Part shown: in pieces, positions 1-64,000 of the stretch
Numbering within the stretch: position 1 is the stretch's first letter
Layout: each line of letters begins with the position of its first letter
Assembly: GCA_035236585.1 (NCBI GenBank)
Contig: CP141126.1
Coordinates: 71,153,414-71,217,413, forward strand
DNA from: Warburgia ugandensis
Lineage: Eukaryota; Streptophyta; Magnoliopsida; Canellales; Canellaceae
DNA: 64,000 nucleotides
Direction of reading: 5' to 3'
Translations under genes and position numbers: made by a program
Notes under the pieces: generated by a model
Database searches by the model: none
What the model was told of the DNA's origin: nothing
What the model saw: only the letters and a program-made list of their open reading frames with translations

Positions 1-619
1 CCACCCCCATCAAATTTCCTCAATTCTTCTTCCCCTTTGCACACTGTTAGGCGTGCTACAAACACACACAATGTCCCACCGATGCCATTCCTCTTTCCTC
101 GATAGCGACGGAGCATTTTCCCTAGTTGGACGACTTGAGGTAAGTCATCCTTTTTCCTTCTGATCATTTCCAGTGGATTGTTGTTTTTCCAATGACTATA
201 TATGCACTACTATTGTTGTGGAAAATAGAGCAATGAAATGATGTCAAATGAAGGTCTAAACCATTCATCTTATGCACGATGAAAAAAGGAACAAACCCAT
301 GAAATTTCATGGAGATCCAATTACTAAGGATGTTAGAAAACTAAGAAAACAGTAAGGGGGAGAATTTTAAGAAATGTGATAAAAATCATGCAAAAATGTG
401 AGATAATGACAAAATTTGTTGAAGGGAAGCTTGAAAATGGAATGTACATGAAAAATTGAGAGAAATGGTGCAAAAATTTCACCATTTGGAAACCAGGGGT
501 TCACCAGCGGCGACTGGAGTCTGGCCGTCATCTCCTGCGATGGTGGGCCAGCCCAGTCATCGTTCTCGGCAATGGTGACCTAGCGGGCGATAGCTCGGGT
601 AGCATGCACACATGGGTGA
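1..619. other. Unassigned intergenic DNA, probably old retroelement leader
   Basis: No gene is supported here. The first 150 bases are pyrimidine-rich and end in a splice-donor-like GAGGTAAGT at 136-144, as is often seen in plant LTR leaders. Bases 490-620 are clearly GC-richer than their surroundings. The block has no counterpart in the second half of the window, so it lies outside the duplicated segment. Its right edge is the TG of an LTR-like sequence. Confidence 0.4.
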
Positions 620-1867
620 TGTAACACCCCTAACTTTTTGTAATTAAATAAATAGTGAAATTGAGAATTTCAAGAAAAATTAGGCTGGAATATTAGGGTT
701 ATGTAGAATGCACTTCTTATAGAAGTTAAATCAAAGGATAAGACATGTATAATTGAAATCAAACTCAATGAACCCTTCAGAATGACTGTAAGCACGACTC
801 ATTTTGAATCCGGATGAAAATGTCCTATTTTTCTCCATTTTTATAAACAAAAGGGTAAAATGGTAATTTTACCTAGAATCCAGGGCCTAAGACATAAAAA
901 TTTAGTATGTACTCAGCAATAATAATCCAACACCACAAGTACACTCAATTCTGAGATCATGGGAATAAACCCTAATTTTTATACATAAAAGGCAAAATGG
1001 TTTTTTTACACCATGTGGGGCCCACAAGGGACCCATAAAGGAATCCAATGACCAAATCACGTGTAATCATGAGTCAAACCACTACCACTAGTAAGTGGAG
1101 AAAGAGGTGGTAGTGGGAATCCAATGAAGATTAAATAATAAAAAGAAATAAACATAATTAATACATGTCATCATGAAAAACACTCACAACACTTATAAAT
1201 ACCCCTCAGAAAAATTCACAAAAATGTTCATAAAATTCCTCACAAAACCCCTAGAATGCCTCAAATCCCAAATCTAGAAAGCTTTCCCTTCTTCCCCAAT
1301 TTGTTTTTCTTTCTCTCCTTCTCCCTTAAGCCCTATGGGCATGTCCATAGATGCACCCAACACTCTAGACCTAGTGGAGATGTCGGTGCGTCCACGGACG
1401 TGTCGTCCCCAATGGAACTAGATTTTTTCCTAGAAATCCTATTTCAATTAGGCATGAAAATACAACCATTGAAACATGATCTTTACTGTAAGATGCGTTC
1501 GTAAAAGATTTAATCAACAAAATCCCTTTGGTACCATGATGATCCATCTTCTAAATCTTCTGAAAACTCAAAACAAAAGTCAAGCCCAAGTGAATCACCA
1601 TCTCCAATAGTTTATTTAAGTTATTTCAGAAAATCTGGCCGATAAATGGTAATCTTTCATCGTTGGAAATCTCCAAAATGTGGTATTCTTCAAAAGCCTT
1701 AAGTTTTACCTCTTTCTCCGACAACGATGATGGACAATCAAGCTCTATATATGTTTTCCGGAAGCTAGGATTTTATCTACATTCTCCAGGAGGTTTTCTC
1801 CTTCTCCAGTGAACTCCTCCTCCCCAGACCAGCTCAGGTAGGCCACTATCACTCCCCTTAATTTTTA
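620..1867 (+). repeat. Probable 5' part of a Ty3/Gypsy-type LTR, truncated
   Basis: The block opens with TGTAACACCCC, a common start of plant Gypsy LTRs. It has a TATA-like TATAAAT at 1194-1200, followed by a pyrimidine-rich leader and CAGGTAGG near 1834, which resembles a splice donor. No matching LTR end (CA) or PBS follows. At about 1868 it stops abruptly and sequence homologous to 39591 onward begins, so the LTR appears cut by the left edge of duplicated copy A. The 82-codon frame at 1256-1504 lies in the leader and is not convincing. Confidence 0.4.
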
Positions 1868-2160
1868 GGTTAGTCTAAACTAAGTACATGGGACTGTGTG
1901 CATAAGATTGTCCCAGATTAGTTGTCATAAAACACTTTAGAAAATGAGTAAAAGAAGGAACTAATCATGTATTATTCAATTAATAAGCTAAAGTAATGAG
2001 GAAGTAGTGAATTTTGGAAAATTCAATTCTCATCATAATATAGGAATTGACCTAGAAATTCAAAAATATTTTAAAATTTTCTCTTTTTAAAAAAATATAA
2101 AAAAATTACTAGAATTTGCTAGAATTCTACATCCTAAACCTAAGGGAAACAGTGTCCTCA
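1868..2160 (-). repeat. 3' non-coding part of Athila/Tat-like element, copy A
   Basis: Matches 39591-39910, which lies 3' of the integrase on the minus strand. The minus strand carries the 'fewer-than-perfect' lineage signature of an ACAATG stretch followed by a G-rich TTTAGGTTTGG-like tract (best seen in copy B near 39890-39910). No coding capacity is visible. Confidence 0.6.
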
Positions 2161-3382
2161 ATGTCTAAAAGATAAGATAAGTGTTAATGAGACACTGAGA
2201 GAGAAAAAAAAAAAGGATGATGAATGGATGTAGATAGCACAAACTCTTAAAAATGTTAGGTTACCTCCTGTGAGCATTCAATTTAACATCTTTAGGTAGA
2301 CACTTCTAAGGTTAGAACCCACTTAATTCTGATATATAGGATCTTTCACAATTGTGGTCTCAACTTCTAGATTAACTAACTATAGGTATGGATTTAAACA
2401 TATCCATTAACTATGGAAGTCTGGCCAGTCCTAGTATCTTCAATCTCGATGGTCCCATATGGGAATACCTCTTTAACAATATAAGGGCCTATCTGTCGAG
2501 TTCTTAGCTTCTCAGACAAGAGATGAAGCTTAGAGTTATAAAGGAGTACCTTTTGGAATGGAATAAAGGATTTTCTTAAAATATTTTAATCGTAAAAAAC
2601 TTTCATCTTGTCCTTCTAGATCCTATTACTATCATAAGCTTCCCACCAAATCTCCTCCAACTCATTAAGTTCGAGCTTGCAATGTGAGCCTACTTCACCT
2701 ATATCAAAATTTAATCTTTTAATTGTTTAGTAGGTCCTATGCTCCAATTCCACAGGCAACTGACAAGCTTTACCATAAATAATACTGTATAGGGACATAC
2801 CAATTGGGGTTTTAAATGCAATGTGATATGGTCAAAGCACATTGGTCAGATGAATATACTGATCCTTACGATCTAGATTAACAATTGTCTATAAAATCGG
2901 TTTAGTAGCCCAATTAGATACTTTGATTGGTCCACTTATTTGTGCGTGATATGGTGTTACAACTTTATGTGTGATAGTATTTTTTATTTATTAATGCTTT
3001 AAAAACATTGTTGCAAAAATGAGTACTGTTATCACAAATGATGGCTCTAGGTGTCCCATATCTGGAAAATATATTTTCTTTTAAGAATTTAATGATGGTT
3101 TTATAACCATTGACCCTACATGGGAAAGAAACATAATCTACAACAACCAAAATGTAAAGGTATCCAAAAGAATGAAGGAATGGCCTCATGAAATTGATTT
3201 CCCAATAGTCAAATATCTCCACTATAAGAATGGATTCTAAAGGCATCATATTCCTACAAGTTATTCCTGCTAATTTTTAGCAGCACTCACATGCCTTAGA
3301 AAGATTATGGTTGTCTCTTAAAAGAGTGGGCTAGTAGAAACCACACTATAAAATTTTTGCAACTATTTTCTTAGTAAAAAAT
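2161..3382 (-). pseudogene. Ty3/Gypsy (Athila/Tat-type) integrase remnant, copy A
   Basis: The minus-strand frame at 2965-3249 (94 codons) reads as the catalytic core of a plant Gypsy integrase: a [19 protein letters not shown] stretch with the first core aspartate in VDY, then FSRYGTPRAIICDNSTHF with the second. Downstream on the minus strand (about 2850-2430) the integrase C-terminal region can be followed in broken frames: the segment that reads [15 protein letters not shown] in this family, then the ELEEI, LLYNS and VKEVFP segments. The zinc-binding end is cut at 3382 by a deletion junction; RT, RNase H and protease are absent. Compared with copy B, A keeps the GTPRAI part intact but has lost the SKWTKAI segment by a small deletion. 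It is an inactive relic. Confidence 0.85.
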
Positions 3383-5580
3383 TGTTAGAACAGTTAGAAA
3401 CCTTAAAGCATTACCAAAACTTATTTGTACTAAATAAGGTGATCTTATCAAAAGTTAAGGTAAGAAAACTTCTCGTGCATTATGCAAGCAATCCACTACC
3501 TCATGAAGCTTCTAAGTAAAGCTCAAATCGTATACAATGGATACTTATATATAAGAGCTATTTTGAAACAAAACAATTCAGAGATGGAGGCTTGCATGAA
3601 GACTTATTTCATTCACTCTTTCTCCTACCATACCAAAAGAGAAAACCACACTAAGGAATACATGATTTTCCCATGCAATGTTGTGCACCCCGCTTGATTC
3701 CACCAGATGAGAGAAATAAGGAAGAGAAAAGGAGAAAATAAAGGAGGTGATGAGAGAAACAATTTATGAAAAATCTACAATCAACAATCATCCTTACTTT
3801 TGAAGTGTTCAAAGGCCAAGATCTATCCTTGTTCATAGATATCCTAAGAAACCAATGAGAACTCACTCAAGCAAGGATGGAGTAATGAGAAATAAGACTA
3901 TAAGGAAGACCAAAACCAGGGCCCATTGCTAGAGATATTTTTGGTGGGCTGCCCACCTTAATTTCAGGGGAGAAAACGTGTTCTCCCTTAGAAAAAGTGT
4001 CTTCCACTCCTTAAACCCCATTTCTTGGAGAATAAATGGTGGGCTGGGAGAGAATAAAGGAGGAAACCTAGAATGGATAAGAAAATCTCAATGAAATCTA
4101 AGCCATCCACTCCAAGGCACGTTGATCCAATGGTTGAGAATAAGTGAGCTACAAAACATGATTCTTTGAACAAGGAAACTTCAAAACAATCACATCCACT
4201 CAATCTTAAGTGAAATATAATCCAATGGTGAAGAAATAAAAAGGAGCTAAAGCTCAACCCTAACCATTATCTCATATTCTATACAAGGAGATTCCACATG
4301 ATCTATTAAGCATAAAGAAGGGGACATCCCTTTTCAAGAGGAGTGTCACTTTATTTAAGATAAAATTTGGGGGAAACTTCCTTAGTCTTGCTATGATATT
4401 CACCTTCTCATCTCCATCATTCAAGGAAGAAAGCTACTCATCCAACCATCCATCCATGCATTTTATCTTATCTTTCCCCATTTCATTCCTTTTTTTCTAT
4501 TCTATCTTTCCCTCTTATCCTCATCTAGATCTCCTTATCTCTTTCCCTTCTAGTCTATCCTCTTTCTTTCTAATCCAAATCCACCTTCCACTCCTTCCAT
4601 AGTCCACCTTCCAAGTCACCTCCTTAGAAAAAATATAAATAAGGGTGAGGTGAAGGGGAGAAACATCTCTTAACTTTTCATAGACCTCAGAGCTATACAC
4701 ATGAGGAACAAAGGGAGGGAGATCACTCTTATCTCTCTTCTACATCTTCACACGTCCAAACCCTAGGAGTACAGGTAAGAGTATTCAGATCCATTCTTAT
4801 GGTGGAATGCCTTGCTAAATGGCTAACACTCACCTTAGATTGACTAACTTCTATCTCCCCTTGCTCTCTCCTACGATAAGATACCCCCTTCCATAGAGTT
4901 TCTAGCTAAGTAGAAGGCCACCTTTATGTTCCTTTTTCTGCTCCATCTCCTCTTTTCTTCTATTAAGGTTGTTGATTTTTAAGAAAAGTAGTTATGCTTC
5001 TCTTTTTTATAGCTTCCCTAAAACTTCATTCTTAGGGATCTTTAGATTTGGATTTGAGCATAAACATTGGGAAAGTGGCATGTTAGGGTGACTATGCTCT
5101 TTGCTTCTCAGCTATGCTTGATGTGCCCAAAATAAGTAATTGGACTCACACATATGAGAAAGGCTTTATTGTAATTTAGTTTAAATTTGGGTTGACAAGA
5201 AGTGTATAGGCTCCTATTGAGTCAGACAATAAGAGATCCTACAGCAGAATTCATTCCTAGTGGAAGAAAGTTTACTTTTATGTTCTTTTCCATTATGTAC
5301 CTCTTTCGTAATCTCATTGTAATTTATTAGTCAATGAACAAAAGTTCTTTACTTTTCTTTCTCTTTACACTCCTTTCTTTATTTCCTAAGCTTAAAGATA
5401 AGCATTAGTAGTGTTAAGATCTTTTTAATTGCTTTTTTAATCTCTTTGGCTAGGTTAAAGTGTAGTAGCTTAGAATTTAATTAAACTCCATCATAATTAG
5501 TGTCTTTGTGGGATCAATCCATATTTGCATTATCTATTCTATATTAGATTTGTGCACTTATGATATAATTAAAATTCACA
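3383..5580 (+). repeat. 5' LTR of plus-strand Athila-like derivative, copy A (left end lost)
   Basis: Runs to ...AAAATTCACA, directly before an Athila-type primer binding site. It has the lineage's typical LTR tail: a TTTGTGGGATCAATCC segment at about 5500, then a GTGCACTTATGATATAATT stretch. Inside are a TATA-like AAATATAAATAAGGG near 4630 and pyrimidine-rich leaders. It is homologous to 45531-47964 in copy B. The left 0.25 kb of the LTR seen in B is missing because of the deletion junction at about 3382. Short frames inside are not genes. Confidence 0.65.
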
Positions 5581-5589
5581 TTGAGTTTT

Positions 5590-5607
5590 TGGCATCATTG
5601 TTGGGGA
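5590..5607 (+). other. Primer binding site, Athila type (degenerate)
   Basis: TGGCATCATTGTTGGGGA at this position resembles the Athila/Tat PBS, TGGCGCCGTTGCCGGGGA, which is complementary to the 3' end of a tRNA (usually given as tRNA-Asp). The four differences are all C-to-T or G-to-A transitions, consistent with decay of methylated DNA. It fixes the plus orientation of the element and the end of its 5' LTR. Confidence 0.75.
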
Positions 5608-6830
5608 CTCGCAATAGAGATTTAGTTAAGAACTAGGTTATACTTTACCTCTAGTCATAGCTTTTAGAACTACATATAGAATACTTGCATTTTGTTTTGC
5701 ATTATTTTCCTTACTCCTGAAAATCTTGATAGTTATTTTCCTTTTTTTTAAGAGAAATTTGGAGGACTTGAAGGAGCTTTTAGGATAGATCACAAATTTT
5801 TTTCTTTTGAGTGAATTTTAGTGAGACTATGCTTGTATTATTTTTTTATCATGATTCAATCAACTAAATGGGTTGTAATAATACAAGTCATGGGTGAACC
5901 ATACTCACTTGGAAGAGGAGGTGGCATGTACGTGGATCCACCCCTATATAAGGAGTCTTTATCAAGGACCCCGATATGAGCTTTTCTAAACAAACATTTT
6001 CTAGCATAGGTTGTGCATAATAATTTAGTTGCATTTCCATATAGTGAGAACTGATTAATTGTTGCAATCTAGGGTTTTGCATTAGGTTTACTACTTTTCT
6101 TACATTACAGGGCACATCTAAGGTGAGTATATGTTGATGGAATTGTTGCAGGAAAGCTTAGTTGATTAGTAATGGTACTCACCCCTACAGGATCAAGGGT
6201 GGATTTCACCACTATCCCTTGGCCCACCAAGATTAATAATCACCTTATGTGCAACCCAAGCCTTAACAAACTAACTAAAATCAATTTAGAAGAGACCTAT
6301 AGTAGCATACATGCTCATAGGGCCCTCTTGGAAAAAGGAAAATTACTATCACTCTAGTGGCCCTTATCTAATTAGCTATGTTAGTATTTAAGCAACTAGC
6401 TCTGCCAACATATCCAATGACTAAGATTACCTATGGCTAACAAGGAGGGTGTGAAGCAATTGATTATGATCAAAATCTAACATGTAAGTAGTAGGACAAG
6501 TTTGAAAGAGAGGAGTAGGTAATTATGTAAAAAATAATATAAACTCCACTCTCCTTAATAAAATAAAGAAAAATCAAACTTTCAACTTGTTTGCCATAGG
6601 TGTAGACTTATTATGTGTGTCGTTTCCTTGTGCACCATTTTGCATATGGGTTATATTATCTAGTTTATGACTCTATAGACTAGCCAAAAAAGCACTCTTT
6701 CATTGTATATGATGAATATCTTTCCTTGTATACAAAGTTGAGTCAAGTAAGATAAAAGTTACATAATCAAGTAAATCCAATTACCTCTACAAAAAAATAT
6801 GGCCAAAAAAGTAGGGGATAAAGTCACTTT
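5608..6830 (+). repeat. Leader region of the Athila-like derivative, copy A
   Basis: Untranslated or fully degenerate leader between PBS and gag remnant, homologous to 47993-49200. The frames at 6172-6357 (plus) and 5888-6115 (minus) are not preserved in copy B and match no family I know. Confidence 0.55.
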
Positions 6831-7475
6831 CTTACTATTTTACTTCATAGCCCCTTCATTATGAAAATATGTATGAAACAGGGGCTACTTCTAATCTGTC
6901 CAATGCACTAGATAGATTGGTAGACATGATGGATGAAGTAAATAGTCTATTTATTACATTGGATGTTTTTGTGCTAGCTAGAGAATTATCGAGGAAACCT
7001 CAGTATGAGGATTGTTTTACCTATTCTAATCCAGCATATCCTACTACTTTGTGCTCGTTAAGCTTCATGTTTCTTGAATACTTTTATTAGCAAATGAATG
7101 CAAATGCAATGAGTGCATTCATAGACCTTAGTGATAATTTTTATTCTGAGACTTACTATCTAGGATGGTCTTAGCATCCTAATCAAACACGTTCTCAAAA
7201 TTTTCAAGGAAGACCATTTGGGGTTCCCCTTAATCACACTTTCCATAGTGATTCAAATTCATAGCAACTTGAGACACAAGAAGAGTTTTGTCCACAACAA
7301 AGGGAGCAATCATTAGAAGAGATCTTGAGTTTATTTATGCAAAGTGCTCTCAAATTCCAAAATTCTGTAAAATAAACTATGTAGACCACTCGCAATGTAT
7401 TCCAAAGTTGAAGTTCCAAATGGATCAAATAAATACTAAATTTTTAAAAAGGAAAAAGGAAACCAACCAAGTTTA
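6831..7475 (+). pseudogene. Athila-like gag remnant, copy A
   Basis: The frame at 6869-7090, continued with shifts and stops to about 7470, has the layout of the C-terminal part of Athila/Tat gag. It shows an ETYY...HPNQT...NFQGRP motif (7150-7230, counterpart of the family's YNPGWRNHPNF motif), then SLEEILSLFMQSALKF (about 7310-7350), then a short helical segment with QMDQI (about 7417-7430). No CCHC zinc knuckle is visible. In-frame stops at 7088 and 7172, and others in the last third, show that it is non-functional. The same remnant lies at 49200-49850 in copy B. Confidence 0.6.
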
Positions 7476-7684
7476 GGATATGCAATGGCCATCAAGAACT
7501 ATGTAGGGATAACAATAATATCATTCTATGATTATCTTTATGACATAAAGATCAAGTGACTACATTATACCTACCATCCTCCAGTAATAATCCTCTTGAG
7601 GCATGTCTTGATCATTCTAATTTTGATTCTAACATAAACACATTCATTTATGATGATACTAATACTTCTCAATGGAGAGCCAAA

Positions 7685-8130
7685 TTAAGACACCTTTCCA
7701 TTACCTGAGATTCCATTCGAGCCATATAGTGAAGAACCACCTACTTTGGACCTACAACCTTTACCAAATAATTCACCATGTGAGAGTTTAGATTTACTTA
7801 AAAATTTACTTGTGACTACAAAATAGGAAGGAGTGTCAATTGATGTTCTGTCCCAACACCAACTAACTCCCATGTGTACACTAGAGGTTATTAAGGGTAT
7901 AAGTCCTATTATTTCTTTACATCAAGAAAAAATAAAAAATGAACAACCTTTGAGGGGATGCAAAGCTAGTTTAACCCTACCTATCAGAACAATGTAAGGG
8001 AGGAGGAATATTGTCAAATTTTTTATTTTGACATTATCTTTCCTCAATTTGATCAAACCTAGGCAAAGTCACTCAAGTTGGTCCCCAAAAGTTTAGATTC
8101 CTGGTGGTCTTTCATGTCATTATCTTCTCA
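7685..8130 (+). pseudogene. Pol fragment: protease-RT linker and start of RT, copy A
   Basis: In plus frames this segment carries the piece that in Athila/Tat pol lies between protease and RT: FEPYSEE...LDLQPLP, SLDLLKNLLV, IDVLSQHQL, IKGISPIISLHQ and NEQPLR, followed by a decayed counterpart of the LNP...VVRKE...LLD-GIIYPI segment (7965-8060). The protease that should precede it is missing, and RT catalytic motifs do not follow. Copy B (50067-50330 and onward) is better preserved. It is a relic of an internally deleted element. Confidence 0.65.
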
Positions 8131-9110
8131 CCACCATACATCTCCTAGTAAAAAAGGAAAATTTGACTATTATGAGATTCTAAAATTGAGTGATTATTCC
8201 AGGAACTTGTTCATAGTTAGCTTAGGTTTAGGTGTGATAGATTAGTTAATTAGTTTAGGTTAAGTGTTATTATTTACAATTGCATTTAGCATTTCAATGT
8301 ACATTATTTAGCATATCAATGGTCACATCAACAGATCAATGCACCATCTCTAGCATGTAGGTACTATCATTCTTACCCATCTCTCTCCAGGTAGTTATTT
8401 CATTTGTCCATGCTTTTATAAAAAATTGGGGATAGTGTTTTATTTAAGTCTACGGGTAGGATATGTCAAGTTTGATGTGTTTAAAGTCTATTTAATCCTT
8501 TTTGAGTCATTTCTTTATTTCAAAAAAAATTAAAAACTTTATCATAAGTTCTTTTACAAGTATGAGAATTCAGATTTCCTAAATATTTAATCTATAATTT
8601 CAACATTAGAATATTAATATATTTATAAATATTTAGTTTACTATTTTATCGTTTTCTAAAGTATTGCATAAAAAAATTATACTTAAAATATTCATTTCAC
8701 AAAATAGCCATATATATATATATATATATATTAAGTTAAAAAGAAAATATAACTTAGATCTTGAAGAAGATAAGTAGAGACTTATAACTCATGCGAGATT
8801 ATAGCCATTCTTTCTTTTTGAGGGTTATATACAACTTCAATTTTTTTGTCAACAGACATAATTTTCTACTTCGTTTCATTATTCTTGAATAAAAGAAAAT
8901 TTTCTCAGATAAATAAAGAACTTCTAATAAAAGTTTTGCAATGTTAATGGGTGTCATTTTTGAAAGCCCGTACAAGACTATAACTAGTTTACTACGGGTA
9001 ACCTATGGCCTTAAAGGCTTTCTGCATACTATAAATGCAAACGATAACACTTGCAAAAGTAATTAGGGTATTTTTTTTAGATTTCTTATTTTATATTTTG
9101 TAGCTCAAAG
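8131..9110 (+). repeat. 3' region of the Athila-like derivative, copy A
   Basis: Contains the lineage's TTGGGGATAGTG...TTTAAGTCTACGGG tract (8426-8456), comparable to the ACAATG/TTTAAG-TTGGGGG 3' region of Athila elements, and a (TA)n run at 8710-8731. No coding. I could not match this block to the 5' LTR by eye, so a 3' LTR is not demonstrated. It is homologous to 50471-52436. Confidence 0.45.
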
Positions 9111-10779
9111 ACTAGCAAAAATTGAACTTATAGAAAATGAATTATTTTTTATATTAATGAGAAAAAAAATTTATATGCTTTTAGTGGTTAAAACTAGATC
9201 ATTCTACTTCCCAAATTAGTTTGAAAATGAAATATAATACATCAAATAAATCAAGGAGTCCATAACTTACATAACAAAAATATGATGACAACATATCATA
9301 TTGAACATCTCATTTGAAACCATGGTCAATAAAAAATTTATAAAATGAAATACATTGATGTAGATATCATGAATAAATCTAGTTGTAATACTTCACAAGT
9401 TCAAAACATACAGTGTATGTCATATCAATAAAAATCCATAATATTTATAAAACATGATGCATACTACCATGGGCTCAAAACCATAGTAAACTTGTAAATA
9501 TGAGAAAATCTCAACATCAGTAGGTCATTCCAACCACACATGGGCCCACATCAATCCTATCATGAGTACTCATATCATGATAATACTGGCATCATCACCT
9601 CAAGATGGCTCAGGCAGCATCAACCTATCCTAACAAAACACATGGATTTTGTTCAAGATGGAGACTAATGGGTCTTTTCACTATCATAGAATGGGCATTA
9701 ATTGTGGATCCGAATGGAAATGGAGGGGAGAAAGGGAAATAAGGGAAATATTTACATCTATAAAGCAATTCTAAGTGTACATCATCGTCCGAATTGGTGA
9801 AATTGTTAGTTTTTCAATGACATCATCACCCCAGGATGGCTCAAGCTCCATCAGCCTATCAAAAAACAAAACACATGGACTCTATTTGAGATGGAGACTA
9901 GTGGGACTGTTCACTATCATGGAGCCATGATTAATGGTGGATCCAAATCGAAATGGAGGGCAGAACGAAAAATAGGGGAAATATATACCTCTATGAAGCG
10001 TTTCTAAGTGTACATCATTATTCTAATTGCTGAAGTTGTTAGTTTTTCAACAACAATCCCATTCCATCATTGATATTCCACTGATCAATGTGAAACTAAA
10101 GGGCTTATGATTTTTTTGAGCAAAGTGAAGGGGATGAAAGACTCAGATCTTTGAACTTGGCCTTACTTTTCTCTGTATGCTCCTCTGTTAGATGTCCCCT
10201 CTTCATAGTTGCCAAATTCTTCTCCTTTGCTAGTATGCACGTGGATAGAGTTACAAGGTGATTCTTGCCTTTCCTTCTTTCTCCTCCTCCTCCTCCTTCT
10301 TCTTGATCCCCTTCTTCCATTTTACTCTTCCTTTTAAAAATTATATCGGCTGACTTAAGTCAACTGACATTGTCATTTTTTCTCATTATTTTATTATATA
10401 TGGTAAAATATGATTAAATCTTAGTATTAATAGATGTATGCTTGATTTTAGACATTGTTAAAGATATCATTGCCAACATGCCTTAGTCTGACAATTCTCT
10501 CTTTCGAGTTTCACAAATGGGCCCATAAGGTGAAATTAGTATATTATCCCAAGCTCTTGATATTTGAAAATTTTTATTCAAACTTTGATTTCAATGTCTT
10601 TAGTGTAGTTTGAAAGATTCTTCTTACTACAGTCTAGATATTGATGTTTCGAGAGTCAACTTTGTGTCTTTCAAATGTTTATTTTCACGAAACCCATGAC
10701 CCCAAAGTCCATATTGGCTTTGTATTCAAATATTGGATGAGAATTATATGGAATGGAATTTAGGAATTAGAGTATTACA
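9111..10779 (-). repeat. 3' LTR of minimal-core minus-strand LTR element, copy A (truncated)
   Basis: Homologous to the LTR that starts at 11058. For example, the block around 9190-9260 matches 11755-11830, and both carry 'tagtttgaaa-tgaaa' and 'catcaaataaatcaag' segments. The right end ...GTATTACA (minus strand TGTAATAC) abuts a polypurine tract. About 0.6 kb at its left end is missing; the missing part exists in copy B at 44895-45271. A 1.6 kb block present in the partner LTR (about 21365-23005) is absent here, and a 231-bp unit is duplicated instead. The frame at 10105-10320 is a pyrimidine-rich artefact. Confidence 0.75.
9591..10052. repeat. 231-bp tandem duplication inside the LTR
   Basis: Two units begin with ATCATCACC at 9591 and 9822 and run through the same order: a GATGGCTCA motif, a CCTATC...AACAAAACACATGG segment, GAGACTA-TGGG, TGTACATCAT and TTAGTTTTTCAA. 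Copy B has the same two units (52871 and about 53075) with small deletions, so the doubling predates the large duplication. Confidence 0.8.
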
Positions 10780-11057
10780 TCCTTTCCCCCTCAATGAAAT
10801 TTCTTAACTACTTATGACTTCACACTAAGTCATTGTTCATAGGTAACATGAACCTAATTAAGATATGATTCTCATTTCCCTATATTCAAGTGTTTGCTTA
10901 TCTCCCAAATCAGTATTTGTTTTACATTCAATAGCATTTCCCTATATGAGTTATCTTTGTAACTTAGATAAGTAACTAACTCTAACTTATAAGTCTTATT
11001 ATGAGTTCCGACAAGTAGGACTAGTTGTGAAAGGATGAACTAAGCTCTGATACCAAA
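10780..11057 (-). mobile_element. Core of minimal LTR element: PPT, about 250 bp, PBS (copy A)
   Basis: Read on the minus strand, a PBS occupies 11044-11057 (TTTGGTATCAGAGC, matching the tRNA-iMet type TGGTATCAGAGC), directly inside an LTR that ends at 11058. A polypurine tract occupies 10780-10792 (GAGGGGGAAAGGA), directly before the other LTR starting TGTAATAC. Between them are only about 250 bp without a reading frame. The counterpart in copy B is 54029-54271. PBS and PPT in the right order and orientation show that this is an LTR element and not two unrelated repeats. Either the inner domain was deleted or the element is non-autonomous. Confidence 0.75.
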
Positions 11058-12022
11058 TATAACAACCTAGGTTTTTGAATGACCATTTTGCAAATCAATT
11101 TGAAAAGTTTGGCCCCAAGTTTTGAAACCAAATTGACAAAACAAACAGCAAAAAATTCATTCTATGAAAAGACTTGACAAAAGTCCCCAGTGTCATTTTA
11201 AAACACAAATTTACCAGTAAAATGATCATTTCATTTCTACCAAAAATTTGGTAGAGTCTGCTCTATTTTTTGAATAATCCATACTTTTTCATGCTATGCA
11301 GTATCCCTACTAAACCACATTATAATGTATAAAACAATACGAGAGACGCCATCTCCACTCAATGATATTTAAACACATAATTGAAAACCATGCATTTATT
11401 AAATTAAAGACACATAGAAGACTTAACTAGTTTAACCAGAATCTATCTAGTCACAACCACATGTTCATAATTACAATTTCATGTCTAGACATTCAATTGA
11501 ATGTAAGTCATAATATAATAATTTAAACAACAACTTTGAAATAAATAGAACTAAATCCATAACCCACTTAGTTAGTGTTAGTTTGATCTCTCCTACAGCT
11601 CCTTGCTCTATATCCTACGTTACTTCATATTGTATTCCATCAAATATGATATATTGTAAATAATTACAACATCTTAGCAAGAAATGCTTGTGCAGGTGGA
11701 ATAAGATTATATTTATAACAAATAAATTATTTTTATATAATAAGAATCATTTTCTATATGCTTTCCATGATTAAAACAATATCATTCTATTTCCAAAATT
11801 AGTTTGAAACCAAAACATAATGCATCAAATAAATCAAGTCCATAACTCACATAATTGAGAATAGGATGAATACATATCATTTGAAACCATGGTTAGTAAC
11901 AAATTCATAAAATGAAATACATTTATGTGGATATCATGAACAGATCCAGTTGTAATACTTCACAAGTTCAAAATTTGTAATGCATATCATATCAATAAAA
12001 ATCTATATTATTTATAACACAT
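11058..12022 (-). repeat. 5' LTR of minimal-core element, copy A, first part
   Basis: Begins with TATAACAACC on the plus strand (inverse of an LTR end; the expected TGTAACAACC has one G-to-A change) next to the PBS at 11044-11057. It is interrupted at 12022 by insertion of the 9.15 kb element and resumes at 21178. The uninterrupted version is 54272-57975 in copy B. Confidence 0.75.
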
Positions 12023-12372
12023 TGTAATGCCCAAGCAATTTATGCTATTTTGGACATTCTATGGGAAATAAACTGTGTTAAATATTTTACTTTATTTAAA
12101 ATACTAAACAAATGAATTTTTGATGAAGCTTGGTACCATTAGATTTTACTCAAAAAATGGAATCCAACGCCTCAAAGAACGCTGAAAACGGACTTCGTAT
12201 GAAGAAGTTACGGCCGTTTAAAGATCAGGGGCAATTCTGTAATTTAAACTAAAAAGCGAAAAACACAAAAAACGCAGGGGCCGTTTCGATAACGGCACCC
12301 CATCATCTTCTTCCTCTAGATTTCTCCAGAAACCCTAGTTTCCAGAGAAATCTACCACTGCCATAGCAAGGC

Positions 12373-12379
12373 TATAAAA
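12373..12379 (+). promoter_or_regulatory. Probable TATA box in 5' LTR
   Basis: TATAAAA in GGCTATAAAAAGCCCC, followed by a C-rich stretch with CCTCACTAAAA about 30 bases downstream, a plausible transcription start. The identical box is kept in the 3' LTR at 18730-18736. Confidence 0.6.
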
Positions 12380-13401
12380 AGCCCCATCTCCCCCCTCACT
12401 AAAACACGATTTTTTGATTATTTGGGGCTGGGGTTTTCGGCAAAAATTGGAAACCCAGTTTCCCTACGTTTTCAGGCAACGGCTAGGCCCGAGTCAGGCT
12501 TGCCATTCTCCCCACCTCCCCTCTTGTTCCTCTGGCTTCATCGAAAGTTGGGGTTTTCCCCTTCTTCATGGGTTCCGGACAACACAAATTTTCGGTAGGC
12601 GTAGAGGGAAATGCATCGCTGGGAAAAGGGCATCCCTAAGCTACCCAGGTAAGCCGTTTTTCCCTTTTTTCTCTCCATTTTGCTTTCCCCCAGGCCAAGA
12701 TCCATGACGAATCTGGTCTTTTTCCAGTCGGTCTTCCTAGCCGAAAAACGACCCAGCCGATTCCAACCGGCTCTAGACGAACAAGGCATCCCAAGGACAC
12801 CATGCTCCACGAGCGCCTAGGACAGGGTCCCTGGGACTAGTTCCAGGCGTACGACAGTGCGTACACTATCCCTGGTGCGGCCTTCGGGTGCGCACATCAT
12901 ATGGGGCACGGGTCCTGGCTCGACCAGGATGCACAGGGTGCCCTGAGAGCTAAGATGCGCCATGCTACACCAAAGGTGCATCCGTACAATGCCATCCAGG
13001 ATGCGCATCATCATAGCACGTCACTTGAGTATGCATGTGCGCGTGCAAAACGCGGTCCCTGGCACGGCCTTTGGGTGCGCACGCACATGAAGCGGTCACA
13101 GTTCAACCAGGATGCATGGGTGTCCTAGGAACTGGGACAGGCGGACCTAATAAGACTATAAAGTTAGGATTAGAGGACAATTTACAGAGTTAACCATGGA
13201 ATAGTAGATCCACATCATAGGATCTAGCCTAACAATAAATTAGGCAAGGACCCATGGACCCTAAAAGGCAAATCTAGCAATCTAATTTCTAAAAATAGAT
13301 CAAAATTGATAAGGATTCCTTGTATCCATTCATGCCCAGGAGTTTATAAATAAGACTCAGGGTCAGGTTGAGTGATGAAGGACGCGACTCCAGGAGACTT
13401 C

Positions 13402-13609
13402 GAGGTAGGTGCTCTATCGCTACTAGAGTTTTTAAAAGAACCCATGATGTTTTGAAGTAGGTGCTCTATCCCTACTAGACTTTTAAAAAGAACCCATGAT
13501 GTTTTGAAGTAGGTGCTCTATCCCTACTAGACTTTTTAAAAGAACCCATTATGTTTTGATGTAGGTGCTCTATCACTACTAGACTTTTAAAAAGATCCAT
13601 GATTGTTTT
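13402..13609. repeat. Four 52-bp tandem repeats in 5' LTR
   Basis: Units start at 13402, 13454, 13506 and 13558, each with GTAGGTGCTCTATC, CTACTAGA and a TTTTAAAA-like core followed by AACCCATGATGTTTT. The spacing is exactly 52 bp. The same array with the same unit number is in the 3' LTR, so it existed in the parent element. Confidence 0.92.
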
Positions 13610-14832
13610 GAATGCATGTTTTAAGTATAAGTTACATGACTTGTTTAGCATGACTTAATTTTATTTAGCATGCATATGATAAATACATTATGCGTAGACA
13701 TGCTTTGCAAAAAATTGCATAAATTGTATGATTTGTGGTTATTGAGTTTTGAAAAAATTGCATGTCGTTGAGGGTTACCAAAAGACACTGGGTAGGCAGT
13801 TGTGAGGGCCAGGCAGTTGTGAGGGATCCAAAGAAGACAGGTTTTGAAAAAGAGGTTTTTGCTTGTTTGATCTTATATGATTTGGGCTAATAAGCTGGTG
13901 GGTGCTATGCCGAGAGGTCTGGGTTGGCCTCCCAGCCTCTACCACTATTAGGTGGAATGGGTACCATGCCCAAAAAGGGTATGTCCCTACGTCGACTCCA
14001 TGTGGTACAGGGGGCTACCACTGGTGTCACGGCACTGGGTCGATGTGTCATATGCCCCATGTAGGCTATGACCAAGTGTCCTCAAGTACCCGAGGACCAC
14101 ACGGCGGCGAGGTCGTGGGCATAGTGGGCCCTGTGGTTTGAGGATTTACTTGCATTGCATATGGCATGACATGAGATTGCTCGACCATACCATATATCCA
14201 TGAGTTGGATTCAATAGAGCATCTTATGCATATCATTATGTTTATGATATATATATGATACTTTCGACTTGGATTATGCTATTCTTTAAGTCATCAGTAT
14301 TCCAATTCGACAGTGGTTTTTAATATCGATATTGAACATGATTGTTCGAACATGCACATGTTTTAAAGAGCATATGATTTTAAATGTAGCATGCATTGTA
14401 AAACTAGTAGTGATTGACTCCTACTGAGTATAGTATATACTCACCCTATCCTTAACATTTTTCAGGATAGCTCCATTCACGAGTAGAAGACGTCTATGTT
14501 AGTGTTACGGGCAAGTAAATCAAAAGGAGACAATTATACATGTAAGTAAACACTCTACCCTTTGGACATGTATTTGTATTTATTTACAGTTGGGCTGTGA
14601 GCTATGACTGGATAGACCTGGGGAAACATTTATGATTTCTGAAGTTTTTCAAAAACTACTTTGGTTGTTGTGAAAGCAAATGACACTCAGGGTTTTCAAA
14701 ATGAGTTTAAAACTAAAGATTTTTCGCTGCATTGCATGGCTTTTATGAAACGGTTTTCAAATAGGGATGCATCCCGCCTTAGGAATTAGATATTGCATTT
14801 AAAAATGCATGAAAAAACCTGGGTCGTCACAG

Positions 14833-14846
14833 TTGATATCAGAGCC
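14833..14846 (+). other. Primer binding site, tRNA-iMet type
   Basis: TTGATATCAGAGCC lies one base after the LTR end (14831) and differs by one base from the plant tRNA-iMet type TGGTATCAGAGCC. Confidence 0.85.
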
Positions 14847-17800
14847 CAGGTTCTATCCTTTCACAACCAGTCTGGCATGTCCAAGGGTCATAGACAATAG
14901 AGAAAATCAAGAACTAGTATAAATAGACGTAGTAGAGACGACTACTTCTATTTGAGGATTACAATATTAATGCTCAAGGCATTTCACCATAAACCAATAG
15001 GTGAAAAAGGAGATGGGTCTAGCAAATACTTAGACATTGGATGGCTTAAATCTTATCAATAAGGATTGTTGTGCAGTGGTGCAAATAGGGAAACTCATAT
15101 ATAAATTAGATTATGATGAGAATGATGAATGAAGATGTTGGTGAACTTGATAGTATATAGTTCTGACCTGTAATAGATTAATCTCACCAAAGATGAGAAC
15201 ATTGAGAAACCTAGATGGCTATCTTACCATCATAAAGAATATCAGAATATGAGTACACTATCACAAGGGATGTGATATGAGTATGATAGGGGAAGTAAAA
15301 GACAGACTTTGAGAAAATTTTGATGATAATCTAATAAGGATGAGCATACAAGATGCTGCTGGGGGATAACTGTGACTCGTACTAGATCACAAAGGTATGG
15401 ATCCTAAAAGACTTAGCTCAATTTTGGGTACCTTCATTGGAATCTCATGAAGAGTGAAGTGATATCGAATAATAACTACCTGAGTATTATGGAGCAAATC
15501 AGAAGATGTATACAAGTGACATATTATGTGATTAAGAGAAACATAACACGAATACTATAGGGAAATGAATTCAACCCAGTTATCAAAAGATTTTGACAAT
15601 AATATTCGGGATGACAGATCTGTAACAATAGATTGATCCTAACATGAACTTATAACAGAAGTATAGCATAGCCAAAAGATCAATGACATTATTAAGACAT
15701 TGTATGAATTTTATTGAGGCTATAGAAAATTGAGGATTTCGATGATCTTAAGACAGTTTAGAATTTCTGAGAAGCATTCAGTTTATCATATCTATTAAGT
15801 AAAGGAGTAGACGTAGTATTGATTATATGCAACAAAGCACATGAAGACATTGATCTAGGTAGACAAAAATGAGGATTTTGAAGTAAAGAAAGAAAGAGAT
15901 AGAGATGTAACTACCAGTATTCAATGAATATTAAATATTCAAAAGAAGAAGATCATGACTTTATGAAGATATATGCCAATCTTTCATCTTGAATCGAGTG
16001 GGAAGATAAACCAATGAACTTCGAAGGAATAATGATAGATGAGTTGGTGATCATATCGTAAAAGAGTATAAAAGAGAGAAAGCATATGGGGTTTAAGACT
16101 TTGAGTAGAGTATCGAATTTCAGGAGATTATGCGACAAGAAATTTTCTAAGAGGAATGGTGACCAACTAGAAATTAAATTCTACAAATGGTTTGATATCA
16201 ATTATTACAATTAGATTCTTATCGGATCCATTAGCTTATGGGGAACACCAATGGATATAATCCATAAAAATGAAAATTTGGTAATATCCCACCTTGCCAA
16301 TAAAGTATATTGAAAAAGGAATTAAGTCGGGACAGTGACTTGTCCATTTAGCAAGTAAGGGTACCATCAAGGATCAAATTGAGGTCTTACTATCATAGAT
16401 TGGAAGACCAAAAATCTTAAGACCATTATTTAGTCATTACCTTTAGAGTACTGTTGACTAAATAAAGGTATCGCACCCTAATTAGTCAAGTATGTTAGTA
16501 TCTATGAGTTAGTAGTCGAAGTTATATACTCAGAGGGATATTATAAGTATTTGGACATGAGTTTTACCTAAAAGAAGTTACTTGTCAAACTAAGCCACAT
16601 CATGGAGGAGCTACAAGTACAATAAATACAGTAACAACTGAGATAGAAGCAAAAATAAGGAGCGATCTCCACCAATGAGACAGATTTTTCCAAACCTGAA
16701 TAGATACCATGACAAACCATAGAAATCACTGTGGGTCTCAAAGATGCTGCTGACTTGGATTGAAAAGAAAGATAGATAAGTACCGATCACTTTAGAGACC
16801 CTTGAGCTTATGACAAAGATATATCTGGAAAGAGATCAATAGGTAATCAAATAAAGTCTTTCTATATGTCTACAAAAATGTTCCATGCTTACCTGAGTGT
16901 TTTTCAAATTTGATGATTTAACAGCTTTAGCATAACTTGATGTAGTAGCTATTGAACGAGAACTGCTATTATAAGCTAAGTATGAGGAGACACTTGAAAG
17001 ATAAAATAAGGAGGCACTTGAAAGATAAAATTTGAGGAATTAAGAAAATCACTACTTATGAGGATACCTCCTGACAATACAGACTGCATGGTTAATGATA
17101 AAGCCTTGATAAAAGATTAAACAATATATTGATATAGGGAATGGAAGGAGAAAAGTTGAGGTAGCCAGCACAATATAAGGTGACATGTGATGTTACGTTG
17201 CCTTTAGACAAAAAGTTAGTTGTTATGTGCATATACAAAGTACGAAAAATCAATTGAAGGAATTTCCTAAGGACTAACCCTACTGGATTGAGTATAGAAC
17301 TTTTGGACTGAAAGGTTACGAAGAAAACCATCAAGTAAAGAAAGGACAAAGAGGATGATGACAAAGGATTCAACCATGACCTAGTAAGGGTACTTGGTTA
17401 TGAATAGGAGACTTTTTTCTTTGCATAAATGGGAACATTATTGAAAATCCTAATGACAAATTAATGTGAATAGTGAGATAGGCCTCTAGACGAGAACATT
17501 TGAACCATGATGATGAATCGACCATTAACATTTGACATGAGTTTGGATAAAATCTTCACGGAGAAAAGCGTTTAATGAATTCAATAATTATGAAACTAGA
17601 TATAGAGTAAGGACATTTTACTTTCAGTATATAATAAGGTCCTTGATGGAAGATGCTACTAATTGGCTTTCATGATTTTATTTTGAATGTAACTTTGGTC
17701 GAGGAATCAAGCCACATATGGAAAATGACAGGCAGTTGAAATTCAAACTTAATTGAGGATTTGGCTGTAGGGAACATGATTCCATATTAGCTATTGAAGT

Positions 17801-18363
17801 ATCTTGGGGACAAATATAAAAGATAAAAAGCAAAGTTAGACACAATAGAAAGAAGGTAACTTTTTTGGACTCTTACTAATGACATATAACCAACCATTAG
17901 AAGGAGATGTGGATGATGAAGAGATCACTAGATGAAACACAAGAAGAAAAAGGGATTATCCTATGATATTCAAAATGAAATAGGAGAAATAAGATCATAT
18001 GATCTCAAAGAAGTATGGAGTAATTTATACATGAATAAAGAAGTATGATCCTAGGAGGAGACTATCCTATACATGATGAGAAAAGTATAGGCATCTAAGG
18101 ATTTCGAGATAGATGAATTACCGCTAGAAACCAGTATTGTTAAACTGGCACGTATGGGAGTATGCATCAGAGTACGCAGCGAAAGCAGCCCTTATAAGTA
18201 AAGCCTTGTAGAAGGAACAATAAAAATGTTAAATTGAGGTTGAGCCTAGATTTGATTCCTAAGGGGGGAATGCATTCACCAAGAAGTTATCTAAGAGACA
18301 AAATACCTTGAAGATGATAATTTATGGAATTTCGAGGACGAAATTCTTTTAAGGGGGTAATAA
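14847..18363 (+). mobile_element. Non-coding or fully decayed interior of the 9.15 kb element
   Basis: No frame above about 95 codons and no recognisable gag zinc knuckle, protease, RT or integrase motif on either strand. Towards the end, AATTTCGAGGACGAAATTC (18328-18346), followed by a purine tract AAGGGGG (18351-18357), is the usual junction of plant Gypsy 3' region and PPT. The interior is shorter than an autonomous Gypsy core (about 5 kb or more). With LTRs that still align well along their length, it looks like a LARD-type non-autonomous element, or one whose inner genes decayed in its parent. Confidence 0.65.
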
Positions 18364-18729
18364 TGTAATGCCTGAGCAATTTACTCTATTTTGGACATTT
18401 TATGGGAAATAAACTGTGTTAAATATTTTACTTTATTTAAAATAATAAACAAATGAATTTGTGAGGAAACTTGGTACCATTAGATTCTACTCGAAAAATG
18501 GAATCCAACGCCTCAAAGAACGCCGGAAACGGAGTTCGTATGAAGAAGTTACAGTCGTTGAAAGATCAGGGGCAATTCTGTAATTTAAACTAAAAAACGA
18601 AAAACACAGAAAACGCAAGGGGCCGTTTTGATAACGGCACCCCATCGTCTTCTTCCTCTAGATTTCTCCAGAAACCCTAGTTTCCAGAGAAATCTACCAC
18701 CGCCAATAGCGGCACCGCCATAGCAAGGC

Positions 18730-18736
18730 TATAAAA
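18730..18736 (+). promoter_or_regulatory. Probable TATA box in 3' LTR
   Basis: TATAAAA in the same context as 12373-12379. In a 3' LTR it could drive transcripts into the flanking copy A sequence. Confidence 0.5.
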
Positions 18737-19742
18737 AGCCCCATCTCCCCCCTCACCACAACATGAATTTCCAATCATTTGGGGCTGGGGTTTCTAACAA
18801 AAATTGGAAACCCAGTTTCCCTGCGTTTTCTAGCAACGGCCAGGCCCGAGTCAGGCCAGCCATTCTCCCCACCTCCCCTCTTGTTCCTTTGGCTTCATCG
18901 GAAGTTGGGGTTTTCCCCTTCTTCATGGGTTCCGGACAACACAGATTTCCGGCAGGCGTGTAGAGGGAAACGCACCGCCGGGAAAAGGGCGTCCCTAAGC
19001 TACCCAGGTAAGCCGTTTTTCCCTTTTTTCTCTCCGTTTTGCTTCGCCCAGGCCAAGATCCATGCCGGATCTGGTCTTTTTCCAGTCGGTCTTCCTAGCC
19101 GAAAAATGACCCAGCCAGTTCCAACCGGCTCTGCACGAACAAGGTGTCCCAGGGACGCCATGCTCCACGTGCACCTGGGACGGGTTCCAAGTGTACGACA
19201 ATGCGTACACTATCCTTGGTGCGGCCTTCGGGTGTGCGCGTGACATGGGGCACGGGTCCTGGCTCAACCAGGATGCATGGGGTACCCTCGGAGCTGAGAC
19301 GCGCCATGCTACACCAAAGGTGCGTCCGTACGATGCCATCCAGGATGAGCATCATAGCACGTTGCTTGAGCATGCATGTGCGCATGCAAAACGCGGTTCC
19401 TAGCACAGCCTTTGGGCGCACACGCACGTGAGGCAATCGTGGTTCAACTAGGATGCACGGGTGTCCTGGGAACTAGGACACGCGGACCTAATAAGACGAT
19501 AAAGTTAGGATTAGAGGACAATTTACAGAGTTAACCATGGAATAGTAGATCCACATCATCGGATCTAGCCTGACAATAAATTAGGCAAGGACCCATGGAC
19601 CCTAAAAGGCAAATCTAACAATCTAATTTCTAAAAATAGATCGAAATTGATAAGGATTCCTTGTATCCATTCATGCCCAGGAGTTTATAAATAAGACCCA
19701 CGGTCAGGTTGAGTGATGAAGGATGTGACTCCAGGAGACTTC

Positions 19743-19950
19743 GAGGTAGGTGCTCTATTGCTACTAGAGTTTTTAAAAGAACCCATGATGTTTTGAAGTA
19801 GGTGCTCTATCCCTACTAGACTTTTAAAAAGAACCCATGATGTTTTGAAGTAGGTGCTCTATCCCTACTAGACTTTTTAAAAGAACCCATGATGTTTTGA
19901 TGTAGGTGCTCTATCGCTACTAGACTTTTAAAAAGAGCCATGATTGTTTT
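19743..19950. repeat. Four 52-bp tandem repeats in 3' LTR
   Basis: Units start at 19743, 19795, 19847 and 19899, with the same spacing and sequence as the array at 13402-13609. Confidence 0.92.
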
Positions 19951-21177
19951 GAATGCATGTTTTAAGTATAAGTTATATGACTTGTTTAACATGACTTAAT
20001 TTTATTCAGCATGTATATGATAAATACATTATGCATAGACATGCTTTCCAAACAATTGCATAATTTGCATGATTTGTGGTTATTGAGTTTTAAAAAAATT
20101 GCATGTCGTTGAGGGTTGCGAAAAGACGCTGGGTAGGCAGTTGTGAGGGCCAGGTAGTTGTGAGGGACCCAAAGAGGACAAGTTTTGAAAAAGAGGTTTT
20201 CGCTTGTTTGATCTTATATGATTTGGGCTAATAAGCTCATGGGTGCTATGCCAAGAGGTCTGGGTTGGCCTCCCAGCCTCTGCCCCTATTAGGTGGAATG
20301 GGTACCACGCCCAAAAAGGGCATGTCCCTACGTCGACTGCATGTGGTACAAGGGGCTACCACTGGTGTCACGGCATTGGGTCGATGTGTCATATACCCCA
20401 TGGAGGCTATGACCGAGTGTCCTCAGGTACCCGGGGACCACATGGCAGCGAGGTCGTAGGCATAGTGGGCCCTATGGTTTGAGGATTTACTTGCATTGCA
20501 TATGGCATGACATGAGGTTGATCGACCATACCATATATCTATGAGTTGGATTCAATAGAGCATCTTATGCATATCATTATGTTTATGATATATATATTAT
20601 ACTTTCAAATTGGATTATGCTATTCTTTAAGTCATCAGTATTCCAATTCGACAGTGGTTTTTAATATCGATATTGAACATGATTGTTCAAACATGCAAAT
20701 GTTTTAAAGAGCATATGATTTTAAATGTAGCATGCATTGTAAAACTAATAGTGATTGACTCCTACTGAGTATAGTATATACTCACCCTATCCTTAACATT
20801 TTTCAGGATAGCTCCATTCATGAGTGGAAGACGTCTATGTTAGTGCTATGAGCAAGCAAATCAAAAGAAGACAATTATACATGTAAGTAAACACTCTACC
20901 CTTTGGACATGTATTTGTATTTATATACAGTTGGGCTGTGAGCTATGACTAGATAGACCTGGGAAAACATTTATGATTTCTGAAGTTTTTCAAAAACTAC
21001 TTTGGTTGTTGTGAAAGCAAATGACACTCGGGATTTTCAAAATAAGTTTAAAAGTGAAGATTTTTTGCTACATTGCATGGTTTTTATAAAATGGTTTTCA
21101 AATAAGGATGCATCCCGCCTTAGGAATTAGATATTGCATTTAAAAATGCATGAAAAAACCCGGGTCATCACGCACAT

Positions 21178-23338
21178 GCTGGATAATTTCAAGTTCAAAA
21201 TCATAATAAACTCATAAATATCATAAAATCTTAACATTAGTGGGATCATCCCACTCACACATGGGCCCACCTCAATTCGGTCATGAGTTCTCCTACCATA
21301 ACAATACTAGCATCATCACACTAGAGTAGCGCAAGTACCATTAGCCTATCATAAAACAAAACATATGGAATGGTATGCGCTAGCTCCCATCCTACTTGGA
21401 TCAACTATAATGATCTTGGTGACACCAACTACAAGGGACTAGTCATCGTCCTGCATGGAGAGAGACAAATCGTATAGTGTGGCCTTTCCATGATTGCCAC
21501 ACTCAAGGTTTAGCTACTCTTTAGGCAAGGTGCTATCATATCATAATTTTAGATGTAGGGTGGCCAACCCTACAACCCTCCTAGCATAACATCTACTAAG
21601 CAACCACCTGTATAAAACAAATCCACGAAAAAAACATATGCAAAGGATATAAGTCAATTTACCCCAAACATATCTCAATATTCTCATTTTCATCATTCAC
21701 AAAATAAGCTAGGGATAAAACATGCATTTCATAAATAATAACATCCAAAATTCAAATAGGAGTTATGCTTGAATTTCATAAATGGAATGAAATGAAGTCA
21801 CATTCAAATAGTTTCCAAGCACCTTTCATAAAATCAACTAAAGTGTCCATCATGGATAAAACCACTAAATGGATGATTAGAGATGATAAATTGAGACAGT
21901 TATTCCATCAAATACTATTTTAGTAAAGTTCATAATCATGCTCTACATAATATTATGATGCATGTCCAAACAAATGGAAATTCAATTGTTGAAACAATTT
22001 ATCAAAATCAATTGTTCAATGATTAACCAATTATACTAGAAAATAAGCAATCTTAAACCACCTACCCTTGACCAGAAGGCTCTATTTTTCAAATGCATGT
22101 AGATATCCAATTTGTGAGTATAATCACAATCAAACACTCGTTTGTGCAAAGACACATGTACAATTACTTAGATCTTATAGTCCAGGATGTACTCTAGATT
22201 GATTTTGGCACTAATCAATATAAGATAATGCTATCACAACCATTCATGTTACTAGTGAATTGTTGATGTGATAATCAATGGCTGTTGGATTATCTGATCT
22301 GCACCCATTAATTATCAATCAACAACCTAAATCATTATTAATATCTATAATTACTACTCCACAAACTACAAGTTATTCTTTTCATGGATAAGTAATGTTA
22401 ACCCCTTAATCATTGATCAGATCAAATTTTGGAACATTGAATTTAATATTTATGCATTACTGATAGTTGTATATGTTTAAAATTGGAATTTCTAGTCAAT
22501 ACAATGTCAAATCATGTTTCATAGAATGAAAATAATAATCAACAGATTCAATGTCTGTGTATCAAATAGTGATTTGATGGTTCATAGTCATTAGACAATC
22601 AATTCGCTTGGTTAATTGTTAGATCTAGGTTTCAGTGGCTAAATTCAGAAGTCAAACATTGTAGAATCCTATATCTATCATACATTGATCTAATTGTATT
22701 TACTTATTCATGAAATTCCTAGAATTCTAAGATTTATTGTGTGCATTATACTCTAATTAAAATCTAAGCTAAATCGGTGAAGATCAGTAGTGATCTTACC
22801 TATAATCCCTCAAATCTAGGTTCAACAAATCACTAAATACATCAGATTACTACTAGATCACCATGACCTGAATCAATCACAACTATCCGTCTTTGTCTGG
22901 TTTGGATCTTACTCACTACTTCTCTAATTGAATAGAAGTTTGAGGGGTTTAGTTTATGGCATCAATGAGAACAAGGTGAATGATCGTATGATAGATTTGA
23001 GATGTCCTCTCTTCTATGCAAGATGGAGAATCATGGGTATGTTCACTATCAAAGATCCAACGTTAATGGTGGAACTGAACAAAAATGAGGAGCTAAAAAG
23101 GAAAATAGGAGAGATTCTTACCTCTATGAAGCATTTATAAGTAAGGGCTTTTGATCATTTTCATCTAATGAAGGGGATGAACAACTCAGATCTTTAATCC
23201 TGGCCTTATTTTTCTCTATGAGTACCTATGTCCAACATCCCCTCTTCATAGTTGGTGGTTTCTTCTCCTTATCGGCATGCACATGATAGAGTTGAAGGGC
23301 GAGTCGTGCCTTTCCTTCTTTCTTCTTCTTCTTCTCCT
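21178..23338 (-). repeat. 5' LTR of minimal-core element, copy A, second part
   Basis: Continues the LTR broken at 12022: GCTGGATAATT at 21178 matches 55241 in copy B. It ends near 23338 at a deletion junction, so the outer LTR end (57491-57975 in B) is lost. It includes a 1.6 kb block (about 21365-23005) absent from the partner LTR at 9111-10779. Frames at 22928-23140 and 23252-23485 cross LTR or junction sequence and are not supported as genes. Confidence 0.75.
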
Positions 23339-24382
23339 CAAACAAGATGTACAAGAAAGTTAAAGTGGGATTTAATAGGGGATTTCTATAATATGAAAGG
23401 TTATAGTCAAGAGTTAACTAAGTTTCTTCTACTAAAGAAGATTAAGATGAGTTACGGGCACCCTTTCAAGAGAAAATCTAGCTAAGAAAGTATGTATGTA
23501 CACATATTTACTTTTTCATTGTCTAATTAATTGTCATATCTCATTCATTCTTATATATCCAGTATTTTTTATTTGTAGATGAGACTATGAGAGTTGGTCT
23601 TGAATGATATTAAAAACATTATCGTTATTTACATGGTATCATGCTAATTACCCCTTTTGCATGAATTATTGATGCTAGCACACATTAAGTGTGTGTATTA
23701 CTATGATCTATCACAAGGATTCCCATCTACTATTTCTAATAGAAGCCCACAATATTTTTATTGTCCAAGAGGCCATTGGACATCATGTCACTTAGCTAGA
23801 ACAATATGTCATTCCTCAAACTCAAAGGTATATATGTTGTCACACCACCATCTTCATTAACAATTTTTGAAAACTTCAATTTAAAATTTTATTATGTACA
23901 TTTAGTGTTAATTTAAAGAAGCAACATGTGTCATCGAAGTCAACTTCCTCCTAACCAGCACTAGTTATCCCAGTGATTGCTCTCATACTAGTATTTATAT
24001 TTATCTTCATGTTAAAATTGATTAAGTGTTCAATGGAAAATTTTATAATGGTTCATAAGTTTTGCGACGTTATAACAATAGTCTAATGATTGACTAGAAG
24101 TTCCATCCGACACTCTCTAACCTTGAGGACCCTCTATAAGTTCATAAATAAAGATAAGGTAATCAACTCTAAATGGATTGAGCCTAGAGTACTTGGTGAT
24201 AAAGGAGTTGAAATGTCATTAGTAAGAGAGGACCTTGTAAAAGTGTTGGATGCACTCAGAGATATGAAAATGTCTCTTATATCGAGTATGCAAATATTTG
24301 CTTTAATAAGAATCATGAACATTACATATGAATTAGTAATGATAATTAATAAGTCTTCCTTTTCATAGATACATGTATGATA
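23339..24382. other. Degenerate sequence shared with copy B, coding origin possible
   Basis: After the junction, short plus-strand stretches look once-coding in both copies: a CKKLK...NMKGYSQEL-like piece (23345-23440) and a KFINKDKVINSKWIE...GVEMS...LDALRDM-like piece (24130-24270, in B at 60590-60725). I recognise no family; remnants of a DNA-transposon gene are one possibility, given the repeat block further right. Frames are interrupted in both copies, so these are at best pseudogene fragments. Confidence 0.35.
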
Positions 24383-25661
24383 AAATGCAAAGATTAGAGA
24401 TCAAGGACATTTACAAATTCCTTGACCCTTTTGTCATTTGTGGACTAACAGAGCAATGGTTCATTGAGAGGTAATTCGATGAAATTTTACCACTGATCTT
24501 CCTTGTCTCAAAGGAGCAAGCCTTAATAAATAATTCCCTATCATAACATAGTGTTTTAAATAGTTGTCAATGGATAATTTTTTTCACTATCTTTTTTCGA
24601 GAACTGCCTAGGACTACGACTAAAAAGATGAAATGATTTTTCATTATCTTAATTGAAGGAATGAGCCTCCCCATACAATGTGGGAGGTTGGCCTTGAAAT
24701 CTTTTGGATCTTCAAAAAGAAGACTTTGTAATTGTAATAGTAATGATATGGACTTCAAATGATTCAATAATGGATATTGCTTACGATTTTCAGTTCTGGT
24801 TATCCAGTTACAAAAGCAACCCCATAGGCTTGTGCCTTTACATCTCTTTAAAATTGCAGTCATGGTAAGATCTTGGTTTATTCACTTATTAGAGACTCCC
24901 AAGTACATATATTTTCTATAAATAGAAATAGATAATCTATATAAAAGGCTTGTTATTTAAACCCAAACACTCAAAATATCTATTGGATAGGCAGATTCAC
25001 ATCTCTTACAACCTACATAGTCTTCTGTTCTTGGAGTAGGAGCAATTTGCTTAGCTTTACATCCGTCCCAAGGTATCATTTCCAATGTGTGTGTGTGTGT
25101 GTGTGTGTATTTAAGAATTGTAAAGTTTAATTATAATTAGTATGATTGTATATAAGACTCATTAGATACTGCTAGTTCCCAGTGTGCATGGTTGGAATGC
25201 ATTACTTTTTTATTCATGTCAAGAGCACATTTGTAGCCCACTACTTTATAATATTTTAATAACTTATAACTAATCATTTATTTATAACTAATGCATTTTA
25301 ATTATAAATTTAAAGTACATGGTATAAATGGGCTAAATGATAACCAAAGCTCATTTGGAAGAAGGTCATGGTAAGGGAAACTAATTAATTACTCTATATA
25401 TAAACTGAAGTCACAATTAGACATGATAGTTATTGATCCTTCCTATTTTTGTTACATAGTGCCCTAAACAAAAATTGAACTATCATTGTAGATATTTTAT
25501 TCTAAGATACATGAGAACCCTTATGCCTGATGGTGTTAAGCTCTAACAATTGGAAAGATGAGAGATTTTACTAATCATTACCTTATATTTTTCCACAATC
25601 TTTGGATTTGGCTACATGAAATAACATTTAAGTATGTAGTGCATGTATAAATAGTAAATAA
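24383..25661. other. 1.28 kb block present only in copy A
   Basis: Copy B runs from GTATGATAAAAT straight to TTAACAATGTTG (60831-60850), whereas A holds this extra block between two AATAAAAT-like repeats. That fits a microhomology deletion in B better than an insertion in A, because I see no terminal repeats or target duplication. It includes the (TG)n at 25086-25108. The 98-codon minus frame at 24567-24863 has no recognisable domain. Confidence 0.6.
25086..25108. repeat. (TG)n microsatellite
   Basis: Uninterrupted TG dinucleotide run of about 11 units. Confidence 0.95.
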
Positions 25662-26612
25662 AATTAACAATGTTGTTTTTGCAGGTAGTGGTGCTAACCA
25701 GAATTTGAAGGTAAGTGTTATTCTCAACTAGATCCCAAAGAGATAAGATGTAAATGGGTCGAATTTGTATTAAAAGTCAACTATGGCTGTGTACTTCCAC
25801 TCACTAATACTTATGTTTATATGTAATAGTTTATTGTCATTGAATTGACATTATGATTAGTAATAGAAAATGTCTTCATTTAAATGTTGAATGTGCATAT
25901 TTGTTATTTTTTTCATATGCTTGAAGTATATATGTGGCTTGTTTACTTGAATGTGGGAATTGTGTAGTGCTTTGTTTATGTGAATGTGGGAATTTTAAAG
26001 TTTCGAAGTAAGGAAGAAACTTGGTAGATGTAAATCTTTACATCATAAGAATGTGAGATGTTAGAGTGTGGAAATATATTGGTGTGTATCTAGAAGTGTT
26101 TGAGGAATTGATAATACTTTATGGTTCATGCTTGCAAAGTTTTTCTCTTTTATGTCTTTGACTTTTCTATATTAGATGCGGATGTTTAATGATTGTGATT
26201 TGTTTATTTGAATGAGAGGATGTTTATTTGAAGTATAAATGTGATTTGTTTATTTGAATAAGGGGATGTTCAAATTAGAAAGTAAGAAAAAAACATGGTA
26301 AATGTCAGTCTTTAAAAGTAAATGGATGTCTATATAGAAGTGTAAGTGAAATGGATAATACTTTTTAGTTAGTGTTTGTGAAGTTTTTCTCTTTTATGTC
26401 TTTGAATTTTTTATATTGAATGTAGATGTTGGAAATGTAGATGAATAATTTTGTAAAGAAGGTATTGATAAATATTGCAACAGCAAAAAATTTGGTGTAT
26501 ACTATCAGTAAACAAGGTTTTGTCATTTTTCGAGAATAAATATTTTTTAAAGGCAGTTATTAAAAGGTGTCATTATTTTAACTTTTTCAAGACTACTGTT
26601 TCAAAAAATGAT
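25662..26612. repeat. Non-coding block with an imperfect tandem duplication, copy A
   Basis: From about 25917 to 26430 a unit of roughly 300 bases occurs twice: TTGAAGTATA-ATGTG-TTGTTTA-TTGAAT, GAAGTAAG-AAGAAAC, GATAATACTTT and GTTTTTCTCTTTTATGTCTTTGA occur in the same order at about 25922 and about 26228. Copy B has the same arrangement at 61090-61620. A GCAG/GGTAAGTG pair around 25680-25712 resembles a small exon, but it has no frame support. At 26547-26558 TTAAAGGCAGTT is the mirror of AACTGCCTTTAA at 28076-28087. Confidence 0.55.
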
Positions 26613-28076
26613 TGTTAAGTGTTCAATTTTAGCTAAAATACCCTTAATTTATCATTTAATTACATTATCTAATTATCAATTTTGTAATTTAGATTAAATG
26701 TAAATTTTAGCTCAAATTGATCATCCAATCATTGATTTAAAAAATTTAATAGCCAAATGATCATTACAGCTGATCAGATGATTAAATAATTGTTCAAATG
26801 ATTTTAATTCAATCTTATGTTTTGCAGATCAACCATATTGGGAATTAGATGGCCCAGATCAAGATGATAGATACCAGATCATCTTTGCCCACAAGAGGCC
26901 CATGGGGCAATTTGTTAAGAAATTGTTTCTATTTGAGGAAGGATACTAGAAGTAGCACTAAGGAGGAAAAGACTAGGGGAGGATGAAAGTAGAACTAATT
27001 TCCATCGTGCAGCTAGTTGATCTCCACTGTGGAAGAGCACCGAAGAGGGAGACCGAATCATCTCTCATCCCCATCTATTCTCATGTTCCATGTTCTCTTT
27101 CCCACCCTGTTCACCTCCTTTGTCTCATCCATCATCATCTTCTTCCTTTGCTTCTCATTATCATATTCCCTTTTTAATGGTAATTGTTACTTCTTTTTAT
27201 ACCTAATTTTCCCCTATTTTCCACAAATTTTTCCTTAATCTCCTTCTTTTATGAGTTTTCTTTGTTTCATTCAAAACCCAATTTGGGTTTTATCAAAAAT
27301 CCCATTCCTTCCCCACTTTTTCTTCCACTGCATCCTCTTCTTCCTTCTACTTCTCTTCTTTGTTAAGTTAAATGAAGGAAGTTTCAAAAAAAATTCTAAT
27401 TTTGCCCTTTGAGTCTAGGTTTTAATTCCATTTGAATCTTAGTTTTGTCTTGTCCATGTTTCGTCTTATTATTATTCCTGTTTTATTTTATCTCTATTTT
27501 GTTTTGTTCTCGAATTAGTCCCAAAATTAATTAATCCAATCCTGTTTGATTAAAGCCTCATCGAATCAATTGTTTAGCTTTAACTGACAAGATGACGTTA
27601 GTTCCTAATCTTGGTCTAATTAGATTTCCAATTAATTTTTATATCTTTATCTTATAATGATTCCTAGCTGATTCATCAATCCTAATCTTTGATCTAAGTC
27701 GCCTAAATCCAAATTTCTTTTATTAATCCAGATTATCAAATTATTAATCCTCAATCAGAGATATTAGTGAGCGATTGATAACGTTGATCAACTCCAATGT
27801 GACCAGATTTGAAGAGATTTGTTATGACAGAGTTAGGAAAGTTAATTTTTGTTGTTAATTTATTTAATTTTTTGCCATTTTAGTTTAGAATTTTGTACTT
27901 TTCATTAACTTAATAATCTAAAATTTGAGTTCATTATTATTTATTTATTTTTTATATTTTTAATTTATAGATAATTAAATTTTTTAAACTCTATTTTCAT
28001 TAAGTTGAGTCCCTGTGGAATCAACCTGTACTTGCATAAGCCATACTATAATAGTACTTGCAAAAAATAACCAACA
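26613..28076 (+). repeat. LTR of Tat-like Gypsy family, shared by both copies (copy A)
   Basis: Starts TGTTAAGTGTTCAATTTT and ends ...AACCAACA after a typical tail: GTTGAGTCCCTGTGGAATC, then CCTGTACTTGCATAAG. 1464 bp. The same LTR lies at 61777-63446 in B, and a relative forms the solo LTR at 58387-60347. A pyrimidine-rich leader sits at 27050-27370. No PBS or interior follows, so it is a solo LTR. Flanking five bases (ATGAT and ACTGC) do not match, so a target duplication is not seen. The frames at 26983-27366 are leader sequence. Confidence 0.7.
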
Positions 28077-28390
28077 ACTGCCTTTAAAAGCAATTTTTAA
28101 AGAAGGTTTTCTTAAACCACTTTAAAAAATGCTTAAAAAGTGAATTATGAAGACAGTTTCTAAAACCATCTTAAAAATTAATTTTTAAAGATGATTTTTG
28201 AGCCATCTTAGAAAGTCTATTTTTAAGACCATTTTGAAAACCATCTTATTAGTTTAACTTTGTAAAATGGGTGGCTAGAAGATTTTGAAACCACCTTAGA
28301 TATATGTTTTCATCGGTATTAAAAATACTCCGATTAAGTAATTCTAGTTCTTTACTCCAACTTAATAGTGCTAGTTCCTTCTTGTGTATC
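28077..28390. repeat. Block of inverted AAACCATCTT/AAGATGGTTT-like motifs
   Basis: Degenerate copies of an AAACCATCTTA motif and of its inverse (AGATGATTTT) alternate over about 220 bases, capable of forming hairpins, and end in TGCTAGTTCCTTCTTGTG. Such subterminal repeat blocks before a CTTGT(A)GTG-like end are typical of CACTA-type DNA transposons, but the terminal CACTA repeat itself is not demonstrated. Copy B has the same block at 63447-63755. Confidence 0.45.
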
Positions 28391-28852
28391 AAAATTTTCA
28401 TTTTTGAAACTTGTATTTGTGTTTCAAGCACAAATTTGCCACAAATTTTAAACTTCGATTTCAGCCCAATTCACCCCCACTTAGGACTCAAGATATCTAA
28501 CCTGAAAATAAGCAAATACATGGGAAATGGCTGGCTTTGGAGGGAGTCTAAACAAGGTGGTCATTTATATTTATAAATTGGAATATCCGAATCAAAGCTT
28601 GGATACACGGAGGAAACAAATTAAACATGACGCTAATCCAGTGATTTTGTTGCCTGATTCACTATTGTAGGCACACTTTTCAGTGAAATGGTCAAAAAAT
28701 ATTCTAGAGAGTGAATTTAGAATGGAGGCATAGAGTTTGCCCAAAGGCATAGAAAACTTGCTTAAACCACTTTTAGGTGTACAACCAGCTAGTATAAGCA
28801 TTAACATGAAAATCATAAGACAGAAGCAGAACTCCAATACATTATACTTTGA
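28391..28852 (-). other. 3' flank of the host gene
   Basis: Region downstream of the gene at 28853-29413 (minus strand). Bases up to 28635 are also at 63756-64000, so the duplication includes gene-proximal DNA. The 81-codon minus frame at 28592-28837 is likely 3' untranslated sequence. A specific polyadenylation site cannot be assigned. Confidence 0.5.
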
Positions 28853-29413
28853 CTAAATGAAGCTAGACGAATGATTCACTTTCTTCCTCTGGTTGAGATA
28901 TCTTGCCAGGGCCCTTGATTGTGGAGAGTCAGGATCACCCCTTTTCCTTGCCTCTCTAAACATGGCTTCGGCTCTCAGAAGAGCCTCTTCCGCACTTTCG
29001 ATCTGCTCTTATGTCCAGAACACCACCTTGTCACCACGACTCACATCATCAACCGCATCACTGTCGGTAGCTCGACTTATGGGCTTTCGAGTATCTGCAA
29101 ACTCGATCTCTGAGAGCGGAGAAGGCTTATGATCATCGTAAAAAACCTTGTTACCTGCTTCGTTTTCCTCTTGAGCACCGTTGATTGGCGTACCGTCCCA
29201 ACCGACGGAGGTTACGTCTTTAAGTGTACTGATAGAGCTGGAGATGCAGTCCTTGGCGAGAGTCGCAGGCCCATGCGGGCTATAGAGGACCATGACACCC
29301 GGCGTACTGGTGCTCTGGATTGCATTCTGCCTCTTCCTAACCAACTTGTTTTGCTTGTCTAAGCTTTGGATTTTGATTGGATTCGAAGGAGTGCTTGCAC
29401 GAAGAAACGCCAT
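28853..29413 (-). pseudogene. Candidate host gene, unknown function, one in-frame stop
   Basis: The minus-strand frame starts at ATG 29411-29413 in a good plant context (GCAATGGCG) and runs 134 codons to TAA at 29009-29011. After the stop the same frame continues 51 further codons to TAG at 28853-28855 with clearly protein-like sequence: EQIESAEEALLRAEAMFREA (a predicted charged helix), then RGDPDSPQSRALARYL and a basic tail. The N-terminus is basic and poor in acids for its first 15 residues, which could be a transit peptide, but no cleavage motif is evident. In the middle WDGTPI and YDDHKPSPLSEIEF look like conserved blocks. Composition is unlike the retroelement frames around it. The family is not recognised. 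Either the stop (TAA, one C-to-T step from CAA) makes this a pseudogene, or the shorter 134-residue form is made. There is no intron of usual length that would remove the stop. Confidence 0.65.
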
Positions 29414-29454
29414 TGCCTTTAATTGTGATCCGCCATTGCCTTTAATTGTGATCC
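29409..29454 (-). repeat. 23-bp tandem duplication spanning the start codon
   Basis: GCCATTGCCTTTAATTGTGATCC occupies 29409-29431 and again 29432-29454, perfectly. On the minus strand this doubles the start codon: the upstream ATG (29434-29436) opens a five-codon frame (MADHN) ending in TAA at 29419-29421, just before the main ATG. Confidence 0.95.
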
Positions 29455-30100
29455 CCCAATTGTAGAAAGAAAGGTGTCATAGACTTTGTATGGCACATTC
29501 CAGCTGTTTGTGAAGTCCGCTACAGAATGCTAGATGTTTCTAGCTCCTAAAGCCGAATACGCTCGTCTTTCCCGAAATAAACGAACTTTGTCGTTTTGTA
29601 AAGTGAGGTATTTTGGTCGTTGAATACAGTCAGCGCGCACGCGCAAGAGCGTGTGAAAAATGCAGCACACTTTTCTTAGCGAGGATGAAACTTTCTTTTT
29701 CGATTTAAGTTATCCATTATGTTCGACGTAACTTGGATATGCTATAGATTAAGTTTGGTGTCTTAGAATAATTTCAACCGTATTTTTTGGAGTAAAGAAA
29801 TAAAGACCATTCACTTTAAAAAAAAGAAGTAGCCTATTATACGAAGCTTCCACTGATATAAAGAATCCAAAGAAGGGGCGTACCACTAGAGTCTACACTA
29901 CACAATTTTATCTTATATTTTTTGAAGAGACTATTTTTATACCTCGAATTGTAACATATAGGTCACAAGACAGCAACTATACCATTATATCAAGGTTCTC
30001 ATTCAAAACTATCTACATTTATCAATTTTTTCAAAACCAAAACAAGAAGTTAAGATTATTCTAATGAGTGATTTCTAATAGGTTATCTATATTTTTGGTA
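29455..30100 (-). promoter_or_regulatory. Upstream region of the host gene
   Basis: Probable promoter side of the minus-strand gene. A CG-rich patch (GCGCGCACGCGCAAGAGCG) lies at about 29634-29653, about 230 bases upstream of the ATG, in otherwise AT-rich DNA. I see no TATA box that I could assign with confidence and no other gene. Confidence 0.4.
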
Positions 30101-30246
30101 AGCTGAACATGATAAATGACATAGATATAAAATTAAATAAATAAATTTATCTTATATAAAAAATGGCCATAAAAGCTGAACATGATAAATGACATAGATA
30201 TAAAATTAAATAAATAAATTTATCTTATATAAAAAATGGCCATAAA
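30101..30246. repeat. Perfect 73-bp tandem duplication
   Basis: Unit AGCTGAACAT...ATGGCCATAAA at 30101-30173 is repeated without any difference at 30174-30246. Lack of divergence shows that it is recent. Confidence 0.97.
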
Positions 30247-30615
30247 CTTTTCCACCTCTTCTTGAGTGTCTACACCGGTGTTTTGACCTTCAGGAACTAC
30301 ATAGTACTTAATTGACCACAAAAAAGAGAAAGTATGCAACGTATCAATAAGAGAGTGCCTGGAAAATGGCATGCTCAACGGAAACGGAAAATTTTTGAGA
30401 AAGATAGCGACCAGAGTCTTGGGGATTCTGGCAGACGCCAGAAGCACGAAGGGAGTGGAAGTTTGAATCAACTATCTGCCACTTATGGTTATCTAGTGCA
30501 GGTGTCATGCATGACGTTGGATTATAAAATCAAACCTATGGTTGGCCTAGAACATAAGAAAATTCATTGCTCTTGTAATCAGGTGGGAAATCCGAATGCA
30601 AAAATCCAGCTTTAA
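30220..30615. other. Overlapping short frames of unknown status
   Basis: A minus frame (30220-30471, 83 codons) and a plus frame (30334-30615, 93 codons) overlap. Either has reasonable composition: the minus frame contains a PEGQNTGVDTQEEVEKF stretch, the plus frame a basic KRKIFEKDSDQS stretch. Neither matches a family I know. The minus frame's last residues run into the 73-bp duplicated unit. The segment is GC-richer than its surroundings, so an exon fragment is possible, but nothing decides strand or start. Confidence 0.2.
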
Positions 30616-31889
30616 TGGAAAATAATGATTCGCATGAAATACTCCTGATTAGGGCCACTTAACAAGGATTGGTCGTGTTACAGCCAAAATTAAATTAAGA
30701 AATGAACGGTTTGGATATCCACATTTGCTTGCTAGCGTAACGATATTTAACATATAAAATTTACAAGTGGCCAGTTCCATGCACAATCTAAAACTAAGTC
30801 TTAGGAAATACAAATAACTTGAAAACAAAAGTTGTAGGTTTTTTTTTTTTTTTTTCCCTTGTAATTTTAGAATTATGATTAAATGGTCATGTCTTTTATT
30901 GCTTCGTATATTTTATCTTAAGTAGTCTACATAATATTATTTAGGAATATAGTTTATTGCACCTGTAACCTATCTACTACAGGATATTCCAGACATAGGC
31001 CAACATAAGATAAACATTTGGAGATAAATGGTTAGAAAATTTGGATTATTCAGACGTGGAACCTACTGGAGAAACTCTTATGATCTAGTTTGATCTACAA
31101 ACGCATGAGAGAGAGGGAAAGAGATTCTATCTAGTGTCTACCCATGTAAACGGAACACTTAATAAATAAAACTAAGGGCAGGGCTCTTAATATGTTCTTT
31201 TTAACCTAAATTTATGGTGCTCATTGGACCTCACTAGTACTTTACTTCTATAATATAGTTGAAAAATATTTTCAAATTTTTTTTAGAGGATTTTTATTTA
31301 AAAAATATGTAAAACCGGAAGAGAAGAGAAAATTAAGAGGAAGAAACATGGGATGGGAGCATGTAACATGTGGCACCCAAGTATAAACATAAGGTTCTAC
31401 TTAATGCCTTTATAGGGCGTATAAACTATCAGTAGTGAAAACATAGGATGTGTGACGTACATGTTAAAACATTTTGTACACTGAATAAGTCCTTAAAATG
31501 ATGTTTGACCTTTTGGTAAATATACTAATTCACCAATACAAAAAATAAGGCAGCTATGTAATGACATATTATTACCTTATACTCAATAAAAAATCCATGA
31601 AGGTTAGATCTCAAGTTATAATAACAATTTCTTACTATAGATGAAGCAACTCATAAAATAATTTAAGAACAAAATTTATATGATTTTTCTTTAGTTAATT
31701 AAAACTTTAGTTTAAACAGGCATATAGTCCTATTATTTAATAGTTTAGGAAGTTCATGTTTTAATTCCACTTGAATAAGCAAATATGTTCTAATAAATTT
31801 ACTTTCAATAGTAGATAGGATAAAAACCCTGAACTTTAGTAAATTTTTTCCAATATACCCTTGAATTAGAACTCTATTAGACAAGCCTT
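30616..31889. other. AT-rich intergenic DNA
   Basis: No gene or recognisable element. A 17-base poly-T run lies at 30839-30855. The short minus frame at 31699-31884 is low-complexity and runs up to the LTR border. Confidence 0.6.
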
Positions 31890-34800
31890 TGTTGAGAGTA
31901 TTCCTACAAGTACATAATTAGAAAATTGTAGTATTACAGTGTTGAATCCACAAAGAGAGTATTGTATGGGTTTAAATCGCCAAATTATTCTACTCCAGTA
32001 ATCGTAAAAGATTTACACCAGAAAGATTACAAGATAATGTGATAATGATCAAATGGATTAGACTTCTTTGAATCAAAGAAATAAACTATAGCTGAAGGTT
32101 GGGATTAGAGATCACTTAAAGTAGCATTAGGGTCCACCACTAGTTATTCCTCCTTATAACTCAAGAAATAGATTGAAACTAGTATCATTTTTCTTAGAAT
32201 GTGGTTTCTTTGAAAATTTAACTTCAAAATCACTGATTATGAGAAACTAAATAAATTATCAAATCCTAACTATAATGAATTAGGTATTAATTCCAAATAT
32301 TAATTATGAAAGATAATAACATTGAATCAAAGAATTGTACTAAGGGCAATTCTATCTTTTTGAATTAAATTAAAATTTCTAAGATATTTAAGAAATTAGC
32401 CATTAATGAGTGGTGTTCTCTGATGTTATTCTAGGATCACTTCAATTCTAAGAAAAAAATAAACTAGCCTAACATAGTTTCTAATTTAACATAAATTAAT
32501 TAAATCTAAATTAAATTAATGAAATTTTAAACATATTAAATTAAGCTACAACTAAAGAAAAGAATTATCCTAAAACTATAGTAAGTATCTACTTTCCACT
32601 ATTTTTTCACTTACTTGCTTGTTACAATGATTTAGAAAGAGAAAAATTACAAGGACGAAATAATAAAGATAAAAGAAACAAATAACACTAAATATTTCTA
32701 AGTTTTGAGAAGACTCTTCAACGTCCATAGCTCATCATGTTTCAAATGTATCCAAGAATCACTATCTCAAATTTCACTCAATCCAATAAGAATTCAAAGA
32801 GAAACATGTGCTTGTAGCGTGCGACTATAACTTCAAAGAATGTTACCAACAATTTATTTAGAAAAATAAACTTTTAATACTAGTGATTATTGGTGACATT
32901 ATCACATGCCAAATTGTTCTTTACTTAATTTGCTTCAAAACAAAACATTACAAGCTAAAATTAAATAAGATTTTAATGAGATATAAAAGTACAATATCAT
33001 AGGAGAGTGTCACTAGCAATCGTGTATTGTAGGTTTTTCTTGCATACACCCGATGAGCATGATAAATAGCGGTACCCTCAACCAAAACTTTTACCACCTT
33101 ATAATTTAATTTTTCTCTGTAATTTGGTACATAGAATAATTGAATGTTAAAGAATCCAGTGATCTAGTTAGATTTTTAATAAGACATATAGATCTAAAGA
33201 TATTTGATCATAAATGTGGCCAATTCATCACGCACAAGAACAATCCCTATTACTGCCTATATAAACTAGTGAGCACGTGATGAAATTGGTCACTTCGGCC
33301 ATTAGCTACTCCAGCTTCTAGTATAAATTCTCAGTGAAATTTCTTATCTTTTCTAACTAGATATCAAGGAATCCATCTGTATGGTTAGATTTCTAAGCTC
33401 AACAGAATGGAATATATTCGATATTGAATATGGTAGGTTTATCACAGATGTTAACAGTATAAAAATAGTACCTATTACTATTCTCTTCAAGAAATCTCAC
33501 CCAAAAATCAATGAAACTGTTAGAAACCAATGGTAACTTCTTCCTAAGGCTTATGAGAACATTTCTAATGGATTAGATCATCACATATAAACAAAAACAT
33601 GATTAAAATAAGGAAAATCCAAGGCTCTACTTTATCTACTGCAACAATGAAAGAAAAGACAAGGATGGAGATATCTTGTTTTACTCCAATCCTCAAGAAA
33701 AATTCATTTCGCTTCTTCATGAGTGAGATTAGAGCATTATCAATAGTTTAGATTGTTGATCAACACCAATGTAAATGCTGGTAAGGGAGAAAACCAAAGC
33801 TCTAATACTGCATACCTATAGGATTGTAGTGGTGAAACAAAGTTGGAAAAACCTAAATTTTTCCATGCTTTCTCACTTTCTCCCAACGAAAACTTTTCAA
33901 GGGAATGTTAAAGAACTTAGTTCTAGCTTCTCCTTTGTTATAGTTGAGATATAGCTCATTGTCATTCATAGCATTTGGAAGCTAGAGTGTCAGTTGTACT
34001 AGGTGGAACAAAGCAATAACACTTCCATGCTGTGCTATGGCTGAAACTTCAAAAGAAATGAAAGAGAAAGAGACTTTCAATTAAAACCTTTTTTTTATTT
34101 TTTTTACTTCAAGCTTTTACAAAGGAGAAATTACATGAAAATACAAGAAAAATGGTGAAGTACTTATACACTAGTGGACTAATAAGGAAAAGAAGTTTTT
34201 CTCTTCCTTCCAACTCCACCTCGTCTTCTGCTTCGTTTCCTTGCTCCTCTCTACCTGCTTCCCTTTTTTCTTCCTTGCTCCTTATATAGAGTGAGGAGTT
34301 GCTAATGTTAGCAACTACTCGTATCTCTGAGCCCCCCATTTACCTATCATTGACTCTCTCTCTCTTGCAATCACTATCTTTTGATTAAAGTGAAAATGGT
34401 TATAGGTGCTTTCTCTTCATAGCACTAGTAGCTCCCTCTTATTTGCAAAAATTCAAGCTACTAGTTTACTTCTAATTAGCAACTCTCCTTATGACACATG
34501 GCAACAACATATAACTATCATCCTTAACATCTCCACCCTTCATCTATCCATCTAATTTCAATTACTTGTTTTGACTTGATCTTCACTTCATGAGACCATA
34601 AAGTGCAATCCCTCTTCATCACATGATACCACATATGCTCCCTTATCATCCATATGTTATAGAATGAGGGATTGAGTGGGACCCATGTATGATCTTCCAT
34701 TTTCACATCATAGTGGAGTGATCTAGGCTTGCATGAGCTTGGTGCTGGAATAGATGAATTGATCCTCAAAGACTTGGGCTTCTACTCCTCAATTGATCTA

Positions 34801-35074
34801 ATTCATCAAAATTAGATTGATCTAAGCTATCCATTTATATTTAATCTTGATCAATTAGATAAAATATTGATCAGCTTGATCTCTCCATTTGGATCTTAAC
34901 AAAATTAAACATATTGCCTTTGGATGATGATCAAACCTTGAAAATAAACTGGATTATGGTTGAAGATTAATCAGTATAGTGAAAATCCATCATATGGGTG
35001 TAAAAAAGATCAATATCATGAACTAAATGAATACAAAATTTAGGATTTTTGGATACAAAATTAAGCACTCAACA
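31890..35074 (-). repeat. 3' LTR of the minus-strand Athila/Tat-type element
   Basis: On the minus strand it starts TGTTGAGTGCTTAATTTTG (35074 downward), directly after a PPT, and ends ...TACTCTCAACA at 31890. The tail has CTCTTTGTGGATTCAAC, the usual segment near LTR ends of this lineage. 3185 bp. Its terminal sequences resemble those of the LTRs at 26613 and 58387 (TGTTAAGTG...CAACA). The frames at 34109-34339 and 34524-34769 are LTR sequence. Confidence 0.7.
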
Positions 35075-35544
35075 CACCCCCAACTAGCATTTTGCTAAGC
35101 TCAAGAAAAGAATGCAAAAAACATTTTATTGAAAAATTGCCATTTTCATAAGTAATCTTGGTTGCATTTAGCCTATGTGAGGAGCCCTTAAACCCCTAGG
35201 TTAACCTTAATAAATGAGTTAAGCCTCATGAGGTTTTGCAGTGAATTTAACTACAAAATTCCAAAAGTGGCAATTTCTCAGTTTATCTGAGAGAATTCTC
35301 ATCTATTAAGCTTCATCAAAAATACATCTTGACCTCAAGTCTCATAGTTTAAACATGCACTTAGGAATAAAACACTAAAAAAAGGGGGGGAGGGGGGTTT
35401 GTTTCAAAAGTGTGTCTCAATTATATGAGTAGCATTTTAAAATTCTAATAGCTCACATGTATTTGAAAGAAGGAAGGTACTAAAGAATTATTCTGATCCT
35501 TATAGAAAATGATGGTATTACCAAGAGAATGTTAATTGATATCA
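35075..35544 (-). mobile_element. PPT and 3' non-coding region of the minus-strand element
   Basis: On the minus strand GAGCTTAGCAAAATGCTAG then TTGGGGGTG leads into the LTR at 35074; this is the PPT context of Tat-like elements as I know it. No coding. A 10-base G-rich run with one A lies at about 35386-35398. The block stops at the solo LTR. Confidence 0.65.
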
Positions 35545-38500
35545 TGTAACAACCCTACACTTTTATCATAGTTAAATTGAAAGTTGGAGTACAAAATTGA
35601 ATTTTAGTGAAATCAAAATTTCTAGAGGTAAATTCACTGAAAACTCCAAGTTAGACTCCGTAACCTCAAAAATTAGAATGTACGCTATGAGAGCTACAAC
35701 ACTAATTTTATGTGAAACAGATGTCGTGACCATAAAAACCTAGGATTTTACTAAATAATAGAGGGGGCCACATTTATAATGCACCACCTCTCTCCACATG
35801 GACCTCATGAGATGACTAGCTAGGAGGAGCTTGATGCATGGAGCTCTGCTCCCAACTACTTCTATATTGGGAAAAAGCTATAGGGAAGCCACTACCTCCC
35901 TCTCCCCAATTTCTCCTCTCCACCACTGGCAATTGTCACCTACACAAATAGGAAGCCCACCTGGGCACATCCTTTTCCCTCTCCCTTCCCTCTTTTTCTC
36001 TTTCTTTCTCTCCATCTCTCCCTGTTTCTCTTTCTCTGTCTTGCATGCACACCATCATCAACTATTTTTACTGTAGGCCATTGTGTGCATCAAATAATAG
36101 TTGCATGAAGAAACTGATCAATGATCCATCAATTGGGTCAGCTAAAGATGGAATAAATACATCATCAAACCTGATATGCTATGGGAAATCAGTGGAAAAA
36201 TGTCATTTTTTGGCAAAAATTGACTGACACCTCCATCAATTTTTGCCCTCTTCTAGGAACTAAGCGGCTATAGAATCACTCTAGTTTTTAAGGGAGTAAA
36301 GGTAAAATCAGGATCTACAAGACCCATGAATTTACTTTGTAAAAAAGTGTATTTTTCAGCATAGTGTACAATTGCCGGCGTGACTATTTTTCAATCATCT
36401 ACTCTAACAAAGTTGATAAGATTCCAGTGCTGACAACCAGATTTTTTCGAAAACAAAATTCTAAAATTTATATCTCTGGAATCCTTGTTACATGATCTAC
36501 ACATCTATGTCAACAAAAGGCCAATCAGAGATCATCTAACTGTTGAATTTTTTTATCTAAACACGAAGTATGAGTGGTGCTAGATCTACAAATCTGACAA
36601 TTGAAAACATAATTAGACATTAGATATATGAATCTAATGATTTGAATTGCATGTTAAGAATGATTTGGGTTGAAAAAAAAGGAGTAAAAATCTTATTAAA
36701 TGTATAAAAGCTGATTGGACCATTAATTTGTAGATCTGATTGCTCCAACACTTAAATCTATGTGATCTAAGCCTAGAAGATTAGATCTAACTGAGTGATA
36801 TAAGCAATTGACTTCTCCCAACACCCAAATGTATCTGATCTAAGGTAGAATGGAAGATTAGGTACAATCTAACTATTCAAATTAGGATCTTACGATAAAA
36901 ATCTATGATCGACAGGTGACATTTTATTCCATATTTCTTAGATTGGCACTTAATTGATAATAAAAGCTTTAATCAGTGATTCCTAATCGTCGATTAACCT
37001 CCAAATATATTTGCATTTAATCTCAATAAAACTGAACTATTAGATTGAGGTGGATAATTTTGAGGTAGCCAAGTTTTCATATTAATTGCACTTATGCATT
37101 ATTTTGTTAAATACATCTAATTACTATATTTAAATTATAGTTGATGACCCTATTTGAGACCATAACATATAACATCCTTGTAATTTAACTTATGTGAAGA
37201 TTTTATATTAATTGTGGATGAGATTGTTAGGAGACAGAGTCTCCATTTTTATTTAAATGTGAAATTATGATTACTAGGTCAATAGCATCACATGCCTTAA
37301 ATGTGCACTATCCTATAAATAGGGAAAATTTTGTTAGATTTTTCACAAAAATAAAAGAACTTCATGATTATACTTGAAATGGTAAAAAGCATTTCATGAG
37401 TTGATTTTTTAATTAGATTCATGCATTATTTGTATTTAACATCTCATTTGTGTTTAAATGAAAAATTGGTACTTTAAACCATGATCAGGATCTAATTTTG
37501 TGATTTGTTGCCAACTAATAGCTTGCAGAGGGTACATTTGCACATAGATCTTTATGCATTAATTTGCCAAGGATTTGTTTTACATAGGTGCTTTTGCCTG
37601 GTGGACACTATGATAGGATGGTTCTTGGGATGGCCACCCACCTTCCAACAGTTGATGTTTCAACACCAAGCCTAATTGCCTAAATTTTGGGTGTGGCATC
37701 ATGGGATGGTCACAATGTGCAGTCCATTCTCCTCCCATGTGAGATAGTGATAAGTCTTATGCAGTTGGTCTTAGCATTTGAGCACATGGTGTCCCACTAT
37801 TAGGCAGTTGCCTCAATATAGTGATCCATGTGTTCTTTTTTACTACATTGTTCTACGATTGAATAGTTCCTACAGTGTTGCGGTGTCCCATTATAGGGTA
37901 GTTGTAGTAGGTTGATTTTTGAGGCACCATGTGCATTATACGGTCATAGATACCCTGGCCACTAGGCATGACAATGCCTTGAATGGTTTGAGAGATGATA
38001 TATTTATATATGCATGTTGAGAACTGATATGCTTGACATAAATTGATAAGGATTTTCCTATATGTGATTTAAATTTAGATTTTATTGCTTAGCTATTTTA
38101 TCATCGATTTTGTCCACATGTTTGAAGAGGATTCTTTTGATATCGATGTATCACATTATTCTTGCACTTATGTTGTACTCGACTAAACTGAAATCTTTGG
38201 TGGAATGCTTGAAAGCTATGAAAATGATGCATTGTAAATTTGTATTGATAAACCTTAGGAACAATACCTAAGGATGTTCCATTGTGTGCATGAGTGCATG
38301 AATGCAAATTTACATTGATTTGTATTTGTAATCTTAGATTTACCTACTGACTATATTCCCTATACTCACCCCACCAGCTCCATGGATAAATGTGAACAAG
38401 AGAAAGGCAAAGGTGTTGAGACCAAGTGCCACGAGTAGTTAGAGGGAGTATCAACGATCAATGTATGATCTTTACATTTTATAATATTGTGAAATGACTG

Positions 38501-38705
38501 AGTAGTTATGTAAATGTGACAATTAGTTTAAACATGTATAAATATGTTTAATACATATTTGACTGTGGGCTATAACTAGACAAAATTCTTAGAAATGCTA
38601 AGTTTTGACCTGTTATATATTGAATGTAAAATGGTTTGATTTCAAAACTCATGAGTGTGTTTTGACTAGTAAGATGATACTCAAGGTTTTGAGAAAGCCT
38701 TTTCA

Positions 38706-38736
<31 letters not shown>

Positions 38737-38830
38737 TTGTTTGTTTTCTAAAAGGAATTCTAAATAGAGATCTCACCTTTCAAAAATAATTCCAAAAAGG
38801 TAACTAAAAAATCTGGGTCGTCAAATATCA
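35540..38830 (+). mobile_element. Solo LTR of a Ty3/Gypsy element with target duplication
   Basis: LTR 35545-38825 (3281 bp) starts TGTAACAACCC and ends CTGGGTCGTCAAA, and is flanked by TATCA at 35540-35544 and 38826-38830. The outer bases ATATCA also match for six. Ends and inner motifs (a GACTGTGGGCTATAACTAG block near 38562, TACTCACCCC near 38365) resemble the LTRs at 12023 and 18364, so the families are related. It holds TATAAATA at 37314-37321 and an (AT)n run at 38706-38732. No PBS or interior, so it is a recombined solo LTR. Frames at 35831-36076, 36045-36227 and 38101-38307 are LTR sequence. Confidence 0.85.
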
Positions 38831-39590
38831 CACCCTAATTTCTATTTGTTTATATCCCCATCAAGATGATATAAAACCTAAGATCAATAGGTCTTTATCT
38901 AGGGTGAAACATAGGCTTAGGATAAGGTGAACAGGGTATTCAATGTCTTCAACACTAAGTAGAGATCTTTTACTAGAGATTGATAACTCTTCTTCATTGT
39001 ACTAAAGTGAACATTCTTTTGCACTTTTGCACTTTTCTATTTTTCTTCTTTTCTTTTTTCTTTCTTCTGCATTTTTTGAATTTCTTTAGAGTACTTTGAA
39101 GAACTTTCTTTTCTTGATATTTAGTTTCTTTCTTTAATTGTAATATAAAGATATTTCTTCACCATCTCTAAATTATTTTTGAATAAAATAGGTAGTGGAT
39201 ATTTAATATTGGGCTAATATTGGTGTAGTTAATTGGGTTCATAAGAAAAAGGCTTATATAAAAGGCTAAAAAAGCTAACTAGTGGTGAAAGTATCATTAC
39301 AGTAAGCTTTTTTACTCTAAATTGCAAAACAAAAATGGCCTACATCATTTCTTATGTTTAATTTTCTATCAGATTAAACAGACTTCTAAAAGATTATAGG
39401 TAACACTCAATAATTACTCCTAGTAGTTGACCAAATCAAACAATACTAGGAGCAATTAAAATTTACACATGCTAAAGAAAATTGTGAAATTTATGTATAA
39501 CCATAAGAAGAAAAATGAATGGCTCAACTAATCGCATGGTTTATAGGTCTCCACTTGTTTTCTTCAGGGTTTTTAAGTCATAATAACTTA
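38831..39590 (-). mobile_element. 3' non-coding region of the minus-strand element, continued
   Basis: Resumes after the solo LTR. It includes a pyrimidine-rich block (39010-39130) on the plus strand and no frame. Its right edge at about 39590 is where homology to copy A begins (TTAGTCTAAA at about 1872 and 39591). Confidence 0.45.
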
Positions 39591-40099
39591 TTAGTCTAAA
39601 TTAAGTACATGTGATTGTGTGCATAATATTGTCCCAAATTAGTTGGCATGAAACACTTTAGAAAATGAGTAAAAGAAGAAAATATTCATGTATTATTCTA
39701 TTAATAAGCTAAAGTAATGAGGAAGCACTAAATTTTGGAAAATTCAATTCTCATCACACTATAGGAATTGACCTTGAAATTCAAAAAGATTTTTAAAATT
39801 TCTCTTAGAAAAAACAACTATCAAAAGACTAGAAGTAAAAAACTATAACAAAGGATAGAATTTGCTAGAATTCTAACCCTCCAAACCTAAAGGAAACATT
39901 GTTCTCAATGTTTGAAAGATAAGCTAAGTTTTAATAAGACAGTGATTGGAAAAAAAAAAAGGATGATCAATGGATGTAGATAGCACAAACTCTAAAAAAT
40001 GCTAGGTTGCCTCTTGTGAGTGCTAAGTTTAACACCTTCAAGTAGATGCTTCTAGGGTTAGAACCAACTCAATCCTCGTAGACAGGATCTTTCAGAGTT

Positions 40100-41072
40100 G
40101 TGGTCTCAACTTCTTAATTAACTGACTCTAGGTATGGCTTTAAATGTTCATTAACTTTGAAAGTATGGATAGTCCTAGTATCTTCAATCCCGATGGTCCT
40201 ATATGGGAATACCTCTTTAACAATATAAGGACCAGTCCATTGAGTTCTAAGCTTCTCAAGGAAGAGATGAAGCTTAGAGTTATAAAGGAGTACCTTCTAA
40301 GAAGCAATAAAGGATTTTCTTAAAATATTTTGATCATGAAAAACTTTCATCATTTCCTTGTAGATTTTATTACTATCATAAGCTTCCTACCAAATCTCCT
40401 CCAACTCATTGAGTTGGAGCTTGCAATGCAAACCTACTTCACCTATATCAAAATTTAATCTTTTAATTGTCTAATAGGCCCTATGCTCCAGTTCCACAGG
40501 CAAATGACAAGCTTTACCATAAATAATACAATACAAGGACATACCAATTAGGGTTTTAAAGGCAATGTGATATGCCCAAAGCTCATTGATCAGACGAATA
40601 AATCGATCCTTATGATCTAGATTAATAGCCTTCTACAAAATTAGTTTAATAGTTTGATTAGATACTTTGACTTATTTAAAAGCATTGTTGCAAAAATGAG
40701 TATTCTTATCACTAATAATGGCTCAAGGTGTGGTAAATCTAGAAATTGTTTTTTTTTTTAAGAACTTAATGACTATTTTATGACCATTGACCCTACATGG
40801 AATTGCCTTTGTCCATTTGGAAACATAGTCTACAACAACTAAAATATAAAGGTATCCAAAAGAATGAGGGAATGGCCCCATGAAATCAATTCCCCTATAA
40901 ATCAAATACCTCCACTACAAGAATGGGTTCCAAAGGCATCATATTCCTCTGAGTTATTCCTCCTAATTTTTAGTAGCACTCGCTTGCCTTACAAAAATTA
41001 TGGGTGTCTCTAAAAAGAGTGGACTAGTAGAAACCACACTGCAAAATCTTTACAGTTATTTTCTTAGTAGAA
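40100..41072 (-). pseudogene. Integrase of the minus-strand Athila/Tat-type element
   Basis: On the minus strand the zinc-binding part is at about 41045-40930: FYxSTLFRDTHNFCKASECY, where the second cysteine pair of the HHCC motif is incomplete, with stops between. The core is at 40905-40723: [18 protein letters not shown] with the first catalytic aspartate region, [29 protein letters not shown]. The second core aspartate region (ICDN...HF) lies downstream but is frame-shifted. The C-terminal segments ([44 protein letters not shown]) follow to about 40150. Frames are broken by stops and shifts; it is inactive. Transposon integrases of this type join element DNA to the chromosome. Confidence 0.88.
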
Positions 41073-41479
41073 AAATATCCACCACATGCTTCTGAGGGAT
41101 AAAAATAGATGATATTAGATTGTTCAATATAAGGGATAAATCTCCTAATAATTTGATCCAGGTAGTAAAATAAATGCGAAAGTGTTTGACATTCGAGAAA
41201 AATATGGTCTTATCATTTTTCATCCAATATTCATGCATCTTCCTTTTAGCTAGATAATTTGCAATGTTAGAAAACCAAGAGATATGGGAGACATTAATGA
41301 TCTGTTCATTAGAGAAGGTATACTTGATTAGCAACATATATAAAGGATCAGTTGGAACTAGTCTAAAAAGGTGGTCCACCATTATGTTTTCTACTCCTTT
41401 CTTGTCTTTAATCTCTATATTGAATTCTTGGAGTAGAAGGATCCATCTAAGATGTCATGCTTAGCATTCTTCTTTGAAA

Positions 41480-42730
41480 GAAGGAACTTTAGTGCTAAAT
41501 GATCAATGAAAACAACTATTTTAAAGCCTACCAAGTAGGATCTAAACTTATCTAGTGCAAAGACTACCACAAGGAGTTCCTTCTCCACAGTGAAATAATT
41601 CTTTTGTGAACTGTTAAGTGTCCTGCTTGCATAGTAGATGACATAGGGCTTCTTATTATTTTAAAGGGCACTTTCTAATTAGGTGGCTACATGATAGGTG
41701 CATGGTCAACTTATCTTTCAACTTAGTAAAAGCTTCTTGATAATCAACAGCCCTTTCAAATGGGGTGTCCTTAATTATGAGGTCATACAACTGTCTAGAT
41801 ATTGCACTGAAATCTTTAATAAACATCCTATAAAATCTTCTTGTCCTAAAAAGGAGTGAATGTCTCTAACTATTGGAGGGGTGGGTAGTTTAGAAACTAG
41901 TTCAAAATTTTCTTTGTCAACTTCTATTCCTTTTGATGAGACAATATCACCAAGTACAATTCCCTTGGGAACCATAAAATGACACTTCTACTAGTTTAAC
42001 ACTAGGTTTTTCTCTTCACAATGATGTAAAAAAGATTCTTAAGTTTTCCAAACATGAATCAAATGAATCGCCAAAAACTAAGAAATCAACCATGAAGGCC
42101 TCTAGAAAGTGCTCTACCATATAGCTAAAGATACTTAGTAAGTGTCTTTAAAATTTTGCAAGTGCATTACATAATCCAAATGACATTTTTTATAAGCAAA
42201 GGTACCAAAAGGACAAGCAAATGTAGTCTTTTCCTAGTCTTCAGGTGCAATTTATATATGGTTATATTTAGAATAACAATCTAGAAAATAGTAGAACTTT
42301 TGTCCTACTATTCTTTCCAACATTTGATCATCAAAAAGCAATGAGAAGTGGTCCTTTCGGGTGACAATGTTTTAACTTTCTATAATTAACACACACCTCC
42401 CAGTTGTAACTTTAGTAGGAATGAGTTTATTGTTGATGTTGACGACAATTGTCACTCTGGATTTCTTGGGTACCACTTAGGTTAGACTCACCCATTGGCT
42501 ATCACTTATGGGCTAGATGATCCCCACATCCAGCAATTTAAGACCTTCTCCCCTAACCACCCCTTTCATATTTGGATTCAACCTATGTTGCATTTGATGG
42601 GATGGCTTTACATTATCTTTCATGTAAATTCTATGGGTGCATATTAATGGGTTAATTTCGTAAATATCCACCAGGGTGCAACCCATAGTGCCTTTGTACT
42701 CTTTAAAAATCCAAATTAACTGGTCCTCCT
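41480..42730 (-). pseudogene. Reverse transcriptase and RNase H of the minus-strand element
   Basis: RT on the minus strand: the segment before the catalytic site reads SYMVEHFLEAFMVDFLVFGD (about 42125-42067). The catalytic box is FMVDF at 42082-42096 where the family has FMDDF, so the first of the two metal-binding aspartates is lost. Next come GIVLGDIVSSKGIEVDK (about 41970-41920) and SFLGQEDFIG (the SFLGHAGFYR block of the family). RNase H is at about 41665-41480: PYVIYYASRTLN, NYFTVEKELLVVVFALDKFR, SYLVGFKIVVFIDHLALK. Stops and shifts separate the pieces. The element cannot make active RT. Confidence 0.88.
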
Positions 42731-43400
42731 AGGATGTTTCTAATTGAGAGGAGATAATGACAGGAAAAGTCTCATTGGATTAGGAGGTTTGACTAAAGAT
42801 GGAATGGGAGTGGATTTCCTAGGTGGCAATTCCACAAATTGAGGTTGCCATTTTGAAGTGTCCATGACAGGCATAGAATCAATGATGACATTAACTTCCT
42901 CTATTAATGCAAGCTCATGAAATTCATTAAAATGGGCCAAATAGGCCTCCAATGGATTTGATAAGTAAGACTTAACAAACAGATCTTACACAATTAAATT
43001 TATCATCTTGACACTATGTAAGTATCAATAGATTCTCTTCGCTGCTTGCAAATGTTAAAAATGTTCACTTCCAATGCATATTTCCAAAGGATAGGTTCAT
43101 CACATGATTCTAGCAATTGATTAAGGCATTAGATGTGGCTAAAAATGGTTGCTTTAAAATTACTAATATTTCATTCCTTTAATTCAACACAGGCTTTGTA
43201 TCCAAAACTAAAAAGTCTACTGGAAAGTAGAATTGTTCTACCTTGAAAAGTATATCTTCTACTAATCCTCTTAGTATTTTGATAGATATGTCAGCTAGCT
43301 GGAGGGTAGTGGCAGTTGGTTTAAGTTCTCCCAAACTTAGGTACTCATATACCAAATACGTTAGTAGATTCACATTAGATCTTGAAGTTGCCAATTGTAC
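42731..43400 (-). pseudogene. Aspartic protease and protease-RT linker of the minus-strand element
   Basis: The frame 43179-43394 (71 codons) is the protease of this lineage from just after its catalytic loop: NVNLLTYLVYEYLSLGELKP, TLQLADISIKILRGLVEDIL, FPVDFLVLDT. The active-site DLGAS/DTGAS triad that should come before NVNLL reads ATSRSN here, so the catalytic aspartate is gone. The frame 42740-42952 carries the linker with KWQPQFVELPP and SLVKPPN, which in this lineage joins protease to RT. Confidence 0.85.
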
Positions 43401-43960
43401 AAGTGAGAGATGGGCAACTTAAATTTTTATATTTAGATGGTGTGTGATGTTGAAGGATCGAACTAACTTGTTCAATCAAGAAAGCCTTCTTGTGCACATT
43501 CAACTTCCATTTGACAATTGAATAGGTCATTCAAAAACTTAGTATATGATGGGATCTAATTGAAGGATCTAAGATTAGAATGTCAATCTTGACTTGTTTA
43601 AAAATATCTAGGATCTCATCATTGGAAGCTGCTTTAGGAATCTGATGCAACTGTTGTGGAAATGGAAGTAGGATGGGACATGGGTCAGTGGGGGAGAGAG
43701 CTTTCTCTACAATATCTTCAACGATAAGCTTTTATTTAGACTGAGGAGTCTCCCAAGTTTCATTAGCCTTAGTGGGACCATTCTTTTGAAACATCTTCCC
43801 ATTTCAAAAGAGTGGTGACTGAATTAGTTGTTCCATGCTCGAACTCGAAGAACCCTCTTCCCATCTTTCTCCTCCTTAAGTTCCTTGCCCATCTCTTGCT
43901 TTCTTTTGCAACTTTTCCCCCTTGTTTTCCTTAGATTTCAATTGGAATACATGCTTGCTT
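43401..43960 (-). pseudogene. Gag-protease junction remnant of the minus-strand element
   Basis: Minus-strand pieces at about 43700-43480 read PFPQQL, NDEILDIFKQVKIDI, VKWKLNVHKKAFLIEQVS, which correspond to the PFPQRL...FKKLQINIPF...KRKL...LTEECS region before protease in Athila/Tat pol. Frames are broken. Further right no gag core is visible. Confidence 0.65.
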
Positions 43961-44894
43961 ACTATTGATTGATTGTTGGATGATTGAAGAAGGTTTTGGG
44001 GCTTGTTTTTGGATTTAATAATGGTGTCTTGTAATTTTTTAATTCAATTAATTCAAATGTTGATTCAATGTTAAGTGCATAATGTAATTGAATATGCCTC
44101 TTACTTTAAATTTTGTTCTTCATGTATGTTTAATTTAGTTTTCCATGCTTAGATTCCTTGTGTTTCATTCTAGAATTAGTTGCATTTAAAGTTCAATTGA
44201 GGCACTCAACTTGAACCATCACACCACCCACGGGTCATGTGCATGGTCTTGTTTTATAGCCCTTAGAACATTGATTGTTTAAGCTTAGTTTTCCATGCAT
44301 TAGATGATTAGTGTCATGCATTCCATATTAAATTAGGTTTCATCCTAGTTTATACATACATTCATGTTCCATTCATGCACTTCAGTTTACTTTGATTCAG
44401 GTACTTTCCATTTTTTAGATCATGCATATTATGTTAGGTTTACATGTTTTGATTTCTTACATTAGGTCATGTTAAAGTTTGATTGATCATTGTCTATGTG
44501 AGTTGCATGTTAGTTTAATCTTAGAAAGTTTCCATGTGCAGGTTTAGAAGGTTCTAAATTTAGGAAGTTTTCAATTTCATGCATTCTTGGTTTCCATGTT
44601 AGTTTAATTCTTTTGTCAAGGTCAAAGCCCATCTCTTTTTGCTAAAAATAGATTATTTAAATAAGATCCATCTAGCATACACTTCTGTGAGATTCCTCGT
44701 GGGATCGACCTTTCTCATGTGCATCAATTATAATATATTTGTGTTTGTCAAGGTCAAAGCCCATCTCTTTTTGCTAAAAATAGATTATTTAAATAAGATC
44801 CATCTAGCATGCACTTCTATGAGATTCCTCGTGGGATAGACCTTTCTCATGTGCATCAGTTATAATAGATTTGTGCGCTTACTAGTAAATTACA
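43961..44894 (+). repeat. 3' part of a plus-strand Athila-type LTR
   Basis: The segment has the layout of an Athila-type LTR end on the plus strand: a long T-rich stretch with repeated TTTCCATGC, then TCGTGGGATCGACCTTTC and GTGCATCA-TTATAAT-GATTTGTGCGCTT. It is opposite in orientation to the pol on its left, so it belongs to another element, of which neither interior nor start is left. Absent from copy A because of its 4.46 kb deletion. Confidence 0.55.
44615..44878. repeat. 132-bp tandem duplication in the LTR end
   Basis: GTCAAGGTCAAAGCCCATC begins at 44615 and 44747; both units run through AGATTCCTCGTGGGAT and TCTCATGTGCATCA. Unit 1 and unit 2 differ in only a few positions. It explains the duplicated motif in the 66-codon frame at 44639-44839, which is not a gene. 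Confidence 0.93.
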
Positions 44895-45271
44895 ACATAC
44901 ACCAAGACTCCATCTCTAGTCAATCATATTTAAACACATATTTGAAAACCAAACATTTATCAAATGAAAGAAAAATATAAAACTTAGCTAGTTTAGCCAG
45001 AATCTATCTAGTCACAACCACATGTCTATAATAACAAATTCATATATAAACATTCAAATGAATGCAAGTCATAATATAATAATTTATACAACAACTTTGA
45101 TAAATATTAGAACTAGATCTACAACCCACTTGGACAACATTGATCTGATCTCTGATGCAACTCTTCTCTTTGTCTCCTACTTTACTTCCTGTTCTATTCC
45201 TTCAAATGTTAGATATTAGAAATAATTACAATATCTTAGCATGCAGTGCTTGTGTAGGTGGAATAAGCTTT
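44895..45271 (-). repeat. Left fragment of the minimal-core element's 3' LTR, copy B
   Basis: Matches 11345-11690 of the partner LTR in order: CTCCATCTC, CACATATTTGAAAACC, ATCTATCTAGTCACAACCACATG, TCATAATATAATAATTTATA, GGTGGAATAAG. It continues at 52437 (AAATAAATTATT), so the intervening 7.2 kb is a nested insertion. In copy A this fragment was deleted. Confidence 0.7.
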
Positions 45272-47964
45272 CTGATATACTTAGAAATATTAGATGTTAG
45301 ATCCCTATATTTACTAGTTTCTAACCATGGAATTAACTTTAAAATCACCAATTAGAGTTTATTTCATATTTTGCAAGGTTAGGGCGCACTTAAGAAAAAT
45401 ACATATTTTTTGCATTAAAATCATTAAAAAAAAAAAAAAGCAAGACCACTGTCCAAACAACATCATGAGCCCAAATGCCAAATGTGGTCTAGAAGATCAA
45501 AATGTTATGTGAGTGTTCTCAATAAAATTAGAGCAGTTAAACCTTAAAGCATTGTCAAACTTTATTCGTACTAAACAGGGTGTTCTTATCAAAAGCTAAG
45601 GTAACAAAACTTCTCATGCATGCATGCAAGTAATCCACTACCTCAGGAAGCTTCTAAGTAAAGCTCAAATCATATATAATGGATACTTATATATAAGAGC
45701 TTTTTTGAAACAAAACAAGTTAGAGACAGAGGCTCGCATGAAGACTTATTTCATTTACTCTCTCTATCCTACACTACCAAAAGAGAGAACCACACTAAGA
45801 ATTACACAATTTTCCCATGCAATGTGGTGCAACCCCCCTTAATTCCACCTTTTCACATGAGAAATAAGGAAGAAAGAAAGAGATAATAAAAGGAGGTGGC
45901 ATGAGAAATAATTTACAAAAAGTCTATGGTCAACAATCATCCTTACTTTTGAAGTGTTCAAAGGCCAAGATCTTTCCTTGTTGGTGGATATCCTAAGAAA
46001 CCAATGAGAACTCAAACAAGCAAGATAGACCAATGACAAACAAGATTGTAAGCAAGACCAGAACCAAGCCTCATTGGTAGAGATATTTTTGGTGGGCTGC
46101 CTAACTTAATTTCAATTGAGAAAATGTGTTCTCCCATGGAAAAAGTGTCATGCACTCCTTAAACACCCTTTGTTAGAGAAACATTGGTGGGATGAGAGAG
46201 AATAAAGGAGGAAACCTAAAATGGATAAGAAAATCTCAATGGAATCTAAGTAGTTCACTCTAAGGCATGTTGATCCAATGGTTGACAATAAATGAGCTAC
46301 AAAACATGATTCTTTGGATAAGGAAACTTCAAAACAATCACATCCACTCAATCTTAAGTGAAATATGATCCAATGGTGAAGAAATAAAGAGGAGCAAAGG
46401 CTCAACCCTAACCATTATCTTACATTCTATATAACGAGATTCCACATGATCTATTGAGCATAAAGAAGGGGACATCCTTTTTCAAGAGGAGTGTCACTTT
46501 ATTTCAGATAAAATTTGGGGAAAACTTCCTTAGCCATGCCATGATCTTCACCCTCTCATCTCCACCATTCAACAAAGAAAGGTACTCATCCAACCATCCA
46601 TCTGTGCATTTTATCTTATTGTTCCCCATCTCATTAATTTTTTTCTATCCTATCTTTCCTTCTTATCCTCATCTAAATCTCCTTATATCTTTATCATCCA
46701 ACCTATCCTCTTTCCTTTTAATCCAAATCCACCTTCCACTCCTTGCATAGTCCACCATGTCGCCCCATAGTAGCCATCCATTCATCATCCCCTTAGCTAT
46801 GAATAATCTCCACCATTCACCTTTTAAGTCTCCTCCTCAGAAAAAAATATAAGTAGGGTTTAGGTGAAGGGGTAAACATCTATCAACTTCCCATAGAGGT
46901 CAGAGTTATATACAGGAGGAATAGAGGGAGGGAGATCACTCTTATCATCTCTTCAGAATCTTCACATGTTCAAACCCTAGGTGTATAGGTAAAAGTATTC
47001 AAATCAATTCATAAAGCCATTCAGGATTCATAGCTAAGGCATCATGTTGAAGAGTAGGAAGACTTTGAGGTAATACGTGGTTCTTTTATCATCTCCATAA
47101 ATTAGAAATTAGTGAGTACTAAACAAGGGTCCACTTTCTCCGCCTTGTTTTTTCTTTTTTCACTCTTCTAGTTCTTTCTTATGGTGGGGCACCTCATTGT
47201 ATAGATGACCCTCACCTTAGGTTGACTAACTTCTATCTCCTCCTATTCTCTCCTAAGATAAGCTACCCCCTGCCATAGAGTTTCTAGCTAAGTAGAAGGC
47301 CACATTTATTTTCTTTTTTCCACTCCATCTATTCTCTTTTCTTCTATTAAGGGTGATGATTTTTTAGGAAAGTTAGTTATGCTCCTTGTTTCTACAGCTT
47401 CCCTAACACTTCATTCCTAGGGATCTTTGGATTTGGATTTAACATAAACATTGGGAAAGTGGCATGTTCAGTAACTACACTCTTTGCTTCTCAGCTACAC
47501 TTGATGTGCCTAAATAAGTACTTGGAGTCATATGTATGAGAAAAGCTATGTTGTAACTTTAATATAAATTTGGGTTGAAAAGAAGTGTATAGGCTCCTAT
47601 TGAGTTACACAATAAGAGAGACTACAATAGAATTCAAGCCCAGTGGAAGAAGTATACTTTTATGTTCTTTTCCTTTATGTACCTCTTTTGTAATCTCCTT
47701 GTAATTTATTAGTCAATTAACAAAAATTCTTTACTTTTCTTTCTCTTTACATTCCTTGCTTTAGTTTATATTTGCTTTCTTTATTTCCTTAGATCAAAGA
47801 TAAATAGTAGTAGTGTTAAGATCTTTTTAATTGCTTCTTTAATCTCTTTGGCTAAGTTAATGTGTAGTAGCTTAGATTTTAATTAAACTCCTTTTTAAAA
47901 GTGTCTTTGTGGGATTATCTATTCTAGAATAGATCTGTGCACTTATGATATAATTAAAATTCAC
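45272..47964 (+). repeat. 5' LTR of plus-strand Athila-like derivative, copy B
   Basis: Ends ...AAAATTCACC just before a PBS. The tail has TTTGTGGGATTATC and GTGCACTTATGATATAATT. The start is uncertain; TGATATACTT at 45275 is a candidate because it lies at the edge of the interrupted LTR. The part from 45531 on matches 3383-5580 in A. Frames at 45327-45512, 45624-45842, 45839-46039, 46148-46405 and 46454-46750 are LTR sequence, as their counterparts in A are broken or out of register. Confidence 0.6.
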
Positions 47965-47974
47965 CAAATGTTTT

Positions 47975-47992
47975 TGGCATTGTTGCTGGGGA
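47975..47992 (+). other. Primer binding site, Athila type (degenerate)
   Basis: TGGCATTGTTGCTGGGGA, differing from TGGCGCCGTTGCCGGGGA by transitions only. It keeps one position (TTGC) closer to the intact site than copy A. Confidence 0.75.
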
Positions 47993-49199
47993 CTCATAAT
48001 ATAGATTAGTAAAGAACTAGGTTATAACACTTTACCTCTAGTTGTAGTTTTTAGGACTACATATAGAATAGTTACATTTTATTTTATTTTTTTGCTTACT
48101 CCTAAAGTTCTTAATACTAATTTTTATTTTTTTATTGTAGGAATTTGGAGAAGAACTTGAAGGAGATTTTAAGATAGATCACAAATTTTTTTTATTTTGA
48201 GTGAATTTTATTGAGACTATGCTTGTATTTTTTTTATCATGATTCAATCAACTAAAAGGGTTGTAATAATACAGGTCATGGGTGAAACATACTCACTTGG
48301 AAGAGGAGGTGGCATGTACATGAATCCACCCTTATATGCGAAGACTTTATCAAGGATTCCATTGTGAGCTTTTCTAATCCCCTTACATTTTCTAGCACAG
48401 CTTGTGCATAATAATTTAGTTGCATTTCCATATAGTGAGCATTGATTAATTATTGCAATCTAGGTTTTGCATTAGGTTTACTACTTTTCTTACTTTAAGG
48501 GCATATCTAACATGAGTATATATTGATCAAATTGTTGTGGGAATGCTTAATTGATTAGTAAGGGCCCTCACCTCTACAAGATCAAGAGTGGATTCTATCA
48601 CTATCCTTTGGCCCACTTAGGTTAATCATCACCTTATGCACAACCCAAGCCTCAATAATTAATTAAAATCAATTTATAAGAGACCTATAGCAGCATACAT
48701 GCTCATAGGACCCTCTTCAAAGGAGGCAAATTACCATCACTTTAGTGGCCCCTATCTAATCAGCTATGTTGATATTTAAGCAACTAGCTCTACTAACATT
48801 TCCCATGATTGAAATTACCTATGGCTGACAAGGTGGGTGTGAAGCAATTGATTATGATCAAAATCTAACTTGTAAGTAGTAGGACAAGTTTGAAAGAGAG
48901 GAGTAGCTAATAGGTTAAAAATAATCTAAAAGCTACTCTCCCAAATAAAATAAAGAAAAATCAACCTTTCAACTAGTTTTCCATAGGGGTAGACTTATTA
49001 TGTGTGCCTTTTGCTTGTGCATCATTTTGCATATAAGTTGCATTGTCTAGTTTATGACCCTGTAGACTAGCAAAAAAAAAGTATTCTTTCCTTGTATATG
49101 ATGAAGGTTAGAGTTAGGTAAGGCAAAGGTTACATAAAGTAGATCCAATTAACCCTACAAAAAAAATGGCCAACAATGTAGGGGATAAAAAGTCACTTT
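47993..49199 (+). repeat. Leader region of the Athila-like derivative, copy B
   Basis: Counterpart of 5608-6830; no coding seen. Pyrimidine- and A-rich, with several short insertions and deletions against A. Confidence 0.55.
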
Positions 49200-49850
49200 C
49201 TTATTATTTTACTCCATAGCCCATTCATTATGAAGATATGTATGAAATAAGGGCTACTCTTGATCTGTCCAATACACTAGATAGATTGGTAAATAGGGTG
49301 GATAAAGTAAATAGTCTATTTACTACATTGGATGTTTTTAAGCTGGCTAGAGAATTATTAAGGCAACCTCAGTATGAGGATTATTTTACCTATTCTAATC
49401 CAACACATCCTACTACTTTTGTGCTTGTCAAGTTTCATGTTTCTTAAATACTTTTCAGAGCAAATTAATGCCATGAGTCCATTCATAGATCCTAGTGATA
49501 ACTTTTATTCTAAGACTTACTATCCACAATCGTTTACTCATCCCAATGAAACATGTTCTCAGAATTTTCAAGGAAGACCATCTGGGATTCCCTTAATCAT
49601 GCTTTCCATAGTGATTCAATTTCACAGCAACTTGAGCCACAATGGGAGTTTCCTCCACAACAAAGGGAACAATCATTAGAAGAGATCTTTAGTTTGTTTA
49701 TGTAGAGTGCTCTCAAATTCTAGAATGCTGTAAAATAAACTATGTAGGCCCACTAGTAATCTATTGCAAAATTAGAGTTCCAAATGGGTTAGAAATATGC
49801 TGAATTTTTAGAAAGAAAAAAAAGAAACCAACCAAGTTGAGGACTAGGAG
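49200..49850 (+). pseudogene. Athila-like gag remnant, copy B
   Basis: The frames at 49238-49447 and 49374-49679 hold the same blocks as 6831-7475: ARELLRQPQYEDYF, then (next frame) SDNFYSKTYYPQSFTHPNET and NFQGRPSGIP, then SLEEIFSLFM with a stop. Two frames are needed, so at least one shift lies near 49440. No zinc knuckle. It is non-functional. Confidence 0.6.
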
Positions 49851-50039
49851 AAGCCCATCAATAACTATGCAAGGATAACAATAATATCATACTCAGATTA
49901 TCTTTATGAGACAGAGAAGCTAGTGACTACATTATCCCTATTGCCCTCCAGCAATAATCCTCTTGAGGCATGTCTCAATCATTCTAATTTTGATTCTGAC
50001 ATAAATGTATTCATTTATGATGATATTAACACTTCTTAA

Positions 50040-50470
50040 TGGAGATTCCAATTAGGAGCCCTTCCATTGGCTGAGATGCAATTTGAGCCATATAGTGAAG
50101 AATCGCTTGATTTAGATCTACAACTTTTACTAGATAGTTCACCATGTGAGAGTTTAGACTTACCTAAAAACTTACTTGTGATTACAGAACAGGAAGGAGC
50201 ATTAATTGATATTCTAGTCCAACATCAACTAGCTCCAAGGTGTACACTAAAGGTTATTGAGGGTACAAGCCCTACTATTTCTTTGTATCAAGTAAAAAAT
50301 GAACAACCTTTGAGGGTGACAAAAAGCTAGTTTAACCCTACCTTTTTGAACAATGTAAGGGAGGAGGAATATTTTCAACTTTTTGATGTTGACATTATCT
50401 TTCCTCAATTTGATCAAACCTAGTTGAGGTCACCTCAAGTTGGTCCCCAGAAGTTTAAATTCACAATGGT
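50040..50470 (+). pseudogene. Pol fragment: protease-RT linker and start of RT, copy B
   Basis: The frame 50067-50330 (87 codons) is the better-preserved copy: FEPYSEESLDLDLQLLL, SLDLPKNLLVI, EGALIDILVQHQLAP, IEGTSPTISLYQ, NEQPLR. After its stop, +1 sequence reads FNPTFLNNVREEEYFQLFDV (about 50330-50390) and then DIIFPQFDQ, equal to the LNP...VRKE...LLDAGIIYPISDS start of RT in Athila/Tat pol. Nothing further of RT follows. Protease is absent between it and gag. Pieces of the same length are kept in both duplicates, so the internal deletions predate the duplication. Confidence 0.7.
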
Positions 50471-52436
50471 CTATCATGTCATTATCTTCTCACCACCATA
50501 CATCTCTTGGCAAGAAAGGAAAAATTGACTACTGTGAGATTCTAAAATAGAGTGAGTTATTCTAGGAACTTCTTCATAGTTAGTTTAGGTTAAGTATTGT
50601 TATTTACAATTGCATTTAGCATTTCATTGTACATTATTTACCATGTTAATGGCCACATCAACAAATCAATGCACCATCTCTAGCATGCAAGTACTATCAT
50701 TCTGACCTGTCTCTCTCCACTTAGTTATGCCATTTGTCCATGCTTTTATAAAAACTTGGGGACAATGTTTTATTTAAGTCTAGGGGTAGGATATGTCAAA
50801 CTTCATGTGTCTAGAGACTGTTTAGTCCTTTTCAAGTCATTTCTTTATTTCAAAAAAAAAATTTGTAAACTTAATGATAAGTTCCTCTACAAGTATGAGA
50901 ATTCAAATTTTAGAAATATTTAATCTATATTTTGAACTTTAGCTTATTAATAGATTTATTAACTATTAGTTTACTGTTTTATCTTTTTTCTAAAGTATTT
51001 CATAAAAAATTAAACTCAAAATATTCCTTGCGTAAATAGCCATATATATATATATATATATGTTAAGTTGAAAAGTAAGTATAACATAGATCTTGAAGAT
51101 GATAAATAGAGACTTATAACTCACGTGAGATTATAGCCATTTTTTCATTTTAGGGTTATACATAACTTCAAATTTTTATTTAGCAAACATAATTTTCTAG
51201 TTGGTCACATTATTCTTATTTTAGTCTACTATTGAGAGTTCATATTGAAAAGACTATACTATATATTTTAAACTTTATGGTTAATTTTAAGTCATATGAA
51301 ACCTAGGAAATGATAGAGGCCATCCTTTTGGTTGACCCAGAGCCTTTAGCCTTTTACAAGTGATTTCTCACTAGTTAACCATTTGAGCCTTAATAATAAG
51401 CCTTTTCTTCATGAACCAAAAAATGATTAACCATATTTAACAACTATAATATATCCATTACCTATTTGTTTTGGATATATGTAGAGATGGTTGAAGAAAT
51501 CCTAAGTAAAGTTGAGCAATATAATTCAAGAGATGAACATAAAAAAGGGCTAGAAAAAAAGGAAAATTTTCAAAGAAAGGCTATACGAAATGTCAAAGTG
51601 GAAAAATTAATAAAAAGATAGATAATGAAAGGAAATGTTCACTCTTATAAGAAAACAAAAGTTATGAATACCTTGGTAGAAGACCTTTACATATCTTTCA
51701 AAACAATCTTTGTTTATCCTTATACTCATTTGTTTACTGACCTTGTCTTAAGCTTTTATTTTGTCCTATTGATAGACCTAACTTAATCTTAGGAGTAATA
51801 TGACTTGGATGCAATTATGAATAAGTAGGATTTTGGTAAAGTGCAACATTCCTCATTGTTGATATCCTTTCCATAAGATCATTATCAAAAAATTTCTAAG
51901 TTATCATTCTTTTATATGAAATATGTGAGAATTTTGGCTTTGATGAACATTATTCTACTCACATATTGAAGAGAGAATTGACCACTTCTGAGTGACTTCT
52001 TTTTAATGCTTGAGAATATCCTAAGGTATTTGAAGTCAAAGCATACTTTTGGATCGTAATTCAGGTTATAATTTACTTGAGAACTAATAATTATGTATAT
52101 TTGGCTATATTCACACACTTACACTCTAAGATTTGATGAAATAAAGGAATATCATTAGCGTATAGGTAGGATTTTGAACTATTGTTCATTTTTAATAGCA
52201 TGCCAAAGTTAGAAATTTAATGAAAGCTTAATAAAAGAAAATTATCTCAGATAAATAAAGGATTTTCATAAAGTTTTTGCAATGTTCAAAGGATTTTCAT
52301 AAAGGAGTTCAAAGGCTTTTTGCATATGATAAATGCAATGACAGAACCTACAAAAGTAATTAGGATATTTTGTTTAGATTTCTTACCTTATATTTTGTAG
52401 ATTTGCTCAAGCACTAGCAAAAATTTCACTTATAGA
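50471..52436 (+). repeat. 3' region of the Athila-like derivative, copy B
   Basis: Contains CTTGGGGACAATG then TTTAAGTCTAGGGG (50753-50786), the 3' tract of Athila elements, and a (TA)n run at 51042-51061. About 0.9 kb (51200-52130) has no counterpart in copy A at 8840-8900 and was lost there or gained here. The frame at 51912-52118 has no recognisable domain. A 3' LTR matching 45272-47964 could not be seen. Confidence 0.45.
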
Positions 52437-54028
52437 AAATAAATTATTCTTTATATACTAAGAATAATTTTTTATATGCTTTCGATGCTTAAAAATAGAT
52501 CATTCTACTTCTCAAATTAGTTTGAAAATGAAACATAATATGTCAAATAAATCAAGGAGTCCATAACTTGCATAAAAGAAAAATGATGATAACATATCAT
52601 TGTAGAACATCTCATTTGAAAACATGGTCAATAACAAATTTTTAAAATGAAATACATTGATGTAGATATGATGAATAAATCCAGTTGTAATACTTCACAA
52701 GTTCAAAACTTATAGTGTATGTCATATTAATAAAAATCCATAATATTTATAAAACATGCTAAATACTAACGTGAGCTCAAAATCTTAGTAAACTCACAAA
52801 TATAATAAAATCTGACCATCAGTGGGTCATCCCAATCACACATGGGCACACATATCATGGTAATACTAGCATCATCATCCTATCATAACAAAACACATGG
52901 AATCTATTTGAGATGAAGACTAGTGGGTCTGTTCATTATCATGGAGCCACTGTTGATGGTGGATTCAAATGAAATGAAGGGGAGAAAGGAAGATAGGTGA
53001 AACATTTATCTCTATGAAGAGGTTCTAAGTACATATCATCCTACGAATTGGTGAAATTATTAGTTTATCAATGACATCATTAGCCTAGTATGGCTCAAGC
53101 ACCATCAACTTATCATTAAACAAAACACATGGTCTTTATTTGAAATGGAGACTAGTGGGTCTATTTAGTTCCATGGAACCATGGTTAATGGTGGACCAAA
53201 TAGAAATGGGGGGGCGAACAAAAAATTGGGGAAATATTTACCTCTATGAAGCATTTCTACATGTATGACATTATTTGTAATTGGTGAAATCGTTAATTTT
53301 TCTACGACAGTCCCAATCCATCTTTGATTTTACTTGATCAATGTGAAACTAAAGGGCTTTTGATTGTTTTGAGCTAATGAGGGGAATGAATGACTTAGAT
53401 CTTTGATCTTGGCCTTGTTTTTCTCTGTATGCACTTATGTCAAATGTCCCCTCTTTAGAGTTGCCAGATTCTTCTCCTTTGCCGACATGCATGTGGATAG
53501 AGTTACAAGGTGATACCTGCCTTTCCTTCCTTCTCCTTCTCCTTTTTCTTCTTCTCTCCCCTTCTTTCACTTTACTCTTCTTTCTAATAACTATATCGGC
53601 TGCCTTAAGTCCACTAACATTGTCATTTATTTCTTATTATTTTATTATATATATTAAATATGATTAAATCTTAGTATTAATAGATGTATGATTGATTGTA
53701 GACATTGTTAAAAATATCATTGCCGACATGCCTTAGTCTGACAATTATCTCTTTTGAGTTTCACGAATGGGCCCATAAGGTGAAATTAGTAAATTACCCC
53801 TAAGTCATGATATTTCAACATTTTTATTGGGACTTTGATTTCATGTCTTTAGTGTAGTGAAAAGATTCTTCTTACTACAGTCTAGATATTGATGTTTCAA
53901 GAGTCAACTTTGTGTCTTTCAAAGGTTTATCTTCATGAAACCTAAGACCTAAAAGTCCATATTGGCTTTGTATTCAAATATTGGATGAGAATTGTATGGA
54001 ATGGAATTTAGGAATTAGGGGTATTACA
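52437..54028 (-). repeat. 3' LTR of minimal-core element, copy B (main part)
   Basis: Matches 9120-10779 and the partner LTR. It ends ...GGTATTACA next to the PPT (54029-54041). The tandem duplication described at 9591-10052 is at about 52871-53300 here. Frames 53349-53570 and 53437-53667 are the pyrimidine-rich stretch read on both strands. Confidence 0.75.
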
Positions 54029-54271
54029 TCCTTTCCCCCTCAAAGAAATTTCTGGACTACTTATGACTTCACACTAAGTCATTGTCCATAAGTAATATGA
54101 ACTTGATTTAGATATGATTCTCATTTCCCTTTGTTCTAGTCTTTGCTTTATTTAGCTCATTCTCTACTAATCTCACAAATCTATATTTGTTTTACATTTA
54201 ATAGCATTTCCCTATATGAGTTATCTCTAAAGGACTGGTTGTGAAAGGATGAACTAAACTCTAATACCAAC
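54029..54271 (-). mobile_element. Core of minimal LTR element: PPT, about 215 bp, PBS (copy B)
   Basis: PPT 54029-54041 (minus GAGGGGGAAAGGA). PBS at about 54258-54270, minus TTGGTATTAGAGTTTAG, where two C-to-T changes weaken the iMet match seen in copy A. Total interior 243 bp, no frame. Confidence 0.75.
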
Positions 54272-57200
54272 TATAACAACCCAAGTTTATGAATGACTTT
54301 TTGGAAAATCTTTTTGAAAAGTTTGGCCCCAAGTTTTGAAAATAAAATTAGAAAACAAATAGAAAAAAATCATTATATGAAAAGACTTTGCAAAATTCCC
54401 AGTGTCATTTTAAAACATAAATTTAACAGTAAAATGATCATTTCACTTCTAACAAAAATTTTGTAGTCACCTCTATTTTTTGAATAATCCCTTTTTTTTT
54501 TTGCATGTGATGCGGAATCGCTAATAAACCTCATTATAATGTATAAAACAATATGAGAAACTCCATCTCCACTCAATCATATTTAAACACATATTTGAAA
54601 ACAAAACATTTATCAAATGAAAGGCATATATAAGACTTAACTAGTTTAACTAGAATCTATCTAGTCACATCCACATGTCCATAATTACAATTTTATGTCC
54701 AAACATTCAAATGAATGTAAGTCATAATATAATAATTTATACAACAACTCTAAAATAAATAGACCTAAATCTATAATCCACTTAGACAATGTTAGTTTGA
54801 TCTCTCCTACAACTCTTCACTATATATCCTACATTACTTCTTGTTCTATTCCTTCAAATCAGATATATTGTAAATCATTACAATATCTTAAAAAGCAGTG
54901 GTTATGTAGGTGGAATAGAATTATATTTATAAAAATAAATAAATTATTTTTATATAATAAGAATCATTTTCTATATGCATTCGGTGGTTAAAACTATATC
55001 ATTCTATTTCCTAAATTAGTTTGAAACTGAAACATAATGCATCAAATAAATCAAGGAATCCATAACTCACATAATTGAGAATGAGATGAATACATATCAT
55101 TTGAAACCATGGTTAATAACAAATTCATAAAATGAAATTCATTCATGTGGATATCATGAATAGATCCAGGGTTAATACTTCACAAGTTCAAATTTTGTAA
55201 TGCATGGCATATCAATAAAAATCTATAATATTTATAAAACATGCTGGATAATTACAAGTTCAAAACCATAAAAACTTGTAAATATCATAAAATCTTAACA
55301 TCAGTGGGATCATCCCACTCACATATGGGCCCACATCAATCTGGTCATGAGTTCTCATACCATAACAATATTACTATCATCACACCAGGATAGCTCAGGT
55401 ACCATTAGCCTATCATAAAACAAAAAACATGGACTGCTATGCTGTAGCTTCCATTCTACTTGGATCAACTATAATGTTCTTGATAACACCAACTATGATG
55501 GACAAGTAATCATCCTGCTTGGGGAGAAACAAATCCCATAGTTTGGCCTTTCCATGATTCCCACACTCAAGTTTTAGCCACTCTTTAGGTAAGGTTTCTA
55601 TCATATCATAATTTTAGAGGTCGGGTGGCTAACCCTACAACCCTCCTAGCATAGCATCTACCAGGCAACCCACCTGTATAAAACAAATACATGAAAATAA
55701 CATATGCAAAGGATACAAGTCCATTTACCCTAAATGTAAATCAATGGTCTCATTTCATCATTCACAATCCAAGCAGGGATAAAACATGCATTTCACATAT
55801 AATAACATATGAACTTCAAATACAAGTCATGCTTGAATTTCACAGATGGAATGAAATGGAGTCAAGTGTAAATAGTTTCCAAGTACCTTTCATAAAATCA
55901 CTAAAAGTATTATCAGAGATGATAAACTTAGATAATTATTCCATCAAATACTATTTCATTAAAGTTCATAATCATGCTCTACATAATATTACAATGCATG
56001 TCCAAACAAATGAAAATTCAATTGTTGAAAAAATTTATCAAAATCATTTTTTCAATCATAAACCAATTATATTAGAAAAATAAGCAATCTTAAACCATTT
56101 ACCTTTGATCAGAAGGAAAAAATTTACAAATGCATGTAGATACCTAATTTGTGAGTTTAATCACAATCAAACACACGCCTGTGCAAACACACATGTACAC
56201 TTACTCAAATCTTATAGTCTAGGATGTAGTCTAGATTGATTTCTGGCACCAATCAGTACATGACAGTGGTATGCACCCATTAATTATCAATGGTTGCTGG
56301 ATTGTTGATGTGATGATCAATGGTTGCTGGATTATCTGATATACACCCATTGATTATCAATCAACATCCTAGACCATTCATAATATATGTAATTACCACT
56401 CCACAAAACTACAAGTTATTCTTTTCACAGATAAGTAACATTAACCCCTTGATCATTGATCAGATTAAATTTTGGACTATTGAATTTAATATTTACTAAT
56501 AGTCATATATGTTTAAAATTTGTTTACTCAGTCCAATGGTCGAGTCATGTTTCATAACATGAAAACAATAATCTACAGATTCAATGTCTATGTATCAAAT
56601 AGTGATCGGATGGTTCATAGTCATCAAACAATCAATTTGCATGGTTAACTATTAGATCAAGGAGTCAGTGGCTAATTTTAGAAATCAAGCATTATAGAAT
56701 GCTATATCTATCATAAAATGATCTAATTGTATTTACTTATTCATGAAATTCCTAGGAATTCTAAGATTTATTGTGTGCATTAAACCCAATTTAAAATTTG
56801 AGATAAATCAATGAAGATCAGTAGTGATCTTACCTATGATAGCTTAAATCCATGTTAATAGATCACTAGAAGCATCAAATTACTATTGGATTATCCTGAC
56901 ATGACTCCATCGTGGCCATCCATCTTTGCCTGCTTTAGGTCCTAGTCACTACTTCTTTGATTGAATACAAGTTTGGCAGGTTTTGTTTATGGCATCAATA
57001 GGAACAAGGTAAATGATCAGATTTTAGTTTTGAGATGTCCTCTTTTCTATGTTAGATGGAGATCGATGGCTCTATTCATTGTCACAACCATTAATGGTGG
57101 ATTTGTAGAAAAATGCTAGGGGGGTTGAAGAAAAGGAAAATAGGGGAGTTTCTTACCTCTATGAAGCATTTCTAAGTGTATGTCAACATCAAAATTGGTG

Positions 57201-57975
57201 AAAATCATCAATCATTGCATGACAAACCCAATTTAGTATTTTTCCTAATCTATTGTTGATTTTCCACCTATCAACATGAAACCAAAGGGCTTTTGATTGT
57301 TTTGAGCTAATGAAGGGGATGAACAACTTAGATCTCTGATCTAGGCCCTATTTTTCTCTATGTGTACATGTGTCTAACATTCCTCTTCATAGTTGGCAGC
57401 TTCTTCTCCATGCTACCATGCATGTGAAAGAGTTGAAGGGGAGTCTTGCCTTTCCTTCTTTCTTCTTCTTCTTCTTCTCCTCCGCCTCCTTCTTCCTCTT
57501 TTCTCTTCCTTTTAATAATTGTATCAGCCAACTTAAGTCAGCTGATATTGTTATTTATTTCTTATTATTTTATATTTTTGTTTATTATTTTATTTATTAT
57601 ATGCATTTTATAGATTATATGATTAAATCTTGTTATTAATATGTCTTCTTGATTTTAGGAATTTTTAAAAATATCATTGCCAACATGCCTTAGTCTACCA
57701 ATTATCTCTTTTGAGTTCACAAATGGTCCCATAAGGTAAAATTATTAAATTACCTCTAGCCCGTGATATTCAAACTTTTTCATTCGGACTTCAATTTTAG
57801 TATTTTTAGTGTCTTTGAAAAGATATTTAGGGTGCATTCTAGATATTAATGTTTTAAGAGTCAACTATGTATCTTTCATAAGTTTATTTCCATGAAACCC
57901 AAAACCCACAAGTCAATATTTTCTTTTTATTCAAATATTGGTTGAGAATCAAACTTAGGAATTAGGGGTATTATA
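54272..57975 (-). repeat. Full-length 5' LTR of minimal-core element, copy B
   Basis: Runs from TATAACAACCC (inverse of ...GGGTTGTTATA) to ...GGGGTATTATA (inverse of TATAATACCCC; expected TGTAATAC). 3704 bp, uninterrupted, and the best template for the family in this window. The insertion site of the 9.15 kb element in copy A corresponds to about 55240. The 130-codon frame at 55691-56083 is not kept in A. Confidence 0.75.
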
Positions 57976-58386
57976 ATAATATCCTGAATTTGAGGAGAAG
58001 GAGATGTATAAAAAAATAAAAGAAAAAGTGACAAATTATCTCAAAAAGGAGATGTGCAAGAAGTTAAAGTAGGATTTAATAAGGGAGTTCCATAATATGA
58101 AAGGTTATAGTCAAGAGTTAACTACGATTCTCCTACTAAAGAAGATCAGTTGAGTTACTTGCACCCTTAAGAGAGAAAAATCCAACAAAGGAAGTATATA
58201 TGTATACATATTTACTTTTTTATTGTTTAATTATTTGTCATATCTCATTCATTCTTAAGTATCTAGTATTTTTTATTTACAGATGAGACTATTTTAATAG
58301 AAGCCCACTATATTTTTACTATCCAAGAGGCCATTGGATATCATGTCACTTAGCTAGAACAATATGTCATTCCCCAAAAATCATAG
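57976..58386. other. Degenerate shared sequence right of the LTR
   Basis: Matches 23345-23815 of copy A, with a 130-base gap near 58285. It contains the once-coding-looking piece described there (KKLKVGFNKG-like at about 58050-58085). No intact frame. Confidence 0.4.
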
Positions 58387-60352
58387 TGTTAAGTGTTTAA
58401 TTTTGGCAAAAAGACCCCTCATTTAGCATTAATTAGACTATCTAACTCATCAATTTGATGATTTTTAGATAATCTATGAATTTTAGCTCAAATTGACCAT
58501 CCAACAGTAAATTGTCAAAATTGGTCAATTGAGCTAAGTGGATGCTGAATGTACTGTTTAGATAACTCTAACCTAGTCTTTGGCCTTGCAGATTAACTAA
58601 AGGAGGGTTGGATTGCTCAGATTGATGTTCAACTGTGCAGATCGATCAAAAGAGGAATGGGTGGATTAGATTAAATTTTGACAGTGTAGATCATCTTGTA
58701 GATCAATTAGGCAAGAGTTTCTTAAAGAAAGAGGAATTCTAATAAGGAGAGGAAACATTGATGAGAATGGAAGTTGGGAGGAAGCTTCCTAGTAGGAAAC
58801 TAGATCTTAAAGATAAGGAGAGGAGAATTAAGAAGGGGGAAAATCTATAAGAGGGGAGAGCCGTAGGAGAGTTTGGAAGTCTTTTAGTTTTAGCTTTTCT
58901 TCTTTGTAATCTGTTTTGATTCATCATTTTTTCTTTGATTCCCAGTCTTTCCTCTGTTCCTATAAGTATTCTTCTTCTCCATACCTCTCTTTCCCTTATC
59001 TGCCATGCTCCTTTTCTTCCATTGCATGGGACCCATCTGCTCAAGCCAGTCGCACAACCCAGGATTTGTCTCCACCCCCGTCTTTTTTCTTTTCCATTGT
59101 TAGTTTCCAATAAGAAACCGAGTTCCATCCTTGATCGCACCCATCACCCACCTCCCATCCATCTCCTTTCATTATCTTCAACACACCTATCTCTACCACT
59201 CCCCCTCCCATCTCTCAGCTTTCTCTTCTCACTTACCAAGTACTGCCTAGATTTCCTCCACAACCCAAACTTCTTCCCATCTTCTACTCTTCACTAGATC
59301 CAGTCCCCTAATCTAGCACAGATAGCCCAGATCACCATGCTCTCCTTCTCTGACGCACTAAGATCCTCCACCTTCTCATGTTCCTGATCTCCACCTATCC
59401 ACTGGTCACACGTCCAGAAACTAGGTGGCATTTTTCTTTTCTACTGATCCAGTACCCAACGATGCCACAGCACTGGCCAACCAACAATTCATCGAATTCT
59501 CCAAGAAATCCAGAGCCGTACGATGCCCATCCTTCCAGATCATCACTGACCCTTGCCTCCATTGCGCCAGACACACCCCAAGCTCACCTGCTTGTTACGG
59601 CCAGCCATCCCATTTTCATGAAAAATTTCATTTATGCCCTTAGTAGAAAAATTAAAATCTCATTCGAATCTCTATTTCTTTTTATTTTTATTTTTCTTTA
59701 TCTAGTTTTTGTATTATTCATGTTCTCCTTATTCTTAGATAATTCTATAAATTAGATTTGGTTTATTTAAGCATAATCGAATCAATGGTTTAGCTTAAAT
59801 CAAAAGGGGAACATCAATTTCCAATCTATTTCACATCCGAATTTCAATCAAATTTCAAATCTAGTCTATAGGGCAATTTAAAGCACTTTTAATTTTCCTT
59901 ATCTTTAATCTAAGAATCTAAAATTAGATCTAAGCTATTAAATCTCAAAATTCTTATCTAGGCTAGATCTCTTAGAATTTTTAGAATCTACCTAATCCCT
60001 CTGTTGGATCATTGATCAAAAGTGTCAAAAACATGTAGATGAAGGTTGATCATGATTTAGGGGACCAGATCTGTGGAATTTGAAGATAAGCTATCTAGGG
60101 AAGTGAAAATTTCTTATTTTTTTAATTAAAATTTTATTTTCCTCTGGAATTAGATCTCTGTAATTTCACTACTAAATCGAATCTGAAGTCTGATTTCTTT
60201 TTGTAAATTTTTATCAATTAATTTTAATTTTTAAATAATTAAATTTTATTAAAAACTCCAATTTCTAAAAGCACGTCCTTGTGAGATTGACCTGTACTTC
60301 CATTAACTATACCACAATAGCCCGTGCACTTACGAAAAACATCAACACACAG
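58382..60352 (+). mobile_element. Solo LTR of Tat-like family, present only in copy B
   Basis: LTR 58387-60347 (1961 bp), TGTTAAGTGTTTAATTTT...ACATCAACA, flanked by CATAG (58382-58386) and CACAG (60348-60352), a target duplication with one mismatch. Copy A shows the empty site near 23815-23835 (CCTCAAACTCAAAGGTATAT). The tail has GTCCTTGTGAGATTGACC and CCTGTACTTCC...CCCGTGCACTTACG. Leader and polypyrimidine block at 58850-59650. Frames 58739-59140, 58890-59113, 58935-59297, 59378-59755 and 59425-59643 are LTR leader sequence. Confidence 0.82.
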
Positions 60353-61776
60353 GTATATATATTGTCATACCACCAACTTCAATAACAATTTTTAGAAACC
60401 TCAGTTTAATTATTTATTATTTGCATTTAGTGTTAATCAAAAGAAACAATATGTGTCATCGAGGTCAACTTCATGCTTACCAGCATGAATGAAATTTTTT
60501 ATATTGATTCATAATTTTTGCAACTTTGTAACAATAGTCTAATATTGACTAGAAGTTCCATCTAATACCCTCTAACCTTGAGGACCCTTTACAAGTTCAT
60601 TAATAAAGATAAGGTAATCAACTCTAGATGGATAGAGCTTGGAGTGCTTGGTGATAAAGGAGTTGAAATGTCATTCATGAGAGAGGACTTCAAAAAAGCA
60701 TTGGATGAACTCAAACATATGAGCATTGTCTCTTATATCGGGTAAGCAAATATCTACTTTAATAAGAATCCTTGACATTACATATGAATTAGTAATGGTA
60801 ATTAATAAGTATTCCGTTTTTATAGATACATGTATGATAAAATTAACAATGTTGTTTTACAGGCAATGGTGCTAGCCCGAATTTCATGGCAAGGTTTATT
60901 CTCAACTAGATCTCAAAGAGATATGATGTAACTAGTTGAATTTGTATTAAAAGTCAACTATGACTAATCTACTTCCACCACACTAATACATATGTTTATA
61001 TGTAATAGTTTATTGATTCCTTGACTTGACATTATGATCAGTAATACAAAATGTCTTCATTTAAATGTTGAATGTGGATATGTGTTATATTTTTCATACG
61101 CTTAAAGTATATGTGTGGCTTGTTTATTTGAGTGAGGGAATTGTGTAGTACTTTGTCTATGTGAATGAGGGAATGTTAAAGTTTGGAAGTAAGGAAGAAG
61201 CTTGGTAGGTGTAAATCTTTACTTCATAAGACTGTAGAGATGTTAGAGTGTGGAAATAAATCAGTGTATATTTAGAAGTGTGTGGGTGCAATGGATAATA
61301 CCTTATGGTTTATGATTGCAAAATTTTTCCCTTTTATGACTTTGAATTTTCTATGTTAAATGTGGATGTTTAATGATTATGATTTATTTATTTGAATGAG
61401 AGGATGCTTATTTGAAATACAATTATGATTTGTTTATTTGAATGAGGGGCTATTCAAGTTAGAAAGTAAGAAAGAAACTTATGGTAAATGTAAGTCTTTA
61501 CTTTATAAGAATTCGAAGATGTTGTAGAGTGAAAGTAAATGGATGTATAAAGTGAATGTAAGTCTATGAATTGTTTATATTGAATGTAGATGTTGGAAGT
61601 GTGGATGAATAATTTTGTAAAGAGGGTATTGATGAATATCGCAATAGTAGAATGGTTATTATATACTATCAATAAACAAGGTTCTACAGCTTTTTGAGAA
61701 TACATATTTTTTAAAGGCAGTTATTAGAAGGTGTCTTTGTTTTAACTTTTTCAAGACTACTATTTCAAAAATCCAT
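60353..61776. repeat. Non-coding block with imperfect tandem duplication, copy B
   Basis: Counterpart of 23836-24382 plus 25662-26612. Includes the FINKDKVINSRW-like piece (60595-60640) and two units around 61090 and 61390. Copy A's block 24383-25661 is absent at about 60840. No intact gene; the minus frame 61454-61705 is low-complexity. Confidence 0.5.
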
Positions 61777-63446
61777 TGTTAAGTGTTCAATTTTGACTAA
61801 AATATCCTTAATTTAACGTTTAATTAGATCATCTAACTGATCAATTTTGTAATTTTAGATTATATGTTAATTTTTACTCAATTTGATCAGCCAACCATTG
61901 ATTTATAAAATTTAATAGTCAAATGATCATCAGAGCTAGTCAGATGATTAAATATTTGTTTTGATGTTTCTATTTTAGTCCTATGTTTTGCAGATCAATT
62001 GGATTAGGAATTGGATGGTTTAGATAGAGCTGATAGATACCAAATCATCTTCATGCCACAAGAGGCGCATGAGAAAATTATTAAGGAATTCTTTTTATTG
62101 AGAAAGGAAAAACCAAAGGAATGTTGAAGAGGAAGGAAAAACCATAGTCGAAGTGGAACCTATGGAATGATGGGAAGAACAAATCTAGAAAAGAAACCAA
62201 ATTTAGAAAGCCTGAATGGGAAGAAGAAAGAGGAAATCAAGAGGAGGAAGGATACTATAAATAGCACCAAGTAGGAAAAGGTTGGGGGAGGACAGAAGTA
62301 GAACTATTTTCCATTGTGCAGCTAGTTGAGCTCCACTATGGAAAAACCCAAACTGTAAAGCTTCATCACAATAGCACGGGAAACTAGTTCTCTCTCTAGA
62401 TTACGGTAGAAGAAAACCTGAAAGAGACCCATAGAATGAAGAAGAAAACCAAAAAGGGAGACTGAATCATTTCTCATCACTAACCATTCTCTTGTTCCCT
62501 ATTCTCTTTTCCTCCTTGTTCACCTCCTTTGTCTCATCCATCATTGTCTTCTTCCTTTGCTTCTCATTACCGTATTCCCCTATTTTTAAGTATGATTTTA
62601 ATGGTTTTTTCCACCTAATTTTCCCCATATTTTCCACAGATTTTTCCTTGATCTCTTCCTTCTACAAGTTTTATTTGTTTCATTCAAAACCTAATTTGGG
62701 TTTTGTAAAAAATCCCACTCCTTTCCCATGTACATCATCTTTCCTTCAGCTTCTCTTCTTTGTTCGGTTAAAAGAAGGAAGTTTTAAGAAATTTTCCAGT
62801 TTTGCTCTTGGAGTCCTATTTTAAATCCATTTGAGTCTCAGTTTTGTCTTTTCCCCTATTTTGTATTATTCTTATCCCTACTTTATTTTATCCCTTTCTT
62901 GTTTTGTTCTCAAATTAGTCTAGGAATTAATTAATCCAATCCCATTTGATTAAAGCTTAATCGAATAAATAATTTAGCATTAACCAACAGGATTACTTTA
63001 GTCCCTGATATTCTTTTAATCATATTTCCAAATAATTTTTAGATCTTCATCTGAGGACAAATCTTAGCTGATCTATCAGTTTTGATCCTCATTTTGTCAT
63101 CCAAAAATTTGATCTAAGCTGTCCAAATCTAAATTTCTTTTCTTAGTCTAAATTACCAAATTTTTGGGAGATCTATTTTATTCAGTCAGAGAAATTAGTG
63201 AAGGCTGAATTGAGCAAGGAAAGTTAATTTTTTAGTTGTAGATTTATTTATTTTTTCTTTTTAGTTTAGAATTTTTTACTTTTCATTAATTCAATCATCT
63301 AAATTTTGATTTCATTATTATTTAATTTATAGATAATTAAATTTTATTCAAACTCTATTTTTAATAAGTTGAGTCTCTGTGGGATTGACCTGTACTTGCA
63401 TAAGTTATATAACAATAGCCCATGAACTTGCGGAAAACAACCAACA
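61777..63446 (+). repeat. LTR of Tat-like Gypsy family, shared by both copies (copy B)
   Basis: Starts TGTTAAGTGTTCAATTTTG and ends AACCAACA; 1670 bp, about 200 bp longer than its counterpart at 26613-28076, because it keeps a purine-rich block at about 62090-62450. Tail with GTCTCTGTGGGATTGACCTG. The frame 62492-62824 is leader sequence. Confidence 0.7.
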
Positions 63447-63755
63447 GCTATCTTTAAAAGCAATTTTTAAAGAAGGTTTTCTTAAACCATCTTAAAAAAT
63501 ACTTAAAAAGTGAATTATTAAGACAATTTCTAAAACCATCTTAAAAATTAATTTTTAAAGATGATTTTTGAACCGTCTTAGAAATTTAAGACCACTTTGA
63601 AAACCATCTTATTAGTTTAACTTTCTAAAATGGGTGGCTGGAAGACGATTTTGACACCATGTTAGATATATGCTTTCAATCGTCTTAAAAATACTCCAAT
63701 TAAGTAATGCTAGTTCTTTACTCCAATTTAATAGTGCTAGTTCTTTCTTGTATAT
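63447..63755. repeat. Block of inverted AAACCATCTT-like motifs, copy B
   Basis: Same hairpin-prone repeat block as 28077-28390, ending TGCTAGTTCTTTCTTGTATATC. It directly follows the LTR in both copies. Confidence 0.45.
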
Positions 63756-64000
63756 CAAAATTTTCATTTTTGAAACTTGTCTTTGTTTTCAAGTACAAAT
63801 TTGCAACAAATTTTAAACTTGGATTTCAGCCCAATTCACCCCCTCTTTGGACCCAAGATATCTAACGAGAAAATAAGCAAATACATGAGAAAGGGCCGGC
63901 TTTGGAGGGAGTCTAAACCAGGTGGTCATTTGTAGCTATAAATCGGAATATCCGAATCAAAGCTTGGATAAACGGAGGAAACAAATTAAACATAACGCTA
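63756..64000 (-). other. 3' flank of a possible second copy of the host gene
   Basis: Matches 28391-28635, which ends 217 bases before the stop codon of the gene at 28853-29413. The match is still running at the window edge, so a paralogue may start just outside. Confidence 0.6.

Follow-up and report, generated by a model that had tools for sequence, protein, structure and literature searches.

An old tandem duplication in Warburgia ugandensis with a putative joint within the LTR-like end of a retroelement on the minus strand

Introduction

How was a block of old repeats with a small gene doubled in the genome of Warburgia ugandensis, and where does the joint between its two copies lie? Both questions are raised by the 64,000-nucleotide stretch analysed here (the window; C1:71153414-71217413 in a 1.12-Gb assembly of 14 contigs). 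A preliminary description of the window had reported the same order of landmarks in 1868-28635 and 39591-64000 and considered two histories. In one, a plain tandem duplication was joined at 39590/39591. In the other, a minus-strand retroelement, named Athila/Tat there, ran unbroken across 39590 and 1867/1868 was the new or later-deleted junction, a history favoured there for the continuity of the element.

Materials and methods

The window was extended by 60 kb on the left and 140 kb on the right (264 kb in total), and its coordinates were continued beyond both ends, with negative numbers lying leftward. In the comparison of the window with its flanks, matches above 300 bits were considered. 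The retroelement family was represented by members X1-X4 only, all from these 264 kb and one of them present twice. The max-chi scan was repeated on three alignments, two of which were identical.

Results and discussion

Two collinear copies in head-to-tail order

The blastn comparison of 1-39590 with 39591-64000 returned 40 matches, 35 on the plus strand and 5 on the minus strand, the latter of little length or similarity (426 bp at 67% for the best of them). Fifteen plus-strand matches formed a single ordered chain from 1870/39591 to 28635/64000, with 16.2 kb aligned at 83.3% identity, and along this chain the landmarks keep the same order and orientation in two adjacent copies, A and B, as had been described.

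1868..38930, plus strand: copy A, its own later insertions included (delimited by the blastn chain, the alignment and the max-chi scan)
39591..64000, plus strand: the part of copy B inside the window, which continues to ~70790 outside it

The offset between the copies was measured as 37.7 kb at the left end, the value proposed earlier, and drifts between 34.1 and 43.3 kb along the chain because of insertions. The left edge at 1868-1870/39591 is visible in the raw sequence, while 28635/64000 is only the edge of the window. When the right flank was included in the pairwise comparison, one collinear diagonal was found rather than scattered family matches, and it extended beyond the window to 35529/70673 and then, past an insertion of ~3.3 kb carried by copy A, to 38930/~70790. 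A global segment-wise alignment out to the right end gave 86.7% identity over 21,808 sites (K2P 0.148), with 300-base windows between 75.9 and 95.7%. Outside a more similar patch described below, the identity was 85.9% (14,959 sites) and 85.1% (3,297 sites).

Differences in length between A and B look like later events in single copies, and the larger ones are the following.

12023..21171, plus strand: LTR retroelement of 9.15 kb in copy A, with direct repeats at 12023-14830 and 18364-21171
24387..25657: 1.27 kb inserted into copy A between ATAAAAT repeats, the site being empty in copy B
35545..38824: insertion of ~3.28 kb in copy A, starting TGTAACA and bordered by ATATCA at each end, without a counterpart in copy B
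58379..60343: 1.97 kb by which copy B exceeds copy A

The empty site for the 9.15-kb retroelement was located in copy B at ~55239-55242. Its direct repeats are 93.2% alike (K2P 0.072), and the pair is younger than the duplication (0.158-0.168). The interior of the retroelement with which copy B opens is, from 41075 on, missing from copy A, and we read this 4453-bp absence as a probable deletion in A. There is no N-run from the fetched left end through 146,865, and thus none within the three-copy array to which A and B belong. The separate insertions with their empty sites, together with the lack of an N-run in the array, indicate an old tandem duplication, head-to-tail, with a unit of ~32 to 37 kb that contains old mobile-element debris and a decayed gene.

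Two explanations would dispense with a duplication altogether. The same repeat families may have nested twice independently, leaving family-level likeness only, and the parts are indeed repeats, one of which (620-1858) has many matches in the genome. Fifteen ordered pieces on one diagonal, the identity maintained through the 300-base windows and the boundaries in common are not what such nesting would leave, and the matched DNA includes the surroundings of a gene with only three close copies in the genome, so this explanation has a very slim chance. An assembly artefact, with a single locus or two haplotypes placed end to end, has an apparent example further right in the assembly, where sequences 98.5% alike lie around a gap of exactly 500 N. 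The copies in the window differ by ~14%, carry separate insertions and belong to an array without such a run, and an artefact is scarcely credible here.

A truncated repeat at the left edge

The repeat beside the left edge of copy A was compared with other loci of the genome. The preliminary description had treated 1867/1868 as a candidate junction.

620..1858, plus strand: first ~1.24 kb of a multi-copy repeat with an LTR-like start (TGTAACA), cut short rightward; a putative LTR only
1868..3381, minus strand: E_left, a retroelement without its LTR end, of which the 3' part and the integrase region are present, 82-85% identical to 39591-41074

The repeat at 620-1858 has 41 matches in its own genome, 39 of which begin at query 618-622; the remaining two are the window's own sequence and a 180-base piece. 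At all seven loci compared (L002-L008), mutual similarity continues past the point where the repeat stops in the window, in one piece of ~2.7 kb, nearly the full fetched length, at five of them (L003, L004, L005, L007 and L008), and with a length difference at L002 and L006. That the repeat runs on at other loci indicates that a deletion or a like event fused it to E_left, removing the outer end of E_left. Because the repeat is cut short there relative to all seven loci, 1867/1868 was rejected as the joint of the duplication. Of the two roles suggested for this position, that of a later-deleted junction is borne out by the truncated repeat, and that of the new junction of the duplication falls to a position near 38930. 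The boundary at 39590/39591, where the match between A and B ends, is a mere shadow of the truncation at 1867/1868.

The middle element changes its kinship near 38930

Between copies A and B lies a minus-strand retroelement, E_mid, which was compared with E_left, with the family members X1-X4 and with E_right, a minus-strand element that begins at ~70682 at the right end of copy B.

38826..38930, minus strand: outer end of the LTR-like end of E_mid, matching E_right
38931..39590, minus strand: interval bound to hold the joint of the duplication, with the switch placed at its left edge
39591..43418, minus strand: inner part of E_mid, absent from copy A from 41075 on

The LTR-like end occupies the same position in the host flank in A and B when the 3.28-kb insertion is set aside. 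Bases 38826-38930 are 83-85% identical to 70682-70787, against 64.9-73.6% to X1-X4. Left of the joint, the host flank together with the initial LTR bases of E_mid is 84.2% identical to the right end of copy B (316 sites, of which the host flank makes up 210 at 83.8%), and right of 38930 the identity of E_mid to E_right falls to 59.0% (1113 sites). The max-chi scan cuts after 38930, and none of 1000 permutations gave a cut as strong. From 39591 on, E_mid is 85.0% identical to E_left (554 sites), compared with 59.1% to E_right and 51.2-57.3% to X1-X4. E_left, truncated at 1867/1868, offers no counterpart of the intervening 38931-39590; within this interval, 39051-39420 of E_mid is nearer to X1 (69-72%) than to E_right (45-63%).

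From these comparisons we place the putative joint of the duplication at ~38930, within the LTR-like end of E_mid, and E_mid is best read as a chimera that starts as E_right and continues as E_left. Past the switch, 39541-39600 is again 80.0% identical between E_mid and E_right (60 sites; 47.5-70.0% for X1-X4), and 90% over 42 bases in another comparison. We take this patch to be a conserved motif, though it is unlike the prediction of a single clean switch and counts to some degree against the chimera. At the switch itself, judging by eye from the alignment, ~12 bases common to the other members are absent from E_mid, and ~45 bases nearly unchanged between E_mid and E_right end there; E_right carries a 46-base local duplication at this point.

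Domain searches gave matches in two of nine retroelement fragments and none in the other seven. RNase H was found in E_mid at 41418-41660 (PF17917, E 2.6e-18, above the Pfam cut-off), and the integrase core PF00665 was found in the equivalent in copy A at 2968-3276 with an E value of 4.8e-4, under the curated cut-off. RNase H followed by integrase on the coding strand is the Ty3/Gypsy order, and the two matches stand in this order, the one to integrase being sub-threshold.

Unequal exchange between two related elements as the probable origin

Elements of the same family, both on the minus strand, stand at the two outer ends of the array formed by A and B, E_left at 1868 and E_right at 70682. 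They are 58.8% identical over 444 sites, and their relationship is also evident from alignment scores against E_right, which were 153 for E_mid and 162 for E_left, compared with at most 67 for 20 shuffles. Collinear copies, a switch of kinship within E_mid and outer elements in the same orientation make up the pattern of unequal exchange, and the array of A and B was probably built by such an exchange between two related elements in the same orientation, E1 and E2. The ancestral order would have been E1 on the minus strand, the old repeat block, the small gene with its flank, and the related E2 in the same orientation as E1. Unequal exchange would then have linked E2, from a point ~105 bases into its LTR-like end, with a nearly equal position of E1, and the resulting order would be E1 - copy A - E2/E1 chimera - copy B - E2. 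Insertions into copies A and B would have followed, as would a deletion at 1867/1868 that took the end of E1.

The two sides of the joint lie at nearly equal positions of related elements, and we infer that the exchange was guided by homology, or else by a short conserved motif, and was not a chance joining of ends. No long high-identity stretch was found at the exchange point, the parents being ~59% alike today. This identity is low for ordinary homologous recombination and counts against the model; presumably the parental elements were more alike when the exchange happened than they are now. The ~45 shared bases that end at the switch make a microhomology-guided event as likely as ordinary recombination, and the ~12 bases absent from E_mid together with the 46-base duplication in E_right would also fit microhomology or end-joining.

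Could the joint lie elsewhere, or the switch have arisen in another way? A tandem duplication joined at 39590/39591 would account for the similarity between the left ends of A and B beginning exactly there, and the 80% identity of 39541-39600 to E_right could be counted in its favour. The identity of E_mid to E_right shows no drop at 39590, being 61.3% before and 64.6% after it, and the sharp drop is at 38930, 660 bases further left; we consider a joint at 39590/39591 very unlikely. The same values agree with the preliminary description in that a minus-strand retroelement runs unbroken across 39590, but because this continuous element is chimeric, its continuity is no argument against a plain tandem duplication. 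Alternatively, E_mid may be ancestral and unbroken, with E_right later replaced from ~70796 by another member of the family. The 46-base local duplication in E_right lies near the switch, and from 70796 the best match of E_right is another member at 181 kb. Replacement needs an extra event and leaves the tandem joint without explanation, and E_mid is itself anomalous at the switch, with its ~12 missing bases. Moreover, the first hundred bases of E_right are also nearer to the 181-kb member than to X1 (73.9% v 67.5%, a small difference), and E_right looks like one piece. Replacement of E_right has, in our judgement, a small but real chance of being right, and the exchange between E1 and E2 is the reading followed below.

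Events of this type are already known. Duplications in yeast between Ty1 elements ~50 kb apart are described as arising by unequal crossing-over (Zhang et al. 2013, via PMC4232551). As at our locus, the elements there stand on either side of a segment of tens of kb that carries a gene, and exchange between them duplicates this segment. The Warburgia locus differs in being natural, old and eroded, with elements that are now ~59% alike. PMC4232551 attributes the tandem CUP1 arrays of yeast to unequal non-homologous recombination; these too are tandem gene arrays, and little homology at the joint is possible at the Warburgia locus as well, whereas the sequences that meet at the Warburgia joint come from matching positions in related elements. 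The maize P1-wr array, according to PMC2686159, has eleven 12-kb repeats that are nearly perfect, with chimeric genes framing them. It resembles the present case as a plant tandem gene array whose past was reconstructed from sequence, with chimeras at the borders and with rearrangement by transposition nearby; at the Warburgia locus, instead, there are three copies that have diverged, and the chimera is the end of a retroelement. The locus is a readable example of ordinary genomic gene duplication and leaves the understanding of how duplications arise unchanged. Its value lies in an old joint that is still locatable with a precision of some tens of bases, and in a later deletion that has made a false joint resemble the real one. 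If confirmed, the exchange would mean that strongly diverged retroelement ends may act as exchange points in plants.

A third copy and a more similar patch around the gene

Left of the window we found a partial third copy, copy 0, in two pieces (-26,497 to -24,857 and -2025 to -331) with ~22.8 kb between them, which correspond to 28635-32085 in copy A and to 64000-67376 in copy B. No trace of the A/B repeat block was found beside copy 0: the left flank gave 39 matches to A and 2 to B, those to A falling mostly on the LTR element inserted there and in scattered order. Left of -26,497, weak similarity remained, which scored 100 and 110, whereas eight shuffles each reached no more than 76 and 82. 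Under the exchange between E1 and E2, copy 0 would have diverged before A and B split, and its right end, adjacent to the array, would have been taken by the same deletion that truncated E1.

27900..31800: more similar patch with the gene, in which the identity of A and B is 92.0% compared with ~85.5% elsewhere, and copy 0 is ~85% identical to both

Within 28.6-31.8 kb, copy 0 is 84.9% identical to A and 85.2% to B, with A and B 92.0% identical to each other, and at 31.3-31.6 kb the three distances are about equal (A-B 86.6%, A-0 89.0%, B-0 89.5%). Copy 0 may have been the first to split off, or gene conversion between A and B may have acted on the patch, and we favour a mixture of both. A more far-reaching idea is that the gene array was built and joined by exchange between retroelement ends that had by then strongly diverged, and that gene conversion between A and B over 2-4 kb around the gene followed, which would be local concerted evolution despite a decaying gene; we regard it as doubtful.

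The small gene

28850..29476, minus strand: copy A of the gene, an open frame with an in-frame stop

The suggestion that a further gene copy might exist outside the window was followed by a gene search right of base 64000, which found a frame at 64223-64846. It is open for 207 codons, partly in a different frame from A, and the gene region of copy B is 94% identical to 28640-29520. Another gene copy, more diverged and invisible from the window alone, lies 26 kb to the left of it, near -26.4 kb in copy 0, and its upstream part is frameshifted as judged by eye. A search of the genome with the gene gave seven matches, comprising the three copies, one 55-base piece in copy B and three distant matches of 67-69% on C1 and C3; only three close copies were found.

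None of three gene pieces reached the Pfam cut-off (DUF7620 at E 0.012 for one), nor did the single piece searched against NCBIfam or the single paralogue searched against Pfam. One weak match was found in the PDB (E 0.0052), to a chain named sc-CC-8-58, which from its name we take to be a designed coiled coil. Copy A at least is broken. Between A and B, 20 differences were counted in 381 bases; 9 of these are silent, compared with ~5.2 expected, which suggests at most weak, past constraint on the gene.

Divergence between the copies and around the gene

When copies A (1868-38930) and B (from 39591) of the old direct tandem duplication were compared, the segment 27900-31800 was 92% alike to its copy B equivalent, non-coding DNA included, against approximately 85.5% outside this patch. 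Over the same patch, copy 0, the partial third copy to the left of the window, was approximately 85% alike to each of the two. The elevated similarity of this patch suggests that copies A and B may have undergone gene conversion, or that selection may have acted here. Upstream of the small minus-strand gene, a stretch of approximately 160 bases (copy A, 29466-29625) has two consecutive matches in copy B, one on either side of ~65000 (coordinates continue past the window, negative to its left), which makes it a local tandem duplication in copy B.

Repeats and elements within and beside the copies

The following repeats were located in the two copies and in the left flank.

13399-13612 and 19740-19953: 52-base tandem repeats, within both long repeats of the LTR retroelement inserted in copy A (12023-21171)
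44612-44875: a 132-base unit present twice in tandem, the two units 96% alike, within the copy B portion absent from copy A
-45246 to -42768 and -39133 to -36670: direct repeat pair of ~2.5 kb, 91% alike, left flank

The left-flank pair, probably another LTR element, partially matches the long repeats of the 12023-21171 element in reverse orientation. The copy 0 match ends at -331, and sequence whose start is LTR-like (TGTAACA) opens at about -328, suggesting an insertion at this point too.

A repeat around an assembly gap

To the right of the window, 128065-146865 and 147366-166262 (loci L021-L025) form a repeat of ~18.9 kb, 98.5% alike. Both copies stop at the assembly gap that separates them, a run of precisely 500 N (146866-147365). 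This repeat looks like an unmerged overlap of two contig ends, perhaps representing two haplotypes, rather than a biological duplication.
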